From: Candidatus Bathyarchaeota archaeon
Lineage (GTDB): Archaea > Thermoproteota > Bathyarchaeia > Bathyarchaeales > Bathycorpusculaceae
DNA: 64,000 nt
Assembly: GCA_018396705.1 (NCBI GenBank)
Contig: JAGTQZ010000009.1
Location: forward strand, 1-64,000
Direction: 5' to 3'
Shown: positions 1-64,000 of the stretch, piece by piece
Layout of the letters: the number at the start of each line of letters is the position of its first letter
Position numbering within the stretch: the first letter of the stretch is position 1
Translations under genes and position numbers: made by a program
Notes under the pieces: generated by a model
The model's database searches: none
What the model saw: only the letters and a program-made list of their open reading frames with translations
What the model was told of the DNA's origin: nothing

Positions 1-60
1 AAACTTGAAAAGCATCTTATTGGAGAGAAGGAATATGAGCCATTTGTTGCACGATGGTGA
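1..60 (+). CDS. cas1: CRISPR-associated endonuclease Cas1, C-terminal end only
   Basis: The window opens inside a reading frame of 19 residues ending at a TGA at 58-60. Its tail, EYEPFVARW, resembles the C-terminal end of Cas1 proteins, and the next gene 6 bases downstream is cas2, the usual order. Cas1 is the integrase subunit that inserts new spacers at the leader end of the array together with Cas2. Only the last 19 residues are visible, so the call rests mainly on context. Confidence 0.75.
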   Translation, partial: KLEKHLIGEKEYEPFVARW

Positions 61-66
61 GCAAAC

Positions 67-330
67 ATGTTTGTGATAATGGTGTATGATGTCGGCGAGG
101 AAAGGTTGCCCAAAATTTTAAACACAGGAAGGAGATACCTAACATGGATTCAAAATTCAGTTTTTGAGGGAGAAATAAGCGATGCTAACTTTGTAAGACT
201 AAAAGATGAGCTTTCAAAAGCAATAGATAAAGAACATGATGCGATAACGTTTTACATACTTCGGACAACGGCATACCTCAGAAAAGAAACCCTCGGAATA
301 GTTAAGGGAGAAAGTGCAACGATCATATGA
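67..330 (+). CDS. cas2: CRISPR-associated protein Cas2
   Basis: An 87-residue protein, normal length for Cas2, beginning MFVIMVYDVGEERLPKI. The hydrophobic strand followed by YD is the Cas2 ferredoxin-fold start, with the conserved Asp after the first strand. Cas2 dimerises between two Cas1 dimers to form the spacer-integration complex. It lies 6 bases after the cas1 stop and 111 bases before the first repeat, so the adaptation genes directly precede the leader. No effector cas gene is in the window, so the CRISPR type cannot be told. The start is an ATG. Confidence 0.93.
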   Translation: MFVIMVYDVGEERLPKILNTGRRYLTWIQNSVFEGEISDANFVRLKDELSKAIDKEHDAITFYILRTTAYLRKETLGIVKGESATII

Positions 331-441
331 AACCAACCGTCGATCTGACATTACCAATTCTTCATTACACATCGACGAAAATATCCCCCTATAAAAGCCG
401 AAGAAAGCTATAAAACAGAAAAATAACCAATTTTACCAAGG
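331..441 (+). promoter_or_regulatory. CRISPR leader with TATA-like promoter elements
   Basis: This 111-base AT-rich stretch lies between cas2 and the first repeat. Two archaeal TATA-like boxes are visible, CTATAAAAG at 390-398 and CTATAAAAC at 409-417. The second is centred about 28 bases before the first repeat (442), the usual archaeal TATA-to-start distance, so pre-crRNA transcription would start at the array boundary. Orientation is supported by the degenerate repeat lying at the opposite end. Confidence 0.65.
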
Positions 442-1600
442 GTTCCGAGAATACCTATAAGGGCTTGAAACGATAGTGTGGCGTTTTGCTGTCCAAACTG
501 TGGACACTGTTCCGAGAATACCTATAAGGGCTTGAAACCTAAGTTTTGTATATTTCCTGGGGCGAAACCATCTTGGTTCCGAGAATACCTATAAGGGCTT
601 GAAACTATTAGAGGATCGGCGTGTCAAATGCGACTTTTGCGGGTTCCGAGAATACCTATAAGGGCTTGAAACTGAGGAAGATGGAAGAAGATGTCGCAAA
701 GTCTGAGTGTTCCGAGAATACCTATAAGGGCTTGAAACCCAAATGGTAAAAAATGGCTTATCCATTACGACAACAGTTCCGAGAATACCTATAAGGGCTT
801 GAAACGCGGATTCACATGGCAGACGGAAACCTTCAAGCTGCGTTCCGAGAATACCTATAAGGGCTTGAAACTATGTAGGCGAAATATGCCAGTCCCAGTC
901 CCACATACTGTTCCGAGAATACCTATAAGGGCTTGAAACTGGTTTTCGTTTGCGTAGATGAACAATGTAATGCTCGTTCCGAGAATACCTATAAGGGCTT
1001 GAAACATTTGCTTCTTGCTAAAATTTATTTCGTTTATCCATTGTGTTCCGAGAATACCTATAAGGGCTTGAAACGACAGTTTCCATCCTTCAGAGATAGT
1101 TGCAGACATGGTTCCGAGAATACCTATAAGGGCTTGAAACACTCAACGTATGGCGCATCTGCAGCCGTCGAAGGCTGGTTCCGAGAATACCTATAAGGGC
1201 TTGAAACAGGAAGTGCTACTATTGCTTGACTGGCAGCTTCCTAGTTCCGAGAATACCTATAAGGGCTTGAAACAGGTTCTGTCCACTAGAAAGGCGTCTA
1301 AAATTTTTCCGTTCCGAGAATACCTATAAGGGCTTGAAACGGTAGAAACGTGATTTTCATGGGTGAGTCTGTTCAGGGTTCCGAGAATACCTATAAGGGC
1401 TTGAAACATAGTCAAAAACAACCTCACGCATCAACAGCAGCCCCGTTCCGAGAATACCTATAAGGGCTTGAAACTTTACGTGGCTGGTTGAGGTGGGTTC
1501 TCGTTATAGGGTTCCGAGAATACCTATAAGGGCTTGAAACACGGGCTTGTTGTCCCGACTCCGGAAGGTGAAGCCCGTTCCGAATACCTATAAGGGCTTA
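442..1600 (+). CRISPR. CRISPR array: 17 identical 30-bp repeats, 17 spacers, one degenerate terminal repeat
   Basis: The 30-bp repeat begins GTTCCGAGAATACC and ends GGGCTTGAAAC. Exact copies start at 442, 509, 576, 643, 709, 776, 842, 910, 976, 1045, 1111, 1178, 1244, 1311, 1378, 1445 and 1511. Spacers are 36-39 bp and all differ. The last unit, 1577-1600, lacks two bases of the GAGA run and its final GAAAC is lost (it reads GGGCTTATTC), which marks the trailer end. The leader, cas2 and cas1 lie upstream, so new spacers enter at 442. The GAAAC repeat end is common in archaeal type I and III systems. Frames read through the array on either strand are repeat translations, not genes. Confidence 0.99.
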
Positions 1601-1977
1601 TTCTATGTATAGCGGATCCACTTTGTGGTCGCTTAGGAACGTGCGAAAGGCTGTCCATGGCGGCTATAAACTCGCTTATATCTCCGCTAAAGTCCAAGGA
1701 TGCTTCCTATGGATGGGCTGGGCTGACGAAGACGCACACAACGCAGACTTATGGGCACATCATAATATTTGGCTAGGCTTTGGACAGCCCCAACATAAAC
1801 CCTAATGGTTTTTTGCGCATAGCCTCGACCACTAAGCCAAACTACAAAATCATTCAAAACTTGAGCGGCTATGCGCCTCCTTTCACGCCTAGGCAAAAGC
1901 CTATCCCGCTCCACTCGATCCAGAAAATCCCTAAAAGATCCCTGACTAACGTAAAACTGTTGGAAAAGCCTTAACCC
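1601..1977 (-). pseudogene. Tyrosine recombinase (phage-type integrase) relic, frameshifted and truncated
   Basis: Reading 1977 to 1687 gives a core-binding (SAM-like) domain typical of archaeal tyrosine recombinases, with VLNDFVVWLSGRGYAQKTI and then YVGAVQSLAKYYDVPIS. It is closed upstream by TGA at 1978-1980, and the only start in frame is a GTG at 1912-1914. At about 1690 the frame breaks: the next frame continues SLDFSGDISEFIAAMDS, like the start of the catalytic domain, and ends where the degenerate CRISPR repeat begins at 1600. The catalytic Arg/His/Tyr region is missing, so no recombinase can be made. The plus-strand frames here are shadows of it. Confidence 0.72.
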
Positions 1978-2005
1978 TCAACTATAAACTTTACGAGCGC
2001 TAGAC

Positions 2006-2245
2006 TTGAAAACAGAAAGGAAACCAGCCAAATCTGCATCACTTGAAAAAGCCAAACACTACACCAATAGCTCTCCTCACAAAAACATTGAAAACACAGC
2101 AATGGAAAACACAGAAACCCAAGAAAACTTTAACTTCTACACAACCCAAAATATGCTTGGTGCCCTAATGAAAAACAAAACTAAAAATGAAAAGAAGGGC
2201 ACCAGAACTAGAGGTTCAAATCCCGGCGGCCGCACTAGACTCTAA
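2006..2245 (+). CDS. Possible small basic protein next to the att-like site (doubtful)
   Basis: A 79-residue open frame with a TTG start encodes a lysine-, asparagine- and threonine-rich, low-complexity protein with no recognised domain. Its last 11 or so codons overlap the tRNA-derived 25-bp sequence at 2213-2237, so that part at least is not protein-selected. It could be a relic cargo gene of the element that brought the neighbouring integrase, or a chance frame. No Shine-Dalgarno sequence is seen. Confidence 0.2.
   Translation: MKTERKPAKSASLEKAKHYTNSSPHKNIENTAMENTETQENFNFYTTQNMLGALMKNKTKNEKKGTRTRGSNPGGRTRL
2213..2237 (+). repeat. 25-bp copy of the tRNA-Gly(GCC) 3' end: att-like site
   Basis: The 25 bases from GGTTCAAATCCC to GCCGCACTA are identical to the T-loop, T-stem, acceptor 3' strand and three downstream bases of the tRNA-Gly gene at 17596-17620 (minus strand). 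The rest of the tRNA is absent upstream, so this is not a tRNA gene. Such 3'-end copies are left by integrases that target tRNA genes, and an integrase relic lies about 235 bases away. The copy is inverted relative to the intact tRNA in this window. Confidence 0.75.
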
Positions 2246-2338
2246 CGCTTTTACTTCATGAAGTTTTAAGGTTTCAGTTTTCTTGATTATGAAAACTGAC
2301 ACCTGTGTGCGAATATAAGTCCTTGCTGCATATAAATC

Positions 2339-2962
2339 TCACAACTTATTTCCGCGTTTGCCATATGTCTCACAGTACACTATTTCTTCCAGATTTTTCC
2401 TCGGGGCTCCTCCGTACCTTTTTAGGGTTTCAGGAACTTCAGGCACTTCAATAGGATAGCCGATCGTGACCACACCTATCACATCGATTTCTTTTGGTAT
2501 GTTAAGTAATTTTTTTAAGCGGTCCTTGTCGAACATTGAAAGCCAACATGACCCAAGTCCTAAGGCATGCGCGGCGAGCATAAGATTTTGTATGGCGGCT
2601 CCGGTCGCATACTTATATGTTTCCTCACCGAAAACGTGAGGGGCTGTTTTAGCGGGGTTGGCACACACAACTATGTGAACAGGAGCTTTTGAAATCCATT
2701 CAGTGCTATATTTGCTAAATCCAGACCTCCACGGTTCACTCCGAGCTTTTATTGTTGCATTTCTGTTTTCTTCCACAAGTGCTTGTATTTCCTTTCTAGT
2801 TGAGGGATTCTTCACAACAATAAACTCCCAAGGTTGAAGGTTAGCAGCTGAAGGTGCCCAGTGAGCAGCATCAAGGATCTTTGCAATATCTTCATCCGAC
2901 ACAGGGTCTGGCTTGTATGCTCTAATGCTTCGCCTAGTTCTTATAGCGTTAAATACATCCAT
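2339..2962 (-). CDS. Nitroreductase-family FMN oxidoreductase
   Basis: A 207-residue protein of the nitroreductase fold. Residues 1-16, MDVFNAIRTRRSIRAY, form the FMN-phosphate-binding RRSIR motif. WAPSAANLQPWEF follows near residue 35, and GLGSCWLSMF near 137 is the second flavin-contacting segment. These homodimeric enzymes use NAD(P)H to reduce nitro compounds, quinones or flavins; the substrate cannot be told. It reads toward the integrase relic and stands alone. A shorter relative is encoded at 61220-61741. The ATG start puts the RRSIR motif at its normal distance. Confidence 0.9.
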   Translation of the reverse strand: MDVFNAIRTRRSIRAYKPDPVSDEDIAKILDAAHWAPSAANLQPWEFIVVKNPSTRKEIQALVEENRNATIKARSEPWRSGFSKYSTEWISKAPVHIVVCANPAKTAPHVFGEETYKYATGAAIQNLMLAAHALGLGSCWLSMFDKDRLKKLLNIPKEIDVIGVVTIGYPIEVPEVPETLKRYGGAPRKNLEEIVYCETYGKRGNKL

Positions 2963-3156
2963 TTAAATCCCTTACATTCTAGATGCAATTACTATTGCGC
3001 CTTTGACTAGTAAAAATTTGCCATCCACTTAAAATTTTTCAAGTTTAGAATGTTGCTGCGGGTCCTCTGATGGAGTGGACTGAATTTTAATAACTTTGTT
3101 TTTTAGGTAAAATAAAATATGCAAAGGGTAATATTGCAATTGTTGAGGATTAACGT

Positions 3157-4344
3157 TTGAGACAAACAGCGCCGGAGAGTATCGGCATACTGCTGTTGAT
3201 TATGTTCAGCCATAATCTCTACGCTGCGGACCAATTTATCATCGGCACCGTTCTTGTTAACATTATGACAGATCTTTCTCTTTCAATCTTCTGGAGCGGT
3301 GTAATCGCGACACTTTTCGGTTTAGGAATGGTATTTAGCTCGCTACTAGCGGGAAGAATAATTGAGAAGATAGGCTTGTTTTACGCGTTGTTGACCGGCC
3401 TATTTACGTTCTCCTTGTTCACGGTTCTGACTGGGTTTTCCTTTTCACCCATAGATATATCGATTTACAGGATTTTTGTGGGAATAGGCGAAGGCTTATG
3501 GAATGTCTCCTACTATTCAGTTTTCGGATCCCTTTACCCGAAAAGAAGAGGGTTGGCAAGCGGCATAGCTGGAAACATGTATATTGTTGGAATCTTCTGG
3601 TCTTATCCGGTGGCGTCTATAATATTTTCATGGATGAACAGTTGGAGGGCACCTTTCCACGTGTTTGGCTTATCCGGCCTCTTTTTATTGGTTTTGATTA
3701 TGCTGGCCGCCAAGTTCGCAGAGTTTAGGCATTTGGAAGAACGGGAAAACACAGTAAAACAGAAAGAAAGATTGCCAGTGATGTTGAAGGATCGGAACAT
3801 TATTTTGGGTTTAATAATCAGCTTTTTCGCAGCGATTACCTTTTACTCGATTACTGTTTTTTATCCCACATATCTTAGAACGGTCTTAAATTATGACCCG
3901 GTCTTCTCAAGTACTTTGACGTCGACGCAAATGTGTTCAATGATGATAATGAGCCCATTGATCCTCTTCTTAAGCGATAAATACGGTAGAAAACTTTTCC
4001 TGTGTAGTTCAAGTCTCATGTTGGCTCCTGTGGTTTACTTTATGTTTCGTCCGGAATTTGGGATCCCTCACATTGTCTCGTTGCTCTGCATAATCTATGG
4101 TGCAGTAAACTCTGGGGGCTATCCTCTCGTTGTCTCCTTCTTTCAAGACTTAGTTGAGGCACCTTTGATACCGCTTGCCACGAGTTTCTGCTCCGCAGTC
4201 TTCAACATAGGGTCTCTAGCTTCAGGGCCAACGACAACCTACTTCGTATCTCTAGTTGGTTGGGAAGACCTGTGGGTTTGGCTGATTATCTGTTGTCTAA
4301 CATACTTTCTAGCAGCTTTCATGATTAAGGCAGGGAGGCCGTAA
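3157..4344 (+). CDS. Major facilitator superfamily transporter
   Basis: A 395-residue, strongly hydrophobic protein with about twelve membrane segments and a charged cytoplasmic loop near residues 185-210 between the two halves. After the second helix it has GRIIEKIG and in the second half SDKYGRKLF, both forms of the MFS loop 2-3 motif. It is probably a cation-coupled exporter or importer; the substrate is unknown. The TTG start at 3157 is the first in frame after a TTGAGG stretch. An ATG 14 codons in would cut into the first helix. It is monocistronic and faces the convergent MscS gene. Confidence 0.88.
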   Translation: MRQTAPESIGILLLIMFSHNLYAADQFIIGTVLVNIMTDLSLSIFWSGVIATLFGLGMVFSSLLAGRIIEKIGLFYALLTGLFTFSLFTVLTGFSFSPIDISIYRIFVGIGEGLWNVSYYSVFGSLYPKRRGLASGIAGNMYIVGIFWSYPVASIIFSWMNSWRAPFHVFGLSGLFLLVLIMLAAKFAEFRHLEERENTVKQKERLPVMLKDRNIILGLIISFFAAITFYSITVFYPTYLRTVLNYDPVFSSTLTSTQMCSMMIMSPLILFLSDKYGRKLFLCSSSLMLAPVVYFMFRPEFGIPHIVSLLCIIYGAVNSGGYPLVVSFFQDLVEAPLIPLATSFCSAVFNIGSLASGPTTTYFVSLVGWEDLWVWLIICCLTYFLAAFMIKAGRP

Positions 4345-4375
4345 AAAGCCTTTTTAAATTTGGGTTTTGCTTTGG

Positions 4376-5401
4376 TTAAGGATCTATAAGCATTCTATGT
4401 ACCTTTATTATGTGTTTTAGTAGTTCTGAACGGAATTCTCTAACTTTTGTGTTGGGCGGCGCGGTCGCCACCACGAGAACTATGTAGTAGTTTTTGTCGC
4501 TTTGCTCTTCGAGGTAAACCTTGTAATCGCTTATGTTGCTTTTATCAAGCTCTTCACGAATATTTGCTAACACCACATCAGGGTCCAGTTGAACTGGAAA
4601 CTCGTAGCGGACGCGCACCGTTTTTGGTTCTTCCTTCTCTTCCATGACAATACTACTAGAGAAGGCGACATTATTGGGAATTTTTACAAGTTCGCCACTG
4701 TCAGATAATATTTTTGTATGCATCAAACCAACTTCCACCACTATGCCCCGCAGGGTTGGTATAAACTCGTCTCTGCTAAACATTTTATAGGATGGGAAAG
4801 CTAAAGGTGAAATAGGCAAGCCGCCGGAAATCTTTACGTTGGCTCCGGGCTTAAGGAAGCCTGTTCCAAGAATGATTAGGCCAGCGAAGAGATTAGCCAA
4901 AACTGGCTGCAAACCTAAACCGATCACAAGACCTGAAACCGTGGCACCGGCTACGGCACTTACGCCTGTAACCTCAAAGATAGCTAGCACTATGATGCCT
5001 ACAGCTATATAGCCCATTACAACAACAACGTTTCTAACGAGGTAGACGCCTCTGCCCAAATGTTTAAGCCTAACAGTGATAAGCGAAGCAACAAGTTCTA
5101 TGACTAGGATGCCAAGCATTATGGCGGTTATAGCTCGGACAATGTTGAAGTAAACCATGTAGGTTTGGCGAAGCTCTTCGGGCAGCAGTCCCTGGATTGT
5201 TAGAGCCCAAAGTAGGGCAATCACCAAAACGATTATGGAAATATAAACAACACGCCAGCTTTCTTTCAAGGCTACCACTGCAGCCTTCAGTTTACTGGAA
5301 ACGGCGATAAATAATCTTTCTCTTTCATGTTCTACAAACGAAAACTTTTTGTCGTTTAGAGGAAAACTCCACTTTAATGGTGGTTTGTTTGCGTCTGCCA
5401 A
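4376..5401 (-). CDS. MscS-type small-conductance mechanosensitive channel
   Basis: A 341-residue membrane protein. Residues 1-50 are polar; hydrophobic helices lie near 50-72, 88-110 and 125-148. The glycine/alanine-rich helix GVSAVAGATVSGLVIGLGLQ near 147-166 matches the pore-lining TM3 of MscS, and it is followed by a cytoplasmic beta domain rich in VKI and VVEVGLM strands. MscS channels open on membrane tension to release solutes after hypo-osmotic shock. The TTG start at 5401 overlaps the divergent gene at 5377, so one of the two starts must lie further in. Confidence 0.85.
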   Translation of the reverse strand: MADANKPPLKWSFPLNDKKFSFVEHERERLFIAVSSKLKAAVVALKESWRVVYISIIVLVIALLWALTIQGLLPEELRQTYMVYFNIVRAITAIMLGILVIELVASLITVRLKHLGRGVYLVRNVVVVMGYIAVGIIVLAIFEVTGVSAVAGATVSGLVIGLGLQPVLANLFAGLIILGTGFLKPGANVKISGGLPISPLAFPSYKMFSRDEFIPTLRGIVVEVGLMHTKILSDSGELVKIPNNVAFSSSIVMEEKEEPKTVRVRYEFPVQLDPDVVLANIREELDKSNISDYKVYLEEQSDKNYYIVLVVATAPPNTKVREFRSELLKHIIKVHRMLIDP

Positions 5402-5739
5402 ACTTGCCGAGATGGATCGCTATTACAGTTGTGGGTCTACTGCTATTCGCAAGGGGATTGACTTCAAACACCATGGACATTGTATTTTTAGGTGTAGCCT
5501 TAACGTTTGCAGGAGTTTCCGGCGCTTTTACCTGCCTTGTTAGAAGTGATCACACGGCAAAAAAGATTTTAGAGGTTGTGTTGACGTTTGGAGTTTTTGG
5601 AGCAATTTTCTATGGATACTTCTTAACTGGAAGCCTTTTACTGGCGATTCTGACTATGTTTATTATTGTTTTGACGCTTGTCGGCTTTTTCCTTTCATAT
5701 GTTTTACCTAAAACTCAAAGCCTAATAAACAAAGTTTAA
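5377..5739 (+). CDS. Small four-helix membrane protein of unknown function
   Basis: Up to 120 residues. Hydrophobic segments lie near residues 14-26, 33-52, 65-84 and 86-108, separated by short charged loops such as RSDHTAKK, with a lysine-bearing tail. I do not recognise the family. The ATG at 5377 lies inside the divergent MscS gene; TTG codons at 5389 and 5404 are alternative starts that reduce or remove the overlap. It ends 42 bases before rsmH on the same strand and may be co-transcribed with it. Confidence 0.6.
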   Translation: MVVCLRLPNLPRWIAITVVGLLLFARGLTSNTMDIVFLGVALTFAGVSGAFTCLVRSDHTAKKILEVVLTFGVFGAIFYGYFLTGSLLLAILTMFIIVLTLVGFFLSYVLPKTQSLINKV

Positions 5740-5781
5740 TGATTTAAAAGCCCAGAATTATGATCATACATTAGGCGCAGA

Positions 5782-6672
5782 GTGTTTAACTTGCATTTGC
5801 CCGTTATGAAGGATGAAGTTATTCGTTTCCTCGACCCGAAGCCCGGCGAGGATTTTGTGGATTGCACTGTGGGTTTGGGCGGCCATGCCTTGGCGATTTT
5901 GGAGCGGAATAAGCCGGATGGAAGAGTTTTAGGCATCGATTTTGATCCGCAAATTCTGGAAGACCTTAAACTTCGTGTACGCGGAAAAGAATTTGAGAAA
6001 CGCTTTATTCTCGTTTGTGATAATTTTGCTAATCTGGAGGAAATAGCCAAAAAACATGGTTTTGCGAGTGTTTCCGGTGTACTTTTTGATTTGGGGTTGT
6101 CAAGCTGGCATTTAGAGACAAGCAGGCGGGGCTTTTCCCTCTGGAGGAATGAGCCTCTCGACATGAGGTATAATCCGAAAGTAAACACTTTGACGGCTGA
6201 AACCATCCTAAACACTTGGAACCTAACCGACATTGAGCGAATCTTGAGGGTTTATGGCCAGGAACGATTTGCAAGGCGCATAGCTAAAAAAATCGTTGAA
6301 TCCAGACCTCTGCGATCCACCATTGATTTGGTTATAGCTGTGGAGGGTGCGACACCACGATGGTACCATCGTAGGCGAATCCATTTCGCCACAAAAACTT
6401 TCCAAGCGCTACGGATAGCCGTCAACAATGAGCTGGAAAATTTGGAGAAAGCCCTGCCACAAGCCATAAACGTGCTGGGCGTCGGCGGAAAACTTGCAGT
6501 GATCGCCTTTCACTCGCTGGAAGACCGAATAGTAAAAAACTTTATGCGAACAAAAGCCAAGGAAGGCGCTGTGAAAATTTTGACGAAAAAACCCATCAGA
6601 CCATCTGAGAAAGAGGTTAAAGAAAACCCTAGAGCCAGATCGGCGAGGCTTAGAGTTGCTATGAAAGTTTAA
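5782..6672 (+). CDS. rsmH: RsmH/MraW-like 16S rRNA (cytosine-N4) methyltransferase
   Basis: A 296-residue protein, typical RsmH length. It starts FNLHLPVMKDEVIRFL, with the RsmH signature H-x-PVM-x-EV. The SAM-binding motif is DCTVGLGGHALAILE (residues 28-42) and the next strand RVLGIDFDPQ. GVLFDLGLSSWHLETSRRGFS near 99-119 matches the family's FDLGvSS segment. The C-terminal part holds FQALRIAVNNEL and AFHSLEDRIVK. In bacteria RsmH N4-methylates C1402 in the 16S decoding centre. It is a bacterial hallmark and unusual in an archaeon. The GTG start places PVM at residue 7, as in the family. Confidence 0.9.
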   Translation: MFNLHLPVMKDEVIRFLDPKPGEDFVDCTVGLGGHALAILERNKPDGRVLGIDFDPQILEDLKLRVRGKEFEKRFILVCDNFANLEEIAKKHGFASVSGVLFDLGLSSWHLETSRRGFSLWRNEPLDMRYNPKVNTLTAETILNTWNLTDIERILRVYGQERFARRIAKKIVESRPLRSTIDLVIAVEGATPRWYHRRRIHFATKTFQALRIAVNNELENLEKALPQAINVLGVGGKLAVIAFHSLEDRIVKNFMRTKAKEGAVKILTKKPIRPSEKEVKENPRARSARLRVAMKV

Positions 6673-6741
6673 CAAAATAATAAGTCAAACGTAAATTATA
6701 TATCAGATGTTTGGCCATGAATAGGTTTTTGGTGGTTAAAA

Positions 6742-7779
6742 ATGAAAATAAAAATGGCGATTATCCTGATGATTGTCTTTTTGATAGTTGCTGCTAGCGG
6801 CAAGGCTTGTTTTGCTGTTGATGGTCAATTGCCCAGCGAACTTCCATCTGAGGTTACGGAAATTGTTCAAATATCTGTTAATTGCACGAGGGCTCACGTA
6901 ATGGTTGATAGCTTAGTATTGTCTGCTAACGAGACGCTTGTACACTTTCCAACCGAAATAAATATGACTGCCGACGAGTGGGAAAATGTAACTGCTGTTA
7001 TGGCTGTGTTTTCAACGTCAGATTCATTTCTGTTTTACGTATTCAATAATACAAGCGAAGACAACGCCGAAAGCATTGCCAACACTTTAACAACTCAACT
7101 CAACACGGTTTTTGGCACAGATTTCAATTATAACTCTACAGGCTTGACTAACGGCTATGTCAATGTAACATATACTGGAAGCGGTGTCGGAAACTTAACG
7201 CAATTTACAGCATCGCTAATGCAAGACTGTTTAGCCTCCGATTTGGGTGGTTTTTCATCAACGTTTATTCCTATAACGAGAGAGACAAACGCCCACACTG
7301 GTATTGTAGGCCTTAAGGAAAGCGGAGGGTTTAACTGGACATACTCCATGGGAGTGTCATATTTCACTAATATTCCGATTGGTGTGGGAATGCATACAAT
7401 AGACATTCTAGACTTGCTCAATGTAAATTCACTTGCGCCTTCATCCTACGCGGTGGCATCCTTGTATCCATCCTATGTGTACACGTCCATTGTGCAGTTG
7501 TCCATAGTTTCAAACAGTACAATTTCCTATAGCTCATGCCAACCCGGGACAGCGAATCCGCCCACTCAGCTTAGAGGCTGGTACATCCAGACACAAATAA
7601 ACCCAACAATTTTAATGGCGTACTTTAGCTTTGGAGGAGATCCCTCGTCTGTCACAGCGCTTTCATTCACTTTTAGCGGTGTAGTGATTCCAGAGTTTAC
7701 TGTGCCAGCGCTTATTACAGTTTTGGCATCGACCGCAATTCTCACTTGGTCCATCAAGAAATTGTCTAAACGTAAATAG
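6742..7779 (+). CDS. Secreted, membrane-anchored protein with PEF-CTERM-like tail
   Basis: A 345-residue protein. Residues 1-26 are a signal peptide (KIKMAIILMIVFLIVAASG then AxA-like ACFAV). The ectodomain is rich in Asn, Ser and Thr, with many N-x-S/T sites (NMT, NVT, NNT, NST, NWT) expected to be glycosylated. The C-terminus reads VVIPEFTVPALITVLASTAI and then a basic KKLSKRK: a PEF-type motif, one helix and a positive end, as in archaeosortase substrates. A GGTGG Shine-Dalgarno precedes the ATG. A decayed second copy follows at 7922-8550. Ectodomain function is unknown. Confidence 0.75.
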   Translation: MKIKMAIILMIVFLIVAASGKACFAVDGQLPSELPSEVTEIVQISVNCTRAHVMVDSLVLSANETLVHFPTEINMTADEWENVTAVMAVFSTSDSFLFYVFNNTSEDNAESIANTLTTQLNTVFGTDFNYNSTGLTNGYVNVTYTGSGVGNLTQFTASLMQDCLASDLGGFSSTFIPITRETNAHTGIVGLKESGGFNWTYSMGVSYFTNIPIGVGMHTIDILDLLNVNSLAPSSYAVASLYPSYVYTSIVQLSIVSNSTISYSSCQPGTANPPTQLRGWYIQTQINPTILMAYFSFGGDPSSVTALSFTFSGVVIPEFTVPALITVLASTAILTWSIKKLSKRK

Positions 7780-7807
7780 CCCCACTTTTTCTCACCTGCT
7801 TTTTCAG

Positions 7808-7921
7808 CGAACTGGAAAATTTGGAGATACTTGCCTCAAGTTCAAAGAGCACTCTAGAGTTGTCTACGAAGCTTAGAGTCGCCGTTGAGGTTTGGGCTAA
7901 TTTTTAGTTAAACGTAAGCCA
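7808..7921 (+). repeat. Diverged duplicate of the rsmH 3' end
   Basis: Bases GAACTGGAAAATTTGGAGA at 7808 match rsmH 6430-6448 with one difference. The stretch from 7869, with CTTAGAGTCGCCGTTGAGG, then resembles the end of rsmH (6646-6673), and the downstream AGTTAAACGTAAGCCATAT matches AGTCAAACGTAAATTATAT after rsmH. About 140 bases of the rsmH middle are missing. The order (rsmH tail, then the secreted-protein relic) repeats that of 6430-7779, so this is the left part of a tandem duplication. Confidence 0.55.
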
Positions 7922-8550
7922 TATTTCTAATTTTGAATAGAAAAATGGTTTTCCTTCTAACGATTTCGGTTTTTGGTGACCATCGCTGGCAAAGTTAATT
8001 CAGCGGCGCCACCTATTCGGCCACCTATTCAACTCGTAGTCTACGAGAATGTTTCTGTTATAGTCTCATGTTTAACGGCTAACGTGAGTGCCACCAGGTG
8101 CTATATCGTCGAACGTCTCTAGTCGCATACATTTCCCTTCGGAGATAGACATGAGTGTCAGCGTATGGGGGGAACGTGACAAGCGTTAACGTTGCATCAT
8201 CCTCACTGTTGATCTTATTCATGTAGAATCGCTTAAACCTTCGTCCTGCTCGGATTTATCCTCAACCAGTGGCACGATGCTTATTTATGGAAATGCCAAT
8301 TTCGTGGACTGCAAGCCTGATCGAGTGTACAAAGAAGGGCGGAGAGGATGGTGGATCATGCCTTCCGTCAGCGGTTTATTGGCGGCCATATTTGGTTTCG
8401 GAAATGAAATCATCCCTTCCACTGAATTGTGGCTTCAGTTTAGAGGGATATAATTACAGAATTTACAACCCCGACGTTGGCAGCGATTTAATGCTCATTT
8501 CAGTCGTTGCCGCGGCTTTCAAGAAACAATTTAGCCTCCTGAAAAGCTAA
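7922..8550 (+). pseudogene. Decayed duplicate of the upstream secreted PEF-CTERM-like protein
   Basis: No intact gene fills this stretch, but fragments match the gene at 6742-7779 in order. A signal-peptide-like MVFLLTISVFG begins near 7945. About 8142-8193 aligns with 6950-7000 at roughly two thirds identity; EIDMSVSVWGE corresponds to EINMTADEWEN, then runs into a stop. SSLLILFM then a stop near 8200 corresponds to SDSFLFYVF. Near 8448-8485 a frame reads DIITEFTTPTLAAI, matching VVIPEFTVPALITV. A frame ending at 8550 supplies the helix and KKQ end. The 93-residue open frame at 8269-8550 is a mosaic of these frames, not a gene. Confidence 0.6.
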
Positions 8551-8564
8551 ACTACTTTCTCCTC

Positions 8565-8975
8565 TCATTTTATCTTGTTCAAAGCTTCTCTAAGCTCTGC
8601 AATTTCTTTTACGATTACATCTGAGTGAGCTATTATCCATGGGCTTGGGTTTTTAAGTTTGCACACACATATGGTCTTTTTGCCCTTCATTTTTGCATAG
8701 AAGAGTTCCATGCATGTTCCAGCTGAAAGTTTAGGCATGTAGGCAATTAAAACATCACATTTCACGATGTCTTCCAAATCCCGCTTTATAAAATCCAATG
8801 GTGGAACTTTCAACCACCAGTTTGGTTCCTTGCCTCTATACAAGACTTTTTCACGTTGCCATGGGTCAATAGGTTCATATTCGCAGCGTATGCAAATTCG
8901 CCTAATCTTTTCTCTATAGCCTTGACGTTTTTCCATTCCTTGAATTGGACCTGAAATGAAGGCTTTACCTTTCAT
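8565..8975 (-). CDS. Nucleoside 2-deoxyribosyltransferase-like protein (DUF4406-like)
   Basis: A 136-residue protein with the Rossmann-like fold of the nucleoside deoxyribosyltransferase group. It starts MKGKAFISGPIQGM, the strand-loop that binds the sugar. EYEPIDPW lies near residue 34 and RDLEDIVKCDVLIAYMP near 67-83. SAGTCMELFYAKMKGK supplies the Glu expected of the nucleophile in SxGTxxEl. It may act in nucleotide salvage or cleave an N-glycosidic bond. I chose the ATG at 8975, since a GGGAG sits about 11 bases upstream and family proteins start right at this strand; a TTG nine bases earlier is possible. Confidence 0.7.
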   Translation of the reverse strand: MKGKAFISGPIQGMEKRQGYREKIRRICIRCEYEPIDPWQREKVLYRGKEPNWWLKVPPLDFIKRDLEDIVKCDVLIAYMPKLSAGTCMELFYAKMKGKKTICVCKLKNPSPWIIAHSDVIVKEIAELREALNKIK

Positions 8976-9052
8976 GACTCTCAAGCTCCCTCTCGAAATT
9001 TTTCTATGGAAAGAATTAAGAGTAGGGTAGCATATTTTGGTTTTTCAAATAT

Positions 9053-10336
9053 GTGAAAGGGCGTTTAAGTTTGGGACTGCTAGATCCAGTGAGTGCTATC
9101 GTGGTGTCCTTCTGCCTTTTGGGCGTGTTACTTTATAAGCGGGTGCATTTGGGAGTAACGTTGACAGCCACAGCCTTGGTGCTGGCTTTGCTTGCTCTCA
9201 ATTGGCAAAATATCCCAAGCATCGCGTATGAAACTGTAGACCCTTCAACTAAAGATGGCTTGCTCACATTGTCCGTTGTCCTGGCAACCTTTGGAATAAT
9301 GTGGTTAAGCCAGCTTTACAAGGAGACTGGCGAAATAACCAGATTAAGCGAGAGCCTAAGCAAGCTTGTCAAAAACCCAAAAATTGTTTTGAGCACTCTT
9401 CCAGCAATAATTGGGTTTCTGCCCGTTGCAGGCGGTGCGCTCATGTCGGCACCGATCGTGGACGCTGAGGCGGAAAAACTGAAGCTAACATCAGAAAGGA
9501 AATCCTACATAAACATCTGGTTTAGGCATACGATTTATCCTGTTTATCCGCTGGGCCAAACACTTATAATAACTGCCGCCCTAACCGGAACAACCGTTTT
9601 CTCTATAATTCTACTTCAAATTCCAACGGTCATAGTCATGGAAGTTGCTGGTTTCATTATCGGCTTCTGGAAAATAGCAACCCCGAAGGAGAAAAAGGAA
9701 ACCGTGAAGATCAACGGGACCTCAGAAATAAAAACTTTCATCACTTCTTTCTCGCCCATTTTGGCGACAATAGTTATAGCCGTCTTCATAGACCTCATAA
9801 TTCCTGAATTTTCCCGACTTGGCTTGGACGTCTTATTGGCGACTTTTGCCGGTTTAGCGTTTCTGATTATAACTTCTCGGTTAAACCTTAAAACATTGAT
9901 GAGACCACTACAAAGTCTGGGAATTTACGATGTGACTCTCGCCGCTTACAGCGCTTTTCTGTTGCGAAATGTCATGGGGGCAGCAGGCATATCGCAGATT
10001 TTTCAACCACTAGTTTCAAATGGAGGCATCGATATAATAGTACTATTGACAGTTGTTCCAGTAGCGCTAGGCTTTCTTACCGGTTCTCCAGCTGGGGGAG
10101 TAGCCATAAGCGTCTCAATTCTAACTGGCATCCTAGCTTTTTCGCCAAGAATCGCAGCACTCATGTATATTAGTGCATACCTTGGTTATCTTATCGCGCC
10201 CACCCACTTATGCTTCACCTTCACCCTTCAATACTTCAAATGCTCCATTGGAAAGATTTACAAATATGTGATTCCGTCATTTGCCTTAACGTTTGCGACG
10301 GCTCTAGTAATCTATTTTCTACCTTTCTCCTTTTAA
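9053..10336 (+). CDS. DUF401-family integral membrane protein (putative transporter)
   Basis: A 427-residue protein with ten or more hydrophobic helices. Recognisable features are PAIIGFLPVAGGALMSAPIV near residue 123, FRHTIYPVYPLGQT near 162, and GFLTGSPAGGVAISVSI in the second half. These two related glycine/proline-rich re-entrant-like segments resemble ion-transporter-superfamily permeases and the DUF401 family found in archaea. Substrate unknown. The GTG start at 9053 lies just before the first helix. Two DUF131-like genes follow on the same strand. Confidence 0.75.
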   Translation: MKGRLSLGLLDPVSAIVVSFCLLGVLLYKRVHLGVTLTATALVLALLALNWQNIPSIAYETVDPSTKDGLLTLSVVLATFGIMWLSQLYKETGEITRLSESLSKLVKNPKIVLSTLPAIIGFLPVAGGALMSAPIVDAEAEKLKLTSERKSYINIWFRHTIYPVYPLGQTLIITAALTGTTVFSIILLQIPTVIVMEVAGFIIGFWKIATPKEKKETVKINGTSEIKTFITSFSPILATIVIAVFIDLIIPEFSRLGLDVLLATFAGLAFLIITSRLNLKTLMRPLQSLGIYDVTLAAYSAFLLRNVMGAAGISQIFQPLVSNGGIDIIVLLTVVPVALGFLTGSPAGGVAISVSILTGILAFSPRIAALMYISAYLGYLIAPTHLCFTFTLQYFKCSIGKIYKYVIPSFALTFATALVIYFLPFSF

Positions 10337-10350
10337 AAACGCTTAAAAGC

Positions 10351-10662
10351 ATGCGTTTGCTCAGACGTAAAATGGGCTTGAAGATGACTTTGGCAGATCT
10401 AGCTCTCGAGGCAGGCAACTTTTACAGCACCGGCGTAATCATGATTTTAGCTGGCATAATAGTGATCATTGTAGCGTTTGTTTTGCTTTTCGCCTCAAGC
10501 TTAAAAAATGGAAAAGTGAGAGGCGGTGGGGCAGTTATAATAGGGCCTTTCCCAATAATTTTTGGCACTGACAAAGAATCTGTAAAGGCGATTCTATGGC
10601 TTTCGATAACCCTTACAATACTCCTGTTCATTCTTTTCACAGTTCTGTATTTGCTGAGGTGA
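10351..10662 (+). CDS. DUF131-family small membrane protein
   Basis: About 103 residues from the ATG at 10351, with two hydrophobic helices (ILAGIIVIIVAFVLLFASSL and ILWLSITLTILLFILFTVLYL). The linker GGGAVIIGPFPIIFGTDKES carries the GPxPIxFGsd signature of archaeal DUF131 proteins. Function unknown. An ATG 11 codons further in is an alternative start; the frame is also open upstream but there runs inside the DUF401 gene. The gene starts 14 bases after that stop and ends 6 bases before its paralogue, so the three form a likely operon. Confidence 0.7.
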   Translation: MRLLRRKMGLKMTLADLALEAGNFYSTGVIMILAGIIVIIVAFVLLFASSLKNGKVRGGGAVIIGPFPIIFGTDKESVKAILWLSITLTILLFILFTVLYLLR

Positions 10663-10668
10663 AAAAGT

Positions 10669-10962
10669 ATGGAAGGAAAAGAGCAGACTGAAACAAAATG
10701 GGTTAAACGTTTCTTAATGCTGTTTTTTACGGGTTTCCTTATAATACTGTTGGGCATGGTTTTATTGATGGTGTCAGCGTTGCTGTCCGAAACCGGAACA
10801 ACAAGTGTTGGCGGCGTCATTTTCATATGGTTCTTTCCAATAGTTTTCGGTGCTGGCCCAGAAGCCCATTGGCTCATCTTGTTTGCAATAGTTTTGGCAG
10901 TTTTGGGTATAATAATGCTTGTTGTGATGCAGAAAGTGGCTGAAAAAAGCGTTTTCAACTAG
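10669..10962 (+). CDS. DUF131-like small membrane protein (paralogue of the preceding gene)
   Basis: A 97-residue protein with a short polar N-terminus, two hydrophobic helices (residues 14-40 and 67-88), and the linker SVGGVIFIWFFPIVFGAGPEA. That linker corresponds to the GPxPIxFG motif of the DUF131 protein just upstream but is diverged. The pair looks like an old tandem duplication. Function unknown. Its last 8 bases overlap the end of a convergent small ORF on the minus strand. Confidence 0.6.
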   Translation: MEGKEQTETKWVKRFLMLFFTGFLIILLGMVLLMVSALLSETGTTSVGGVIFIWFFPIVFGAGPEAHWLILFAIVLAVLGIIMLVVMQKVAEKSVFN

Positions 10963-11074
10963 TTTTCTTTTCTTCTCCGCCATAGATTATGTATAGGAAT
11001 ATTAGGACTAAGGCGACAAAAGTTAGGGTCATTAAGACGTATTTAATGGTTTCAAAGTATTCTGCAATGTTCAT
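10955..11074 (-). CDS. Single-pass membrane microprotein, 39 residues
   Basis: The frame encodes MNIAEYFETIKY, a hydrophobic segment VLMTLTFVALVLIFLYIIY, and a charged tail GGEEKKTS. The ATG at 11072-11074 is preceded by a strong Shine-Dalgarno GGAG about 7 bases upstream (CAGGAGAACAAA then ATG). The clean amphipathic-start / helix / charged-end layout and the ribosome site argue for a real gene. It is alone on this strand and overlaps the end of the convergent DUF131-like gene by 8 bases. Function unknown. Confidence 0.5.
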   Translation of the reverse strand: MNIAEYFETIKYVLMTLTFVALVLIFLYIIYGGEEKKTS

Positions 11075-11116
11075 TTTGTTCTCCTGCCACTTTTTCATTT
11101 AGAGATGTTTAAGTAT

Positions 11117-11527
11117 TTAAGGAGTTGGTTTCCGCCATTCCTGCATTAATGTCTCGTAAAGCTCGTCATCGCTGTCTATTTGTTCATACCATCCTAGGCT
11201 GTTGGCGATTTTCTGGGCAATTAGATGGTAGCATAGGTGCACTTTTCGGTCTAGGACGCGGAAGTAGAAGTCGTCGCATGTGCAGAATTCGGCTTCGGGC
11301 ATTATTAGGTAGTCGCGTTCCTTGCCAACTACAACCCAAACTACTCTGCCGCTTGGTTTGAATAGGTATTTTTTGACGCGGTTTTCTTTTAGGGCTTCGA
11401 AGGCTCTTGCGAAGCGTTGTCCAAAAACCTCGTATAGCCTTGTTAAACTTTTGCCTGTCAGTTTGCCTTCGGCTTTAGCTTCCTTGCATACGAGACTTAA
11501 TATGTCAGTCTCTGATTCGGCGTTCAT
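11117..11527 (-). CDS. SWIM zinc-finger protein
   Basis: A 136-residue protein. The N-terminal half is helical and charged. Residues about 80-105 contain CTCDDFYFRVLDRKVHLCYHLIA, the SWIM pattern C-x-C followed by C-x-H that binds zinc. The preceding strands (KYLFKPSGRVVWVVVGKERDYLIMP) fit the beta part of the domain. SWIM fingers bind nucleic acids or proteins and, in archaea, occur in small stand-alone proteins whose partner is unknown. It is followed on the same strand, after 39 bases, by hsp20-like genes transcribed from upstream. Confidence 0.75.
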   Translation of the reverse strand: MNAESETDILSLVCKEAKAEGKLTGKSLTRLYEVFGQRFARAFEALKENRVKKYLFKPSGRVVWVVVGKERDYLIMPEAEFCTCDDFYFRVLDRKVHLCYHLIAQKIANSLGWYEQIDSDDELYETLMQEWRKPTP

Positions 11528-11566
11528 GGAGGATACATACTTAGACCGCTAAAGGAAGGAGGATGG

Positions 11567-12163
11567 CTACTCTATTTTTATTGGTTCGCCTTTGGGTTTT
11601 TTCTCTTCCTTTATTTTCGGAAGCTTAACCTCCAAGACACCGTTCTTATACTGGGTTTTTGCTTCTTTCACGTTAACCTTGGCTGGAAGCGTTATTTCCT
11701 TATAGTATTTCCTTTGGGGTGTTTCAACGCTTATGGTTAAAGTGTCCTCGGTGCCGTGAAGCTTAATATCCTCCTTTTCTACGCCTGGCAGCTCAGCCAC
11801 CACATGGATTTCGTTGTTTGTTTCAACGATGTCCACCAGTGGTTCGCGTTCCTCTTTAACGGTTGGTCCATAGCGGCTTGGTTTGACGTTGCCAAACTCG
11901 CGGATTTCAGGTTTACCGTCTGGCCCTATCTTTATGCTGTAACCGTAAACGAAGGGTCCCAGCTCGCGTATGGTCGAACCATCTGGAAGCTTGCGTTCCC
12001 TGACATAATCCTTTGGAACGCGGGAGGTGAAGGCTTTAAATTCCTCCTCCATCATTCTCTCCATTTCGCGGAACATGCGGTCAATGTCCTCGAAGAACCA
12101 GCTTCCGAAGAATGGGAACCGCCTACGCCTGAACCATTCTGGAAAATCTTCATCTTCAGGCAT
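11567..12163 (-). CDS. Hsp20 / alpha-crystallin-family small heat-shock protein
   Basis: A 198-residue protein. The N-terminal region is rich in Phe, Arg and Glu (DFPEWFRRRRFPFFGSWFF), usual for sHsp oligomerisation arms. The alpha-crystallin domain covers roughly residues 100-185, with EPLVDIVETNNEIHVVAELPGV, then LEVKLPK, the conserved strand-9 region. The extra middle segment (GYSIKIGPDGKPEIREFGN) is longer than in bacterial IbpA and is typical of one archaeal subgroup. It should act as an ATP-independent holdase. The ATG is at 12163. Confidence 0.92.
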   Translation of the reverse strand: MPEDEDFPEWFRRRRFPFFGSWFFEDIDRMFREMERMMEEEFKAFTSRVPKDYVRERKLPDGSTIRELGPFVYGYSIKIGPDGKPEIREFGNVKPSRYGPTVKEEREPLVDIVETNNEIHVVAELPGVEKEDIKLHGTEDTLTISVETPQRKYYKEITLPAKVNVKEAKTQYKNGVLEVKLPKIKEEKKPKGEPIKIE

Positions 12164-12207
12164 TTCTACACCTCTAACTGGTGTAGGTAATCCTTTCTAT
12201 TAAAGGT

Positions 12208-13050
12208 TTATGGCTTTCCGAAAAATTCAAGCTGGCTTAAATAGCCTAGGAAAGTTCCATCTAAAAGATAAACTTCAGCGTTTTCTAAGTCAACAGCTTC
12301 CGTGCGAAGGATCGGCCCGACAATTTTCTCGCTTTCTGCAGCGTCCTTCTCATTTAAGGGTTTTCCGCCTAAAAACTCATTGAAGGATGGCATTATGAAA
12401 AGCTGGCTGGTTTTGGGCTTCACCTTATAATGTTTCAGCAATGTTTTATGAAGGGTTTTCTCAATTTTTATTCCATGCTTTTGAAGCAGGATTTCCGCCA
12501 GCCTGTTTGGGTTACATTTGGCTTTAACCCAAACTTGCCGTGTTATTCGGAATCCAGCGGGGTCGCGGAGGACAATGACTGGATGGACATGTCCCATAAC
12601 GAAGGTTTTGCATTTAAGAAGGACAGGTGACGGCCAGCGGTGCCCGTGAAAAAAGCCTGCATCGCCTATCACCGTGCCGGATGATGGCAATATTCTTATG
12701 CCTTCAGGAAGTAGTGGTTCAAGGTTTCCATCATGGTTTCCGTGAATTATCTGGATTTCACCTATGTGCTTTTTAAGTTCGTTGAAGAATTCGGGGACAT
12801 CTTGCCACTCGCCAAGTTCAGCTGTGGCCACCGTGTGTTTTACGTCTCCTAAAATCAGCAGTCTGTCAGGCTTGTGGGCTTTTATGAGAATTTTCAGTTT
12901 TTCCAGAAGCTTTGAGGCTTGGGCTGGCACGTGGATGCCTTTTTCAGATAGGGCTATTTCCCATCCTATGTGTAGGTCTGCCACGACGAGGGTTTTGGTT
13001 TCCCTTGTTTTCACGAGAGCCGCCGGGTGAGGCGTTAAAGGCGTTATCAT
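12208..13050 (-). CDS. Calcineurin-like metallophosphoesterase
   Basis: A 280-residue protein with all phosphoesterase metal motifs: VADLHIGWE near 23, LLILGDVKHT near 64, IIHGNHDG near 99, FHGHRWP near 133 and MGHVHPV near 151. Its layout (N-terminal TPHPAALV, early DLHIG) is that of the archaeal ICC-like/YbbF group, often encoded near helicase or repair genes. It is probably a DNA or nucleotide phosphodiesterase; the substrate cannot be told. It lies 13 bases downstream of the inositol-phosphatase-like gene, on the same strand. Confidence 0.85.
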   Translation of the reverse strand: MITPLTPHPAALVKTRETKTLVVADLHIGWEIALSEKGIHVPAQASKLLEKLKILIKAHKPDRLLILGDVKHTVATAELGEWQDVPEFFNELKKHIGEIQIIHGNHDGNLEPLLPEGIRILPSSGTVIGDAGFFHGHRWPSPVLLKCKTFVMGHVHPVIVLRDPAGFRITRQVWVKAKCNPNRLAEILLQKHGIKIEKTLHKTLLKHYKVKPKTSQLFIMPSFNEFLGGKPLNEKDAAESEKIVGPILRTEAVDLENAEVYLLDGTFLGYLSQLEFFGKP

Positions 13051-13063
13051 TGCCTGCTCCTTT

Positions 13064-13915
13064 TTAGGGTTTTAGGAGACTTAGGATTGTTTTATGGATT
13101 TTCTGGTTGGCTGAGGCCACAAAAGTCAGTTTTTCAGCTGGATCTAGTTTGGCGTTTAATGGTTTGCCATCCGGCGTTGTTACTCTTGCCCCAGCCTCTT
13201 GTATTATTAGCCATGCGGCGGCTGTGTCGGTGGTTCTGAGTTTTCCCCGAATGTCTATGAAGGCGTCTATAGTGCCGTCTGCTACATAACACATTTCAAG
13301 GGCATTAGCGCCCAAGTGACGGATGTGCTTAGTCTGCTCTATTAGACGGGTTATGCGTGGAGCTATTTCCCGAACCTTGTACGTGTTTAGGTCTATGCCT
13401 ACAACCGCGTCTGACAAGTCCGCATGTTTTGAGGGCTTTATCTCTTGGTTATTGCGTTTTGCGCCTTTGCCTTTTGCGGCGGCGTATGTGACGTTGTGGA
13501 AAATGTCTGCCACTAATGCGGCATGCACTGTTCGAAGTTCCGGTTTGGTGGAGACAGCTATGGATGTTGCATAAAATGGTATACCTCTTGTAAGGTTGGT
13601 TGTTCCGTCTATGGGGTCAGCTGTAATGTAGGCTTGTTCCGGGTTTGCACCGTACACTTTTATTCCGGACTCTTCGCTTATGAGCGTAAAAGATAAGCCG
13701 TTTCCGAGAAGCGTTTCAACTATGGCTTTTTCAGCCGCCAAATCTATCTGTTTTATGGGATCCCCGCCCGCGCCTATGCCCAAGTTTGGCTGGAGCTGGT
13801 TTAAGGATGTTTTTAGTAATGGGGCAATTTGTTTTTTTACGTTGTTTTTGCATTCTTCTAGGATTTGAAGCCAATCCACTTTAATTTCACTCTGTTGTAT
13901 TTTTGGATATTCCAA
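13064..13915 (-). CDS. Inositol monophosphatase / fructose-1,6-bisphosphatase family protein
   Basis: A 283-residue protein with the IMPase Mg2+ site: EESG at residues 82-85, ADPIDGTTNLTRGIPFYATS near 99-118 and TDTAAAWLIIQEAGA near 230-244. Archaeal members often hydrolyse both inositol-1-phosphate and fructose-1,6-bisphosphate, and so could serve gluconeogenesis or inositol-lipid synthesis. A third possibility is 3'-phosphoadenosine 5'-phosphate hydrolysis. It is the first gene of a two-gene minus-strand unit with the phosphoesterase. Confidence 0.88.
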   Translation of the reverse strand: MEYPKIQQSEIKVDWLQILEECKNNVKKQIAPLLKTSLNQLQPNLGIGAGGDPIKQIDLAAEKAIVETLLGNGLSFTLISEESGIKVYGANPEQAYITADPIDGTTNLTRGIPFYATSIAVSTKPELRTVHAALVADIFHNVTYAAAKGKGAKRNNQEIKPSKHADLSDAVVGIDLNTYKVREIAPRITRLIEQTKHIRHLGANALEMCYVADGTIDAFIDIRGKLRTTDTAAAWLIIQEAGARVTTPDGKPLNAKLDPAEKLTFVASANQKIHKTILSLLKP

Positions 13916-13991
13916 TAATAAGGTTGATGGTTTTGGTTATAAAGTCTTAAAAAGCGTTCTAGAGGAAGCTTCTAAAGGATTTCTTCAGAAA

Positions 13992-14001
13992 ATTTTTAAA
14001 C
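13992..14001 (+). promoter_or_regulatory. TATA-like box for the winged-helix gene at 14023
   Basis: ATTTTTAAAC is centred about 26 bases before the ATG at 14023, so the transcript would start at or within a base or two of the start codon. This fits a leaderless archaeal mRNA; no Shine-Dalgarno is visible. Confidence 0.4.
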
Positions 14002-14022
14002 AGAAGAGAAAAAGAAACAGAT

Positions 14023-14262
14023 ATGTCCTCGGAGTGGGCGTCAACGGATACGAGGGTGACAAAAATTTTAGAGGCGCTGGCTGATGGAAAATGGCATGCG
14101 AAAAGGGAGCTTCTGGAGGAAACAGGACTTGGGCATGGGCATCTCGATACGATTTTAGGGTTTTTAGCGGCTTACGGGTTCATAACGGTGGATGCGGCTG
14201 GTGGCAAGGTTAGGCTCGACGAAAATTTTAGGAGACTTCTACTTCAAGAGATTAGTCAATGA
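14023..14262 (+). CDS. Winged-helix DNA-binding protein
   Basis: A 79-residue protein that is almost entirely one winged helix-turn-helix. TRVTKILEALADGKWHAKRELLEETGL (residues 7-33) supplies helices 1-2, HGHLDTILGFLAAYGFI the recognition helix, and VDAAGGKVRLDE the wing hairpin. It is a likely transcription regulator. The target is unknown; the nearby pilin/Roadblock cluster is a candidate only by proximity. Confidence 0.75.
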   Translation: MSSEWASTDTRVTKILEALADGKWHAKRELLEETGLGHGHLDTILGFLAAYGFITVDAAGGKVRLDENFRRLLLQEISQ

Positions 14263-14365
14263 GTTTTAACAGGCTTTCTGATAAAAATAGAATTAATAGA
14301 ATTAATATGTAGGTGGATGTATGCACAAAAATGAGGGTTGGACGGAAAGCCCTATTTCTCAACCC

Positions 14366-14758
14366 CTAAATTTGGCTGAGTTCTTCTTGGATCTTTTTGA
14401 GGTCGGCGTTCTTCTCTGTGAAGATGCTCACTTTATTTTCGCCGATGGTGAAGGATAGAATTTTGACTTCTTTTCCTTCTACGATAATGTTTTTGGCATC
14501 GCCGAGGTTGAAGGCTTCTGAGAGTTCTTCTTCTGCATCAATGGCTGAAGCTGATAGGAGGGCGTATTCAATGAGTTTGGATGGGTCTTTGAGGTCTATG
14601 GTTGCTGACGTTGAGTTTCGGAGAATGTAGCCAATAACGCCCTCGTGGTTCTTTATTTCTTCAAGGTTTGCCCTAAGTTCATGGGGGGATGATGCTTCTA
14701 TGGCTATTGGTTCTGTGAGGGTTGGCTCTTCCTCCAGAGTTTTCTTTTTCTTGGTCAT
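14366..14758 (-). CDS. Roadblock/LC7-like domain protein
   Basis: A 130-residue protein. The first 35 residues are charged (TKKKKTLEEEPTLTEP). Residues about 38-130 follow the Roadblock alternation: EGVIGYILRNS, a DPSKLIEYALLSASAI helix, and IIVEGKEVKILSFTIGENKVSIF strands ending in DLKKIQEEL. Roadblock proteins dimerise and often serve Ras-like GTPases, but no GTPase gene is close. It lies 13 bases after a larger Roadblock gene. The assignment is by fold pattern, not by a strict motif. Confidence 0.6.
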   Translation of the reverse strand: MTKKKKTLEEEPTLTEPIAIEASSPHELRANLEEIKNHEGVIGYILRNSTSATIDLKDPSKLIEYALLSASAIDAEEELSEAFNLGDAKNIIVEGKEVKILSFTIGENKVSIFTEKNADLKKIQEELSQI

Positions 14759-14771
14759 TTTTTCGCCTCCG

Positions 14772-15671
14772 TTATTCGATCACAGGTTTAACTCTCACCA
14801 GTTCTCCCCTTTTTATTTCAAGGGTTAGCTGCGCCTTTTCTGGAATTTGGACCACACCCTTGCCTGAGTATTTGGAGTCTTTTATGGGTTTAACCTTGTA
14901 GCGGGCTGTTTTTCCGTCGAAGGTTTCGATCTCAACGTATTCTATCCTTTTGCCTTCGAATGTGTTTTCCCAGCTGGAGATGGTTTCGCTGTCGATTCGC
15001 ACAGTGTCAGATGGCACAAGTAGTCCGCCAATGTTTTCCACTATTAGCTGAACTGCGGGAGGATCAAAAGATAAGGGCCCTTCGGAGGTTTCAGGGGCAA
15101 GTACTGGTTTGGCTTCTGGCTCAAACTTCCCCTCTTTTTCGCCGGTTTTCTCAGGTTCTGGCGTAAGCTCTTCAACCTGTTTTTCGGCGAATTCTTCGTT
15201 TGGTTTTTCTGGTTTTAGGGTTTCAGTTTCGGGTTCTGGTTGAGGCGCAGGCGAAGGGGGATGAACTGTGTTTTTGAGGGGGGTAGGGCTGATTTTTTCC
15301 AACACTTTCAAGACTGTTGGAATTAGGACGCGGGCAACTGTCTCCACATAGCCTACGTCTGCCTTTGCAGAGTAAACCATAACCAAGTGGTGTCCGTTAA
15401 AGTGGTAAAGTTTAACTGTGCCCATGCTTCCGTTTAGGGTTATGGCTTCAATGCCGCCTATGGCTTCGGCTCTTTCAAGAATATCATCAAAAGCGTCCAC
15501 TACTCGAACCATAGTTTTCTGCGGAATGCTTGCGTCTCCCGCGATTATTTCGCCGTTCTCGTTGTAAATGAAGGCGTGTTGAATATCTGGGCAAACGTTT
15601 CGCATTTCATCTAGGGCGTTCTTTAAGGCTATCGAGTAGATCTCGTTATCTTCCATAAATACACCTTCCAT
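14772..15671 (-). CDS. Roadblock/LC7 domain protein with Pro/Glu-rich linker and C-terminal beta domain
   Basis: A 299-residue protein in three parts. Residues 6-130 are a Roadblock/LC7 domain (HAFIYNENGEIIAGDASI, LERAEAIGGIEAITLNG, YHFNGHHLVMVYS, ADVGYVETVARVLIP). Residues about 135-205 are a linker dominated by Pro, Glu and Lys. Residues about 205-299 form a beta-rich domain ending GVVQIPEKAQLTLEIKRGE, reminiscent of AbrB-like or double-psi barrels (inference). The linker suggests a tether between a dimeric platform and a binding domain. It lies 22 bases after the coiled-coil gene at 15694. Confidence 0.7.
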   Translation of the reverse strand: MEGVFMEDNEIYSIALKNALDEMRNVCPDIQHAFIYNENGEIIAGDASIPQKTMVRVVDAFDDILERAEAIGGIEAITLNGSMGTVKLYHFNGHHLVMVYSAKADVGYVETVARVLIPTVLKVLEKISPTPLKNTVHPPSPAPQPEPETETLKPEKPNEEFAEKQVEELTPEPEKTGEKEGKFEPEAKPVLAPETSEGPLSFDPPAVQLIVENIGGLLVPSDTVRIDSETISSWENTFEGKRIEYVEIETFDGKTARYKVKPIKDSKYSGKGVVQIPEKAQLTLEIKRGELVRVKPVIE

Positions 15672-15693
15672 ACATTGGCAAAAGCAAAAGAAG

Positions 15694-16119
15694 CTATGTT
15701 ATTTTGAAGAGGATGCGCTCCGGCACGCCGTCGTTCTCCACAACAATATATTTTAGGCCTTCAGTGTCGCCTAGCTGATCCAGCCATTTTAGGGCTTCGC
15801 GTGCCTTCTGCAGAACCAACAGCCTTTCCTGGTAGCTGCGCACCACCTGCTCTATGGCGGTCAACTCGTGGAATGGATTAGCATCCAACACAATGCTTAG
15901 GCTGCCAACAGTGATTTCGCCTAGGCTTTCGGCAGCCGTCTTCTTGCCAGCCAACTTCATGACCACTTCACGGATTTTCTTGGATTTCTCGGCTAAAGCC
16001 CTAATCTCATCTAGGCGGCGCAAATACTCGCCTAAAGTGCTTTTTGTCTCGGCAATCTGTTTCTCCAGAGTTTCGGCTATATCCTGCGCCGAAGCATACT
16101 CCTTCAACTCAACCACCAT
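15694..16119 (-). CDS. Coiled-coil protein of unknown function
   Basis: A 141-residue protein. Residues 8-62 are strongly helical and heptad-like (DIAETLEKQIAETKSTLGEYL then IRALAEKSKKIREVVMKLAG). A short strand pair ITVGSLSIVLDANP follows, then a second helical hairpin (AIEQVVRSYQERLLVLQKARE), and a strand tail GLKYIVVENDG. I do not recognise the family. Its place between the pilin gene (97 bases upstream) and the Roadblock gene suggests a structural or adaptor role in the same system. Confidence 0.6.
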   Translation of the reverse strand: MVVELKEYASAQDIAETLEKQIAETKSTLGEYLRRLDEIRALAEKSKKIREVVMKLAGKKTAAESLGEITVGSLSIVLDANPFHELTAIEQVVRSYQERLLVLQKAREALKWLDQLGDTEGLKYIVVENDGVPERILFKIT

Positions 16120-16215
16120 ACCAATTTACACCTCCAACATCAACGAAACAATAGAGAGGGAAACTAAGCGAAACCCACACCCTACCCCCAATCTCAACAC
16201 TGTTGCAAAGAAAGG

Positions 16216-16647
16216 CTAAGTCTGTGGAGCATTGCCAACCCATGTTATTTTCGTTCCCTGAGTAGTGACCAACTCGATATTATATGTTCTACCGTTTTGC
16301 CAACCCACGTTCTGGATAGTAATGTCTCTGTATTCACCAGCTGGAATTGTTCGGGCTGTCACATTACCATAAACGGTCTTCTGAACACCGTTAACTTTTG
16401 CTGTTACATCAATTGTGAATGACGCAGTTCCAGTGTTTTGAATTCTGAGTGTAACATTGTTTGTTGAGCTGCCAGTTACACCGTTGAAGCTTACCGAGAC
16501 TATGTTATAGGGTTCCGTTTTCATGAATGTGAATGTTAGGGCTCCCATCCATGCGGCTACGGCGATGCTGACGGCGACTGTTACGGCGATGAGTATGATT
16601 GATGCGACTACGGGGCTTAGGGCTTTCCTACTCTTGGATAGTTTCAT
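16216..16647 (-). CDS. Archaeal type IV pilin-like protein
   Basis: A 143-residue protein starting MKLSKSRKALSPVVASIILI. This is a class III signal: a basic stretch and RKA before LSPVV, where PibD/FlaK-type prepilin peptidase should cut, then a hydrophobic helix through residue 35 and AWMGALTF. The rest is a small Thr/Asn-rich beta domain (VTLRIQNTGTASFTIDV). No cysteine is seen. It should assemble into an adhesion or signalling pilus; no assembly ATPase or membrane platform is in the window. It heads the minus-strand cluster with the coiled-coil and Roadblock genes. Confidence 0.85.
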   Translation of the reverse strand: MKLSKSRKALSPVVASIILIAVTVAVSIAVAAWMGALTFTFMKTEPYNIVSVSFNGVTGSSTNNVTLRIQNTGTASFTIDVTAKVNGVQKTVYGNVTARTIPAGEYRDITIQNVGWQNGRTYNIELVTTQGTKITWVGNAPQT

Positions 16648-17087
16648 TTTGTTTCTTATCCCTCCTTGTTTGTTGTCGTGTATGTTAGTGGAAACTGAGG
16701 ATTTAAATCTTACGACTTAATACACCATATTAACTATTTGTAAAACAAAACAACACCACCAAACCACAAAACCGGAGAGTCTAAACCACCATTGGCTAAA
16801 ACACCAACAAAACCAACACTAAAATCAGCCACAGAAACCCAAAGAGGAATAGGCTAGAGAAAATAGGCTAAAATTGGACGCCACTTTCCTCCACAATCAC
16901 CGAAAACTATAGCGGGGCAGTGTTTTTGTTAACAGTTCTTCCAAGAACAAATATGATGTGACATAGCCGCCAAAATTTCTAGAGGGGATATTCAATTTTG
17001 CAACCAGTCGCCAGCAACAAAATTGACATTCAGCTTTACAAATCGAAACTTGCCAGCTGAAGATTCAATAGGATATTACGCTGCCAG
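16648..17087. other. 440-base AT-rich intergenic region
   Basis: No frame here looks coding on either strand. The part next to the pilin gene (16660-16760) should hold its promoter; TTATTAAGTCGTAAG-type AT-rich sequence is present on the minus strand but no single TATA box stands out. I see no tRNA, repeat or clear structured RNA. Confidence 0.4.
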
Positions 17088-17423
17088 CTATTTCTCCAAC
17101 TTGTCAAAGAACTCCAGCAGAAGTTTTGCCACTTTCTCGCCAAGCTCAGTCTTCTCATACTTCCTCTTCAAGGGATCCAAGCGCTCACTTTTTGCCAAGC
17201 CAAGCTCCTCAATCTCAATCATCCTCGCCCTAAAAGTGCCATCACTCAACGTTAAGCCGTTCTCCCGCATAAACTCTTTGGCTTCCTTCCACTTCCCCCG
17301 CCCTAAATAAAGCAGGAAAAGACAGTCAATAGCGTGGTCCTTCTCAAGCATAGCCTTAATCGCCGAAAGCCGAGGATCAGTCAATATACGCCGAATCTTC
17401 TCCTCTTCTCCACTCCCAACCAT
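17088..17423 (-). CDS. Winged-helix transcription regulator-like protein
   Basis: A 111-residue basic/acidic helical protein. The central segment reads AIDCLFLLYLGRGKWKEAKEFM, followed by LTLSDGTFRARMIEIEELGLA, a recognition-helix-like repeat. A wing follows (SERLDPLKRKYEKTELGEKVAK), with the tail LLLEFFDKLEK. The ELGLAKSE... TELGEKVAK pattern is common in archaeal MarR/HxlR-like regulators. The target is unknown. The ATG is at 17423, with AT-rich promoter-like sequence upstream. Confidence 0.65.
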   Translation of the reverse strand: MVGSGEEEKIRRILTDPRLSAIKAMLEKDHAIDCLFLLYLGRGKWKEAKEFMRENGLTLSDGTFRARMIEIEELGLAKSERLDPLKRKYEKTELGEKVAKLLLEFFDKLEK

Positions 17424-17598
17424 ACAAACCAGCCTTCACCACATTTTACTTTTCTGTATTACACGCACATGCTTAAAAGATTTAACCTATATTACGATTT
17501 ATGACTTATTATTAAAATCCACGACATACCAACAACACACTATTTCACCTCAAAAATATCCAACAAGCCCTACCGACTTCCCAAAAATAATTCCGTAG

Positions 17599-17673
17599 TG
17601 CGGCCGCCGGGATTTGAACCCGGGTCGTCAGCGTGGCAGGCTGATGTCCTAGTCCAGGCTAGACTACGGCCGC
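17599..17673 (-). tRNA. tRNA-Gly (anticodon GCC)
   Basis: On the minus strand the gene begins GCGGCCG at 17673 and ends CGGCCGC plus discriminator A at 17599; the acceptor arms pair perfectly. The anticodon arm TCAGC-CTGCCAC-GCTGA gives anticodon GCC. The T arm is CCGGG-TTCAAAT-CCCGG. CCA is not encoded (ACTA follows) and there is no intron. Its last 22 bases plus 3 beyond are copied at 2213-2237. Confidence 0.97.
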
Positions 17674-17693
17674 GCTTTTATAGATTCTGGTAT

Positions 17694-17703
17694 CCTTTTA
17701 TCG
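17694..17703 (-). promoter_or_regulatory. TATA-like box for tRNA-Gly
   Basis: On the minus strand CGATAAAAGG lies 21-30 bases upstream of the tRNA 5' end, the standard archaeal spacing. A second box, CTATAAAAGC, abuts the tRNA and is too close to act as its TATA box. Confidence 0.45.
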
Positions 17704-17876
17704 GTATTTTCCTAAAAAGTGTTATGTTCCTTTTGTCATTGTAGATATGTAAATTTTGTTATTGGTTTGGATTAACAGACCTAATTTTTTCTAAGTGGTT
17801 TTCTGTTTTGGTGTGGTTGTTGGAGATGGTGTTGTTTTCGTCAAGCTTTTATTGTTCTTGTCTGTTTTTGTTTTTG

Positions 17877-18758
17877 ATGTTTGGCAAAGAATTTTTTGTT
17901 AACCGTTATCGAAGGTTGGGTTGGGAATTTAGAGATGTTACCCCTAGGCAAGCCGTTAGACTCAACCTTCTAAATGCTAAGAGCGTTGATGTTGTTAGGC
18001 GACTTAAGAGTTTAGGCGTCGAGCTTGAAAAAATTCCATTCCTTCAGAACAGTTACTGGATTGTCCGCTCAGACTTTTCAGTTGGAGCTACAGTCGAATA
18101 TCTTTTGGGCTATTATTCTATCCAAGAGGCAGCCGCCCAAATTCCTGCGACACTTTTTACAGATTTGAAGGGTAAGTTTGTTTTGGATGCTTGCGCTGCT
18201 CCAGGTGGGAAAACCGTTCAAATGGCAGATTTAATGGAAAACACTGGGGTTATTGTGGCTTTAGACGTTGACAAAAGGCGGTTGGCGGCTCTTATGAACC
18301 AGCTGGAACGCTGCCGTGTAAAAAACACTGTTGTTTACCAGTTAGATGCAAGACGTGTTTCGAAACTTGGGTTGAAGTTTGATAGAATACTGCTTGATGT
18401 ACCCTGTTCCGGCAATTTCGCCGCGGACAAAGAATGGTTTAGACGGCGTACACCGCAGGACATTAAAAGAAATGCGAGGCTGCAAAGGCAGATTCTAGCT
18501 GAAGCCGCCAAAGTTCTCAAAGATGATGGAGAAATGGTTTATGCCACATGCTCTCTTGAGCCGGAGGAGAACGAGTTAAACATTGACTGGGCTATAAGAA
18601 AACTTGGGCTAGAAACTGTGGAAATAAACTGTTATGGTGAGGAAGCTCCCGTAGAAGTCTTTGGCAAGAAATTAGATAGCTCCGTTAGGCGATGTAGACG
18701 GATTTGGCCGGAAAAGACCCAAGGATTCTTTGTCTGCAAACTTAAAAAGCGGAGGTAA
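17877..18758 (+). CDS. NOL1/NOP2/Sun-family RNA (cytosine-C5) methyltransferase
   Basis: A 293-residue protein. The N-terminal part is the RNA-binding N1 region. The SAM site is VLDACAAPGGKTVQMADLM near residue 103. The catalytic motifs DVPCSG (motif IV) and TCSLEPEEN (motif VI, the nucleophilic Cys) are both present. It should form m5C in tRNA or rRNA. I chose the ATG at 17877 because the 23 residues before it are a hydrophobic stretch that no family member needs. Its stop lies 4 bases before the NIP7 start, so the two genes are coupled; both serve RNA or ribosome maturation. Confidence 0.9.
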   Translation: MFGKEFFVNRYRRLGWEFRDVTPRQAVRLNLLNAKSVDVVRRLKSLGVELEKIPFLQNSYWIVRSDFSVGATVEYLLGYYSIQEAAAQIPATLFTDLKGKFVLDACAAPGGKTVQMADLMENTGVIVALDVDKRRLAALMNQLERCRVKNTVVYQLDARRVSKLGLKFDRILLDVPCSGNFAADKEWFRRRTPQDIKRNARLQRQILAEAAKVLKDDGEMVYATCSLEPEENELNIDWAIRKLGLETVEINCYGEEAPVEVFGKKLDSSVRRCRRIWPEKTQGFFVCKLKKRR

Positions 18759-18762
18759 CTGC

Positions 18763-19257
18763 ATGGCTGAAATCGAGGTTGTTGAGAATTTTGCAAGGCT
18801 TTTTGGTGCAGAGCTGTCTTTCGACAATAGGCTTGTGGTTAGGAATGACTCCCGCATCTTTCTGCTGAGCCAGAAATTGAAGGATTTAACCGAAAAACAA
18901 AGAGGCTGGCAATATGCTGGAACATGTTTAGGGAAAATTGTTGACGGAAGTCTCCATCCTAGTATTCCATTCCTTTTAATGATTGCGGAGAAAGCCAAGA
19001 ACCGCATAATCGTTGACGACAAGTCAGCTTGGCTTTTCGTTTGCGGTAGAGACATATTCAAAGAAGGAATCTTAAAAATAGAGGGTTCTCGGAAAAGGGG
19101 TGACTACACTCTGGTTTTTAACAAGCATGGCGAGTGCATGGGATATGGCAAAATAGCGAAAGATCTAGACGAGTTGAAGAGCGGTTTAGCGGTTAAAAAT
19201 CTTCTGGATATTGGAGACTTTTTAAGAAGGGAACGCCTTGCGTTTCAAAAAGCTTGA
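18763..19257 (+). CDS. NIP7-like (UPF0113) ribosome biogenesis protein
   Basis: A 164-residue protein. It matches NIP7 in order: an N-terminal alpha/beta domain, YAGTCLGKIVDGSL near residue 45, then the PUA domain with AWLFVCGRDIFKEGI, GECMGYGKIAKD and LLDIGDFLRRE. In eukaryotes NIP7 helps 60S assembly and binds rRNA; archaeal homologues bind U-rich RNA. The start is set by GCGGAGG seven bases before ATG 18763, which lies within the same frame as an earlier TTG at 18730 inside the methylase gene. It ends convergent with hisS, overlapping by 13 bases. Confidence 0.82.
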   Translation: MAEIEVVENFARLFGAELSFDNRLVVRNDSRIFLLSQKLKDLTEKQRGWQYAGTCLGKIVDGSLHPSIPFLLMIAEKAKNRIIVDDKSAWLFVCGRDIFKEGILKIEGSRKRGDYTLVFNKHGECMGYGKIAKDLDELKSGLAVKNLLDIGDFLRRERLAFQKA

Positions 19258-20543
19258 AGTTTAAGTGCCGTGGCAAGTTCGCTGATTTTAACAATAACTT
19301 GCTCCTTTTTCTGCATATTCCTTAAGACCACAGCATCTTCTTTTAACTCTTTTTCTCCAACTATTATGACGTGACTAACGCCTCTTTTGTTAGCGTCTTC
19401 CAAAGCCTTTGAAACTTTCCGCCCCATAATCTCAAGCTCTACTGATATGTTTTCCGTCCTTAACATTTCAGCTATTCTCAGGGCTTCGACGTTTAGGTTT
19501 TCATTTACCGGTATTATCAAGACCGGTTTTGTCTCTTTCATGTTAATTTCTACCTTTTGTTCTTGAAGGGCAAGCATTATTCTATCAATTCCATGAGCAA
19601 CTCCGACAGCTGGTGTTGACTCTCCACCAAATAATTCTACAAGCTTGTTATATCTCCCACCGCCTGCCAGTGCGATATCAAGTTCTGGGACATAGACCTC
19701 GAAAATCATTCCTGTGTAATATTCTAAGCCCCTTGCAAAACCTGCTTCAATTATAATATTCAATTTTTCGCCGGACCTTTTGCTAAGGTTGACTATTTCA
19801 TTGAGGTTTTCGATAGCGTTAACCGCCGTGACATAATCTTTCACGACTTTCGCCATGTTCTCTAAAACTTTGGCTGCATCCTCCCCCTTCAAGTTCATCA
19901 ATTTTTGAAGCGTTTGAACTCCTTTCTTTGATGCTCCTGCTTCACTGATAATCTTTAAGGCTTCTTCATACAGTTTTTTGTCCATGCGTTGCATGGCTTG
20001 GTTTTGGGCTTCCTCATTTATTCCCTCTTGGCTTAGTATATTTCTTAAAACGCCAACATGTCCAATCTTGAACACAAAATTTTTCAGTCCGACGCTTTTC
20101 AGAAAGCGGTTGGTTAACAGCAATATTTCTGCGTCAGCTTCTGGCTTGTCGGAGCCCATTAACTCGAAGTTTGACTGCCAAAACTCTCGGAAACGCCCCT
20201 TTTGCGGCTCATCGTAACGGTAGAGGCTTCCAACGCAGAAAAGCCTTAAGGGTTTAGGTTCGTTTCGCAGTGTGGTCGCCACAAGCCGCGCTACAGAAGC
20301 CGTGAACTCCGGGCGTAAGGCGACTTTGCGTCCGCCTAAATCTTCGAAGGCATACATTCTTAAACGGACTTCTTCACCGGCTTTCGCGGCTACAAGCTCA
20401 TATGACTCTATAACAGGAGTTATTATTTCCCTATATCCATAAAGCTCAGCTGTTTTTCGAGCTTGACTCTCGATGTACCTCATTACTTTTGCTTCCTCTG
20501 GGAGAAAGTCTCTCATTCCGCGAACCGTTTTGAAGATGTTCAT
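19245..20543 (-). CDS. hisS: Histidyl-tRNA synthetase
   Basis: A 432-residue class II synthetase. It starts MNIFKTVRGMRDFLPEEA, the usual HisRS N-terminus (GmrDflP). RPEFTASVARLVATT and the motif 2 region RYDEPQKGRFREFWQ follow. The His-specific loops are GLEYYTGMIFEVY and GGGRYNKLVELFGG. Motif 3 is GVAHGIDRIMLAL, and the C-terminal anticodon-binding domain starts about residue 335. It charges tRNA-His. I placed the start at ATG 20543; the frame stays open upstream but would overlap endA and add a non-homologous 40 residues. It lies 23 bases after the endA stop. Confidence 0.96.
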   Translation of the reverse strand: MNIFKTVRGMRDFLPEEAKVMRYIESQARKTAELYGYREIITPVIESYELVAAKAGEEVRLRMYAFEDLGGRKVALRPEFTASVARLVATTLRNEPKPLRLFCVGSLYRYDEPQKGRFREFWQSNFELMGSDKPEADAEILLLTNRFLKSVGLKNFVFKIGHVGVLRNILSQEGINEEAQNQAMQRMDKKLYEEALKIISEAGASKKGVQTLQKLMNLKGEDAAKVLENMAKVVKDYVTAVNAIENLNEIVNLSKRSGEKLNIIIEAGFARGLEYYTGMIFEVYVPELDIALAGGGRYNKLVELFGGESTPAVGVAHGIDRIMLALQEQKVEINMKETKPVLIIPVNENLNVEALRIAEMLRTENISVELEIMGRKVSKALEDANKRGVSHVIIVGEKELKEDAVVLRNMQKKEQVIVKISELATALKLQAF

Positions 20544-20566
20544 GGCCCTACGCGCATCCTTAACTT

Positions 20567-21124
20567 CTATTGTGGTAGGGTTAATTGTGAAACGGAATAG
20601 TAAACTATTTCTCCCCGACGGCTCATGACTGCCACTATAAGCTCTTTCTTTAAGCTTTGACACCGTCTCACTATTTGAGTTAGCTCCCCTAGGGTTATAG
20701 GTTTGCCTTCCTGGATGGTTAAAACCAAATATTTTGCCGTGTCCTTTCCATAATCGCCTCTGTCGTAGACTCTGAAGTCAACACTCATGCCGAAGCCTTC
20801 GCGAACCACGTAGCCGCGGGTTCGCAAGTCTCGGTAAACCATGTACTTAGCCCAAACATTTTGGTCGATTTTCTCCGAAAACCGGAGAAACTCTTGGAAA
20901 CCAACAATCTCACCCTTGTCGTTTTTTACTTCCAGCAATCCCCTGTCCATGAGGTGTAGGACTTCGCAAAAATTGAGTATCAGCCCATTATCCTCGTCTA
21001 TTCCGTAACCCTTTGTCTTTAGCTCCTCAATTCTGCCTTTAGCCGTCACTTTAACGCCTTTTTCCGTTAAAACACCCTCTATTTTGGCTTCCGGACGGGG
21101 TTGCCCTTCTTTTTCTTTGCTCAT
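20567..21124 (-). CDS. endA: tRNA-splicing endonuclease EndA-like subunit
   Basis: A 185-residue protein with the EndA layout: an N-terminal beta domain, then the nuclease domain YMVYRDLRTRGYVVREGFG and DFRVYDRG near residues 94-123. The general-base Tyr (Y120) is present and a Lys pair (K159/K160) fits the catalytic Lys. The expected catalytic His, usually just before the YLV strand, is Thr129 in KDTAKYLV. It may therefore be the structural partner in a hetero-oligomeric enzyme, as in Crenarchaeota, or use another residue. It overlaps mtnA by 4 bases (ATGA), showing coupled translation. Confidence 0.85.
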   Translation of the reverse strand: MSKEKEGQPRPEAKIEGVLTEKGVKVTAKGRIEELKTKGYGIDEDNGLILNFCEVLHLMDRGLLEVKNDKGEIVGFQEFLRFSEKIDQNVWAKYMVYRDLRTRGYVVREGFGMSVDFRVYDRGDYGKDTAKYLVLTIQEGKPITLGELTQIVRRCQSLKKELIVAVMSRRGEIVYYSVSQLTLPQ

Positions 21125-22152
21125 CTTCTTTCCGCCGTTCTGCTTAAACTTGAAAGGTCCTCCTTATATAAAATGCCATCTTCACAGATCACTGCCGTAA
21201 CATATTTTAAAGGCGTTATGTCAAAAGCCGGATTAAAAACAGCTACCCCTTCAGGCGCTATTCTCTTTTTGCCGATGTATAAGACTTCTTCTGGGCTCCT
21301 CTCCTCTATGGCTACTTCCGCTGAGGTTCGTGTTAGGTCAAATGTGGATTTTGGAGCTGCCACGTAAAATGGTATGCCATGTTCTTTCGCTAGGACCGCT
21401 ATTTGATATGTTCCTATCTTGTTCACTACGGCGTCCCGCACTATCCTGTCGGCGCCCACGATGACCTTGTTTACCATACGCTTATACATCACGTAGCCGA
21501 CCATGGTGTCACTTATCAACGTAACGGGTATACCGTCCCGTTTAAGCTCGTAGGCTGTTAGGCGGGCGCCTTGAAGTTTCGGTCTGGTCTCGGTGGCTAT
21601 AACGCTTATCTTTTTGCCCTGCTCCACAGCAGCCCTGACAACACCAAGGGCTGTTCCATAATCAACTGTGGCTAAGGCTCCAGCATTACAGTGGGTTAAA
21701 ACAACATCTCCATTCTCTAAAAGTTTGGCTCCATGTTTGCCCATCGCTCGGTTTGCCTTGACATCCTCGTCGGCCATCCTTTTCGCTTCTTCAACAACCA
21801 TTGCAGCTAATCCGCTGGCCCCTCCATTAAATGCGTAAGCTTTGCTAAGTATCCGATCAACAGCCCAAAAAAGATTAACCCCAGTAGGCCTAGTCCTCCG
21901 CAGTTTTTCAGCCGCTACCTCCAACTCGCGGATCAAAACCGCTTTATCATCAGCTTTTGAATGGTAAGCTGTTAACGCCAAAGCATAGGCGGCAGCCACC
22001 CCGATCAGTGGCGCACCCCTAATTTTCATGGTTTTTATGGCTTCCACTACATCGTCGCACGTTTGAAAAGTCAGAAACTCTGTTTCACAAGGAAGCTTCA
22101 ACTGATCTATGGTTACCACTGTCCCGTTTTCATGCCATTCTATTGTTCGCAT
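21121..22152 (-). CDS. mtnA: MtnA-family aldose-phosphate isomerase (eIF2B-like)
   Basis: About 343 residues, the family's length. It shows MKIRGAPLIGVAAAYALAL, then the catalytic Cys in LTHCNAGALATVDYGTALGV, TETRPKLQGARLTAYELK and the catalytic Asp in GADRIVRD, then GTYQIAVLAKEHGIPFYVAAP. These fit 5-methylthioribose-1-phosphate isomerase of methionine salvage. Archaeal relatives can instead be ribose-1,5-bisphosphate isomerases in AMP breakdown, so the substrate is not certain. I prefer the ATG at 22152; a TTG at 22164 is possible. It is the first gene of the mtnA-endA-hisS run. Confidence 0.88.
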   Translation of the reverse strand: MRTIEWHENGTVVTIDQLKLPCETEFLTFQTCDDVVEAIKTMKIRGAPLIGVAAAYALALTAYHSKADDKAVLIRELEVAAEKLRRTRPTGVNLFWAVDRILSKAYAFNGGASGLAAMVVEEAKRMADEDVKANRAMGKHGAKLLENGDVVLTHCNAGALATVDYGTALGVVRAAVEQGKKISVIATETRPKLQGARLTAYELKRDGIPVTLISDTMVGYVMYKRMVNKVIVGADRIVRDAVVNKIGTYQIAVLAKEHGIPFYVAAPKSTFDLTRTSAEVAIEERSPEEVLYIGKKRIAPEGVAVFNPAFDITPLKYVTAVICEDGILYKEDLSSLSRTAERR

Positions 22153-22232
22153 TGATTCCTTCAAGCCTCCATTAACCGTTTAAGACCGTTTAGGTATAAA
22201 TTTTGTCAATTAAATAGAATCTTATTAGGGAA

Positions 22233-22949
22233 GTGTTTACTTTGAAGAAAGAATCTGTTCAAACGCTGGTTGAAAAACTTGGCGAACGTTACTCTAAAAT
22301 TTTGGGCATAAACCTTGAAAGTGGCAGAGAGGAGGAAATTTTTAAATGGTTTTTGGCTTCAATTCTTTTTGGTGCACCTATAACCGAAAAATCTGTCATA
22401 AAGACTTTCAAGCGTTTTGAAAAGTACAACGTTTTAACTCCGGAAAGGATTCTTGCAACCAACTGGAATGGGCTTGTTAAGATTTTAGATGAGGGAGGTT
22501 ATACACGCTATGACTTTAAAACCGCCGACAAACTTCTTGAAGTTATGCGCAACCTTATTGAAAGATATGGTGGTAAATTGACAGTCCTCCACGAGAAAGC
22601 AGGCAATCCAAAAGAGCTAGAAATGGCGCTGAAAAGTTTAGGCAAAGGCATTGGAGACGTTACCGTAAGCATTTTCCTAAGAGAGCTTCGTAACGTTTGG
22701 AGTAAAGCTAAACCGGACCCTACAAGCCCAGTTGTTTTGGCAGCTAAAAACCTTGGCGTTGTAGATGAAAAATCGTCTAAAAGCGTTTTGCAACAGCTTG
22801 AAGAGTTTTGGAGTGAAAATGCTGCTCCAGACAATTCTTTTGTGAATTTTGAAACAGCTCTTCTGCGTTTGGGAAAAAACTATTGTAAAAGGGCAAAATG
22901 CAGCGCTTGTCCAGTCAAAGTGGAATGTTTAAACCCTAAAGTTGCTTAA
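22233..22949 (+). CDS. Endonuclease III-like HhH-GPD protein with [4Fe-4S] cluster
   Basis: A 238-residue protein. Helical parts with WFLASILFGAPITEKSV match the EndoIII N-terminus. The helix-hairpin-helix reads LKSLGKGIGDVTVSIFL near residues 128-144, and PDPTSPVVLAAKNLGV holds the conserved catalytic Asp region. The C-terminus CKRAKCSACPVKVEC is a four-Cys iron-sulfur loop, slightly tighter than the classic C-x6-C-x2-C-x5-C. At the position of the EndoIII catalytic Lys (GVGRKTA) this protein has GIGDVT, so it may be a glycosylase without lyase activity. The frame overlaps the convergent gfcR-like gene by 14 bases. Confidence 0.78.
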   Translation: MFTLKKESVQTLVEKLGERYSKILGINLESGREEEIFKWFLASILFGAPITEKSVIKTFKRFEKYNVLTPERILATNWNGLVKILDEGGYTRYDFKTADKLLEVMRNLIERYGGKLTVLHEKAGNPKELEMALKSLGKGIGDVTVSIFLRELRNVWSKAKPDPTSPVVLAAKNLGVVDEKSSKSVLQQLEEFWSENAAPDNSFVNFETALLRLGKNYCKRAKCSACPVKVECLNPKVA

Positions 22950-23670
22950 TGTAAGTTACAACCTCCACCGGACAGTCCTCTGGCAGTTTCAGTTTTTTTC
23001 TCCATTCGTCTCCAACCGCTATAAGAGAGAAAACCCCTGAAACTTCAGCTTTGGCTTTGCGCACAAGGTTTACAAGGGCTGCTTGGGTTTCACCAGTCTT
23101 GATCATGTCGTCGACTATTAGGACGCTGTCCCGTTTTTTGATGGCGTCCTTTGGAACATAAAGTGTGATTGTAACACCTGAATCCTTAAGCGCAAAGGTT
23201 TCCTCAAGAAACTCTTTCACACCTACTTCTTTGCTTCTCTTGGCTATGACGAGGTTTACGCTTAAAGCGTTTGCCACCATGGTTGCCAGCGGAATGCCGT
23301 CTACAGCTGCTGTAAACACCTTAGTCACGCGTTTTCCAGCAAAATTTGCAAGCGCATGGTTAGCTGCCTGCTGGAGAATGTTAAAATCTCCGATGATCTC
23401 GGTATTATCAAAATAACCATCATCGTCAAACTTTATGCGACTTCTAATCTCGTTCTCTAAACCAACAAACTTTGACAAAACCTTCCAGAGCTGTTTAGCA
23501 CGAGCGGTGTTCGGCAAAACGTGACCTTTTGCATATCTGCTTAGAACTGTTACAGGTAAGCCTGTTTTGGCGGACAACTCGCGGTATGTAATGTTCCTTT
23601 TATATTTGGCTGTTCGAAGGAGCTCAATAGTCATTAAACGCAGTTTCAACTCTTCTGCATGTGTACTCAT
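22936..23670 (-). CDS. PyrE-like phosphoribosyltransferase with N-terminal HTH (GfcR-type regulator)
   Basis: A 244-residue protein. The N-terminal part is a helix-turn-helix (NITYRELSAKTGLPVTVLSRYA, residues about 27-48). The rest is a phosphoribosyltransferase domain with RVTKVFTAAVDGIPLATMVA and the PRPP-binding loop VLIVDDMIKTGET. Fusions of this type include the haloarchaeal sugar regulator GfcR and orotate-phosphoribosyltransferase-like proteins, so it may regulate rather than catalyse. The ATG at 23670 is preceded by GGGGGAG four bases upstream, which decides it over the neighbouring TTG. Confidence 0.82.
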   Translation of the reverse strand: MSTHAEELKLRLMTIELLRTAKYKRNITYRELSAKTGLPVTVLSRYAKGHVLPNTARAKQLWKVLSKFVGLENEIRSRIKFDDDGYFDNTEIIGDFNILQQAANHALANFAGKRVTKVFTAAVDGIPLATMVANALSVNLVIAKRSKEVGVKEFLEETFALKDSGVTITLYVPKDAIKKRDSVLIVDDMIKTGETQAALVNLVRKAKAEVSGVFSLIAVGDEWRKKLKLPEDCPVEVVTYIKQL

Positions 23671-23794
23671 CAATCTCCCCCTTAAATATACAAGGATTAG
23701 TTAAATCTGAGACGCCTACACTTAGTTATTAAACTCTAAATTTATAATTTCCGCTCAAAGGCTCACAACGTTTCACATAATTTCTGAGCAAGGG

Positions 23795-24730
23795 TTACGG
23801 TGCCTTAGCCAAAATCACTTCGACAGAGTACTTTAACCCATTGCGATAGATCACTAAATTAACTTTTTCTCCCGCTTCCCGCTTGTGAATTTCGCTTAGC
23901 AGCTTTTCAATCCGTGTGATGGGCACATCGTTCATTGCTAATATGATGTCGCCCTCCTCTATTCCAGCTTCATAAGCTGGGCTTCCCTCCACAACTCTTG
24001 TTACGAGCACGCCTTCTGCCAACGGTATCCCATAGTAGCTGGAGATCTCCCTTGAGAGGCTTAAGCCTATTATTCCAAGCCATGGTCTAACGTGGGTTCC
24101 CTTCGCGATTATGTCGTAGGCGCACTTTTTCGCTGAGTTTATTGGAATGGCGAACCCTATTCCGTGGGCGAATGGAATGATTGCCGTGTTTATGGCAACC
24201 ACCTTGCCCTCAATGTCCACCAGCGGACCACCGCTGTTTCCGGGATTTATGGCGGCATCCGTTTGAACAAGGTTCTCTAAAAGCTCATTCTTTGACTCTA
24301 TCGTACGGTTTAACGCGCTTATAACGCCTGAAGTCACCGTGGGGCCGCCGGCCAAGCCGAACGGATTACCTATAGCGTATACGCGTTGGCCTATCCTAAG
24401 CTTGTCAGAGTCTCCAAGCTCCGCGTAAACAAGCCCCTTTTTGTCAACTTTAACGACTGCTACATCATGGATTGCACACGTGCCCAGAAGCTTACCGTTC
24501 AATACCTCGCCGTTCCAGAGGGTTACGGCGATACGCTCCGCGCCTTGAACCACATGGTTGTTGGTTATTATATGGCCTTCCCCATCGATTATTGTGCCTG
24601 AACCCATGCCCTTGATTGGGAAAACCTGATAAAACATGTCTTGTACAAGCCTTACAGTGCTAATGTTCACAACACTTTTACTAACTTTTTCAAGAATATC
24701 TAAAACTTTAGATTCATTGTTTAAATCCAA
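23795..24730 (-). CDS. HtrA/DegP-type trypsin-like serine protease with PDZ domain
   Basis: A 311-residue protein. The protease domain has the triad: His in IITNNHVVQGA near 55, Asp in HDVAVVKV near 87, and Ser in NPGNSGGPLVDIEGKV near 164. A single PDZ domain follows (RVVEGSPAYEAGIEEGDIIL near 236 to the end). No signal peptide or N-terminal membrane helix is seen, so it is either cytoplasmic or exported by an unseen route; most bacterial HtrA proteins are periplasmic. The TTG start gives a helical N-terminus before the catalytic domain. Confidence 0.9.
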   Translation of the reverse strand: MDLNNESKVLDILEKVSKSVVNISTVRLVQDMFYQVFPIKGMGSGTIIDGEGHIITNNHVVQGAERIAVTLWNGEVLNGKLLGTCAIHDVAVVKVDKKGLVYAELGDSDKLRIGQRVYAIGNPFGLAGGPTVTSGVISALNRTIESKNELLENLVQTDAAINPGNSGGPLVDIEGKVVAINTAIIPFAHGIGFAIPINSAKKCAYDIIAKGTHVRPWLGIIGLSLSREISSYYGIPLAEGVLVTRVVEGSPAYEAGIEEGDIILAMNDVPITRIEKLLSEIHKREAGEKVNLVIYRNGLKYSVEVILAKAP

Positions 24731-24760
24731 ACTTTTCGCCTAAAGAAAATTGGTGTCCAT

Positions 24761-25981
24761 TTAGTTTTTAACCCTTTCTAATTCAGAGGTCGCCAGCGAA
24801 TGGGCTTTAAGAAGAAGAAATACTGCGGCGGCCTGTGTAGCCAAAACATAAAGAACCACAACTGTATAAGGCGGGGTTAAGGCGGCCAATAGACCATAAA
24901 TGACTCCGCTTGCCAGCATGCCAACCCCGTAGGCCGTGTTGAAAATGCCATAAGCTGTACCCCGAATGCTGATAGGAGCAAATTCTGAGACGGCAGCGCG
25001 GTAAATGGACTCTTGCATGCCCAAAACTAAACCGAAAAACGCTGCAGCAGCAACTAAGAAGGCTAGTTCAGCGTTCGCCAGCGCGAACAATGTGGGGAGC
25101 ACTGAAAGGATAAAAGGCAAAACTAAAACTTTGATTTTGTACTTGTCATAGGAATACCCAGCCAAAAAAGCTGCAGGCGCATCTATTCCTTGTATTAACA
25201 TGTACAGTAGAGGGATCACCCACTGCATGTTCACTGGTTGAAGGATTCCCGAAGCCTTAAGGAGTATAAGCTCATATGGAATAAGGCCAACAGTGTTTAA
25301 AACGACAGCTGAAGTGTAAATGTAGAAGGCTTTTCCAAGTTTACCTTTTCCTTTCGCTTCCCCAATGACAGCCGGTTGAATCAAACCTATTTTCCGATAG
25401 GTGAATGTTAGAAAAGCTATAAGCATGATGAATGGAGCGAGCAGAAAACCAAATGTTTGACTGTAATTGTTTCCACTGTAAAACATTAAAGCCGCAACAA
25501 TTAAAGGGCCTAAAACAGCTCCTACTTGATCGAGAAGTTCATGAATCCCGAAGGCTTTTCCAGCTCCAACGCCTCTGCTGACAACGGATAATACTGCGTC
25601 TCTGGCAGGAGCCCTAACCGCCTTTCCGACACGTTCAAGTAAAACAAGAATTATGGCTATCCACCATATGTTTGTAAATCCCAAAAGCGGAATCGCCACT
25701 ATAAGTCCATAGCCCAAAAATATGAAAGCCCAGTAGGTCTTGGAGATGTCGGCAAGCACACCGCTTACAAGTCTCAAAGCATAGCCTAAGAACTCTCCGA
25801 AACGACCAATGAAAACTATGATGAAAGCTGAAGCGCCAAGAAAAGCTAGATAGTCCGGCACAAGTCCCCGTGAACCCTCATAAACAACGTCTCCTAAAAG
25901 GCTAACCATTCCAAGGAGGAAAATAGCCACATAAATTCCCTTAGGACTAACGTCCTCAGTAAATTGCTTGTTGTCTGACAC
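24761..25981 (-). CDS. Major facilitator superfamily transporter
   Basis: A 406-residue protein with about twelve helices. GDVVYEGSRGLVPDYLAFLG sits after helix 1, and LERVGKAVRAPARDAVL near residues 120-136 replaces the usual GRRGR-type loop. A polar central loop (KIGLIQPAVIGEAKGKGKLG) divides the halves, and AGYSYDKYKIKVL is the second-half loop motif. Archaeal relatives are often annotated as drug exporters; the substrate is unknown. The GTG start at 25981 leads into a polar 15-residue tail. It is 30 bases upstream of the protease gene and may share its transcript. Confidence 0.85.
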   Translation of the reverse strand: MSDNKQFTEDVSPKGIYVAIFLLGMVSLLGDVVYEGSRGLVPDYLAFLGASAFIIVFIGRFGEFLGYALRLVSGVLADISKTYWAFIFLGYGLIVAIPLLGFTNIWWIAIILVLLERVGKAVRAPARDAVLSVVSRGVGAGKAFGIHELLDQVGAVLGPLIVAALMFYSGNNYSQTFGFLLAPFIMLIAFLTFTYRKIGLIQPAVIGEAKGKGKLGKAFYIYTSAVVLNTVGLIPYELILLKASGILQPVNMQWVIPLLYMLIQGIDAPAAFLAGYSYDKYKIKVLVLPFILSVLPTLFALANAELAFLVAAAAFFGLVLGMQESIYRAAVSEFAPISIRGTAYGIFNTAYGVGMLASGVIYGLLAALTPPYTVVVLYVLATQAAAVFLLLKAHSLATSELERVKN

Positions 25982-26106
25982 CGCTTTTCACCATCGCTGG
26001 TAAACTTGAGCCTTTTAATATGGCTGTTCAGTGTGATTTAGCGAGATAAAGCTTTTATTGAGGCTTTAGGCTAAGTTTGGCAAATATCCATGAAGATGGT
26101 GTAAAC

Positions 26107-26823
26107 ATGGCCTTACAAAAAGGAGACTTCATACTGATAGATTATATTGCAAAAGTTAAGGAGACAGGCGAAGTCTTCGACACCACAATAGAAGAGGTAG
26201 CCAAAAAGGAACACCTCTACAAAGAGGGTGAAATATACGAGCCAAGATTGGTGGTTGTGGGTGAAGGCTGGGTTCTAAAAGCTTTAGATGAAAGTCTCCC
26301 GTCCATGGAAATTGAAAAATCAGCCACTATCGAAATACCTCCGGAAAAGGCCTTCGGTCCCAGAGACCCGGATAAGGTTAAACGGGTTCCGTTGAGACAG
26401 TTAACTGCGAAAGGAATAACGCCCGCCCTTGGCATGCGTCTTGAATATGATGGAAAAATGGCAACTGTGAGGGCTATAGGTGCTGGAAGAGTTTTACTGG
26501 ATTTTAACCCACCGTTAGCTGGAAAAACCCTTGTCTATGAAGTTACGGTTAAGAAAAAGCTTGAAACCCAAGAAGAGAAGATTGCTGCGCTTATACACCG
26601 TAGAATACCGTCTGTAGAGGTGGAAAAATTCAAATTCGCAGTGAAAGCCAAAACTGTTATTATAGAAATGCCTGAAGAAGCTTTCTACATTGAAGGAATA
26701 CAATTGGCGAAAAGAGGCATAGCCTTGGACATCCAAAGATTTTTCCCAGAAATTGCAGCTGTTAAATTCACAGAAACTTTCAAAACAGCAGCGGCAGAAG
26801 CCAAAACGGAAGAAGAGAATTAA
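26107..26823 (+). CDS. FKBP-type peptidyl-prolyl cis-trans isomerase (SlyD-like, long archaeal form)
   Basis: A 238-residue protein. It starts MALQKGDFILIDYIAKVKETGEVFDTT-like: the FKBP first strands with FDTT. VVVGEGWVLKALDESLPSME replaces the usual GxxxPGxExAL loop. PPEKAFGPRDPDKVKRVPL and the inserted-in-flap strands RVLLDFNPPLAGKTLVYEVTV are the conserved SlyD core. The last 90 residues are the extra C-terminal domain of long archaeal FKBPs. It should be a folding helper for nascent proteins. I set the start at ATG 26107; ten further codons upstream are open but are not family-like. Confidence 0.92.
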   Translation: MALQKGDFILIDYIAKVKETGEVFDTTIEEVAKKEHLYKEGEIYEPRLVVVGEGWVLKALDESLPSMEIEKSATIEIPPEKAFGPRDPDKVKRVPLRQLTAKGITPALGMRLEYDGKMATVRAIGAGRVLLDFNPPLAGKTLVYEVTVKKKLETQEEKIAALIHRRIPSVEVEKFKFAVKAKTVIIEMPEEAFYIEGIQLAKRGIALDIQRFFPEIAAVKFTETFKTAAAEAKTEEEN

Positions 26824-26825
26824 AC

Positions 26826-27860
26826 TTAAATGACTTCCGTTTGCTCAGCTATCTTTCTACATTCTTCCAAGCTTAGTTTCAGCTTGCTTAAGATCGTGTA
26901 GCGTTCCGGCCTTACCGAAGGGGCCATAAACAAGGCTTTCACAACCTCATTTTCGGTTAAGCCTAATTCCTTAGCATTTGTAGGCGCACCTACTGTTTGA
27001 AGTGTTCTTTTGATCTGCTTCCAATCTGCTCCATGTAGGTACGCCATCATTATTGTGCCGACACCGCAGCGTTCTCCATGCATAGAACTGTTAGGCTTGA
27101 TCATGTCAAGGGCGTGGCTAAACAGATGTTCTGAGCCGCTGCATGGGCGACTGCTGCCAGCAATGCTCATGGCAACACCGCAGCTTATTAAGGCTTCCAA
27201 AAGCACACGTAACCCCTCTCCGTTTTTAGGTTTAATCAATTTTGCGTTTTGCATCACAAGTTCTGCGCTCATCAAGGCGAGGCTTGCAGCATACTCCCCA
27301 TAATATTCGCCGACCTCTTCTCGTGCCAATTTCCAGTCCCTGACGGCTGTGAATTTAGCAATAACGTCTCCACAACCGCTTGCAACAAGCCGGTGTGGCG
27401 CCTGCATAATAATGTTTGTGTCTGCTATGATGGCTGTGGGTGCCTGGGCCATAACTGAATATGGTTTATCTAGCCCTTTGATGGAGGATAGGGGGCTTGC
27501 AATACCATCGTGGGATACTGTTGTTGGGACGCTTATGAAGGGTATTCCTTGACGCGCAGAACTCAGTTTTGCTATATCGATTTTTGTTCCTCCGCCAACC
27601 CCCAAAACCACCTGAGGTTTTAATGCTTTGATTTTCTCTTCAACAGCCTTAACACTCCAGATGGTTGCAGTCTCAACTTTTAATGTTTCAACCTTTAAGC
27701 CTTCACCTTCTAATATTGCTTTGACGGTTTCGCCGGCAAGCTCCCCGGTTTTTAAACCAGTGATTATCAAGGCGGACTCTGTAAATCCAAGTCTTTGAAA
27801 GATTTCAGCCGTCCACTCTATTACCCCTTCTCCAACAATAACCTCTCTTGGAAGCTGCAT
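26826..27860 (-). CDS. egsA: sn-Glycerol-1-phosphate dehydrogenase
   Basis: A 344-residue protein starting MQLPREVIVGEGVIE, like archaeal G1P dehydrogenases. The NAD(P)-binding GVGGGTKIDIAKL lies near 88, and FISVPTTVSHDGIASPLSS follows near 107. The zinc site includes Asp in GCGDVIAKFTAVRDW and His residues in GSEHLFSHALDM and SMHGERCGVGT. It makes the sn-glycerol-1-phosphate backbone of archaeal lipids from DHAP, a firm archaeal marker. The frame remains open to a TTG at 27923, with GTG 27890 in between; ATG 27860 gives a family-like N-terminus. It overlaps nothing and ends convergent with FKBP. Confidence 0.94.
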   Translation of the reverse strand: MQLPREVIVGEGVIEWTAEIFQRLGFTESALIITGLKTGELAGETVKAILEGEGLKVETLKVETATIWSVKAVEEKIKALKPQVVLGVGGGTKIDIAKLSSARQGIPFISVPTTVSHDGIASPLSSIKGLDKPYSVMAQAPTAIIADTNIIMQAPHRLVASGCGDVIAKFTAVRDWKLAREEVGEYYGEYAASLALMSAELVMQNAKLIKPKNGEGLRVLLEALISCGVAMSIAGSSRPCSGSEHLFSHALDMIKPNSSMHGERCGVGTIMMAYLHGADWKQIKRTLQTVGAPTNAKELGLTENEVVKALFMAPSVRPERYTILSKLKLSLEECRKIAEQTEVI

Positions 27861-28082
27861 CCAATGGTGTTTTAAGGACAAGCTAATCACTACGGACGCT
27901 GTGCATGTTCTAATTAACCTCAATAGCTTATATCCTTAAAACTCTTTTGAGCATTCTCTCTGTCCTATTTAAGCTATCCTTGTTTTTGAAGCGTAATGTT
28001 AATAAGCCTCACGTGCATGATTACAGATGCTACTTCCTTGAGAAGTAATTTGGTGGTGTATTAAATTTTAGGAGAAACGGCA

Positions 28083-28718
28083 ATGGCCAACAATATGGTT
28101 GATAAATTAATATTGAAAGGCACAACAACGGTAGGTGTTGTCTGCAGGGACGGTGTGATTCTGGCTTCAGACACACGTGTGACCATGGGGTTCTACGTGG
28201 CGCATAAACATGGAAAAAAGATTTACAAAATAGACGACCATCTAGCCATTACAATAGCTGGGACGGTGGCTGATGCCCAGAGAACAGTGGATATTTTAAC
28301 CGCCAACGCTCAGCTTTACAAACTTAACATGGGACGCCCGATTCCAGTAAGCTCAGCCGCAAGACTTGTGGCAAACCTTCTGTTTTCAGCTAGATACATA
28401 CCCCTAGTCACCCAAGTCCTGGTTGGAGGGGTGGATGACACAGGCCCGCATGTATTCTCACTAGACCCCTTCGGCAGTCTAACCGAAGAAAAATGTGTCG
28501 CTACAGGCTCCGGTTCACCAATAGCCTACGGTGTCTTGGAAGACAAGTTTAGAGACGGAATGACTGTGGAAGAAGCTTTACCGATAGTTGTGAAAGCCGT
28601 TGACTCCGCCATGAAACGAGACGCTGCTAGCGGAGACAGCTTTAACGTGGCAGTTATAGACGCTAAAGGTTTCAGAGAATTGACAGAAGGGGAGAAAAAA
28701 GGGCTTCTTGCAAAGTAG
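28083..28718 (+). CDS. psmB: 20S proteasome beta subunit
   Basis: A 211-residue protein. The propeptide MANNMVDKLILKG ends before TTTVGVV; cleavage after Gly13 frees Thr14 as the catalytic N-terminal nucleophile. ILASDTRVTMG holds the conserved Asp, HGKKIYKIDDH the Lys, and GSGSPIAYGVLED the GSG loop. It forms the inner rings of the archaeal 20S particle; the alpha subunit is not in the window. TAGGAG precedes the ATG by about 9 bases. The gene for aCPSF1 starts 11 bases after the stop. Confidence 0.97.
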   Translation: MANNMVDKLILKGTTTVGVVCRDGVILASDTRVTMGFYVAHKHGKKIYKIDDHLAITIAGTVADAQRTVDILTANAQLYKLNMGRPIPVSSAARLVANLLFSARYIPLVTQVLVGGVDDTGPHVFSLDPFGSLTEEKCVATGSGSPIAYGVLEDKFRDGMTVEEALPIVVKAVDSAMKRDAASGDSFNVAVIDAKGFRELTEGEKKGLLAK

Positions 28719-28729
28719 GGAAATAGAAA

Positions 28730-30649
28730 TTGGCACGCAGCTCTGAAAAAGAGAAAATCGAAATAAGCCAATACATCCTCGAACATGTTCCAAAGGAAGC
28801 AGAAGTTACAAGAGTGGAATATGAAGGTCCAATGCTGGCTATCTACGCCAAAAAACCTGAAATTCTCGTTGAACAAACCAGCCTAATCACTGACATAGTA
28901 AGCGTAATAAGAAAGCGGATTGTTGTTCGCTCCGACCCCTCTGTAAGGCTGCCTGAAAGAGAAGCGGAAAAAATAGCCCGCGAAATAATCCCGCCTGAGG
29001 CTGAAGTTACGGACATAAATTTCGACCCAAGCCTTGGAGAAATAATAATTGAAGCCAAAAAGCCTGGAATGGTTATAGGCAAAAATGGCGTGGTTCTCCA
29101 GGAAATCATCAAGAAGACGAAGTGGCGCCCCCACGTTTTAAGAAGCCCACCTCTTCGTTCAAAGATTATAGCTAACATGCGCCATTACCTCCACGCTGAA
29201 AGCAAAGAACGGGAAAGAATTCTGCGTACTTTCGGCGAAAGAATTTTCAGACCTAAAGCCTTCGAAGTCGGCGATGTCCGAATAACACCCTTGGGCGGAG
29301 TGCAGGAAGTCGGCAGATCCGCATTTTTAGTGCAGACGAGGGAAAGCAACATACTTTTAGACTGCGGCATCAACCCAGGTTCGTCAAAGCCCTTCGAGGC
29401 TTTTCCAAGACTCGATCATCCTGCTTTCGAGATAGACTCCCTGGATGCTGTTGTCATAAGTCACGCCCACCTAGACCACTGCGGTCTAGTGCCTTTCCTT
29501 TTCAAATACGGTTATGACGGTCCAGTTTACTGTTCTGCTCCAACGTCAAGCCTAATGACGCTTCTTCAACTTGATTATCTGGACGTTGCCAGCAAACAAG
29601 GCATTATACCGCCCTACGACCAGAAAGACGTACGGGAATGCGTGCTGCACACGGTTCCACTAAGATATGGCGTTGTAACAGACATAGCTCCAGACGTGCG
29701 TCTAACATTGCATAACGCTGGACACATTTTAGGCTCTTCGATTATTCACTTACACATTGGTGAAGGCTTACATAACATAGTTTACACAGGCGACTACAAA
29801 TATGCAAGAACCATGCTTTTGGAACCAGCAACAGCAGAGTTCCCGAGGGTTGAAACCTTTATAACCGAAAGCACTTACGGCGGTACAGAGGATGTTATGC
29901 CCTCAAGAACCGAAGCTGAGGAACGTCTCACAAGAATTATAAATGAAACCTTAGAAAAAAAGGGTAAAGTCTTAATTCCTGTCCCAGCTGTGGGCAGAGC
30001 GCAGGAAATAATGTTGATTCTTGACGGTTACATGAAACGTGGGCTTATGAAAGAGGCTCCAGTATTTATTGAGGGCATGATTTCCGAGGCGACAGCCATT
30101 CACACAGCCTACCCCGAGTATCTTGGGCGGGAAGTGCGTAACAGCATACTTCACGATGAAGTTAACCCCTTCGAGTCAGACTACTTCACTGTGGTTGAAC
30201 ATCCAAGCGTAAGACAAAACATCATTGACGGTGAACCATGTATAATAATGGCCACTTCAGGAATGCTTGAAGGAGGCCCTGTAATAGAGTACTTTAAGGG
30301 ATTAGCCGAAGATGAAAGAAACGTGATAATTTTTGTAAGCTACCAGATTGAAGGCACGCTTGGAAGAAGGGTCCAAAAGGGCATAAACGAGGTTACCATG
30401 ATGGACAGCGAAGGCAAAATGTCGGTTGTAAAGGTGAAAATGCGTGTTGAATCCATTGAAGGTTTTTCGGGGCACTCAGACAGACGGCAAATAATAAACT
30501 ATGTGACTCAACTGAAGCCCAGACCTGAAAGGGTTATTGTGTGTCATGGAGAAAAAGCGAAAATAGCCAGCATAGCAAGTTTCATTGAGAAAAAGTGCAG
30601 TATACCTGTCATTACACCTTCTGTTATGGAAACCTTTAGGCTGCTGTAG
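28730..30649 (+). CDS. Archaeal beta-CASP ribonuclease aCPSF1
   Basis: A 639-residue protein with the aCPSF1 layout. Residues about 1-145 hold tandem KH-like RNA-binding domains (the second with MVIGKNGVVLQEIIKKTKW). The metallo-beta-lactamase core starts near 180 with ITPLGGVQEVGRSAFLV, then the metal motif SHAHLDHCG and GHILGSSIIHL. The beta-CASP insert begins after TESTYGG. The C-terminus has GFSGHSDRRQI and VCHGE. It is a CPSF73-related 5'-3' exo/endonuclease acting in archaeal transcription termination at U-rich 3' ends. The TTG at 28730 follows psmB directly. The last 14 bases overlap the convergent sepF gene. Confidence 0.96.
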   Translation: MARSSEKEKIEISQYILEHVPKEAEVTRVEYEGPMLAIYAKKPEILVEQTSLITDIVSVIRKRIVVRSDPSVRLPEREAEKIAREIIPPEAEVTDINFDPSLGEIIIEAKKPGMVIGKNGVVLQEIIKKTKWRPHVLRSPPLRSKIIANMRHYLHAESKERERILRTFGERIFRPKAFEVGDVRITPLGGVQEVGRSAFLVQTRESNILLDCGINPGSSKPFEAFPRLDHPAFEIDSLDAVVISHAHLDHCGLVPFLFKYGYDGPVYCSAPTSSLMTLLQLDYLDVASKQGIIPPYDQKDVRECVLHTVPLRYGVVTDIAPDVRLTLHNAGHILGSSIIHLHIGEGLHNIVYTGDYKYARTMLLEPATAEFPRVETFITESTYGGTEDVMPSRTEAEERLTRIINETLEKKGKVLIPVPAVGRAQEIMLILDGYMKRGLMKEAPVFIEGMISEATAIHTAYPEYLGREVRNSILHDEVNPFESDYFTVVEHPSVRQNIIDGEPCIIMATSGMLEGGPVIEYFKGLAEDERNVIIFVSYQIEGTLGRRVQKGINEVTMMDSEGKMSVVKVKMRVESIEGFSGHSDRRQIINYVTQLKPRPERVIVCHGEKAKIASIASFIEKKCSIPVITPSVMETFRLL

Positions 30650-31010
30650 GCATTGGTTCACTTGCCACTTGCTGCTTTTCTCTCCAAATTTTAATATTTG
30701 GAGGACAAACAACAACCCGTTCTTCGCCTAAACGGGCAATATCTCCACCCAGTGATTCTACAAATTCGCATAATTCATTAACTGCTCGCTTAACATCTTC
30801 AATGCTTTTGTTTGCAAGGGGAGTTATCCTAAGGATTAAAATGTTTCCGGAGCGCACTTCATTTTTAACAGTGTCTAGGTCGGACAAGTCGCGGAGAGGC
30901 ATGGCCTTCAAAAAAGTTTTGCCAAGCGCGCTTTTCATCTCCTCAGCTTTGCGTTCCACCTCTTTTTCTTCTCGTTTATATCTGCGGAACAGTTCACTTA
31001 AACTTGGCAA
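30636..31010 (-). CDS. sepF: Archaeal SepF, membrane anchor of the FtsZ ring
   Basis: A 124-residue protein. The N-terminus MPSLSELFRRYKREEKEVE is an amphipathic helix suited to membrane binding. A charged linker follows, then the SepF core from about residue 37: KAMPLRDLSDLDTVKNEVRSG, NILILRITPLANKSIEDVKR and ESLGGDIARLGEERVVVCPP. SepF dimers tether FtsZ to the membrane in archaea that divide by FtsZ. The TTG start is fixed by GAGGAG a few bases upstream. No ftsZ gene is in the window. Confidence 0.88.
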   Translation of the reverse strand: MPSLSELFRRYKREEKEVERKAEEMKSALGKTFLKAMPLRDLSDLDTVKNEVRSGNILILRITPLANKSIEDVKRAVNELCEFVESLGGDIARLGEERVVVCPPNIKIWREKQQVASEPMPTAA

Positions 31011-31148
31011 TTCTCTCCTCTCTGTTTATTTTTACACCCTTCAATAGTTTAAGTGTTTCTTCACTTAGCTACTTTTCTGATTTAGGATATGGATTGGCTA
31101 TTAAGAAGTTTATGAATCTGAAATATTAATTTGCAGTTAGCGATAGAT

Positions 31149-31649
31149 TCAGCTCATCTCTTTGAGAGTTTTCCATATTTTGTCGCCAACAAAGTGTATG
31201 TTTTTGACAACGACACCCCGCTTTATATTAACAGTTTCATCGTCCTTGTAGAGGATTTCTCCGATAACAAGCGGCTTACTGTACTTTTCATCAACCACCA
31301 CAACTAAATCGCCTTTATTGAAGGCACCTTCAAAGCTAATTATGCCAGGAGCCATAACGTCAGCACCGTTGCATATATGGCTGATTGCCCCCATGTCCAC
31401 GACGACTTTTGGCATCAGAGCGAGGGCTTCCTCAAAAAGGAGAGTAGGATATAGGTTTTGTCCAAGCTTGAAAAGACATGGCTTACCATTTATGAGGAAA
31501 GTTTCGCCGAAACTTGTTTTAATCAATTCTACCTTTGCTTCTGGACTTAAAATCTTGTCTAATTCTATTTTCAGCTTTTTTGACGCCTCTTCCAGCAGAG
31601 TCTTAACTTCTTTTACCTTCAAGAAATGTCTTTTATATCCTTTAGACAT
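31149..31649 (-). CDS. PUA-domain RNA-binding protein (archaeal MCT-1-like)
   Basis: A 166-residue protein. An N-terminal alpha/beta domain covers residues 1-80 (YKRHFLKVKEVKTLLEEASK, EAKVELIKTSFGETFLINGK). The PUA domain covers roughly 80-160: VVVDMGAISHICNGADVMAPGI, with GDLVVVVDE and PLVIGEIL strands. This pairing resembles MCT-1/eIF2D-N and archaeal DUF1947-PUA proteins, which in eukaryotes act in translation re-initiation and ribosome recycling. The archaeal role is not established. It is divergent from lsm, with both start regions in an 85-base gap. Confidence 0.8.
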   Translation of the reverse strand: MSKGYKRHFLKVKEVKTLLEEASKKLKIELDKILSPEAKVELIKTSFGETFLINGKPCLFKLGQNLYPTLLFEEALALMPKVVVDMGAISHICNGADVMAPGIISFEGAFNKGDLVVVVDEKYSKPLVIGEILYKDDETVNIKRGVVVKNIHFVGDKIWKTLKEMS

Positions 31650-31690
31650 GGTTTTTCGCTTCTTTCTTAGATAGATTTAAATGGTATAAG

Positions 31691-31704
31691 TTTAAGTATA
31701 AAAG
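31691..31704 (+). promoter_or_regulatory. BRE/TATA-like promoter of the lsm-rpl37e pair
   Basis: TTTAAGTATAAAAG at 31691-31704 is a near-consensus archaeal TATA box with an AAG just before it in the BRE position. A start about 25 bases downstream gives a 5' leader of roughly 10 bases before ATG 31735. Confidence 0.6.
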
Positions 31705-31734
31705 AGTAAACTGTTTAGGCGTGGGGCCTTTCAA

Positions 31735-31962
31735 ATGAGTGAGATGACAACCGAAATCCTTGAGCAGAATCTTGGAAAAATCGTGCTTGTAAAATTAAAG
31801 GGCGGAAAAAGCCTCAGAGGAAGACTGAAAGGTTTTGATCAACACTTAAACCTCGTCCTTGAAGAGACAGAGGATACAACAGACGCTGAAAACGTTAAAA
31901 AGCTTGGTCTAATAATAGTCCGCGGAGATAACGTTGTTTTGATTTCTCCACCTCCAAGGTGA
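31735..31962 (+). CDS. Sm-like archaeal protein (Lsm/SmAP)
   Basis: A 75-residue protein covering one Sm fold. Sm1 motif: [32 protein letters not shown] in outline, with the key FDQHLNL loop. Sm2 motif: [15 protein letters not shown], matching the consensus (V/I)RG-x-N. It forms a hexameric or heptameric ring that binds U-rich RNA. The rpl37e gene follows after 7 bases; the lsm-rpl37e pair is widely conserved in archaea. Confidence 0.96.
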
Positions 31963-31969
31963 AAGCCTC

Positions 31970-32158
31970 TTGGGAAAGGGAACACCCTCCTTTGGAAAAC
32001 GAACCGGTAAAACCCTACATATACGCTGCAGACGCTGCGGAAGAAGAGCCTATAACGTATCAAAGAGGCGTTGTGCTGCATGCGGCTATGGTGAAACAAC
32101 AACCATCAGGAGATATTCTTGGCAGACTAAAAACCTTAACAGAGGTAGAATCCGCTGA
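31970..32158 (+). CDS. rpl37e: 50S ribosomal protein L37e
   Basis: A 62-residue zinc-ribbon ribosomal protein, normal length. It starts [20 protein letters not shown]; the zinc site is CRRCG and CAACG, four Cys in two pairs, and the tail is [14 protein letters not shown], all classic L37e. The start codon is TTG at 31970. It binds 23S rRNA in the large subunit. It is co-transcribed with lsm. Confidence 0.97.
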
Positions 32159-32176
32159 GAAATCATATTGCCTTTT

Positions 32177-32785
32177 TTAAAAGTTGTTAAAGTATCCTTT
32201 ATCGATTCTAACGAAAATTAACGGTCCCTTGCTTCTAGTTAACTCTCTAGCCCTACGCAGCGCGTTGTTTAGAATATTCATTGTCCGCTCTTCTTCGGTG
32301 GTGTATTTTTTCTTGTTTTCACCTAATTCCATTTTTAATATGTTTTCAGAGAGTATTGAGGTGCCACAGATTTCACCGTTCTTTATTAGTGTGGCAATTA
32401 CAATTTCCTGCATTTCTTTGCGGTTTGGTATTTTTCTCCACAAGGGCTCTGCGTTGTTTAAGATCTTTGTCATTTTATCCCACTTTTTGGAGTCTTCGTT
32501 GCCTATGAGTAGTTTTACTCTTTCGCTCCATTTCTTGAACCATATGCCGATCCACAGATTAATGAATTCTTCAAGCTGGCTCGGCTCCTTCTGGTAAAAT
32601 TCTTCCAGTTTGTCTGCTAACTCGCATTCATTTGCTTCTTTGCCTATCAAGTCCCAGTGTACCTTTAGGTAATTTGTCAAGTCTTGGCAGGCTATTTGGA
32701 GAACTTTGCGGTCAGCTCCATAAACATCTAACATTGGGTTTTTGTTTTTAAGTTTTTCAGCTATCAGTATTTCGATGAAATTCAT
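32177..32785 (-). CDS. Unrecognised 202-residue protein
   Basis: I do not recognise this protein. It is soluble and mostly helical, with many Lys/Glu/Trp residues (LWIGIWFKKWSERVKLL near 95, EPLWRKIPNRKEMQE near 122). The C-terminal part has a small-molecule or nucleic-acid-like pattern: IVIATLIKNGEICGTSIL, then helix TMNILNNALRRARELTRSKG, then the strand PLIFVRIDKG. It is convergent with the lsm-rpl37e pair and stands alone. Codon use resembles its neighbours. The ATG start is at 32785. Confidence 0.6.
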   Translation of the reverse strand: MNFIEILIAEKLKNKNPMLDVYGADRKVLQIACQDLTNYLKVHWDLIGKEANECELADKLEEFYQKEPSQLEEFINLWIGIWFKKWSERVKLLIGNEDSKKWDKMTKILNNAEPLWRKIPNRKEMQEIVIATLIKNGEICGTSILSENILKMELGENKKKYTTEEERTMNILNNALRRARELTRSKGPLIFVRIDKGYFNNF

Positions 32786-32909
32786 TGTTTTTCGAAGCCC
32801 TCTCCGAGATATTATTGCTCTAAAGTTTTAATTAAGCTTTATTTATGATTACTTCTATAACATTCTTAAGTAATTTCTAGCTATATTATCTGTTTCGTAA
32901 TATTTTGAG

Positions 32910-33557
32910 TTAGCCCAAAACTCTCAGCAGTTCATTCAAGTCTGCAATAATTAAGTCTGGATTTTCCCTCGCCAACTCTTCTCTTGAAAATATTCCGGAT
33001 AGAACAGCCACAGTCTTGGCTCCAGCATTTTTCCCGGCTTTTACATCGCTGACCGAGTCGCCTACAACGGCGCATTCACCTATTTTGACACATAGTTTTT
33101 CAGCGCACGCCACTATAGCCTTAGGTGAAGGCTTTGGAAAAGGCGTGTCTAAAGCTGTTACTATGCAGTGGAAGTGTTTGGCTATGCCAAATTTTTCCAG
33201 TTCCTTCCATATGTTTTCCTTTGGGACGCGGCGCATTGTAAGCAGCGCAAGCTTCGTCCTTTTAGAAAGTTCCTTAAGTGTTTTCGAAACATTAGGCAAC
33301 AGTTTTGTTTTATATTCCGTTATTGAATAATATGTCTTCAAGTAAGTGTCTAGAAACTTTTCGACGTTGATTTCATATATCAAATCTTTTATGGGCTGAT
33401 TTTGCTCAAGCCTTCTTGGAATTTCTAACGCGATGACTGGATTAAAGTTTTTAATTCCCAGCGTTTTGCATGCTATTTTTAGGGCTTCGGTGTAGGCTTC
33501 TCTTGAATCAACGATTGTTCCGTCCAAATCTATTAGAACTCCTTTAACCTTTAACAT
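32910..33557 (-). CDS. HAD-superfamily hydrolase (phosphoglycolate phosphatase-like)
   Basis: A 215-residue protein with the four HAD motifs: GVLIDLDGTIVDS (motif I, both Asp), LALLTMRR (motif II Thr), KPSPKAIV (motif III Lys) and CAVVGDSVSDVKAGKNAGA (motif IV Asp pair). A helical cap lies between residues 20 and 85, as in subfamily I. It should dephosphorylate a small metabolite such as phosphoglycolate or a nucleotide; the substrate is not defined by sequence. The ATG is at 33557. Confidence 0.9.
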   Translation of the reverse strand: MLKVKGVLIDLDGTIVDSREAYTEALKIACKTLGIKNFNPVIALEIPRRLEQNQPIKDLIYEINVEKFLDTYLKTYYSITEYKTKLLPNVSKTLKELSKRTKLALLTMRRVPKENIWKELEKFGIAKHFHCIVTALDTPFPKPSPKAIVACAEKLCVKIGECAVVGDSVSDVKAGKNAGAKTVAVLSGIFSREELARENPDLIIADLNELLRVLG

Positions 33558-33712
33558 TATGGCTCATCCCGTTGACGGCTGTCCATTTACTACCCTTAGT
33601 GCATTGTATATGTTTATGTGATGTTATCTTCGATAAGTTTTTATTTGTGCTTTGGTGTCTAAAGGTATCCCACCGAGAAATATATTTGGAACTGAGGCGT
33701 GAATGACAGGAT

Positions 33713-34021
33713 ATGGTTAGAAAAGCGCGCATACGCTTAACGAGTACGGACTATAAGAAACTTGAAGAAGTATGTCAGGAACTGAAAAGTATAGCTGAAA
33801 AGACAGGGGTAAAAATGGTTGGGCCTGTTCCGCTTCCGACCAAAAGGCTTAAAGTTCCAGTTTTAAAATCACCGTGCGGCGAGGGAACATCCACATGGGA
33901 TAAATGGGAGTTGCGCATTCACAAGCGCTTAATAGATATTGATGCTGAAGAACGCGCTATGAGAAGGATTATGCGAATTCGTGTTCCAGAAGAGGTTCAC
34001 ATCACAATAGAGCTCGTCTAG
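33713..34021 (+). CDS. rps10: 30S ribosomal protein S10
   Basis: A 102-residue protein with the S10 signatures: [20 protein letters not shown], then [24 protein letters not shown] and [22 protein letters not shown], then the C-terminal strand [10 protein letters not shown]10 sits in the 30S head. In many archaea rps10 follows tuf (EF-1A); here it is alone, with HAD and M50 genes on the opposite strand at both sides. The ATG start is at 33713. Confidence 0.97.
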
Positions 34022-34028
34022 TAGGCTT

Positions 34029-34841
34029 CTACAAATGTGGGAAAGTTGTTATTGTTAGGGCTAAGCTTAACATGAACGACAGCGTCCAGACGCTTTTGTT
34101 CCACCTGAAGATCTTGTAACCATCTAAAACTCCAAACGGAATTAAATTAAAGAGGGCTATCCAAGCGTTAAAGGCAGCAGCATACATTAAGATCCCATGT
34201 TGAAGTATAAAATACAGTGCAATAAGCCCGGCTGACAATGCTAAATTGGTGGACGGCCCGGCTATAGATATTTTTCCAACACTTTTTCTGTCCGCAAACC
34301 CGAAAATGACGACTGCTCCAGGAGATATAATTTTGAAGAGTGGAGAAATAATGGATATGACTGTTAAAATTAAACCCATAAATATTAGCCTAAACTCAGC
34401 CCACAACCCTTCTTTTTGTGCGACAATTTTGTGGGCCAACTCGTGGGCTAGGAACGAGGCAGCCACGATTAATGCGAAAAAAAATAGCATAACTGGGCTT
34501 TTGAGTTCTGCATAGATTCGGGGCGAAACACCTAAGGATAATCCTACGCCCAAAACAAGCAGTGCGGCAACGACGAGATGGGTGGTCTCTTTACCGCTGA
34601 AGGAAAGCTTCCTTTTCTGTTTAGCTGGGATGTACGTTACAGTATATTCATATGAACTTTGAATTGTTGGGGTTTGCGGTAGCGTTGGCACTAGCGTCTC
34701 TTTTCTTGATGGTGAGCGGGCAAACTCTAGTCCTTGACAGTTGTGGTTTTCCGGCAAGCGGTGTTCTGTACAATAGTATCCCCCACAGTAGGGACATCTA
34801 AAGGGTAGGAACGTTTCTTTGCCGCATTTCTGGCAGTTCAT
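34029..34841 (-). CDS. Membrane metalloprotease of site-2 (M50) type with AN1 zinc finger
   Basis: A 270-residue protein joining two parts. Residues 1-38 form an AN1-type zinc finger, CQKCG, CPYCGGYYCTEHRLPENHNC, with the expected Cys/His order. From about residue 80 there are six hydrophobic helices. HELAH near residue 133 is the M50 zinc site (HExxH), and FGVLDGYKIF near 240 supplies the third ligand (N/LDG motif). Site-2 proteases cut transmembrane segments in signalling or quality control. The AN1 finger may bind a ubiquitin-like or nucleic-acid partner (inference). Confidence 0.85.
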   Translation of the reverse strand: MNCQKCGKETFLPFRCPYCGGYYCTEHRLPENHNCQGLEFARSPSRKETLVPTLPQTPTIQSSYEYTVTYIPAKQKRKLSFSGKETTHLVVAALLVLGVGLSLGVSPRIYAELKSPVMLFFFALIVAASFLAHELAHKIVAQKEGLWAEFRLIFMGLILTVISIISPLFKIISPGAVVIFGFADRKSVGKISIAGPSTNLALSAGLIALYFILQHGILMYAAAFNAWIALFNLIPFGVLDGYKIFRWNKSVWTLSFMLSLALTITTFPHL

Positions 34842-34970
34842 TATGGACGCCTTGTCTGTTGCTTGAAACCGTCACTTTGTATTATATGTTTCTGTTCATT
34901 GTCGATTAAACGTTAATAGGGTTTGTAGCTATTGTAGGTTATAGTTAAGGACTGTTGAGGTGAAATCTAT

Positions 34971-36176
34971 TTGAAGGCTTTCAGCTTTGTCCACTCTGCG
35001 GACTTGCATTTAGGCTATTCCCAGTATGGACTAGAAGCTAGAAGAGAAGACTTTGACAAAGTTTTCAGCGAACTTGTAGACAAAACGTTGGAGTTAAAGC
35101 CAACGTTCATGATTATTGCTGGAGATCTCTTCCACAACGCGCGGCCCTCTAATGTCACGTTAGAAAGCGCTGTTAAAAACTTTAGTAGGCTGCGGGATGC
35201 TGGTATTCCAGTGTTGGTGGTGGATGGTTCCCATGATTCAGCGCCAAACATTGTAACAAGCACGATTCTAAACCCGTTGGATAGTGCTGGCTTGATCCAC
35301 TTTCTTCCAAGACATGAAGGGGCTTGTTGGCGGATGCCAGAATGCTGCTACATTTATGGAGTGCCGAACTTTAGGACTCGCCGTAAAACTGAAGAGATGC
35401 TTCCCGCTTTTATGGAGAAAAACAAGCCGGTGCCAGACCAGTCGCTTTTCAACATTTTCGTGTTCCATATGGCTCTAGAGATTCCGGAGGTTAGCCCACC
35501 CTATATTGAGGCTGAAGCGTCGCCGGAACTCATACCGGACGGTTTCAACTATTACGCCGCTGGACACGTGCATGCGCCCTATCTAGGCAAGTTTAAGAGT
35601 GGTCTGCTGGCTTATCCAGGCAGCACAGAAACCATAAACTATGATGAGGCTAAAAACGAAAAGGGCTTCTATTATGTTGAAGTAAACGAGAAAGGCGAGG
35701 CTTCTCCACAATTTATTAAGCTTGAGTCTCCCCGCAAATTTATCGTTTTAGAACAAGATTTCACTGGTTTTACAGCTTCGAAAATCACCGAGCTTACTGT
35801 TCAACTCGTGAAAAGCGCTGACCAAGATGGTGCCATCCTTGTTCCAGTATTGAAGGGTGTTCTTCCAGCAGAAGCAAGCCGTGCCGATGTCGACGTTGCC
35901 CAGATTAGAAGTGCAGCTGAAAAAGCGTTGCTTGTCCACCCAGTTGTTTTGCTCCGTGAAAGTGAGGTTCCAGAAACCGTCGTTCGCTCCATATTCGAAA
36001 GTGAGATTAAGGACTTGAAAACGAAGAGTTTCGAATATTTCGTGCAGGTTTTCGCTGAGCGCTATGGACCGGAAAAAGCGGAGAAAATAGCCCGCGCCGC
36101 CGTTAATCTCATTGAGCCGTTGACGAAAAAACAGGATGAGCGTGTTCGACAGATTTTGGAGGAACTTATAGAATGA
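34971..36176 (+). CDS. mre11: Mre11 DNA double-strand-break repair nuclease
   Basis: A 401-residue protein. Phosphoesterase motifs are HSADLHLGYSQYG (residues 6-18), IIAGDLFHNARPS near 46, VVDGSHDSAP near 82 and YAAGHVHAPYLGKF near 191. The third motif is GSHD where most Mre11 proteins have GNHD. The C-terminal part is the Rad50-binding capping region. With Rad50 it processes DNA ends. GAGGTG lies 7 bases before the TTG start at 34971. It overlaps rad50 by 4 bases (ATGA), so the subunits are translationally coupled. Confidence 0.92.
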   Translation: MKAFSFVHSADLHLGYSQYGLEARREDFDKVFSELVDKTLELKPTFMIIAGDLFHNARPSNVTLESAVKNFSRLRDAGIPVLVVDGSHDSAPNIVTSTILNPLDSAGLIHFLPRHEGACWRMPECCYIYGVPNFRTRRKTEEMLPAFMEKNKPVPDQSLFNIFVFHMALEIPEVSPPYIEAEASPELIPDGFNYYAAGHVHAPYLGKFKSGLLAYPGSTETINYDEAKNEKGFYYVEVNEKGEASPQFIKLESPRKFIVLEQDFTGFTASKITELTVQLVKSADQDGAILVPVLKGVLPAEASRADVDVAQIRSAAEKALLVHPVVLLRESEVPETVVRSIFESEIKDLKTKSFEYFVQVFAERYGPEKAEKIARAAVNLIEPLTKKQDERVRQILEELIE

Positions 36177-38260
36177 AGATAGAAGTTGTTCAACTGGAAA
36201 ACATACGCTCCCACGTTAAGACAACGGTGCCATTTGCAAGAGGCTTCAACTGCCTCGTGGGCGGTTTAGGACGTGGAAAATCAAGCATTCTCTACGCCAT
36301 TGACTTCGCCCTTTTCGGGGATCCTCTAGGAAGAAGTTACGAGTATCTGCTGAGGGACGGAGCTGAAAGCGGTAAAGTTATTCTTCAATTTACCCAAAAT
36401 GGCAAAAGCTACACTCTAACACGTGGGCTGAAAAGGCGTGGAAAAGGCATAAGCCAAGACTTTGATGAATTGAAGTTTTTTGAGGGTGAAACCCTTATAG
36501 CCAGTGTGAAAAGCGACGCTGTAGCAGAACAACTAAAAACTATAACCGGACTTGACAAGGAACTTTTCCGTGAAATAGTCTGGGTTAGACAAGAACACTT
36601 AAAAGAGCTTATAGACGCTCCGCCGAGAGACCGCCAAAGACGCCTAGACGAACTATTTGGGCTTTCAGACTACGAAACAGCTTGGAGCAACATCGCCGCT
36701 TACCAAAAAGAATACGAAGCGGAAAAGAAGGTTTACGAAAAAGACCCCGATGTTGTTGGCTTAGAAAAGCTTAACGCCGAGTACACGCGTCTAGCTGAAG
36801 AGTTCACACGTCTAGAAATTGACATCCAAAGCGCTTCAAGAAGACTTGAAGAAGTCAGAAAAATCTTTGAAGAGGCTGATTTAAGGCTTAAAAGGCTTGA
36901 AGAGCTAAGAGTGTCCATAGAGGAACATAAGCGAAAAGAAGCTCAAATTCAAGCTCAACTAGCCAGCCTAGAAGATTCTTTGGCAGCGGCTGCCGAAAAA
37001 ATTGAAGGCAAAAAAGCCATAATCGAAAACCTGAAGCAACGCCTTAACTCCATGGAAACTCAAATTCAAACTCAAAGGGATAGACTGAAAGAAGTTGGAG
37101 TGCCGGCAGATCAGCCCCTTGAGGTCTTAAGGCAGTATCTGCTAACGTTTGACAGTCAAATTGCTGACCTAAAAGCCGAACAGGAAGCCGCTCTTAGAAG
37201 TATGCAGGCAGACCAAAGGCGGCTTTCATCCCTTTCAACCGAAAATCGCTGCCCATTATGCTTGCAGCCCTTAACCAGCGAATATAAGAACAGCCTAATC
37301 CAGAGAATCCAGCAAGAAAACAGTGAGAGACAAAGGACCATAAGCCAGCTTCAAAAGGAAATAATGGAACTGCAACAGTTGAAGGAAAAAGCCAGCGTAG
37401 CCATCACGAATCTTCAGAGCTTAATGCCAAGAATCGAGGAGCTTAAAAACCGCATAAATGAAGAATCAAAAGCTTTGACTGAACTTTCAAGAGAGTTTGA
37501 AGAAAAACAGAAAATGGAGATGGAACTGCGAGCTCATCTTGAAAGAGTCCGCTTTGAAATTACTCGATTCGACATTTCAGATCTTGAAAACGCTAAAAAA
37601 TATAGAGACAAAGTCTTCCAAAACTACTATTTGCTTAAGTCTGAACTGCAAACGATGGAGAACCGTAAAAGCGACTTGTTGAAACGCTTAGACGACATTA
37701 AAGAGCGAATTGATCAAGCTCAGAAAAAGCTGGAAAAAATAGAGAATTTGAACAAAATTGTCAGCGTCATAGGCAGCATCCGCGATGCCTATAGAAGTAT
37801 TCAGCCAAAGCTCAGAAGCGAGTTTGTAAAAGTACTGAAAAACCTTGTCCAGCAAATTTTAGACAGCCTAGTTGGTGGAGAAGGCTCCCCAATAAACGTT
37901 ATGATCGACGAAACTTACACACCTTATGTGTTAAGCGAAAGCGGCGTCGAAAGGGAAGTTTCAAACCTTTCAGGTGGAGAACGCACATTGATAGCTTTTG
38001 CATATCGCCTTGGCTTGGGGCAGTTAATAATGCAGTCCAAAACCGGGCATGGATTAAGCCTACTATTACTTGATGAACCGACCGAAAGTCTTGGAAGAGA
38101 AGATGGTTCCATAGATCGCTTGGCTGAAGCTATATCGCGGTTTAAAGCCATAGAGCAGATAATCGCTGTAACTCACAGTGAAGCCTTTGCGGAAAAAGCT
38201 GAACATGTTATAAGAGTTGAAAAAGAAGCTGGCGAAAGCACGGTTTCTGTAGAAAAGTAG
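36173..38260 (+). CDS. rad50: Rad50 repair ATPase
   Basis: A 695-residue SMC-like ATPase. Walker A is GGLGRGKSSILYAI near residue 31 and the Q-loop is VWVRQEHLKEL near 137. Long coiled coils flank the zinc hook RCPLCLQPL near residue 359. The ABC signature SNLSGGERTLIAFAYRLGLGQ and Walker B LLLLDEPTESLG lie near 590-640. It joins Mre11 to tether and process DNA ends. At 695 residues it is shorter than most archaeal Rad50 proteins (about 850-900), mainly through shorter coiled coils. No frameshift is seen. Confidence 0.95.
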   Translation: MKIEVVQLENIRSHVKTTVPFARGFNCLVGGLGRGKSSILYAIDFALFGDPLGRSYEYLLRDGAESGKVILQFTQNGKSYTLTRGLKRRGKGISQDFDELKFFEGETLIASVKSDAVAEQLKTITGLDKELFREIVWVRQEHLKELIDAPPRDRQRRLDELFGLSDYETAWSNIAAYQKEYEAEKKVYEKDPDVVGLEKLNAEYTRLAEEFTRLEIDIQSASRRLEEVRKIFEEADLRLKRLEELRVSIEEHKRKEAQIQAQLASLEDSLAAAAEKIEGKKAIIENLKQRLNSMETQIQTQRDRLKEVGVPADQPLEVLRQYLLTFDSQIADLKAEQEAALRSMQADQRRLSSLSTENRCPLCLQPLTSEYKNSLIQRIQQENSERQRTISQLQKEIMELQQLKEKASVAITNLQSLMPRIEELKNRINEESKALTELSREFEEKQKMEMELRAHLERVRFEITRFDISDLENAKKYRDKVFQNYYLLKSELQTMENRKSDLLKRLDDIKERIDQAQKKLEKIENLNKIVSVIGSIRDAYRSIQPKLRSEFVKVLKNLVQQILDSLVGGEGSPINVMIDETYTPYVLSESGVEREVSNLSGGERTLIAFAYRLGLGQLIMQSKTGHGLSLLLLDEPTESLGREDGSIDRLAEAISRFKAIEQIIAVTHSEAFAEKAEHVIRVEKEAGESTVSVEK

Positions 38261-38276
38261 CAGACAGCCTTTAGAA

Positions 38277-39165
38277 TTATTCCTCAATAACCATGTTCTC
38301 TAAAATGCCTATCTTCTCAATTTCTATTTTTACGACGTCGCTTGCATGCAAGAATTTGGGTTCTGGCTTCATGGCAAAACCAACACCCGCTGGTGTGCCT
38401 GTCGCAATAATGTCGCATGGCTCTAAGGTCATCACTTTACTTAAATGGTGAAGCACTTCATAAACACTGAAAACCATATTTTTGGTTGTAGAGTTCTGCC
38501 GTAACTCACTGTTAACCCATGTGCGAATATAAAGGTTTAAGGGGGTCACCCATCTGCTCTCGGGTCAGGATGCATGGACCTATCGGGGCAAAGGTGTGTC
38601 GAAGCTTTTACCCCTTGTCCACTGTTTATCTTTAAACTGGATGTCTCATGCTGAAACATCGTTTAAAATTGTGTACCCGAAAATGTAGTGTTTAGCCTCC
38701 GAGACGGAAACATTTTTAGCCTTTTTCCCAACTATTAAGGCTAATTCAGCTTCATAGTCAAGCTGTTTTACAAACTTTGGTTTGACAATCTCATCATTAG
38801 GTCCCACTATTGCGGTGCGGGGGTTTAAAAAATTATCGGTTCATCCGGTATCATTGCATTTTGTTCAGCTGCATGGTCCCTATAATTTAGTCCAAGGCAG
38901 ATGATTTTAGGCGGGTTTGTTATAGGCGCAAGAAGCTTCACCTCATTTATTGGTAAAGAGGCTTTATTGACAACGTTTCGTGAAGCCTCTAAAATTATTC
39001 TTTCCGCCTTTTCAAGGTCGCCCGATATTATAAATTCCTCCAGTGTTGTAGCCACCCTCGTTTTTAGACATCTTGCCAAGCTCGTAAAGATATCACTTTG
39101 CTTTCTTCAATTAGAGCACCGTAGCCTTCATGCTTCCTGTGTCGGTACCTAACAATTTTCAACAA
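38277..39165 (-). pseudogene. Fumarylacetoacetate hydrolase-family pseudogene
   Basis: Pieces of an FAH-family protein occur in order in different frames. Reading 39162 down: LKIVRYRHRKHEGYGALIEE, a frameshift near 39075, and then LEEFIISGDLEKAERI to ICLGLNYRDHAAEQN and PDEPIIF. A second shift near 38830 leads to NPRTAIVGPNDEIVKP, LDYEAELALIVGKKAKN and FGYTILNDVSA, where a TGA replaces the usual Arg codon. A third shift follows FDT, giving FAPIGPCILT. A fourth gives LYIRTWVNSELRQ and GTPAGVG to 38277. Four frameshifts and a nonsense codon make it dead. Intact members split or decarboxylate beta-dicarbonyl acids. Confidence 0.88.
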
Positions 39166-39284
39166 GATCCCTTCATGTAACCTTGCATTCTTCTTGTGAA
39201 TGAATGTTTTAAGAACTTTTCGAAGAATTGAATGGAGCGAGTTGATAAGGAAAATTTTTCAATTCGAATGCAGAAAATGGATTT

Positions 39285-40199
39285 ATGTCTTTGAAAACGC
39301 GGACGCGAAAACTAGCCCTAATAGAAGGTGTGGTTGCAGGTACCCTCTTCGGTACAGCGGCGGTTTTTATACGATTTCTTCAAAATTTAGACGTTTTTTC
39401 CATAGCTTTCTGGCGTTTGGTGATCGCTTGTTGCATTCTAGCGGCAATATTGCTATCTTCTAGGAAGTTTTCCGGCTTAAAAGATTACGGACTGAAAAAT
39501 TTAAAGGAATTTTTTGCCTTGGGGCTTTTGCTTGGGCTTCACTTTATTTTCTTTATATCAGCCGTTAAACATACAACGATTCTTAACGCCACGGTCCTTG
39601 TTAACACGGCACCAATTTTCTCAGTTTTCATTTCGTCTTTTCTTTTCAACTTGAAGCCCTCCCGTCTAGTGGCCGTTGGAATAGCTGTATCTGTTGTTGG
39701 GGCATTCATTATTGCATACGCTGAATACGCCACCAGCTTAGATGAGACTTTAGTTGGGTTTTCTTCAACTGCAAAAGGCGATTTAGAAGCTGTTTTAGCT
39801 GCTTTTGTGGAGGCCATCTATCTAAACTATGGCAGAAAAATAAGAGAGCAGAAGGCGATATTGCCGATAATGCTTCCCATATACTTATTTGCGTCAATTG
39901 TTGTAGGTCTATTAGGCTCGACGGTTGCAAGTAAAACACTAATGTTCCCGGCAGAGGTCGGAGTTATTCTTCCACTGCTCGGTTTAGGCATCCTTCCAAC
40001 CACTGTAGCACATACGCTGTATTTTTCGTCCCTTTCCAATTTGAAGTCCTTTGAAACAGCTACTATGGCCTTGCTTGAACCTATAGGTGCCACAGCCCTT
40101 GGCGTGGTATTATTCGGCGAATTGCCCGCACCGCTCTTTGTCTTGGGAACAGCCTTAGTGCTTCTGGGAATAATCTTCGTTGCAAAGGGAGACTTGTAG
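39285..40199 (+). CDS. EamA/DMT-family transporter
   Basis: A 304-residue protein with ten hydrophobic helices in two EamA repeats. The first has LIEGVVAGTLFGTAAVFIRFLQ and AFWRLVIACCILAAILL. The second starts near residue 160 with KGDLEAVLAAFVEAIYLNYGRK and ends TATMALLEPIGATALGVVLFGE, the typical EamA second-repeat signature. It is probably a metabolite exporter; the substrate is unknown. The ATG start is at 39285. It is flanked by the FAH pseudogene and a small helical protein. Confidence 0.9.
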   Translation: MSLKTRTRKLALIEGVVAGTLFGTAAVFIRFLQNLDVFSIAFWRLVIACCILAAILLSSRKFSGLKDYGLKNLKEFFALGLLLGLHFIFFISAVKHTTILNATVLVNTAPIFSVFISSFLFNLKPSRLVAVGIAVSVVGAFIIAYAEYATSLDETLVGFSSTAKGDLEAVLAAFVEAIYLNYGRKIREQKAILPIMLPIYLFASIVVGLLGSTVASKTLMFPAEVGVILPLLGLGILPTTVAHTLYFSSLSNLKSFETATMALLEPIGATALGVVLFGELPAPLFVLGTALVLLGIIFVAKGDL

Positions 40200-40266
40200 C
40201 TAACTTTTAGACGAAACAGATAAAAAGTTGAGCTGTAAAACTGTGCAACAAACCGGGCTGGGGAAG

Positions 40267-40662
40267 ATGTCCTCCATTGACAAAATATCAAAGGCCTTGA
40301 AATCCGCGATAAGCTACTTAGACAATTCCATACTATCCTTAAGAAACAAAGATGAAAACGCCTTTTCAAACAGTGTTTGGCATGTCGCCGCGGAACTTGA
40401 ATATGCATTGTTTTTGTTTTCTATAACCCTTGGAAATGGACATAACGTGTCAATTGCTAAGTCCAACCCGGAGGTTAAAAGTATTCAAATGGATCAAGTC
40501 ATGCTAAAAGTTAAAGGTTTGATTAGTGAGGCAGAAGAGTCTATTGGAAAAGGAGAGTTGTCAGACGCTTATAAGAACGTCTATTTAGCGAGACACTACG
40601 TTTTCAAGGTGCAGGAAAACTTAACTAAAAAGAAAAATGAAACCAACAAAAAGGAGAAATAA
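40267..40662 (+). CDS. Small helical protein of unknown function
   Basis: A 131-residue, all-helical soluble protein from the ATG at 40267. Helices include MSSIDKISKALKSAISYLDN, SVWHVAAELEYALFLFSITLG, VMLKVKGLISEAEESIGKG and DAYKNVYLARHYVFKVQENL, ending in a Lys/Asn-rich tail. The helical-bundle pattern recalls HEPN-like or PhoU-like bundles, but no Rx4-6H motif is clear. The family is not recognised. The frame is open to 40228, but GGGGAAG just before the ATG favours 40267. It is convergent with the L22e-like gene. Confidence 0.6.
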   Translation: MSSIDKISKALKSAISYLDNSILSLRNKDENAFSNSVWHVAAELEYALFLFSITLGNGHNVSIAKSNPEVKSIQMDQVMLKVKGLISEAEESIGKGELSDAYKNVYLARHYVFKVQENLTKKKNETNKKEK

Positions 40663-40666
40663 CGTC

Positions 40667-40951
40667 TTATTCTTTCATTTCAGAGGTTCTTCTACCCTTT
40701 ATTATTAAGCTGTTTTCTTTGCCGCTTATTACTCTAAAATGGTCTTTAAGCTCCGATTTATGTAGGAATTTCCGCAAGAGCACTCGCAAATACTGTTTTG
40801 ACACGCCTTTCTCGCCAGTTTTCAAGATTATTTCGTTTGGTGTCTTCTCTGTTTCGATGCCGGTTCTTTCATTGAGGAAGTCAGCTAGCTCTTTTACTAA
40901 CTCATCGCCTTCAACCTTTAATTCGGATATATCTATTCGGATATCACCCAT
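40667..40951 (-). CDS. L22e-like ribosomal protein
   Basis: A 94-residue protein. Its core lines up with eukaryotic L22e: an N-terminal strand and helix (DELVKELADFLNERTG), a strand with NEIILKTGEKG, then SKQYLRVLLRKFLHKSELKDHFRVISGKENSLIIKG, which parallels the eukaryotic SKRYLKYLTKKYLKK...LRDWLRVV. L22e is a peripheral 60S protein known mainly from eukaryotes and from only some archaea. The gene follows the PhoU-like gene after 16 bases on the same strand. Assigned by eye from this one pattern. Confidence 0.72.
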   Translation of the reverse strand: MGDIRIDISELKVEGDELVKELADFLNERTGIETEKTPNEIILKTGEKGVSKQYLRVLLRKFLHKSELKDHFRVISGKENSLIIKGRRTSEMKE

Positions 40952-40967
40952 TTCATAGGCACCTCCA

Positions 40968-41627
40968 TTATTTTCTAACCACTATAACTCGAACTTGATC
41001 GCATGCATTTTCACATGAATCGGCAATCATTTCCAAAGCTTCAAAGAGCTGCCCGATTAAAACGGCTACTCCAGCTTTTGAAAGGTTTTCCTTTCCAAGA
41101 AGCATCCGTGCTTTCTCATGCAAATCGTCTACCTTTTCCTCCCCCCTTTCCACAGCGTCTGCAGCTTGCAACGCCTCTTCTGGCTTTGTGATTATCTTAT
41201 TTACGCATTTCTGTAATAAAATTGCACATTCTTTCACGCCTTTAGCCATCTCCATAATTTCTCCTTTGATGGACTCGGGAACATCTTCCATAGGTAATAC
41301 GCTCAAAACTCTCGTGGATTCCCTGCTCCAGTCCGCAACCATGTCCACCCTTTTAACTAAATGCATTATGTCTTCTCTAGCTGTAGGTGGGAGTTCACCC
41401 TTCGAAACTTCGTCCATAACTTTTCTTCTCAAGACATCGGCTTCCCTTTCATTGCTTGTTATTCTTTCGATGCATGCACGCATTTCTTTTACATCCTTTT
41501 TTACAGCTGCTGCAACAGCTTTATCTAGGTCTTCAACTATACTTGTGGTCAGGGCTAAATGTCGCTGGATTATTGCTAAGGCTTTTGTTTCACGTCTTTT
41601 CTCAAACCATTTTACTAAATCACTCAA
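40968..41627 (-). CDS. PhoU-like DUF47-family protein
   Basis: A 219-residue, all-helical protein of the DUF47/PhoU type. Segments include HLALTTSIVEDLDKAVAAAV, CIERITSNEREADVLRRKVM (the repeated E/D-x-x-x-D metal-binding pattern), LVKRVDMVADWSRESTRVL, and the C-terminal GQLFEALEMIADSCENACDQ. Such proteins accompany Pit phosphate permeases or regulate ABC phosphate uptake. I chose the TTG at 41627, preceded by GGGAGGAG; the open frame to 41666 would overlap the ABC ATPase by 47 bases rather than 8. Its place after the ABC genes suggests it regulates that importer. Confidence 0.8.
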   Translation of the reverse strand: MSDLVKWFEKRRETKALAIIQRHLALTTSIVEDLDKAVAAAVKKDVKEMRACIERITSNEREADVLRRKVMDEVSKGELPPTAREDIMHLVKRVDMVADWSRESTRVLSVLPMEDVPESIKGEIMEMAKGVKECAILLQKCVNKIITKPEEALQAADAVERGEEKVDDLHEKARMLLGKENLSKAGVAVLIGQLFEALEMIADSCENACDQVRVIVVRK

Positions 41628-42723
41628 CAGCTGTCTCCTCCCGTAATCCAATTTCTGGATAAGCAAATACGTGAACGTTTTCCGGCTGAAAACTTACAGT
41701 AACCTTCTCTCCAACGTTAAACCATTCACATGAAAGGGAAGGCATAACAGCCACAATCAAATCTTGATTTTCAAGTCTAATTTCATACCGAACATTAGTA
41801 CCTTCAAAAGCAACCCTTTCAACTAACCCAAGAATGGAGTTTACACTTCGGCTTCTGCGTCTCTCAAGGATGAATACTTCCGGCCTTACAGCTAAAACCA
41901 CCCTTTCACCTTTATTCAAGCCCCTATTCAACACTTGAACTTTCACTCCACCTCGAAGTTCAATGGTTGCCATTTTATCAGCGGCTTCTGCGATGAAGCC
42001 TTCAAGGAAGTTTGCTCCTCCAATAAAATGGGCTACGAAAATACTTTTCGGGTTCATGTAAAGCTCTTGAGGCGTGCCAACCTGCAAGACTTTTCCTTTC
42101 TTCATTATGGCTATTCTGTCAGATATTGCCATAGCCTCTGACTGGTCATGGGTTACATGTATAGCGGTTAACTCCAAGTCTTTCGCCATACGCCTAATTT
42201 CATACCTAAGCTCGTTTCTGACCTTCGCGTCCAAATGTCCCAAAGGCTCGTCTAACAACAGCAGTTTTGCACCGGCGGCCAGCGCTCTTGCAACAGCTAT
42301 TCTCTGCATCATGCCGCCGCTTAACTCGTGGGGGAAAGCATCTAACCGCTCGTGAAGCTTAACCATCTCCAAGACTTCATGGCCTATTCTCTCAGCCTTT
42401 TTCATGTCAAAACCTTTCACCCGTGGGCCATAGGTAACGTTTTCCCAAGCATTCATATGAGGGAACAATGCGAACGTTTGGAAAACAAAGCCTATGTCAC
42501 GGTCTTCTGGTGGAACGTTATTTACAAGCCTATCACCAATGTATATTTCGCCCTCATCCGGCTCGATCAAGCCGGCGATAAGCCTGAGCAATGTTGTTTT
42601 TCCACATCCGCTAGGTCCCAAAATGGAGAAATACTCTCGGTCCTTAATGTGGAGGCTGACGTTGTCTACCGCCACTATTTTACCGAACCTTTTAGTGACA
42701 TTTACTAGGCGCACATCTGGCAT
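41620..42723 (-). CDS. ABC importer ATPase (spermidine/iron/molybdate class)
   Basis: A 367-residue ATPase. Walker A is ILGPSGCGKTTLLRLIAGL near 34, and the Q-loop is FVFQTFALFPHM near 80. The signature is ELSGGMMQRIAVARALA near 133, Walker B LLLLDEPLGHLDAKVRNEL near 155, and the His switch is in AIHVTHDQSEAMA. A C-terminal OB/TOBE regulatory domain starts near residue 240. This is the CUT1/MOI class used for spermidine, Fe3+, sulfate, molybdate or thiamine. The gene starts one base after the permease stop, so the two are coupled. Confidence 0.92.
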   Translation of the reverse strand: MPDVRLVNVTKRFGKIVAVDNVSLHIKDREYFSILGPSGCGKTTLLRLIAGLIEPDEGEIYIGDRLVNNVPPEDRDIGFVFQTFALFPHMNAWENVTYGPRVKGFDMKKAERIGHEVLEMVKLHERLDAFPHELSGGMMQRIAVARALAAGAKLLLLDEPLGHLDAKVRNELRYEIRRMAKDLELTAIHVTHDQSEAMAISDRIAIMKKGKVLQVGTPQELYMNPKSIFVAHFIGGANFLEGFIAEAADKMATIELRGGVKVQVLNRGLNKGERVVLAVRPEVFILERRRSRSVNSILGLVERVAFEGTNVRYEIRLENQDLIVAVMPSLSCEWFNVGEKVTVSFQPENVHVFAYPEIGLREETAVE

Positions 42724-42724
42724 T

Positions 42725-44374
42725 TCAGTACCTTCCCTTACCCCTTACGACAAGCCTTAATGCCAATAAGATTATGAAGGAGATTAATATTAAGAAACCG
42801 CATCCTAAACCAATTTCTAAAAATTTAACAAAGCTGCCAGATTTCATCCATGTCTTAACCCAATCAACCAAAATAACCGGAGCTGTCCTGAGCTCGGTAA
42901 CCGCCAAAGTGGCACCTGTTTCGCTTACGCTTCTTGTGAAAACCATTATGGCGCCTGAAAACATCGAATATTTAGTTAAAGGGAACACTATTGTCCTAAA
43001 GACACATAATGGTTTAGCTCCCAAGGTTCTTGAGGCCTCTTCCAGCTCCATGCTTATCCTTTCAATAGCTGCTGCCATAGATCTGATAAAGTATGGATAT
43101 GTAATGGCTAGATGTGCAAAAACAAGAAGCCAGACGTCGGATATGAACGCTAATGTCTCCTTCCAAAAGAACCGCAAAGACACGCCGAGCGCTACAGACG
43201 GGACAATTATTGGAATGTCAACTAAAACGTTTAAGACTGATGAAAAGCGTCCAAGACGTTTCCTTGCCACAATTATGGCCATGGGCAAACCCATGAAAAC
43301 GTTTAAAACGGTTACGGTTGCCCCAAGAGAATATGACAAAACGAGACTTTGCCAATAATCGTCCCACGGATTAACACGGGACAAAGCCTCATGAAAGATA
43401 TTGGTTGAAAGCGCTTCAAAAGCTGGAAGAGCCGCGAAAAGTGAAGGAGCCAAAACAACCGCAAAAAAGACAAAAAGTGTTATACTGTTTCTAGTCAAGG
43501 TTGCAGTTGAATAGCTTAACTTCCTTTCCACAGTTGGCCAAGCACTTTTAATTGGCAACTTTAACCTACCGCCAAGAACACGTATCACCGCAAAAATTAG
43601 ACATGAGAAAACTATGAGGATTAGGCTTACGAACACCGTGGCTCCTACATAAGTGTCCTTTGTTTTTTGGATAAATATTGGACCGTTTTCAAAAGCTCCG
43701 GCAACCATCATGGTGGCTCCAGTTTCGGAAATAGACCTTGCAAAGGCTAGGATAAAGGCTGCAATTAGTGAAGGCTTTATGATCCCAAGCGTAACGGTTC
43801 TCGCCGTTGTGAGTGGTGGTGCGCCTAATGTTCTTGCGGCTTGCTCATACTCAATCTTATAGTCCAGCAGTGCACCCACAATCACTCTTACAACAACTGG
43901 ATAGGAGAACGTGAAATGAAGCAAAGCTACAAGAAAAACGCCCGGTGAGATCAACGGCCCCCAAAAGATCTCCGAGACCATCTTAGGATTATGCCAAAAA
44001 AGAAGAAGTGAATAGCCCAGCACTGCAGTCGGTACTATGAATGGAACATCGGCAAGCGTGTCTAGAACGTTTATCCATTTAGATTTGCTGCGAGCTATAA
44101 GCCAAGCCATCGGGATTCCGGCAGCAACATCTAAAGCCGATACGAGCACAGCTACAACAAAAGAATTCTTCACGGCATTTAACGCACCAGCCAAAAGTTC
44201 TGCATTGCCAAAAATTTCTTCCATAGCTCCCCACTTAATTATTATGCCCAAAATAGGCGGAACCAAAATCAAAGCAAAAAACAACACAACAGCCGTTAAA
44301 TACACTCCATATTTAGCTATCGTTTTTGCGGAAAGCCTATCCAACTTATCCAAGATCTTTCTCGGCAAACTCAC
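42725..44374 (-). CDS. Fused double-domain ABC importer permease
   Basis: A 549-residue protein with two tandem permease domains, each with six or so helices. Each ends in an EAA loop: EYEQAARTLGAPPLTTARTV near residue 174 and ELEEASRTLGAKPLCVFRTI near 463. The double-domain form is typical of FbpB (Fe3+) and ThiP (thiamine) types. It pairs with the ATPase just downstream. No periplasmic binding protein is encoded next to it, so the substrate is unknown. The ATG start is at 44374. Confidence 0.92.
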   Translation of the reverse strand: MSLPRKILDKLDRLSAKTIAKYGVYLTAVVLFFALILVPPILGIIIKWGAMEEIFGNAELLAGALNAVKNSFVVAVLVSALDVAAGIPMAWLIARSKSKWINVLDTLADVPFIVPTAVLGYSLLLFWHNPKMVSEIFWGPLISPGVFLVALLHFTFSYPVVVRVIVGALLDYKIEYEQAARTLGAPPLTTARTVTLGIIKPSLIAAFILAFARSISETGATMMVAGAFENGPIFIQKTKDTYVGATVFVSLILIVFSCLIFAVIRVLGGRLKLPIKSAWPTVERKLSYSTATLTRNSITLFVFFAVVLAPSLFAALPAFEALSTNIFHEALSRVNPWDDYWQSLVLSYSLGATVTVLNVFMGLPMAIIVARKRLGRFSSVLNVLVDIPIIVPSVALGVSLRFFWKETLAFISDVWLLVFAHLAITYPYFIRSMAAAIERISMELEEASRTLGAKPLCVFRTIVFPLTKYSMFSGAIMVFTRSVSETGATLAVTELRTAPVILVDWVKTWMKSGSFVKFLEIGLGCGFLILISFIILLALRLVVRGKGRY

Positions 44375-44743
44375 CAGCCTTAAACCAAATTAAACAGTCA
44401 ACCGTATTTCTTTTCCAATTCGCCAGAATCCGTTGATAAACCTTCCGTATAAAAACAATTAATTACCTTGGTCTTTAGGGTAAGTTAAAAATGTCAAGGT
44501 CGTTGCTATAATCTTAATGAAACATGTAACACCAGAATTGTTGGGCTAAACCATCCGTTGTAAAAACTACGTTTGATTAGTTAAGAAATTAACTACGTAC
44601 AAAACAGTCTATGAAGAATGCCCTTGACCTACGTCACCTGATCTTCAGAAAAACTTAAAATAAAACACCAATAGTGAGTAAAGAAAAAACAATGAATGTT
44701 TCAAGTCAAGAGTTTTTGAGTGCTGGTGAATCATATGTTTTTC
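44375..44743. other. 369-base intergenic region, possible binding-protein relic
   Basis: No intact gene. On the minus strand 44395-44480 reads VINCFYTEGLSTDSGELEKKYG then TGA, closed by a stop a few codons upstream. The ending resembles C-termini of ABC substrate-binding proteins (SGELEKKYG), and its position upstream of the permease gene is where such a gene would lie. The fragment is short and could be chance. The rest is AT-rich, with a promoter expected for the permease gene; no repeat or RNA gene is seen. Confidence 0.3.
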
Positions 44744-45511
44744 TTAAGTAGTTCGATCGAATTTCTTAAGTATCTCTTCGAATATTTTTGAGTGAGTTTC
44801 CTTTCCTTCGTATGATGGAAGGAACCATGTCATTTCCTGCAAGTTTCTGGCGATAACCGGTATCCAATCGTGGGGAATAGATATTATAATGTAACCTTCT
44901 GGAGGTTCTTTCAACACCTTGGAACCGAAAGTCATTCCACTTACTATATAGTTGACTTTTCCGCTAATGTATGGATAGGCAAAAAGCCAAGCACATCCCA
45001 AAACAAACGAGTGTTTAGAAACCCACGGCTCCCCTGTTGAGTAGCTCATAGCTCTCAAGATTAATTCTGCTTGACTAATGTTAGCGGTAACCATCAATAG
45101 GTCAGGGTTAAATGTTAACTTATCAATTGGGGAAAATACTACGTAATTAACAGTACCAGGCTTTAAAAATGGAACGTAGAAATAAAGTCTTGCATTAGCC
45201 CGCGGGTCTTGAAAAATCTTTAATTCAGGTCCTATTAGACCGCTTTCAGCGAAGGGTGGAAAACTCTCCATTCCTAGAACTTTTTTACCATAGCAATCCT
45301 CATTTTCCTTCCCTATGTAAAACGGCTGACCTGTTTTTTGCGCTTCACCTAGACACTCGCAGAGTTTTAATTCTTTGCTTAGCTGTTTGAAACCTTCCGG
45401 CTTCAAATACGAAAATTTTACACCAACCGGCTTTCTCTCTAAGTTAAGTTTATCAAACATCTCTAAGTAAGACATGTTATATTTTTGTTTATTTTTCATA
45501 TTTTCCCTCAA
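44744..45511 (-). CDS. DUF169-family protein
   Basis: A 255-residue protein. LERKPVGVKFSYLKPEGFK near residue 24 is the DUF169 start (RkPVgVkf). It continues with CECLGEAQKTGQPFYIGKENEDCYG, a Cys-bearing loop, and GFP-like MESFPPFAESGLIGPELKIF. Later come YVVFSPIDKLTFNPDLLMVTA and LGCAWLFAYPYISGKVNYIVSGMTFG, both family features. DUF169 proteins are common in anaerobes and their function is unknown. The conserved Cys residues suggest metal binding (inference). The start may also be the Met at residue 5 or 13. It opens the catabolic island on the minus strand, downstream of the SDR gene. Confidence 0.8.
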   Translation of the reverse strand: MRENMKNKQKYNMSYLEMFDKLNLERKPVGVKFSYLKPEGFKQLSKELKLCECLGEAQKTGQPFYIGKENEDCYGKKVLGMESFPPFAESGLIGPELKIFQDPRANARLYFYVPFLKPGTVNYVVFSPIDKLTFNPDLLMVTANISQAELILRAMSYSTGEPWVSKHSFVLGCAWLFAYPYISGKVNYIVSGMTFGSKVLKEPPEGYIIISIPHDWIPVIARNLQEMTWFLPSYEGKETHSKIFEEILKKFDRTT

Positions 45512-45630
45512 GGTAGCTGAGATGTATCAAATTCTGTTTATTTAAGTCTTGCGTTTTTTGAGGTAAGAGATATTAAAAAATACAATAAAAAACAGAAAGA
45601 AAATTTCAACATTTCTCAACGATTTGAGTT

Positions 45631-46395
45631 TTACTGGGCCGTGAACCCCCCGTCAACAACGATGTTTATTCCAGTTATGTGTGAAGCGTCGTCGGACAAT
45701 AAAAACGCGATAACCGACGCTATTTCATCAGCCGTAGCTAACCTATTCAATGGTACTGATTGTCGCAATTTTTCTGCATGCTCAGGAGTTTCCTTCCAAA
45801 TTGATTGTAGGAGTGGTGTATTAACGAAGCCGGGAGAAATAGAGTTTACCCTTATGTTGTACTTGGCGTAATCCACTGCAAATAACCTCGTAACGGAAAG
45901 CAAGGCTCCTTTGCTGGCAGTATATCCTACACCAGGGAGAGCTACACACGCTGCAACCGACGATAGATTAACAATTGAGCCTTTACCGGACTCAATCATG
46001 TATGGCAGAGCATATTTAGTGCACAAAAGGACACCCATAAGATTCACACGTAAAATTTTTTCCCACACTTCCGGCTTACCTTCATGAACTAACCTCGTGT
46101 CATTTGCGGGGTCAATGATTCCTGCGTTATTAACTAAACCCTGTATTAAACCTAAATCCGATACTATCCGCTTAAAGACTTCTTTGACGTCCTTTTCTTT
46201 ACTAACATCCATGTGGTAATATTTAGCTACAAGATTTTTTCCGCGCAGGTCTTTAACAACTTCTCCCCCAAGTCCATCTTGCACATCGCAAACAGCTACT
46301 TTTGCCCCTTCGCTGGCACATCTAATAGCGGTTGCCTTTCCAATACCACTGGCACCTCCGGTGACAACAACAACCATTCCCTCCAATCTTTTCAT
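45631..46395 (-). CDS. Short-chain dehydrogenase/reductase
   Basis: A 254-residue classical SDR. The cofactor motif is VTGGASGIGKATAIRCA near residue 11, and CDVQDGL after strand 2 puts an acidic residue where NAD is preferred. NNAG lies near 88, the catalytic Ser is in NLSSVAACVALPG, the Tyr-Lys pair in YTASKGALL, and SPGFVNTPLL and GINIVVDGGF close it. Substrates could be a secondary alcohol/ketone or a 3-hydroxyacyl-CoA. In this island, oxidation of an alcohol to the ketone used by the carboxylase is an attractive guess. Confidence 0.92.
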   Translation of the reverse strand: MKRLEGMVVVVTGGASGIGKATAIRCASEGAKVAVCDVQDGLGGEVVKDLRGKNLVAKYYHMDVSKEKDVKEVFKRIVSDLGLIQGLVNNAGIIDPANDTRLVHEGKPEVWEKILRVNLMGVLLCTKYALPYMIESGKGSIVNLSSVAACVALPGVGYTASKGALLSVTRLFAVDYAKYNIRVNSISPGFVNTPLLQSIWKETPEHAEKLRQSVPLNRLATADEIASVIAFLLSDDASHITGINIVVDGGFTAQ

Positions 46396-46632
46396 TTTGT
46401 CTTCCTCCTAAAAGTTCTAACATTCTGTATTTCAACTTATTAATTTAATGTTCGTATATAGCTTTTGCTATTAGCTTCTTAAGTCGTTTGAGTTACTTAG
46501 CAGAGATGTTAACTTAGCCATAATCAAGTCTTCGTTTCATACACAATTTTTAAAAGTGTTATAAGATTTTATAATCATGGTGTTATGATGTTATATTAAA
46601 AAATAAAATGAAATGAGAAGAGTTGATTTAAG

Positions 46633-47988
46633 ATGGATCCAAAAGAAGAGTACAAGAAAAAATTGAGATCACCTGAAGACGTTGCAAAGCTAATAACGCC
46701 CGGCATGTGGCTAGGAATGGGTAACCTTTCTGCTATCGGATGGCTTTTCGAAAAAGCTTTAGCTGAAAGGTTGTCAGAGCTGGAGGATATTAAATTATGG
46801 CTTGAGATACCGCTTAAACCACTAAAATGTCTCGAAAAAGACAAAGAGGGGAGGGTCTTTTCAGTATATACAGGATTTTTAAGCGAATTTTTACGTGGAA
46901 GACCAAAAGTCTATTATTGGCCAGGACAGTTGGGACAGTACCCGCATTTGTTTAGAGAGGGCTATCTAAAGGTTGATGTAGCCATTAAAACCGTAACACC
47001 GATGGATAAGAGAGGTTTCTTCAACTTTTCCACAGACATTACTTACAGCAGGGCAATGTTCGAGTCGGCAAAGATAAAAATTGTTGAGGTGAATGAAAGC
47101 TTTCCTTGGGTTCCAGGAGGTTACGATGAATGCATACATGTCTCTGAAGTCGATTATATTATAGAAAACCATGAGGACAAAATTTTTGAATTACCGATAC
47201 GGCCTCCATCAGATATAGAGAATAAGATAGCCGAAAATATTCTTAATATTTTGCCAAAACCGCTTGACGGTCTGACATTGCAAATTGGCATAGGGGGGCT
47301 TCCTGATGCGGTCTGTAGGATGCTGGAGGAAATGGGTGCTAAAGACTTAGGGGTACACTCGGAAATGTTAAGCGAAGGTATATTCAGGCTCGCAGAAGCA
47401 GGTATAATAACTGGTAGGAAGAAAAGTTTCTTGCCTGGGAAGATTGTACATACATTCGCCTTGGGAAGTAGGAAAATGTATGATTGGTTAGATCATAATC
47501 CAATGGTAGCTGGATATCCGTCTGACTTCGTTAATGACATAGTGGTAATAGCCCTAAATCATAAGGTAGTTTCCATAAATTCAGCTCTAGAAGTTGATTT
47601 GACAGGACAAGTCAACGCTGAATCTATTGGGCCTATGGAGTTTTCAGGGGTTGGGGGGCAATCTGCTTGGACTTATGCCCCCTCTTATCGTTCTCCGAAA
47701 GCTATGCCACCAATAGGCTGGCCTTCAAGTATTTCAATTATTGCATTACCATCAACATATTTTGATAAAAAAACTAATCAATTGGCCTCTAGAATAGTTC
47801 CTATGTTAAGACTCGGAAGCGCGGTGACAACGCAAAGGACAAACACGATGTATGTGGTCACGGAATACGGTGCAGCCAAACTAAAAGGCAAAAGCGTTAA
47901 AGAAAGAGCCCAAGAACTCATCAAAATAGCGCATCCAGATTTCAGAGAGCAGCTAACTAAGGAAGCAGAAAAGCTTGGTTTTATCTGA
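46633..47988 (+). CDS. Acetyl-CoA hydrolase/transferase-family CoA-transferase
   Basis: A 451-residue protein. Its N-terminal domain starts YKKKLRSPEDVAKLITPGMWLGMGN. The second domain has LQIGIGGLPDAVCRMLEEMG near 217 and, near 317, NSALEVDLTGQVNAESIG, in which the Glu of the E-x-DLTGQ motif is the expected catalytic residue. GVGGQSAWTYA follows and the end is TEYGAAKLKGKSVKERAQEL. Family members move CoA between acetyl-CoA and acids such as 4-hydroxybutyrate, succinate or propionate. Here it could activate a keto acid such as acetoacetate (inference). It is 17 bases upstream of the thiolase gene. Confidence 0.9.
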   Translation: MDPKEEYKKKLRSPEDVAKLITPGMWLGMGNLSAIGWLFEKALAERLSELEDIKLWLEIPLKPLKCLEKDKEGRVFSVYTGFLSEFLRGRPKVYYWPGQLGQYPHLFREGYLKVDVAIKTVTPMDKRGFFNFSTDITYSRAMFESAKIKIVEVNESFPWVPGGYDECIHVSEVDYIIENHEDKIFELPIRPPSDIENKIAENILNILPKPLDGLTLQIGIGGLPDAVCRMLEEMGAKDLGVHSEMLSEGIFRLAEAGIITGRKKSFLPGKIVHTFALGSRKMYDWLDHNPMVAGYPSDFVNDIVVIALNHKVVSINSALEVDLTGQVNAESIGPMEFSGVGGQSAWTYAPSYRSPKAMPPIGWPSSISIIALPSTYFDKKTNQLASRIVPMLRLGSAVTTQRTNTMYVVTEYGAAKLKGKSVKERAQELIKIAHPDFREQLTKEAEKLGFI

Positions 47989-48005
47989 AAGCGGAGGATT
48001 TAAAG

Positions 48006-49205
48006 TTGCGCAATGTAGCCGTGGTAGGAGTTGGCCATAGCCAGTTTGGCAGCAGGTTTGATGTGAGAATTGAAGAATTAGCCTTCGAAGCTGTGAAAGA
48101 GGCTATGGAAGACGCTAACATTGAGGCTAAGGATATAGAGTTCTTAGTACTTGGGTGTGCTGGTGTTTGGAGTGCCGAAGATTCTCCAGCTTTTATTTGC
48201 TCAGATTATTGCGGGATTCTCCCCAAAGGCAGTATGCGGGTTGAAGCTATGTGTGCTACTGGAAGTGCCGCAACGTTTGTTGGATATAATGCTGTTGCCA
48301 GCGGATTTGCAGATTTAGTGCTAGTTCTTGGAGTTGAAAAGATGCATGAACTGCCCAGTTTACTTCAAGTAGAGCGAATGGGTAGAGGAGGAAGCTTCCT
48401 TTGGGAATTTGAAAACTTTGGATTAACTTTTCCAGGGTACTATGCGTTGCATGCAACTCGTTACATGTCACAATACGGTTTGAAAGAAGAGGACCTGGCT
48501 GAAGTCGCAGTAAAAAATCATTACTATGGCGCAATGAATCCCAAGGCGCAGTTTAGGAAAACCATAACGGTTGAGATGGTTATGCAGTCAAGATATGTTG
48601 CCTGGCCGTTAAAACTTTTTGACTGTTGTCCATTAACAGACGGTTCATGCGCATTGTTGCTGGCAAGTGAAGACATCGCCAAGAAACTGACTGATACTCC
48701 AATATGGATAAGCTCTATTGGCGTTTCGACGGGAGAAAGTACATTGAGCGCACGACCAGATTACTGTGGTTTTGGCAGTGCTGTAGAAGCTGCAAAGCAA
48801 GTTTACAAAATGGCTGGCATAGATTCTGATAAGCCTTTCAAGCACTTGGACGTTGTGAATGTGCATGATTGTTTCACGATAGCCGAAATCATGGCTTACG
48901 AGGATTTGGGATTCTGCAAAAGAGGGGAGGGTGTAAAACTCGTGAGGGAAAAACAGACATATAATGGCGGTATTATCCCAGTTAACATGGATGGAGGTTT
49001 AAAGGCCAAAGGTCATCCTATAGGCGCCACTGGTTGCTCAATGATTTACACGTTAACAAAACAACTTAGACAAGAATATGGTAAATATGCAAATCCCTCT
49101 GCACAAGTTACTATCAGAAATGGTAGGGCGCTAGCCCATAATATCGGGGGAGCTGGCCATTATGCGTATGTAACGTTGCTTTCACTCGAAAAACCAAGTA
49201 GATGA
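48006..49205 (+). CDS. Thiolase-family acetyl-CoA acyltransferase
   Basis: A 399-residue protein of the archaeal SCP2-like thiolase group. VAVVGVGHSQFGSR starts it, and the nucleophilic Cys83 is in EAMCATGSAATFVGYN. The catalytic His are in DVVNVHDCFTIAEI and KAKGHPIGATGCSM, and GGAGHYA closes it. It cleaves or makes beta-ketoacyl-CoA such as acetoacetyl-CoA. The TTG start is preceded by GCGGAGG. The DUF35 gene follows after 13 bases; such pairs work as a thiolase/OB-fold complex in archaea. A role in mevalonate synthesis is possible, but no HMG-CoA synthase gene is present. Confidence 0.92.
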   Translation: MRNVAVVGVGHSQFGSRFDVRIEELAFEAVKEAMEDANIEAKDIEFLVLGCAGVWSAEDSPAFICSDYCGILPKGSMRVEAMCATGSAATFVGYNAVASGFADLVLVLGVEKMHELPSLLQVERMGRGGSFLWEFENFGLTFPGYYALHATRYMSQYGLKEEDLAEVAVKNHYYGAMNPKAQFRKTITVEMVMQSRYVAWPLKLFDCCPLTDGSCALLLASEDIAKKLTDTPIWISSIGVSTGESTLSARPDYCGFGSAVEAAKQVYKMAGIDSDKPFKHLDVVNVHDCFTIAEIMAYEDLGFCKRGEGVKLVREKQTYNGGIIPVNMDGGLKAKGHPIGATGCSMIYTLTKQLRQEYGKYANPSAQVTIRNGRALAHNIGGAGHYAYVTLLSLEKPSR

Positions 49206-49218
49206 GGAAGGTGGTAAA

Positions 49219-49728
49219 TTGTCCGAGTTGTTTGAAAAAGCTAAAGAGAATATAAAAACGAAAGGTTTACCAATAGTCGAAGATGAAAGAACCTTAATGC
49301 CGCTATACATAAGTCTGCGTGTGTTTCCGCTTAGATATCAAATAGGAATAGCAAAAATCCAAAAGTTTTTTGAAGGACTTAAAAAAGGCAAGGTTTATGC
49401 AACTCAATGTAACAAATGTGCTAAAAAATTCTTTCCGCCACGTGCAGTTTGTCCTACATGCCTAAACTCCAATGTAAGCTGGGTTGAAGTGAATTGTGAA
49501 GGAGAACTTTTAACGTATACCATAATAACTGTCAAGCCTCCATCATTTGCCCATTACAAAGATTACGTGGTAGGCATAGCCCAACTTAAAGATGGACTAA
49601 AGGTCCTAGCATGGGTTAACGTGGATGATCCAAAGAAGTTAAAGCCTGGGACACAAGTACGTCTAACTACAACAAAAAGGGATCCTGAAGGATATGTAAC
49701 ATATGAATTAGTTCCGATATCCCTCTAA
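49219..49728 (+). CDS. Zn-ribbon/OB-fold (DUF35) acyl-CoA-binding protein
   Basis: A 169-residue protein. An N-terminal helical part precedes the zinc ribbon CNKCAKKFFPPRAVCPTC (residues about 66-83). The OB fold then has CEGELLTYTIITVKPPSFAH, YVVGIAQLKDGLKVLAWVNV and PGTQVRLTTTKRDPEG. In archaea, DUF35 proteins bridge thiolase and HMG-CoA synthase and hold the CoA arm. Here only thiolase is next to it, so it probably serves that enzyme. The start is TTG at 49219 after GGTGG. Confidence 0.9.
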   Translation: MSELFEKAKENIKTKGLPIVEDERTLMPLYISLRVFPLRYQIGIAKIQKFFEGLKKGKVYATQCNKCAKKFFPPRAVCPTCLNSNVSWVEVNCEGELLTYTIITVKPPSFAHYKDYVVGIAQLKDGLKVLAWVNVDDPKKLKPGTQVRLTTTKRDPEGYVTYELVPISL

Positions 49729-49777
49729 CTTTTAAGTATGTAAAAACTTAAATTTTATTTGTTCATAAAATAATTGT

Positions 49778-50332
49778 ATGGCCAAATCTGAAGAATTTAA
49801 AATTTTAAACAAGGCTTACGAACTTGGCTTTAAATATGAGAAGTTCAACAAGAATTGTGCTCAATGTACTTTTGCCGCTGTTTTAGACGCCTTAAACGTT
49901 GATTATGACGAAAAAACGTTTAAAGCTACCACTGGACTCGGTGGAGGCGGCGGGTTGACTGGAAGCGGGTCTTGTGGGGGTTTTTCGGGCGGTGCTATGG
50001 CGATAGGTTATATACTTGGAAGGGGACTGGAAGGCTTTAGGAACCTTAAGGCAAAACCCGATGAATGCTTACGTGCTTTGGTCTTAGTAAAAAAGCTGCA
50101 TGACAAATTTATTGAGAGCTATGGAAGTATACTGTGTTGTGACGTGCAGAAAAAAATGTTTGGAAGAACTTTTCAAATGATTAAGCGGGAAGGAGATAAG
50201 ATAATAATAACGATGGATGAATTTGAAAATGCTGGTGCACATGCAGATAAGGGGTGTCCCGTGGTAGTTGGGATGGCTGCAAGGTGGACTGTGGAGATTT
50301 TATTACGTGAGATAACTAAAAATGAACTTTAG
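49778..50332 (+). CDS. C_GCAxxG_C_C-family protein
   Basis: A 184-residue protein with the family's Cys/Gly pattern. NCAQCTFAAVLDALNV near residue 28 supplies the first Cys pair, GLGGGGGLTGSGSCGGFSGG near 57 the glycine-rich centre with Cys, and ILCCDVQKKMFG near 125 and KGCPVVVGMAAR near 161 the later Cys. Members may bind a metal or undergo disulfide exchange; the biochemical function is not established. It has AT-rich promoter-like sequence before its ATG and separates the thiolase genes from the carboxylase genes. Confidence 0.8.
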   Translation: MAKSEEFKILNKAYELGFKYEKFNKNCAQCTFAAVLDALNVDYDEKTFKATTGLGGGGGLTGSGSCGGFSGGAMAIGYILGRGLEGFRNLKAKPDECLRALVLVKKLHDKFIESYGSILCCDVQKKMFGRTFQMIKREGDKIIITMDEFENAGAHADKGCPVVVGMAARWTVEILLREITKNEL

Positions 50333-50390
50333 ATGTTTTCCCAAGAAAGGTTTAGACAAAATTATCATTTGTAATGAAAGTGTAGGCAAA

Positions 50391-50399
50391 GCTTAAAAG
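50391..50399 (+). promoter_or_regulatory. TATA-like box before the carboxylase operon
   Basis: GCTTAAAAG at 50391-50399 would start transcription around 50420, leaving a 5' leader of about 30 bases that contains the GAGGTTGAAGG ribosome site before ATG 50451. A second AT-rich stretch at 50417-50426 is an alternative. Confidence 0.35.
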
Positions 50400-50450
50400 T
50401 TGAAGGAAATATTTTTCTTAAATATATTCTGTATTTACGAGGTTGAAGGC

Positions 50451-52589
50451 ATGGTCTCGGTTGACAAAATACGGGATGTAATCATTATTTCTATTGATGC
50501 TGGGGGAACAATGACTGATTGTATCGCGGTGAGAGAGGACGGCTCATTTTTACTCGGAAAGGCGTTGACAAACTACGCGGACGAATCATACAGTTTTGGT
50601 GAAAGTATAAAAGATGCTTTAAATGACAAATCCCCAGATTTATCGCGCTTAAGGATCTGCGCATACGCTGGAACTTTGCTGCTTAACGCTGTGTTAACAC
50701 GCAGAGGCCTAAAAACTGGTTTATTGACAACAAGAGGATTTGAGCATCTCATCTACTTCATGCGGGGGCACTCATGGCTAGGGTACTCATACGTGGACAA
50801 ACTTCATTCTGTCACCCACATCTATCCAGACGTGTTCCCAGGGCCTCTAGTTCCAGTGGACCTAATAAAAGGTGTTAATGAACGTATAGATACAAATGGT
50901 CGCATAGTTATACCGCTGAATGAAGAAGACGTAAAAAGAGGGGTTAACGAGCTTTTGGATAAAGGTTGCCAATCCATTGCGGTGAGTTATCTCAACTCCA
51001 CAATGAATCCAGTTCATGAGATTAAGACAAGAGAAATAGCTAAGGAAGTTATTAATGAACGAGGGTTAAATGTTCATGTTGTTTTGTCTTCAGAAGTTTC
51101 TCCTAGAGGTAAAGAGACCGAGCGCACTGTCAGTACTGTTATTCAAGCTTTTGCTGCTGAACCAGCGGCTAATCAACTTTTGAGAGTTGAGACCAAAGCC
51201 AGAGAGATGGGTTTTAAAGGAAACTTATACACGGTCCTTTCCTATGGAGGTTTAGTTGACATTAGATATCCTAGGCTATATGAAACTCTCATAAGCGGAC
51301 CAATAGGCGGGGTTCTGGGATCTAAGTTCGTTGGCGATATTCTCGGCGAAAAAAACATTGTAGCCACTGATTTAGGTGGAACGAGCTTTGACGTTGGAAT
51401 AATTAAAGATGGCATAATACACATAGAAAGAGAACCAGAAGTGGCCCGTTACATGCTTAGTCTTCCAATGGTGCGTACCGACTCCATAGCCGCGGGTGCG
51501 GGCATGGTCGTACGTGTGGATCCAGTTTCCAAACTTATAACTTTAGGTCCTGAAAGCGCTGGTTACCGTGTAGGCATATGCTTGGATTATCATGAAGTTA
51601 CAATAAGCGATTGTAACGTGGTTTTGGGCTATTTAAACCCCAACTACTTCCTGGGAGGTAAAGTAAAATTGAATAGAGATAAGGCATTAAAAGCTATCGA
51701 AGAAAAGATTGCGCAACCCTTAGGTCTTGATGTTTACAATGCTGCCTACCTAGCTATTGCATCATTGCATGCTAAAATGAGTGACTGGCTTAATGCCACA
51801 TTAATGGCGAGAGGTTACACACCCTTAGACTATATACTTCTATGCTATGGTGGCGCCGGGCCTCTTCACATGTGGGGATTTGACGTAATACCCTTCAAAG
51901 ATTATATAACCTTCAAGTTTGCAGCCGGTTTCTCAGCTTTTGGAAATTCTACGGTGGACTATATGATTAGGGAGCATAAGAGCGTGAACATCAGTATTCC
52001 CCCAAATCCAGATGCTGAAACAATTATGAAGGTTGGAGAGCATTTAAATAGCGCATGGGAAGACCTCGAAAACAGGCAAATGAAAATACTAACTTCCCAA
52101 GGATTTTCAACGGAACAAATAATCATCAAACAGATTGCCTATATGAGGTTTGCGGGACAATTGGAGGATCATGAAGTATTTTCACCCAGAAGCAGAATTT
52201 TGAAACCCGAAGATTTCGATGACTTAATGAAGGCTTTTGAAAGCGTCTACACATCTATATATCCAAAGGCAGCCTTATTCCCTGAAGCTGGAATTGTCAT
52301 AAAAGAAGTGGCTACCTTAGCTTTAGTAACCGGAATGCCCAAACCGAAAATAATTAAGAAGCCACTAAGTGGTGAAAAGCCTCCAGAGAGCGCATTCAAA
52401 GGTCAACGTGAAGTTTTCTACGAGAAAAACTGGGTGACCTTTGATGTTTGGGAAATGGATCCACTTCAACCTGGCAACAAAGTGTATGGTCCTGCAATAA
52501 TTGAACATCCCATGACAACTCTTGTTGTACCTCCACAAAGAAGGATCTACATTGACGAATATGAGTTTATTCACTATTCTAGGAGGTGA
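50451..52589 (+). CDS. Acetone carboxylase beta-like subunit (hydantoinase A/oxoprolinase family)
   Basis: A 712-residue protein, close to the usual length of AcxA. The ASKHA-type ATP site starts IISIDAGGTMTDCIAV near residue 10. YETLISGPIGGVLGSKFVG near 280 and ATDLGGTSFDVGII near 305 complete it, and YGGAGPLHMW lies near 463. Such subunits activate the substrate by phosphorylation with ATP. Relatives act on hydantoin, oxoproline or ketones; the companion alpha and gamma genes favour a ketone carboxylase. I chose ATG 50451, after GAGGTTGAAGG, over the open frame from 50400. The alpha gene starts 3 bases after its stop. Confidence 0.85.
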   Translation: MVSVDKIRDVIIISIDAGGTMTDCIAVREDGSFLLGKALTNYADESYSFGESIKDALNDKSPDLSRLRICAYAGTLLLNAVLTRRGLKTGLLTTRGFEHLIYFMRGHSWLGYSYVDKLHSVTHIYPDVFPGPLVPVDLIKGVNERIDTNGRIVIPLNEEDVKRGVNELLDKGCQSIAVSYLNSTMNPVHEIKTREIAKEVINERGLNVHVVLSSEVSPRGKETERTVSTVIQAFAAEPAANQLLRVETKAREMGFKGNLYTVLSYGGLVDIRYPRLYETLISGPIGGVLGSKFVGDILGEKNIVATDLGGTSFDVGIIKDGIIHIEREPEVARYMLSLPMVRTDSIAAGAGMVVRVDPVSKLITLGPESAGYRVGICLDYHEVTISDCNVVLGYLNPNYFLGGKVKLNRDKALKAIEEKIAQPLGLDVYNAAYLAIASLHAKMSDWLNATLMARGYTPLDYILLCYGGAGPLHMWGFDVIPFKDYITFKFAAGFSAFGNSTVDYMIREHKSVNISIPPNPDAETIMKVGEHLNSAWEDLENRQMKILTSQGFSTEQIIIKQIAYMRFAGQLEDHEVFSPRSRILKPEDFDDLMKAFESVYTSIYPKAALFPEAGIVIKEVATLALVTGMPKPKIIKKPLSGEKPPESAFKGQREVFYEKNWVTFDVWEMDPLQPGNKVYGPAIIEHPMTTLVVPPQRRIYIDEYEFIHYSRR

Positions 52590-52592
52590 AAA

Positions 52593-54779
52593 ATGATGGG
52601 AATAGGATATGGCGGGAAAACTCTCAAAGAGCTTTTAGAAGAAAATGTAAGACTTTTCAAGGAGACCGGATGTTATTACGGAATAAAGGAGCTAACGCTT
52701 AGAAAAGAAGATCCAGTTAAACTGGAACGTTTTTCCTCGCGGTTGCTGTCCTTGGTGGTCGGGGCGCGAGAGTCTGTGAGATACATTGCTTCTTCGCCGG
52801 GCACAAAAGAAGTGGGAGAACTTGTCTTTGCAATATTCACTCCTGAAGGAGACGGTGTAGTCTTCTCAACGGGTATCATGGCTCATGTTAACACTCTCTC
52901 ACGGTTTATAAAGTGGATGATAGAGCGTGACTACGAAAGTGACCCAGGTATAGTTGAAGGAAGGTACTTTGAGGCTAATGATTGGTGGGTTGGGGGGCTA
53001 CATCCAGTTGATGTGTTGCAAGTCACTCCAATCTTCTACAATGGACAGCTTATTGGATGGTGTGGGGGCGTTATTCACGAACTTGAAGCAGGAGCTTATG
53101 AACCAGCTGGCTGTCCGCTATCTCCTACGCGCTTCTTGGAGGGAGTTCATCTAATGGGTGATATTGTCGGCGAGAACGACAAACTCAAGAAAGAGTATGT
53201 CGAAAAAATGAAGGTAAACGTGAGGATGCCAGAAATTTTCATAATGGATGCTAAAGTAAGGCTTTCCGGTAATTACATGATCAGAGAGGGTGTTAAAAAA
53301 GTAATCGAAGAATTTGGCATCGACTATTACATGAGAGCAGTACGTGAACTCATAGAAGAAGGGCGAAGGGCGTTTCTAGAAAAAGTGAAACTAACCTTGA
53401 TACCCGGAAAGTACAGGACCGCAGCTTTTATACCCCTAAACTATGGCCAAATAGAGGGATTGAGACGTTTACATCCCCTCGCCCAACAAGACACCTTACT
53501 ACAATTTGCCTATGAAATAAAAGTCAACGAAGATGGCACGCTGGATTATGATTTTTACGCCGCAAATCCCCAAGGCCCTCACCCATTGCATGCAACTCCA
53601 ACCCTTTTGAGAGGTGGCTTATGGATTACTTTAACCCAAATATTAGCTTACGATCTCAGAGTTTCTGAGGGAACCAACCTTTGCGTCTCCTTCTCAGCGC
53701 CGCCGGGTTCAACGTTAAACCCAACGGATCCCCATGTGTCTACATCTAACGTATGGAACGTTTTATGCACAATTTTTGGGTCTGGGGTCCGACTACTTTC
53801 ACAAGGATTCTTTGCAAGGGGCTTTTTGGAAGAAATATTTCAAATGAACGCTAATGACATGCACGCAATCCAATTGCTAGATGTTAGAGGAGGGTTGGCA
53901 GGTGGGGATAACATGGAGCATGCAGGCGCTGGAAGCGGTGCAAGAGCTGTTGAGGACGGGTTGGATGCAGGGCACTGTTTATGGCTGCCAGACACAACCG
54001 CTGGAAATGCTGAAAGATGGGAAGAGCTATATAACGAACTATACCTTTACCGCAGCTTTCTGAAGGATGTTTACGCACCGGGTAGATTCCGGGGAGGCGT
54101 AGCCCGAAACTCCAGCTTCATTGTATGGACAGACTTTATGCAGGTAGTTTTCAGGTGTGGATGGACACCAGGTGTTTTCCCTTTCGACAAGGGAATGTTC
54201 GGTGGCTACCCGCCACCCACACCATTTGGCTACGCCTTAAGGAATACTAATGTCAAGGAGCTAATCGAAAAGGGACTTCCACTGCCGAGGAACGTGTTTG
54301 AAATTCTTGACGCCCTCAACAAAGGAATTCTAAAAGCTGATGAAGTGTATTTCTACAAGACTCATGATGTAACTCCACGCTTGAAACATTACGACATATT
54401 CGGAATAGTGCATAAAGGCGGTGCGGGTTACGGCGATCCAATAAAGAGAGACCCTAAGTTGGTGCTAAGAGATATAGGAATGGGTCTCGTTAGCCCAGAA
54501 TATGCCGAGAGAATCCATGGAGTAGTTCTTAAACGGGAGGGAGACAAATGGACGGTGGATATAGAAGCAACGTTGAAAAAACGTGAGGCTATCAAGAGTG
54601 AAAGACTAGCTAAAGCAATTCCAGTGAAAGATTTCATAGAGCAGGAACGCAAGAGAATTTTGGATAGAAACATTCCAGAGCACGTTCTAAGGTGTTATAG
54701 AGATTGTATGAGAATTTCACAGAGGTTTAAGGAAGAATTTTACAGATTCTGGAATCTAAATGAGAACTTTGAACTGTAG
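52593..54779 (+). CDS. Acetone carboxylase alpha-like subunit (hydantoinase B family)
   Basis: A 728-residue HyuB-family protein. Features are SVRYIASSPGTKEVGELVFAIF near residue 58, the hydantoinase-B segment VVFSTGIMAHVNTL, HPVDVLQVTPIFYNGQLIGW near 145 and HELEAGAYEPAGCPLSP near 175. GGLAGGDNMEHAGAGSGAR and the C-terminal GIVHKGGAGYGDP follow. In acetone carboxylase this subunit carries the metal and joins CO2 to the activated ketone. The start is set by AGGAGGTG eight bases upstream. The gamma gene follows 11 bases after its stop behind the same ribosome site. Confidence 0.86.
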   Translation: MMGIGYGGKTLKELLEENVRLFKETGCYYGIKELTLRKEDPVKLERFSSRLLSLVVGARESVRYIASSPGTKEVGELVFAIFTPEGDGVVFSTGIMAHVNTLSRFIKWMIERDYESDPGIVEGRYFEANDWWVGGLHPVDVLQVTPIFYNGQLIGWCGGVIHELEAGAYEPAGCPLSPTRFLEGVHLMGDIVGENDKLKKEYVEKMKVNVRMPEIFIMDAKVRLSGNYMIREGVKKVIEEFGIDYYMRAVRELIEEGRRAFLEKVKLTLIPGKYRTAAFIPLNYGQIEGLRRLHPLAQQDTLLQFAYEIKVNEDGTLDYDFYAANPQGPHPLHATPTLLRGGLWITLTQILAYDLRVSEGTNLCVSFSAPPGSTLNPTDPHVSTSNVWNVLCTIFGSGVRLLSQGFFARGFLEEIFQMNANDMHAIQLLDVRGGLAGGDNMEHAGAGSGARAVEDGLDAGHCLWLPDTTAGNAERWEELYNELYLYRSFLKDVYAPGRFRGGVARNSSFIVWTDFMQVVFRCGWTPGVFPFDKGMFGGYPPPTPFGYALRNTNVKELIEKGLPLPRNVFEILDALNKGILKADEVYFYKTHDVTPRLKHYDIFGIVHKGGAGYGDPIKRDPKLVLRDIGMGLVSPEYAERIHGVVLKREGDKWTVDIEATLKKREAIKSERLAKAIPVKDFIEQERKRILDRNIPEHVLRCYRDCMRISQRFKEEFYRFWNLNENFEL

Positions 54780-54790
54780 GAGGTGAAAAA

Positions 54791-55285
54791 ATGGCTGTTT
54801 CTTACCCTGAAGAAGTGATAAAGAAACTTGTTAATCGAGAACTTCCGTGGGAAGATTTGAGAAGAATTATGTCTTCATTTAAGGATGCCGACCGCTTTGA
54901 AAAATATATCAAAGTTCTACAGGAACAGACTGGATGGCGGGAGCCTATAGTACTACCGTTAACAGAACATCTAATGATCGTTAACAAGGATGAAAAGCTG
55001 ATAATAAAAGCCCTGTGTGGATATGAGCTTGGAGATTACAGAGATAACTGGAAACTTAAAGTTTTGATCCACGTCAGGAATTCGGTTGAAAAGTTCAAGG
55101 AGATCTATCCAGATCCACTAATACCTGACCCTAACTGGTGCGAAATACGAGAATTCATATGCCCTGGCTGCGGAACATTATTGGATGTGGATGCGGTTCC
55201 TCCCGGATATCCTATAATTAAAGAATTCGAACCAGACATTGAAACTTTCTATACAAAATGGTTGAAAAAGCCATTACCAAAATAA
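54791..55285 (+). CDS. Acetone carboxylase gamma-like subunit
   Basis: A 164-residue protein, matching the length of AcxC. Helical start EEVIKKLVNRELPWEDLRRI, middle KALCGYELGDYRDNWKLKVL, and the diagnostic C-terminus FICPGCGTLLDVDAVPPGYP followed by ETFYTKWLKKPLP. The CPxCG pair and PPGYP stretch are specific to acetone carboxylase gamma subunits, and this is the best evidence that the operon is a carboxylase rather than a hydantoinase. AGGAGGTG precedes the ATG. Confidence 0.87.
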   Translation: MAVSYPEEVIKKLVNRELPWEDLRRIMSSFKDADRFEKYIKVLQEQTGWREPIVLPLTEHLMIVNKDEKLIIKALCGYELGDYRDNWKLKVLIHVRNSVEKFKEIYPDPLIPDPNWCEIREFICPGCGTLLDVDAVPPGYPIIKEFEPDIETFYTKWLKKPLPK

Positions 55286-55293
55286 TCTAAAAC

Positions 55294-55315
55294 TTCTTTT
55301 ATTATTCTTTTTATT
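55294..55315 (+). terminator. T-rich tract after the carboxylase operon
   Basis: TTCTTTTATTATTCTTTTTA lies 9 bases after the gamma-subunit stop, in the gap to a convergent gene. U-rich 3' ends without a hairpin are the usual archaeal termination signal. Confidence 0.45.
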
Positions 55316-55337
55316 ATGCCATTGTCAATTCGTGAAT

Positions 55338-56201
55338 CTATCTTTGTGTTAGTTCGGTGTATGTTTCAGGGCGTCTATCCTCAAATATGGTTCTAACCCC
55401 CATGCATAGATTTTTTAATGAAGACAGATCTAATGTAGCGATGGCAACTCCTTCTTTGTCGTCTAACGGTCCAGCGTATATGTGATAGCTCATTTTGCCA
55501 GGCTTTGGTCCAATTATCATACTATGTCCAAAGTAGCTGAATTCTCCTTGTCTTCCGACCATATTAGCGCTTGCAATAAACATGTTATTTTCGATGGAGC
55601 GTGCTCCAAGAGTTGTGGTATAAAAGTCTAAATAATCATCTGCATCTGGAAATCGTGGGAACGCTGTAATATTTAGATGTATCCTGGCCCCTCTTGTTGC
55701 GTAGACTCTAGGGACTTCTGGAAAACAATAGTTATCGTAACATATGCCTATTCCGATTAAACCCCAGGGAGTTTGGATCACTGGGTATGAATTACCCGGT
55801 GTAGCCCATTTTTCTGCAAATTTAGCTGGATGGACTTTACGGTAAACGCCTAGGATTCCTGTAGGACCTATGAATGGCACGGCATTATAAAGCTTTGAAC
55901 CGTTCCTTTCTATCATTCCAAACGCGACATAGACCTTATGTTCAGCTACAATTTTTTGAACGGCATTTGTCGAAGGCCCTGGGATGGGTTCTGAAAGCTC
56001 GTTGGCCATTTCTGGAGGAAAACCACTATAACTTGTTAAGGCCAACTCGGGAAAGACGATAATGTTGGCCCCCCTCTCCGCTCCCTCAACAATGAAGTGC
56101 TCAATTTTTTTCAACGTGGCAGCTTTATCCGGCTTTAGCCCGTCAATCACGGGTTCGAAGTTTACAACAGCAATCTTAACAATATCTCGGTGAGATAACA
56201 T
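55338..56201 (-). CDS. Carbon-nitrogen hydrolase (nitrilase/amidase superfamily)
   Basis: A 287-residue protein with the Glu-Lys-Cys triad: Glu in IIVFPELALTSYSGFPPE near residue 52, Lys in GVYRKVHPAKFAE near 120 and Cys in GIGICYDNYCFPEVPRV near 153. The family hydrolyses amides, nitriles or carbamoyl compounds. FPELALTSY and the ICYD motif fit aliphatic amidase or carbamoylase-like branches. Between the carboxylase genes and the Liv importer it may supply the organic acid or ketone precursor from an imported amide (inference). The ATG is at 56201. Confidence 0.9.
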   Translation of the reverse strand: MLSHRDIVKIAVVNFEPVIDGLKPDKAATLKKIEHFIVEGAERGANIIVFPELALTSYSGFPPEMANELSEPIPGPSTNAVQKIVAEHKVYVAFGMIERNGSKLYNAVPFIGPTGILGVYRKVHPAKFAEKWATPGNSYPVIQTPWGLIGIGICYDNYCFPEVPRVYATRGARIHLNITAFPRFPDADDYLDFYTTTLGARSIENNMFIASANMVGRQGEFSYFGHSMIIGPKPGKMSYHIYAGPLDDKEGVAIATLDLSSLKNLCMGVRTIFEDRRPETYTELTQR

Positions 56202-56351
56202 ATCTTCTTTTATCTCCTTGCATGCTAATAACTATAAAAAACTATTTAAATTAAAATGTTGCTAATCTACGGAAAAGTTTATATCTTACTTTTCTTTTGC
56301 AATAAAACTTTTATAGTTCTTGTTTTCCAACGTAATAGACTGGGGATTATC

Positions 56352-57608
56352 GTGAAAAGCAGAGCCGTAACTAAAATGCAAGCAATTATAATTGCCGTGA
56401 TAATTGTTGTTGTTATAATCGCTGGTGGGGTCTATTACTTCTACCAAACTCAAAAGGGTGCAAAGGAAAAAGTGGTAATAGGGTATGTCGACGCGTTTAC
56501 TGGAGTATTCGCTCCGGGGCCGGAGACATGGGGTACAATATGGATGGAGATCCTTATTGACGAATATAATAAGGCCGGCGGTCTTTATGTCCCCGAATAT
56601 GGCAAAAAATTACCTATCGAGTTTATAAAGTATGACTCAAAAAGTGATACGGAGACACTTATTAGGCTTACAGAAAAGTGTATGAGCGAAGACATGGTTG
56701 ACCTAATGTTTGCGCCATGGGGAACTTCTCAAAACTTTGCCGTTCTGCCGTTATATGAAAAATATGGATATCCGTTGATAGCCCATGCCATGGGAAGTGG
56801 TCAAGTAGTAGACCTTATACTCTCCGGTGGAACAAAATGGGTTTTTCCTGTACTGTGCCAACCACCATTTGTAGCTAAGTATGTGGCAGATTTCCTTGTA
56901 TGGGCAAATGCATCTCGCATAGGCATCATTGGCATAAGTGATTTACACGGCATAGAATTTACAGGGCGGCTGGCGTCGGAGTTGGCACAGAGAGGCATTA
57001 CTCCAGTAGTTGGACCGGAGCTTTATCCATTGACGGTTACTGATCTATCGCCATTAATCAGGAAGCTTAAAGAGGCCAATGTGGACGCTTTGTGGGCGTC
57101 CACTTACCCGGCGGATGGGACTCTATTAATAAGGCAGTGTATGGAGCTTAGTTATGTTCCTAGAATAATGTTCATGGGTCCTGGCTCCCAATATCCGGCG
57201 ATAATGGTGCCCGCCTTTGGTGTTAAAGCAATGACAGGAATTATGGAGTACCACGGATTTGAAGTGGATTATAAAAGTTCTACAAAGCTGCTTGAACTTG
57301 CCGAAAAATATAAAGCGAAAGTTGGTTATTATCCTGGGGCCAACACTATAGCAGCTTACGTTTGCCATCAAGTGCTTTTCAAAGCCGTAGAAAAGTATGG
57401 CCTAGACAGAGTTAAAATTAGAGACGCCTTTTTGGCTGGTGAAACTTTCGACACTGTAGTTGGGCCAGCAAAGTTTGATACGTCAAATGTTTACTTAGAC
57501 GCTCCAGGGGCTGGCTACATTTGTCAATGGCAAGGCGAAGAGATACTGAAGGTTGTGTGGCCTTTGAACAGAGCCACCGCGCAATGGATTCCTAAAACTT
57601 CGTGGTAA
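56352..57608 (+). CDS. Liv-type ABC importer substrate-binding protein
   Basis: A 418-residue protein. A short basic start (KSRAVTK) is followed by the hydrophobic helix MQAIIIAVIIVVVIIAGGVYYF, which acts as signal anchor. The periplasmic-binding fold starts VVIGYVDAFTGVFAPGPETW and continues ADFLVWANASRIGIIGISDLH and APGAGYICQWQGEEIL. Homologues bind branched-chain amino acids, amides or urea; the ligand is not readable here. I chose the GTG at 56352, since the open frame upstream would place extra hydrophobic sequence before the basic stretch. Two permease genes follow. Confidence 0.88.
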   Translation: MKSRAVTKMQAIIIAVIIVVVIIAGGVYYFYQTQKGAKEKVVIGYVDAFTGVFAPGPETWGTIWMEILIDEYNKAGGLYVPEYGKKLPIEFIKYDSKSDTETLIRLTEKCMSEDMVDLMFAPWGTSQNFAVLPLYEKYGYPLIAHAMGSGQVVDLILSGGTKWVFPVLCQPPFVAKYVADFLVWANASRIGIIGISDLHGIEFTGRLASELAQRGITPVVGPELYPLTVTDLSPLIRKLKEANVDALWASTYPADGTLLIRQCMELSYVPRIMFMGPGSQYPAIMVPAFGVKAMTGIMEYHGFEVDYKSSTKLLELAEKYKAKVGYYPGANTIAAYVCHQVLFKAVEKYGLDRVKIRDAFLAGETFDTVVGPAKFDTSNVYLDAPGAGYICQWQGEEILKVVWPLNRATAQWIPKTSW

Positions 57609-57629
57609 AGACTTTCGGAGTGTTTTTAA

Positions 57630-58514
57630 TTGGTAACCCCTTCTCTTTTTTTGGACATAATTGTCGGTGGTGTCATTTTAGGAGCATTCTACTCGTTGAT
57701 AGCGGTAGGACTTAATTTGCAATATGGGGTTACGCGTATACTTAACGTTGCACATGGAGAATTTTTGATGCTAGGCGCTTACCTAACTTATTTCTGTTTC
57801 ACACTATTTGGAATGAATCCTTTTGTATCCATAGTCATCGTTGGACCTTTGATGTTTTTTGTCGGACTATTTGTATATGTGCTAATACTTCGTAGGGTGG
57901 TGAAACTATCAAAGTCATCTGAAGAGCTTGAGTTTAGATCTTTACTAATATGTTTCGGCCTTTCTTTTGTCATCCAAAACTTAGCTATGGTTTTATGGAC
58001 AGCAAATTACAGAGGTTATGAAGTGCCTTCGCTTGGAATAATGACTATTTGGGGCGTGAGTTTTGAAGTTAATAGGATAATTATCGCTTTAATATCAATC
58101 GCTATCAATGTTTTCCTTTATGTGTTTTTGCGATTCACAAAGACAGGCTTAGCCATGCGAGCCATGGTAAGCCAGCCTGAAGGAGCTCAGCTTGTTGGCG
58201 TTAATCTTAATCATATCTACGCCGTATCATTTGGCCTTGGCATTTTATTCAGCGCTTGGGCAGGCGCTCTGACAAGTGTTCTGTATTCTACAATAAATCC
58301 ATTTATGGGGGTTCCATATACATTAATCAGCTTAGTATTAGTAATTCTGGCTGGTGTCGGCAGTTTTAGAGGTAATGTTGTGGGAGGATTTTTGCTTGGA
58401 TATCTGGCGTATGTCACTATGAGGGTGATACATTCAGCGTTAACTCTTGTTGTTATATACGCCGTTCTGATACTGATACTTCTAGTCAAACCTAAGGGAC
58501 TGTTTACGAGGTGA
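57630..58514 (+). CDS. Liv-type ABC importer permease, LivH-like
   Basis: A 294-residue permease with about eight helices. GVILGAFYSLIAVGLNLQYGVTRILNVAHGEFLMLGAY in outline (residues 14-51) is the classic LivH opening, with GLNLQYGV and LNVAHGEF. The cytoplasmic coupling segment is TKTGLAMRAMVSQPEGAQLVG near 171, followed by GVGSFRGNVVGGFLLG. It pairs with LivM. The TTG start comes 21 bases after the binding-protein stop. The next gene starts 7 bases after its own stop. Confidence 0.93.
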   Translation: MVTPSLFLDIIVGGVILGAFYSLIAVGLNLQYGVTRILNVAHGEFLMLGAYLTYFCFTLFGMNPFVSIVIVGPLMFFVGLFVYVLILRRVVKLSKSSEELEFRSLLICFGLSFVIQNLAMVLWTANYRGYEVPSLGIMTIWGVSFEVNRIIIALISIAINVFLYVFLRFTKTGLAMRAMVSQPEGAQLVGVNLNHIYAVSFGLGILFSAWAGALTSVLYSTINPFMGVPYTLISLVLVILAGVGSFRGNVVGGFLLGYLAYVTMRVIHSALTLVVIYAVLILILLVKPKGLFTR

Positions 58515-58521
58515 ATTCTAG

Positions 58522-59424
58522 TTGGTTAGAGTAACGAACAATGTTTACTTGAAAATTTCTCCCTTGGTAATTTTTGCACTGTTAATGGTTGCTCCGTTCT
58601 TCATGGTGAGATATCACTTAGCATTGTTAACCAGCGTCCTATGCTGGATTGGGTTGACTGTTAGCTGGCACTTTTTTAGTGGCGTTACAAAATATGTCTC
58701 ATTGGGTTCCGCTGCGTTTTTTGGAGTTGGGGTATATATAACGGCCATATTCTGTAGGACGCTAGCTTTTCCGCTCATCTTATTGTTAGCTGGTGTAATT
58801 AGCTTTTTATTTGCATGCGGCGTCGGTTTCGTCACTTTGAGAATGAAAGGTGTATTCTTTGCTATATTCACTTTTGGACTGGCCGAGCTTTTAAATAATG
58901 CAATATTATTCTGGGAGATGTCTGTAACTGGGACACGGGGTAGGTTCATTACGCCTTTTGACGTTTATTATCCAATACTCATAATTACTTTTGCCATCAT
59001 CTTGTTTACAACTATTTTAAGAAAGTCAAAGTTGGGCCTTGCGCTAAGGATGATCGGTGAATGTGAGGACGCTGCTATTCATTTCGGCGTAAATGCTACG
59101 TTATATAAGGTTCTTGGGTTTGCCGTGAGTAGCATGTTCATCGGCCTATTGGGCGCGTCGTTTGCACCCCGGTGGGGGTACGTGGATTCGGGTATAGCTT
59201 TTAACAGTTTATACTCATTTATGCCTGCGATAATGACGTTATTCGGTGGAACGGAACTGTACTTTGGACCTATCGTAGGTGCTTTAGTTCTCTCATTACT
59301 GGAAGAGTATCTGCTTACCACTTTTAAGGACTATTTCATGATAATCTTAGGATCAATAATGATTCTTATCATCCTCGTTTTACCTGAAGGAATAACTGGG
59401 AAACTTTTAAAGAAAGCTGATTAA
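58522..59424 (+). CDS. Liv-type ABC importer permease, LivM-like
   Basis: A 300-residue permease with eight to nine helices. SGVTKYVSLGSAAFFGVGVY near residue 53 is the LivM hallmark, followed by RMKGVFFAIFTFGLAELLNN near 110, the coupling loop KLGLALRMIGECEDAAIHFGV and SFMPAIMTLFGGTELYFGP. The TTG start follows LivH closely. Its stop codon TAA (59422-59424) overlaps the stop of the convergent livF-like gene within the palindrome TTAA. Confidence 0.93.
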   Translation: MVRVTNNVYLKISPLVIFALLMVAPFFMVRYHLALLTSVLCWIGLTVSWHFFSGVTKYVSLGSAAFFGVGVYITAIFCRTLAFPLILLLAGVISFLFACGVGFVTLRMKGVFFAIFTFGLAELLNNAILFWEMSVTGTRGRFITPFDVYYPILIITFAIILFTTILRKSKLGLALRMIGECEDAAIHFGVNATLYKVLGFAVSSMFIGLLGASFAPRWGYVDSGIAFNSLYSFMPAIMTLFGGTELYFGPIVGALVLSLLEEYLLTTFKDYFMIILGSIMILIILVLPEGITGKLLKKAD

Positions 59425-60125
59425 ATTCCCAAGAATGCCTCTCTAATATATTCGTTCCCAAAAAGTTCCGCGCTTTTACCATGAAGTGTTACTTTTCCAG
59501 TCTCCATTACATAAACGCGGTCGGCAATGTTTAGGGCGACGTGAACATTTTGCTCGGCCAGCAGGACGCTAATACCGTAGTCTCTAAGTTTTTTTAAGGT
59601 CTTAAGCACCTCCATAGTCATTTTGGGTGACAGTCCTTGTGAAGGTTCATCCAGTATTAATAATCTGGGGCTCGACATCAGACTTCGGGCTATAGCTAGC
59701 ATTCTTTGCTCACCACCGCTTAATGTGGCGGATAACTGATTTTCTCTCTCCTTTAACAGCGGAAATATCTGATAAACAGTTTCAAGCATGCTTTTTGTAT
59801 GCCTTTTTTCTTTCGATGTATATGCGCCAAGAAGCAAATTTTCTCGTACTGTGCAGTTAGTAAACAATTTTCTATCCTCGGGTACAAATGAGACTCCTAG
59901 TTTTACAATTTTATGTGGTGGCAAGCCAGTAATTTCTCTGTCGTTAAAAAGAATCGTGCCGGATAATGGTTTAAGTATCCCAGCTATAGTGCTCAAAAGT
60001 GTTGTTTTTCCAGCTCCATTTGAACCTATTAAAGCTACGATTTCCTCTTTTTGAACTTTTATTGAAACGTCCCACAGAACGTGTAAGCCTCCGCGGGCTA
60101 CATTTAAATCTTTAACTTCCAACAT
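59421..60125 (-). CDS. Liv-type ABC importer ATPase, LivF-like
   Basis: A 234-residue ATPase. It starts MLEVKDLNVARGGLHVLWDVS. Walker A is ALIGSNGAGKTTLLSTIAGI, and GVSFVPEDRKLFTNCTVRENL is the LivF-type Q-loop region (VPEdR). The signature is LSGGEQRMLAIARSLM and Walker B LLILDEPSQGLSPKM; the tail RVYVMETGKVTLHGKSAELF is typical. I chose ATG 60125; the open frame to 60149 would extend into livG. It overlaps livG by 14 bases. Unlike the permease genes it is on the minus strand. Confidence 0.93.
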   Translation of the reverse strand: MLEVKDLNVARGGLHVLWDVSIKVQKEEIVALIGSNGAGKTTLLSTIAGILKPLSGTILFNDREITGLPPHKIVKLGVSFVPEDRKLFTNCTVRENLLLGAYTSKEKRHTKSMLETVYQIFPLLKERENQLSATLSGGEQRMLAIARSLMSSPRLLILDEPSQGLSPKMTMEVLKTLKKLRDYGISVLLAEQNVHVALNIADRVYVMETGKVTLHGKSAELFGNEYIREAFLGI

Positions 60126-60846
60126 ATGCCTCCCCAAGGTAAGCTTCAATAACTTTTATGTCTTTACTTACTTCTTCAGGTTTACCGTCAGCTATCTTCA
60201 TCCCCTGATTGAGTACAATGATGCGGTCAGACACCCCCATTATTACACGCATGTTATGTTCGATCATAAAAATTGTAATTCCGCTATCTCGTAGTTCTTT
60301 AATTATCTTAACTGCTTGAGTTGCCTCCTTGGGATTCAATCCAGCCATCACCTCATCAAGTAACAGAAGCTTTGGTTTAGTTGCTAATGCTCTTGCAATT
60401 TCAAGCATTCTTTGCTCAAACACTGCCAAATTTGAGGCTGACGTTTCACTTTTGCTTGTTAATCCAAATTTTTCCATTATTTGATGGATCTCTTGCTTTA
60501 AGTTAGAAGATTTATCGCTTTTATCTCGTCCGAAAGTTGCCGCCGCAAGTATGTTCTCATATACACTCATGCGAGGGAATGGCTTAGGTACTTGAAATGT
60601 TCTAGCTATTCCTAACTTACAAATTTTGTGTGCCCCAAGGCCGGTTATGTTTCTTCCTTCAAATTTGATAACCCCTGATGTGACTGGGATGGCACCGGTT
60701 ATCACGTTGAAAAGAGTAGTTTTTCCCGCTCCGTTTGGGCCGATCAAGCCTACAATTTCGCCTTCATTTACACAAAAATCCACGTTGTATAAGGCGGTGA
60801 GCCCTCCAAAACGTCTAGTAACCTTTATTCCTTCAAGAATTTTCAT
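60112..60846 (-). CDS. Liv-type ABC importer ATPase, LivG-like
   Basis: A 244-residue ATPase. Walker A is GLIGPNGAGKTTLFNVITGA. ICKLGIARTFQVPKPFPRMSV is the LivG Q-loop region, the signature is a weak ASNLAVFEQRMLEIARALA lacking the usual SGG, and Walker B is LLLLDEVMAGLNPKEATQ, a LivG form (DEvmaGL). ITIFMIEHNMRVIM holds the switch His, and IKVIEAYLGE ends it as in the family. It heads a two-gene minus-strand transcript with livF. Confidence 0.93.
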   Translation of the reverse strand: MKILEGIKVTRRFGGLTALYNVDFCVNEGEIVGLIGPNGAGKTTLFNVITGAIPVTSGVIKFEGRNITGLGAHKICKLGIARTFQVPKPFPRMSVYENILAAATFGRDKSDKSSNLKQEIHQIMEKFGLTSKSETSASNLAVFEQRMLEIARALATKPKLLLLDEVMAGLNPKEATQAVKIIKELRDSGITIFMIEHNMRVIMGVSDRIIVLNQGMKIADGKPEEVSKDIKVIEAYLGEAYVGS

Positions 60847-61219
60847 AAATTCAAAGTTACTTTAGGGTCATATAAAAATCTTCTTATTACATTCTTCTCT
60901 GAGAAAGTCAGCCTTAAAGGAGCCTAAATCCAACACTTTCTATAGCATGGTTACAGATAATATGTGTTTTTCAAGCTATCATTTTTGCATGTGGTGCTCA
61001 AACAGTAACATCTCATATAAGAGATTGATTGAGTGTCAGTTCGCCCGTCGTCGAGTCATATCACAGCCGATAGGCTCTATTGACTCTCTGGATCATCATC
61101 CAAAGATACAGAAGCAATACGCCTTTTTAGTTTTTTCCTCGATTTTGCCGGTCCGCTAAAACTACATGCAACAAGCTTTATTTAGACACTTTGTATAGTC
61201 TGTTAAACGGGTGTAACAC
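60847..61219. other. 373-base intergenic region between livG and a nitroreductase gene
   Basis: Both neighbours point away, so two promoters should lie here; AT-rich stretches occur near 60870-60890 (minus strand) and 61170-61200 (plus strand). A 70-residue open frame at 60947-61159 has a Cys/His/Ser-rich, non-domain sequence and I consider it chance. No repeat or RNA gene is seen. Confidence 0.35.
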
Positions 61220-61741
61220 ATGGATGTTTTTGAAGCCATTAAAGGAAGGCGTAGTATTCGAGCTTTTCAAGAGGCGGATGTCCCTAAAGAAATTGTTGAA
61301 AAGCTTATTGAGGCTGCCATGTGGGCACCATCTGCTGGAAATATTCAGCCATGGGAGTTTGTTATTGTTAGAAACTCTGAAACAAAGAGGAGGTTAGCTG
61401 AGGCTGCTTTGGGGCAGTCCTTTATCGAGGAGGCTCCGGTTGTAATTGTTGTATGTGCTGATGAAGAGCGTTCAGCACGTGGTTATGGGACAAGGGGTAG
61501 AACGCTCTACTGTATACAGGATACGGCTGCAGCCATACAGAACATTCATTTGGCAGCTTATTCCCTGGGCTTAGGTACGTGCTGGGTTGGCGCTTTCAGA
61601 GAGGACGAGGCAAGAAAGATCTTGGGTATTCCAGAGGGTCTGAGGCCGGTGGCCATAATACCCGTCGGCTATCCAGCTGAATCTCCGCAGCCGAGAAGCA
61701 GACGACCATTAAAGCAGATAATCCATTATGAGAAGTTTTAA
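61220..61741 (+). CDS. Nitroreductase-family FMN oxidoreductase (short form)
   Basis: A 173-residue protein, shorter than the paralogue at 2339-2962. MDVFEAIKGRRSIRAFQEAD has the FMN-phosphate RRSIR motif, MWAPSAGNIQPWEFVIV the second motif, and IQDTAAAIQNIHLAAYSLGLGTCWVG the dimer and flavin region. Electron transfer from NAD(P)H is expected; the substrate is unknown. GGGTG precedes the ATG. The DNA ligase gene follows about 100 bases downstream on the same strand. Confidence 0.92.
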   Translation: MDVFEAIKGRRSIRAFQEADVPKEIVEKLIEAAMWAPSAGNIQPWEFVIVRNSETKRRLAEAALGQSFIEEAPVVIVVCADEERSARGYGTRGRTLYCIQDTAAAIQNIHLAAYSLGLGTCWVGAFREDEARKILGIPEGLRPVAIIPVGYPAESPQPRSRRPLKQIIHYEKF

Positions 61742-61845
61742 AGAAGAAGAGAAACATGAAATAAGGCGAAGAAATTTCTTGCATGGTATGCTATATCAAA
61801 CTTAATATATTTGGCCTCTCTCTATCACCCGTTGAGGAGTCAATT

Positions 61846-63609
61846 TTGCTGTACTCTGAGATTGCTGAAGCTTATGAGCAGATTGAGGCTACAACTAAGA
61901 GACTTGAAATGACAGACTTGTTGGTGAGTTTGCTGAAGAGGACGCCTAAAGAAATTATCGATAAGGTTGTCTACTTAACTCAAGGGAAAATTTACCCAGA
62001 CTTTGTCAAACTTGAGATTGGTGTGGCTGAGAGACTCGCCCTAAAAGCTCTTGCCCACGCTTCTGGAAGGCGGGAAAGTGAAATTGAGGAGGACATGAAA
62101 AAAACTGGTGATATTGGCGAAACAGCCCAAAAGTTTATTGCGCAGAAAAAACAGATGACCTTTTTCCAAAAACCCCTAACTGTTCAAAGAGTCTACGAAA
62201 CTTTTGACAAAATGGCGAGAGCCTCCGGTCCAGGCGCTATCGACACTAAAATAACGCTTTTAGCAGGGCTTCTAGCCGACGCTAAACCAAAAGAAGCTAA
62301 GTACATAATGCGGACGGTTACAGGTAACCTTCGTTTAGGTATTGCAGATATGACCGTATTAGATGCCTTGGCAATAGCCTACGGTGGGGGTAAGGAGACT
62401 CGCGAGCTTGTGGAACGCGCCTACAACATCTCTTCAGACCTCGGCCGAGTCGCCAAAGTCCTCGCTGAGGAAGGTCTTGAAGGAATCAAAAAGTTCAAGG
62501 TCATCGTCGGTGAGCCCATAAGGCCTATGCTGGCTGAAAGGCTTTCTTCACCGGAAGAAATTCTGGAAAAACTCGGCGGGAAATGTATAGCTGAATACAA
62601 ATATGACGGCGAACGCATACAAGCTCACAAAAAAGGAGATGAAATAACTCTATTCTCAAGGAGGCTTGAGGATATATCCGACCAGTATCCGGACGCTATA
62701 GATCTTTTGAGGAAGCATGTTCTAGCCAAAGATGCCATAGTAGAGGCTGAATGTGTAGCCATAGACCCCGACACAGGTGAGATGCGGCCTTTCCAAGAGC
62801 TTATGCATCGCAGACGCAAATACGGAATAGAAAAAGCCATGGAAGAATATCCAGTCTCGCTGTTCATGTTCGATGCCCTATATGTGGATGGAAAAGACTT
62901 GACTCTTGAACCCTACCTAGTTCGGCGGAAAACTCTTGAAGGTATAATCCAAGAAGGCGAAAGAATAAAACTTGCCAAATCCATAACCACCGACAATATT
63001 AAGGAACTCGAAAACTTCTTTTTAGAAGCCATAGAAAACGGATGCGAGGGTCTGATATGCAAGTCAATAGGCTCTGATTCCATGTATCAAGCTGGCGCAA
63101 GAGGTTGGCTGTGGATAAAGTATAAACGCGACTATAAGAGCGAAATGACAGACACTGTGGATTTGGTTGTCGTCGGAGCCTTTCATGGACGTGGAAAACG
63201 GGCCGGCACTTACGGCGCTCTTCTGTTAGCTGCTTATAACCCGGAAAATGACATTTTTGAAACCGTGACGAAATGTGGAACAGGCTTTACGGACGAAGAT
63301 TTGGCAAAACTACCAGAAATGATGAAGAAACATGTTATACCGCACAGACATCCAAGAGTTAGCTCGCTTATCGAAGCTGACGTGTGGTTCGAGCCAAAAA
63401 TAGTCATAGAAGTGTTGGGTGCAGAGATAACCTTAAGTCCAATCCACACATGCGCCATGAACGCTATTCGCCAAGGAAGCGGCTTGGCAATACGCTTTCC
63501 AAGGTTTACTGGCAATTACCGAATTGATAAGGCCGCTGAAGACGCAACGACTACAAACGAAGTGATTGAAATGTATCAGAAGCAATTAAAGAAAATTGCT
63601 GAAAGCTAG
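61846..63609 (+). CDS. lig: ATP-dependent DNA ligase (archaeal type)
   Basis: A 587-residue ligase. The N-terminal DNA-binding domain begins LLYSEIAEAYEQIEATTKRL. The active-site Lys is in AEYKYDGERIQAHK near residue 250, followed by SRRLEDISDQYPD, SLFMFDALYVDG, EGLICKSIG and WLWIKYKRDY (motifs III to V). The OB-fold end has GTYGALLLAAYNPEND. It seals Okazaki fragments and repair nicks. I placed the start at the TTG at 61846, which has GAGGAG six bases upstream and gives the family N-terminus; the open frame from 61783 adds 21 non-homologous residues. Confidence 0.95.
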   Translation: MLYSEIAEAYEQIEATTKRLEMTDLLVSLLKRTPKEIIDKVVYLTQGKIYPDFVKLEIGVAERLALKALAHASGRRESEIEEDMKKTGDIGETAQKFIAQKKQMTFFQKPLTVQRVYETFDKMARASGPGAIDTKITLLAGLLADAKPKEAKYIMRTVTGNLRLGIADMTVLDALAIAYGGGKETRELVERAYNISSDLGRVAKVLAEEGLEGIKKFKVIVGEPIRPMLAERLSSPEEILEKLGGKCIAEYKYDGERIQAHKKGDEITLFSRRLEDISDQYPDAIDLLRKHVLAKDAIVEAECVAIDPDTGEMRPFQELMHRRRKYGIEKAMEEYPVSLFMFDALYVDGKDLTLEPYLVRRKTLEGIIQEGERIKLAKSITTDNIKELENFFLEAIENGCEGLICKSIGSDSMYQAGARGWLWIKYKRDYKSEMTDTVDLVVVGAFHGRGKRAGTYGALLLAAYNPENDIFETVTKCGTGFTDEDLAKLPEMMKKHVIPHRHPRVSSLIEADVWFEPKIVIEVLGAEITLSPIHTCAMNAIRQGSGLAIRFPRFTGNYRIDKAAEDATTTNEVIEMYQKQLKKIAES

Positions 63610-63634
63610 TTTTTGAACGTCGAAAGTAAAAGAC

Positions 63635-63991
63635 TTAAACATGTTGCAGAAACTCAGTTAATTCTCGGTAGCGTCTAGCCACAATGCTATACAATCTTTC
63701 TCTGAGAGTGTCTCCATAGAAATTTAAGCTGCGAAGCTTGCATATTTCGTCTGCTAACTTTTTGTCCTCTAAGACTTCGATTGCCCATTTTTCAAAGTCT
63801 CCACGGTAAAGATGAAATTCCAAAGATTTTATGTTGACGCTGTTTATTTTTTCCATGAACTCTTTTAGTGATGAGGCACTTTCGCCTGTGTAGTTTCCGA
63901 TTGATGTAAAGAAATAGAACGCTTTTTCTCTTGGAACTGTTTTCAGCGCTTTTGTTTCCAACCCATTTGTCATTTTATCTTTCTTCCTCAT
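63635..63991 (-). CDS. DUF5752-like protein
   Basis: A 118-residue protein. KAFYFFTSIGNYTGESASSLKEF near residue 23 and SLEFHLYRGDFEKWAIEVLED near 56 are features of a small archaeal family (DUF5752). LYSIVARRYRELTEFL ends it. Such domains also occur fused to glycosyltransferases or phosphatases and their function is unknown. It is convergent with the ligase gene. The start may be the ATG at 63991 or the Met at residue 7; the window ends 9 bases further on. Confidence 0.65.
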   Translation of the reverse strand: MRKKDKMTNGLETKALKTVPREKAFYFFTSIGNYTGESASSLKEFMEKINSVNIKSLEFHLYRGDFEKWAIEVLEDKKLADEICKLRSLNFYGDTLRERLYSIVARRYRELTEFLQHV

Positions 63992-64000
63992 TTTTTCTAC

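Follow-up and report, generated by a model that had tools for sequence, protein, structure and literature searches.

An acetone-carboxylase-type operon on a genomic island of a Bathyarchaeota archaeon

Do three consecutive genes in a Bathyarchaeota genome encode an acetone carboxylase (AC), and if so, what might the catabolic genes around them do, and how did they come to lie there? A preliminary description of the window, the whole 64,000-nucleotide stretch of DNA analysed here, had recognised the lengths and features of AC beta, alpha and gamma subunits and had placed them in a ketone-to-acetyl-CoA route, possibly fed by an imported amide. We examined the subunits, their phylogenetic position, their gene neighbours and the boundaries of the unit.

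Carboxylase subunits and metal site

The beta-type subunit (AcxA, HydA-like, ATP-binding; 50451..52589, plus strand, 712 aa) belongs to the Hydantoinase_A family and matches PDB 5m45_B at 7.5e-170; its 712 residues require the ATG at 50451, the longest open reading frame opening with TTG at 50400. The alpha-type subunit (AcxB, HydB-like, with the metal site; 52593..54779, plus strand, 728 aa) is a Hydantoinase_B protein matching 5m45_A at 2.7e-126, and the gamma subunit (AcxC; 54791..55285, plus strand, 164 aa) matches PF08882 (Acetone_carb_G) at 1.3e-41 and 5svb_C at 2.5e-42. As the preliminary description had proposed, all three correspond to the Xanthobacter AC (identities of 33% for alpha, 41% for beta and 43% for gamma), and far better than to acetophenone carboxylase (Apc), hydantoinase or caprolactamase. 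Because all three match over their full length at E < 1e-40, sequence comparison excludes a chance match.

Three features have been used to tell ACs from their relatives: the gene order acxA-acxB-acxC with the gamma gene downstream, grouping with the ACs in a tree of hydantoinases and ketone carboxylases, and an AcxB of about 720 aa together with a long AcxA and a gamma subunit bearing about 50 extra N-terminal residues compared to Apc gamma (PMC5214803). In the window, the genes follow this order with spacings of 3 and 11 bp, and the subunit lengths fit AC. Residues 5-163 of gamma align to residues 3-163 of the Xanthobacter (Xa) subunit, while Apc gamma is matched only from residue 58. The gamma motif CPGCGTLLDVDAVPPGYP, earlier assigned to the C-terminus, is present, but it runs from C124 on and not at the very C-terminal end. 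The cluster holds one HydA-like gene, the whole genome holds one Hydantoinase_B gene, and the ApcC/D NCBIfam models score far below cut-off. Apc itself (PDB 5l9w) has HydA-like, HydB-like and gamma subunits homologous to those of the window; it differs in its second kinase subunit alpha' and, often, an epsilon subunit, in the order apcABCD(E), in a shorter gamma, in the Asp at the E89 position and in forming its own branch. ATP-dependent hydantoinases, oxoprolinases and caprolactamases are further removed, with two subunits, no gamma, shorter chains and a separate branch.

All metal ligands, whose absence the preliminary description had named among the observations that would refute it, are conserved: E76, H137, D140 and H162 of alpha correspond to Xa E89, H150, D153 and H175, and H98 is retained as well. 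The H/D/H ligands also occur in Apc and hydantoinases, and only the Glu at Xa position 89, where those enzymes carry Asp, is AC-type. The Xa E89A mutant forms no acetoacetate (PMC12250083). The AlphaFold2 model of alpha (pLDDT 81) superimposes on 5m45_A with a Foldseek TM of 0.90, compared to 0.74 for Apc and 0.62 for caprolactamase B. The Xanthobacter autotrophicus enzyme AcxABC (PDB 5svb, 5svc, 5m45) thus resembles the window enzyme in gene order, subunit lengths, metal ligands and alpha fold. It differs at other positions: three of the four gamma zinc cysteines are present here (C76, C124, C127) and Cys74 is replaced by Ala, and the cross-subunit residues of the conformational switch, beta-N578 and alpha-E85, are replaced by Glu and Lys. 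The four-cysteine zinc site is a family signature that is not decisive, other AC-branch gammas having 0 to 4 of the Cys; Ala 74 recurs in two AC operons of the same phylum (L101 and L103), and three further gammas carry S/S/D/D. Divergent as it is, yet with its metal site intact, the window enzyme offers a way to test which residues govern zinc binding and the range of substrates in ketone carboxylases.

Phylogenetic position and distribution

The tree separates the AC branch from Apc and archaeal hydantoinases (SH-aLRT 99) and places the window enzyme in the AC branch. There it forms a lone deep branch, basal to, and not inside, the clade that holds the characterised ACs, the rest being supported at 100/99. 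Sequence matches, tree and fold rule out hydantoinase, caprolactamase or Apc identity, and together with subunit lengths, gene order and metal ligands they agree on an AC-type enzyme. What is new is the operon context; the window enzyme itself belongs, as a divergent representative, to an enzyme family already known and does not amount to a novel type of system.

Other archaea also carry AC, both as annotated haloarchaeal plasmid copies and in two genomes of the same phylum. We found no report of AC in this archaeal group among the open-access papers searched, and in an aquifer metatranscriptome acetone carboxylase transcripts were assigned to Dechloromonas, not to Bathyarchaeota (PMC5264521). 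The haloarchaeal enzymes (Natronorubrum, Halococcus, Natrinema) share with ours an archaeal host, an AC gamma subunit (annotated) and a complete metal site, but they nest within bacterial ACs (100/100) and neighbour acyl-CoA ligase, alcohol dehydrogenase and transposase genes. The same-phylum operons L103 and L101 are likewise linked to 3-oxoacid activation, though with acetoacetate-CoA ligase in place of CoA-transferase and with the alpha gene before beta, and they represent another AC lineage. An AU test rejected a clade shared by the window AC and the other archaeal ACs of the phylum (p-AU 1e-8), and with it the idea that every AC in the phylum goes back to one archaeal source. The Dehalococcoidia AC-like operons L041 and L062 are deep AC lineages, like the window enzyme, and the L041 gamma is 56% identical to that of the window. 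Unlike the window, both show H175 changed to Met and have no thiolase/DUF35 match nearby, and L041 carries two AC-like alpha/beta sets; at two further loci among the neighbouring deep lineages (L010 and L163) H150 is changed to Gln. With the window AC placed outside the well-sampled AC clade, and with altered metal ligands in some of the deep lineages near it, its substrate or chemistry may differ from that of known AC. An AC was present in 2 of the 257 genomes searched in the class, and a search for a nearer relative in the phylum to which L041 belongs (400 genomes) found none, the best match reaching 38%.

Operon partners and the proposed route

The genes said to surround the carboxylase are all present, as judged by family matches. 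From the CoA-transferase to gamma, seven genes follow one another at spacings of 17, 13, 49, 118, 3 and 11 bp and therefore form one operon. It opens with a CoA-transferase of the 4-hydroxybutyrate/butyryl-CoA:acetate type (46633..47988, plus strand; PF13336, PF02550), which matches TIGR03948 at 8e-103, below cut-off, and PDB 9vag at 1e-85, and keeps the catalytic Glu244 in an HSEMLS motif. Next come an SCP2/archaeal acetoacetyl-CoA-type thiolase (48006..49205, plus strand; PRK06064 at 1e-157, above cut-off; PDB 6esq at 4.5e-67) with the nucleophile Cys83 (aligned to the 6esq Cys), HDCF and GHPIGATG (the GHPxGATG motif), and, 13 bp downstream, its ChsH2-type DUF35 partner with zinc ribbon and OB fold (49219..49728, plus strand; PF01796 at 5.5e-16, PF12172 at 1.7e-10). 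A putative C_GCAxxG_C_C redox protein (49778..50332, plus strand; PF09719 at 8.5e-20; TIGR01909 above cut-off) precedes the carboxylase genes. Upstream on the minus strand lie an SDR-family dehydrogenase (45631..46395, 254 aa; PF13561 at 1.4e-66), matched by many SDR structures without specificity, which could turn a secondary alcohol into a ketone or reduce a 3-oxo compound, and a DUF169 (ArCR, COG2043) protein (44744..45511, 255 aa; PF02596 at 1.8e-30).

We consider it likely that the carboxylase genes of the island specify an aliphatic ketone carboxylase of the AC branch, dependent on ATP and a metal, and that the enzymes encoded beside them take its product to central metabolism. The beta subunit would spend ATP on phosphorylating bicarbonate and a small ketone, with acetone or butanone the likeliest; both intermediates would then move to the alpha metal site, where they would be joined to give acetoacetate or another 3-oxoacid. 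The CoA-transferase would then move CoA from an acyl-CoA onto the 3-oxoacid, and the thiolase/DUF35 pair would cleave the 3-oxoacyl-CoA with CoA into acetyl-CoA and an acyl-CoA (two acetyl-CoA in the case of acetone), while the SDR may supply the ketone from a secondary alcohol. We infer from the genes the substrate, direction and activity of the carboxylase, as well as any roles of the Liv importer and the nitrilase, C_GCAxxG and DUF169 proteins. Compared to Xanthobacter AcxABC, the window operon itself encodes the downstream CoA-transferase and thiolase/DUF35. Gene neighbourhoods elsewhere point the same way: an acetoacetate-CoA ligase (above the TIGR01217 cut-off) adjoins AC in L103, L101 and L007, a 3-oxoacid CoA-transferase adjoins it in L041, and L101 has a thiolase and DUF35 upstream. 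Such neighbours support a path from ketone via 3-oxoacid and 3-oxoacyl-CoA to acetyl-CoA here, and with the operon they render the earlier proposed route plausible. The island gene set is not conserved across 80 bacterial AC loci, where matches to the SDR, the Liv permeases/ATPases and the thiolase turn up only here and there. If the route operates, an uncultured archaeal lineage could use acetone, 2-propanol or related ketones, fixing bicarbonate, whereas its close relatives lack the route.

Running the pathway backwards, with the thiolase condensing acetyl-CoA, the CoA-transferase freeing the 3-oxoacid and the carboxylase complex releasing a ketone as fermentation product, would exploit the reversibility of the thiolase and CoA-transferase reactions; 3-oxoacids, however, decarboxylate without the carboxylase complex. 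This direction was raised for AC in the aquifer community by a study that itself states that the route has no in vivo documentation (PMC5264521), and another paper presents the ATP-coupled AC as serving assimilation (PMC5543143), which leaves it exceedingly improbable.

Several observations count against the proposed assimilatory route: the AC lineage lies outside the well-sampled clade, gamma lacks one of its cysteines, the cross-subunit residues N578 and E85 are replaced, the CoA-transferase belongs to the 4-hydroxybutyrate/butyrate type but falls under the equivalog cut-off, and acetone needs no ABC importer. Such an importer is encoded downstream by genes for a LivK-like substrate-binding protein (Peripla_BP_6; 56256..57608, plus strand; PF13458 at 8e-35), whose nearest solved structures, weakly matched, bind urea or amino acids, LivH- and LivM-like permeases (BPD_transp_2; 57630..58514 and 58522..59424, plus strand; PF02653 at 2.9e-32 and 5.2e-21), and LivF- and LivG-like ATPases (59421..60149, PF00005 at 1.1e-33, and 60112..60846, PF00005 and PF12399; both minus strand). 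Between carboxylase and importer lies a nitrilase-superfamily amidase (carbon-nitrogen hydrolase; 55338..56201, minus strand, 287 aa; PF00795 at 6.9e-47; PaNit 3ivz at 4.6e-31) with the Glu-Lys-Cys triad motifs. That an imported amide feeds the route, as had been suggested, found no backing: the nitrilase and Liv genes belong to transcription units of their own, some of them running in the opposite direction; none of the other AC loci read has a matching nitrilase or Liv-binding-protein gene beside it; and in a congener a Liv module arranged in the same way lies next to acyl-CoA and corrinoid methyltransferase genes.

Tentatively, the substrate of the carboxylase could be a non-acetone ketone that forms intracellularly from a Liv-imported compound trimmed by the nitrilase or SDR, with CoA-transferase and thiolase cleaving a longer 3-oxoacid. 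The deep, separate AC lineage, the arrival of Liv and nitrilase genes in the same insertion and the thiolase/DUF35 and CoA-transferase families, which are not acetoacetate-specific, speak for this reading, whereas the subunit set, lengths and metal site are those of acetone carboxylases and a matching nitrilase is paired with AC at no other AC locus examined. Very unlikely, by comparison, is an ATP-dependent amidohydrolase system, in which a HydAB-like pair opens the ring of an imported cyclic amide, the carbamoyl or amide group is then taken off by the nitrilase-family protein, and the acid is broken down by CoA-dependent enzymes. The pairing of hydantoinase and N-carbamoylase is classical, the nitrilase triad is intact and the binding protein is nearest, weakly, to urea-binding proteins; yet tree and fold point to the AC branch and not to hydantoinases or caprolactamase, Xa position 89 holds Glu and not Asp, and the nitrilase lies outside the operon. 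The gamma subunit and the long AC-type subunits are, moreover, features that hydantoinases lack (PMC5214803).

The island and its insertion site

The unit delimited earlier, 44744-60846, contains the genes described, but the true unit is slightly larger. Blastn against three congeners shows homology running to 44453 (44446 in one of them) and resuming from 61034, leaving an insertion of 16,580 bp (~16.6 kb) at 44454..61033 that is absent in all three. Because two congener genomes keep both flanks only a few bases apart, the segment is a lineage-specific insertion, a genomic island; a third genome is also without the block. A deviant tetranucleotide composition likewise marks the segment off from its host. 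Occurrence in 1 of 151 relatives, together with the empty sites, rules out vertical inheritance in the genus. The carboxylase genes and their partners were inserted in the lineage of this species, a whole catabolic unit gained in one insertion. No integrase or transposase was found among the island ORFs, and no boundary direct repeats of at least 10 bp beyond one chance match; such features are typical of genomic islands, not required.

A misjoin of foreign DNA during assembly or binning might also produce a gene set seen in one genome only and a composition unlike the host (tetranucleotide distance 0.174 versus 0.095-0.121 for host segments of equal size). We regard such an artefact as highly unlikely: both flanks are collinear with the congeners, the break is a single point within a 222-kb contig, the GC content is 0.41 versus 0.434, and genomes of the same class contain relatives of the CoA-transferase (53%) and the Liv module (41-51%). 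Going beyond the island itself, we raise as a possibility, regarded with considerable doubt, a third, independently derived archaeal ketone-carboxylase lineage that predates the divergence of all characterised ACs and acts on a non-acetone ketone; with the CoA-transferase and DUF35 thiolase it would make up a self-contained ketone-to-acyl-CoA module that has spread in island form through archaea of the group.

Immediately beyond the island's right end lies a conserved non-coding element (61034..61102, minus strand) whose 3' end abuts the insertion point. It has no Rfam match, is about 80% identical in the three congeners and has a fold z-score of -2.6. With AUGAUGA near its 5' end and CUGA near its 3' end, it is probably a small RNA.

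Identity of the carboxylase

Pfam and NCBIfam named the gene families of the island at 44454-61033, and every gene named in the preliminary description was reproduced in our ORF list of the window. Three forward-strand genes, beta (50451-52589), alpha (52593-54779) and gamma (54791-55285), had been read as an acetone carboxylase (AC) rather than a hydantoinase, and this reading was supported by several lines of evidence. PDB searches matched the X. autotrophicus AC best (E-values of 7.5e-170 for beta, 2.7e-126 for alpha and 2.5e-42 for gamma), followed by acetophenone carboxylase (Apc; 4e-114, 2e-51 and 6e-11). Alpha was modelled with AlphaFold2 (pLDDT 81, pTM 0.84), and the model gave TM-scores of 0.90 to 5m45_A, 0.74 to Apc and 0.62 to caprolactamase B. 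Gene order, tree and subunit lengths, the published criteria for distinguishing the branches (PMC5214803), all point to AC. The AC alpha metal ligands, on which the preliminary description had made its reading depend, are present: the Mn ligands known from the Xanthobacter enzyme (PMC12250083, PMC5543143) correspond to E76, H137, D140 and H162 in the window alpha, with H98 standing for H111. As the H, D and H ligands are common to hydantoinases, the telling residue is Glu, not Asp, at position 89. The host genome contains no Hydantoinase_B gene other than the window alpha. Two features depart from the Xanthobacter enzyme: of the four gamma zinc cysteines three are present, a state shared with two other archaeal copies, and the conformational-switch pair alpha-E85/beta-N578 is Lys/Glu in the window.

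With archaeal hydantoinases and Apc serving as outgroups, the alpha tree placed the window sequence among the ACs (SH-aLRT 99), on a deep branch of its own, in agreement with the proposed assignment, and a concatenated three-subunit tree gave the same placement. On the latter, a clade of the window with the other archaeal ACs of its phylum and class was rejected (p-AU 1e-8). When haloarchaeal, S. meliloti and further Chloroflexota copies were added, the haloarchaeal ACs nested within bacterial ACs (100/100) and the window again did not join the classic AC clade (100/99), its branching order among other deep lineages being weakly supported (81/71, 80/63). The highest alpha identities were about 39-41% under uneven sampling; since genomes were scanned with two peptide patterns and only the best 80 matches, all bacterial, were kept, nearer relatives may exist. 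A metal ligand lost in some neighbouring deep lineages is kept in the window, which argues for retained carboxylase chemistry, whichever ketone the enzyme acts on.

The island and its insertion site

The window makes up the initial 64 kb of a 222-kb contig in a genome of 1.71 Mb (9 contigs, completeness 96.7%). The host is archaeal, as shown by window genes for glycerol-1-phosphate dehydrogenase, the beta subunit of an archaeal proteasome and aCPSF1, each above the curated cut-off. Homology to three congeners covers 39777-44453 and resumes at 61034; the two flanks lie five bases apart in congener G001 and about ten in G002. The insertion hence spans 16,580 bp (44454-61033) and contains all fifteen genes. 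Tetranucleotide composition sets it at a distance of 0.174 from the host (host segments of equal length: 0.095-0.121), and its GC content is 0.41 vs 0.434. Searches for an integrase, a transposase or boundary repeats were negative. The site also lost DNA, since a NIF3-like gene and, in two of the congeners, a 129-aa gene without Pfam family, which there lie between the right junction element and a nitroreductase gene, are missing at this site (congener locus L105, 4824-6124, and equivalents vs window 61143-61220).

AC gamma was detected in 1 of 151 relatives and, across the phylum, in 6 of 398 genomes, where two of the six hits are marginal and contain stops; within the class, 2 of 257 genomes have AC alpha. 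The CoA-transferase shares 53% identity with a copy in the genome of a family member, and the Liv module 41-49% with one in G002 that has the same layout; judged by sequence, the island genes look to be of mixed sources.

The insertion point lies directly at the 3' end of a non-coding element of ~70 nt (61034-61102, reverse strand), ~80% conserved in four congeners (the window; L105 ~4734-4800; L106 ~7820-7885; L107 ~5105-5170). AUGAUGA and CUGA lie close to its two ends and its predicted hairpin is stable (z -2.6), but Rfam gave no match. A C/D-box-like small RNA is a possible identity.

Operon and proposed pathway

CoA-transferase, thiolase, DUF35, C_GCAxxG, beta, alpha and gamma genes follow one another on the same strand with gaps of 17, 13, 49, 118, 3 and 11 bp. 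Given this spacing, the carboxylase and the 3-oxoacid enzymes are very probably co-transcribed. Other loci have 3-oxoacid-activating genes beside AC: acetoacetate-CoA ligase in L103 and L101 (same phylum) and L007, and 3-oxoacid CoA-transferase in the Dehalococcoidia locus L041. Thiolase and DUF35 genes lie upstream of AC in L101, and SDR genes next to it in L010 and S. meliloti pSymB. All these settings fit a route in which a ketone would be converted to a 3-oxoacid and then to a CoA ester. DUF35-linked aldolases are described (PMC12329534); unlike these, the island thiolase should cleave, because its catalytic Cys is kept. The earlier proposal of a ketone-to-acetyl-CoA route is plausible in view of the operon and of AC neighbours elsewhere; its substrate, direction and stoichiometry we infer from the bacterial enzyme.

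The nitrilase, importer, DUF169 and C_GCAxxG genes arrived with the same insertion as AC. Feeding of the route by an imported amide found no support, though an amide may be a substrate. Relatives of the Liv importer in L200 (G002:C2), L201 (G119) and L202 (G150) adjoin URO-D-type methyltransferase genes, in L200 also a B12-binding corrinoid protein and acyl-CoA genes, hinting that this family imports methylated or carboxylic substrates.

Related carboxylases

AC-type enzymes are already known in bacteria and annotated in haloarchaea; new are the separate deep archaeal lineage, the AC operon with CoA-transferase and thiolase/DUF35, and the clean empty-site demonstration. Some bacteria have lost the gamma zinc site as a whole: in L009, L011 and L017 (L021 partly) all four cysteines are replaced together by Ser/Ser/Asp/Asp. 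The AC-like alphas of the Dehalococcoidia loci L041 and L062 carry Met for metal ligand H175; L041 holds two alpha/beta sets close together (100-2307 and 9941-12199), adjoining a fused 3-oxoacid CoA-transferase. S. meliloti pSymB (L163, 7986-10178) and L010 represent a deep AC lineage with H150 replaced by Gln and an adjoining SDR gene; this lineage occurs on many Sinorhizobium pSymB-type plasmids, mostly annotated as hydantoinase B only or not at all. An archaeal Apc-type cluster (L102, G305:C3, 827-6501, reverse strand) comprises ApcD-like (E 1e-135 to 5l9w_A), HydA-like and short gamma genes and adjoins a beta-keto acid cleavage enzyme (BKACE) gene. This arrangement suggests that a carboxylation yields a beta-keto acid, which BKACE then cleaves. 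On plasmids of Natronorubrum aibiense (L161) and Halococcus dombrowskii (L162), a complete AC operon is followed, a few kb further downstream, by a second AC alpha gene; a helix-turn-helix gene lies nearby.
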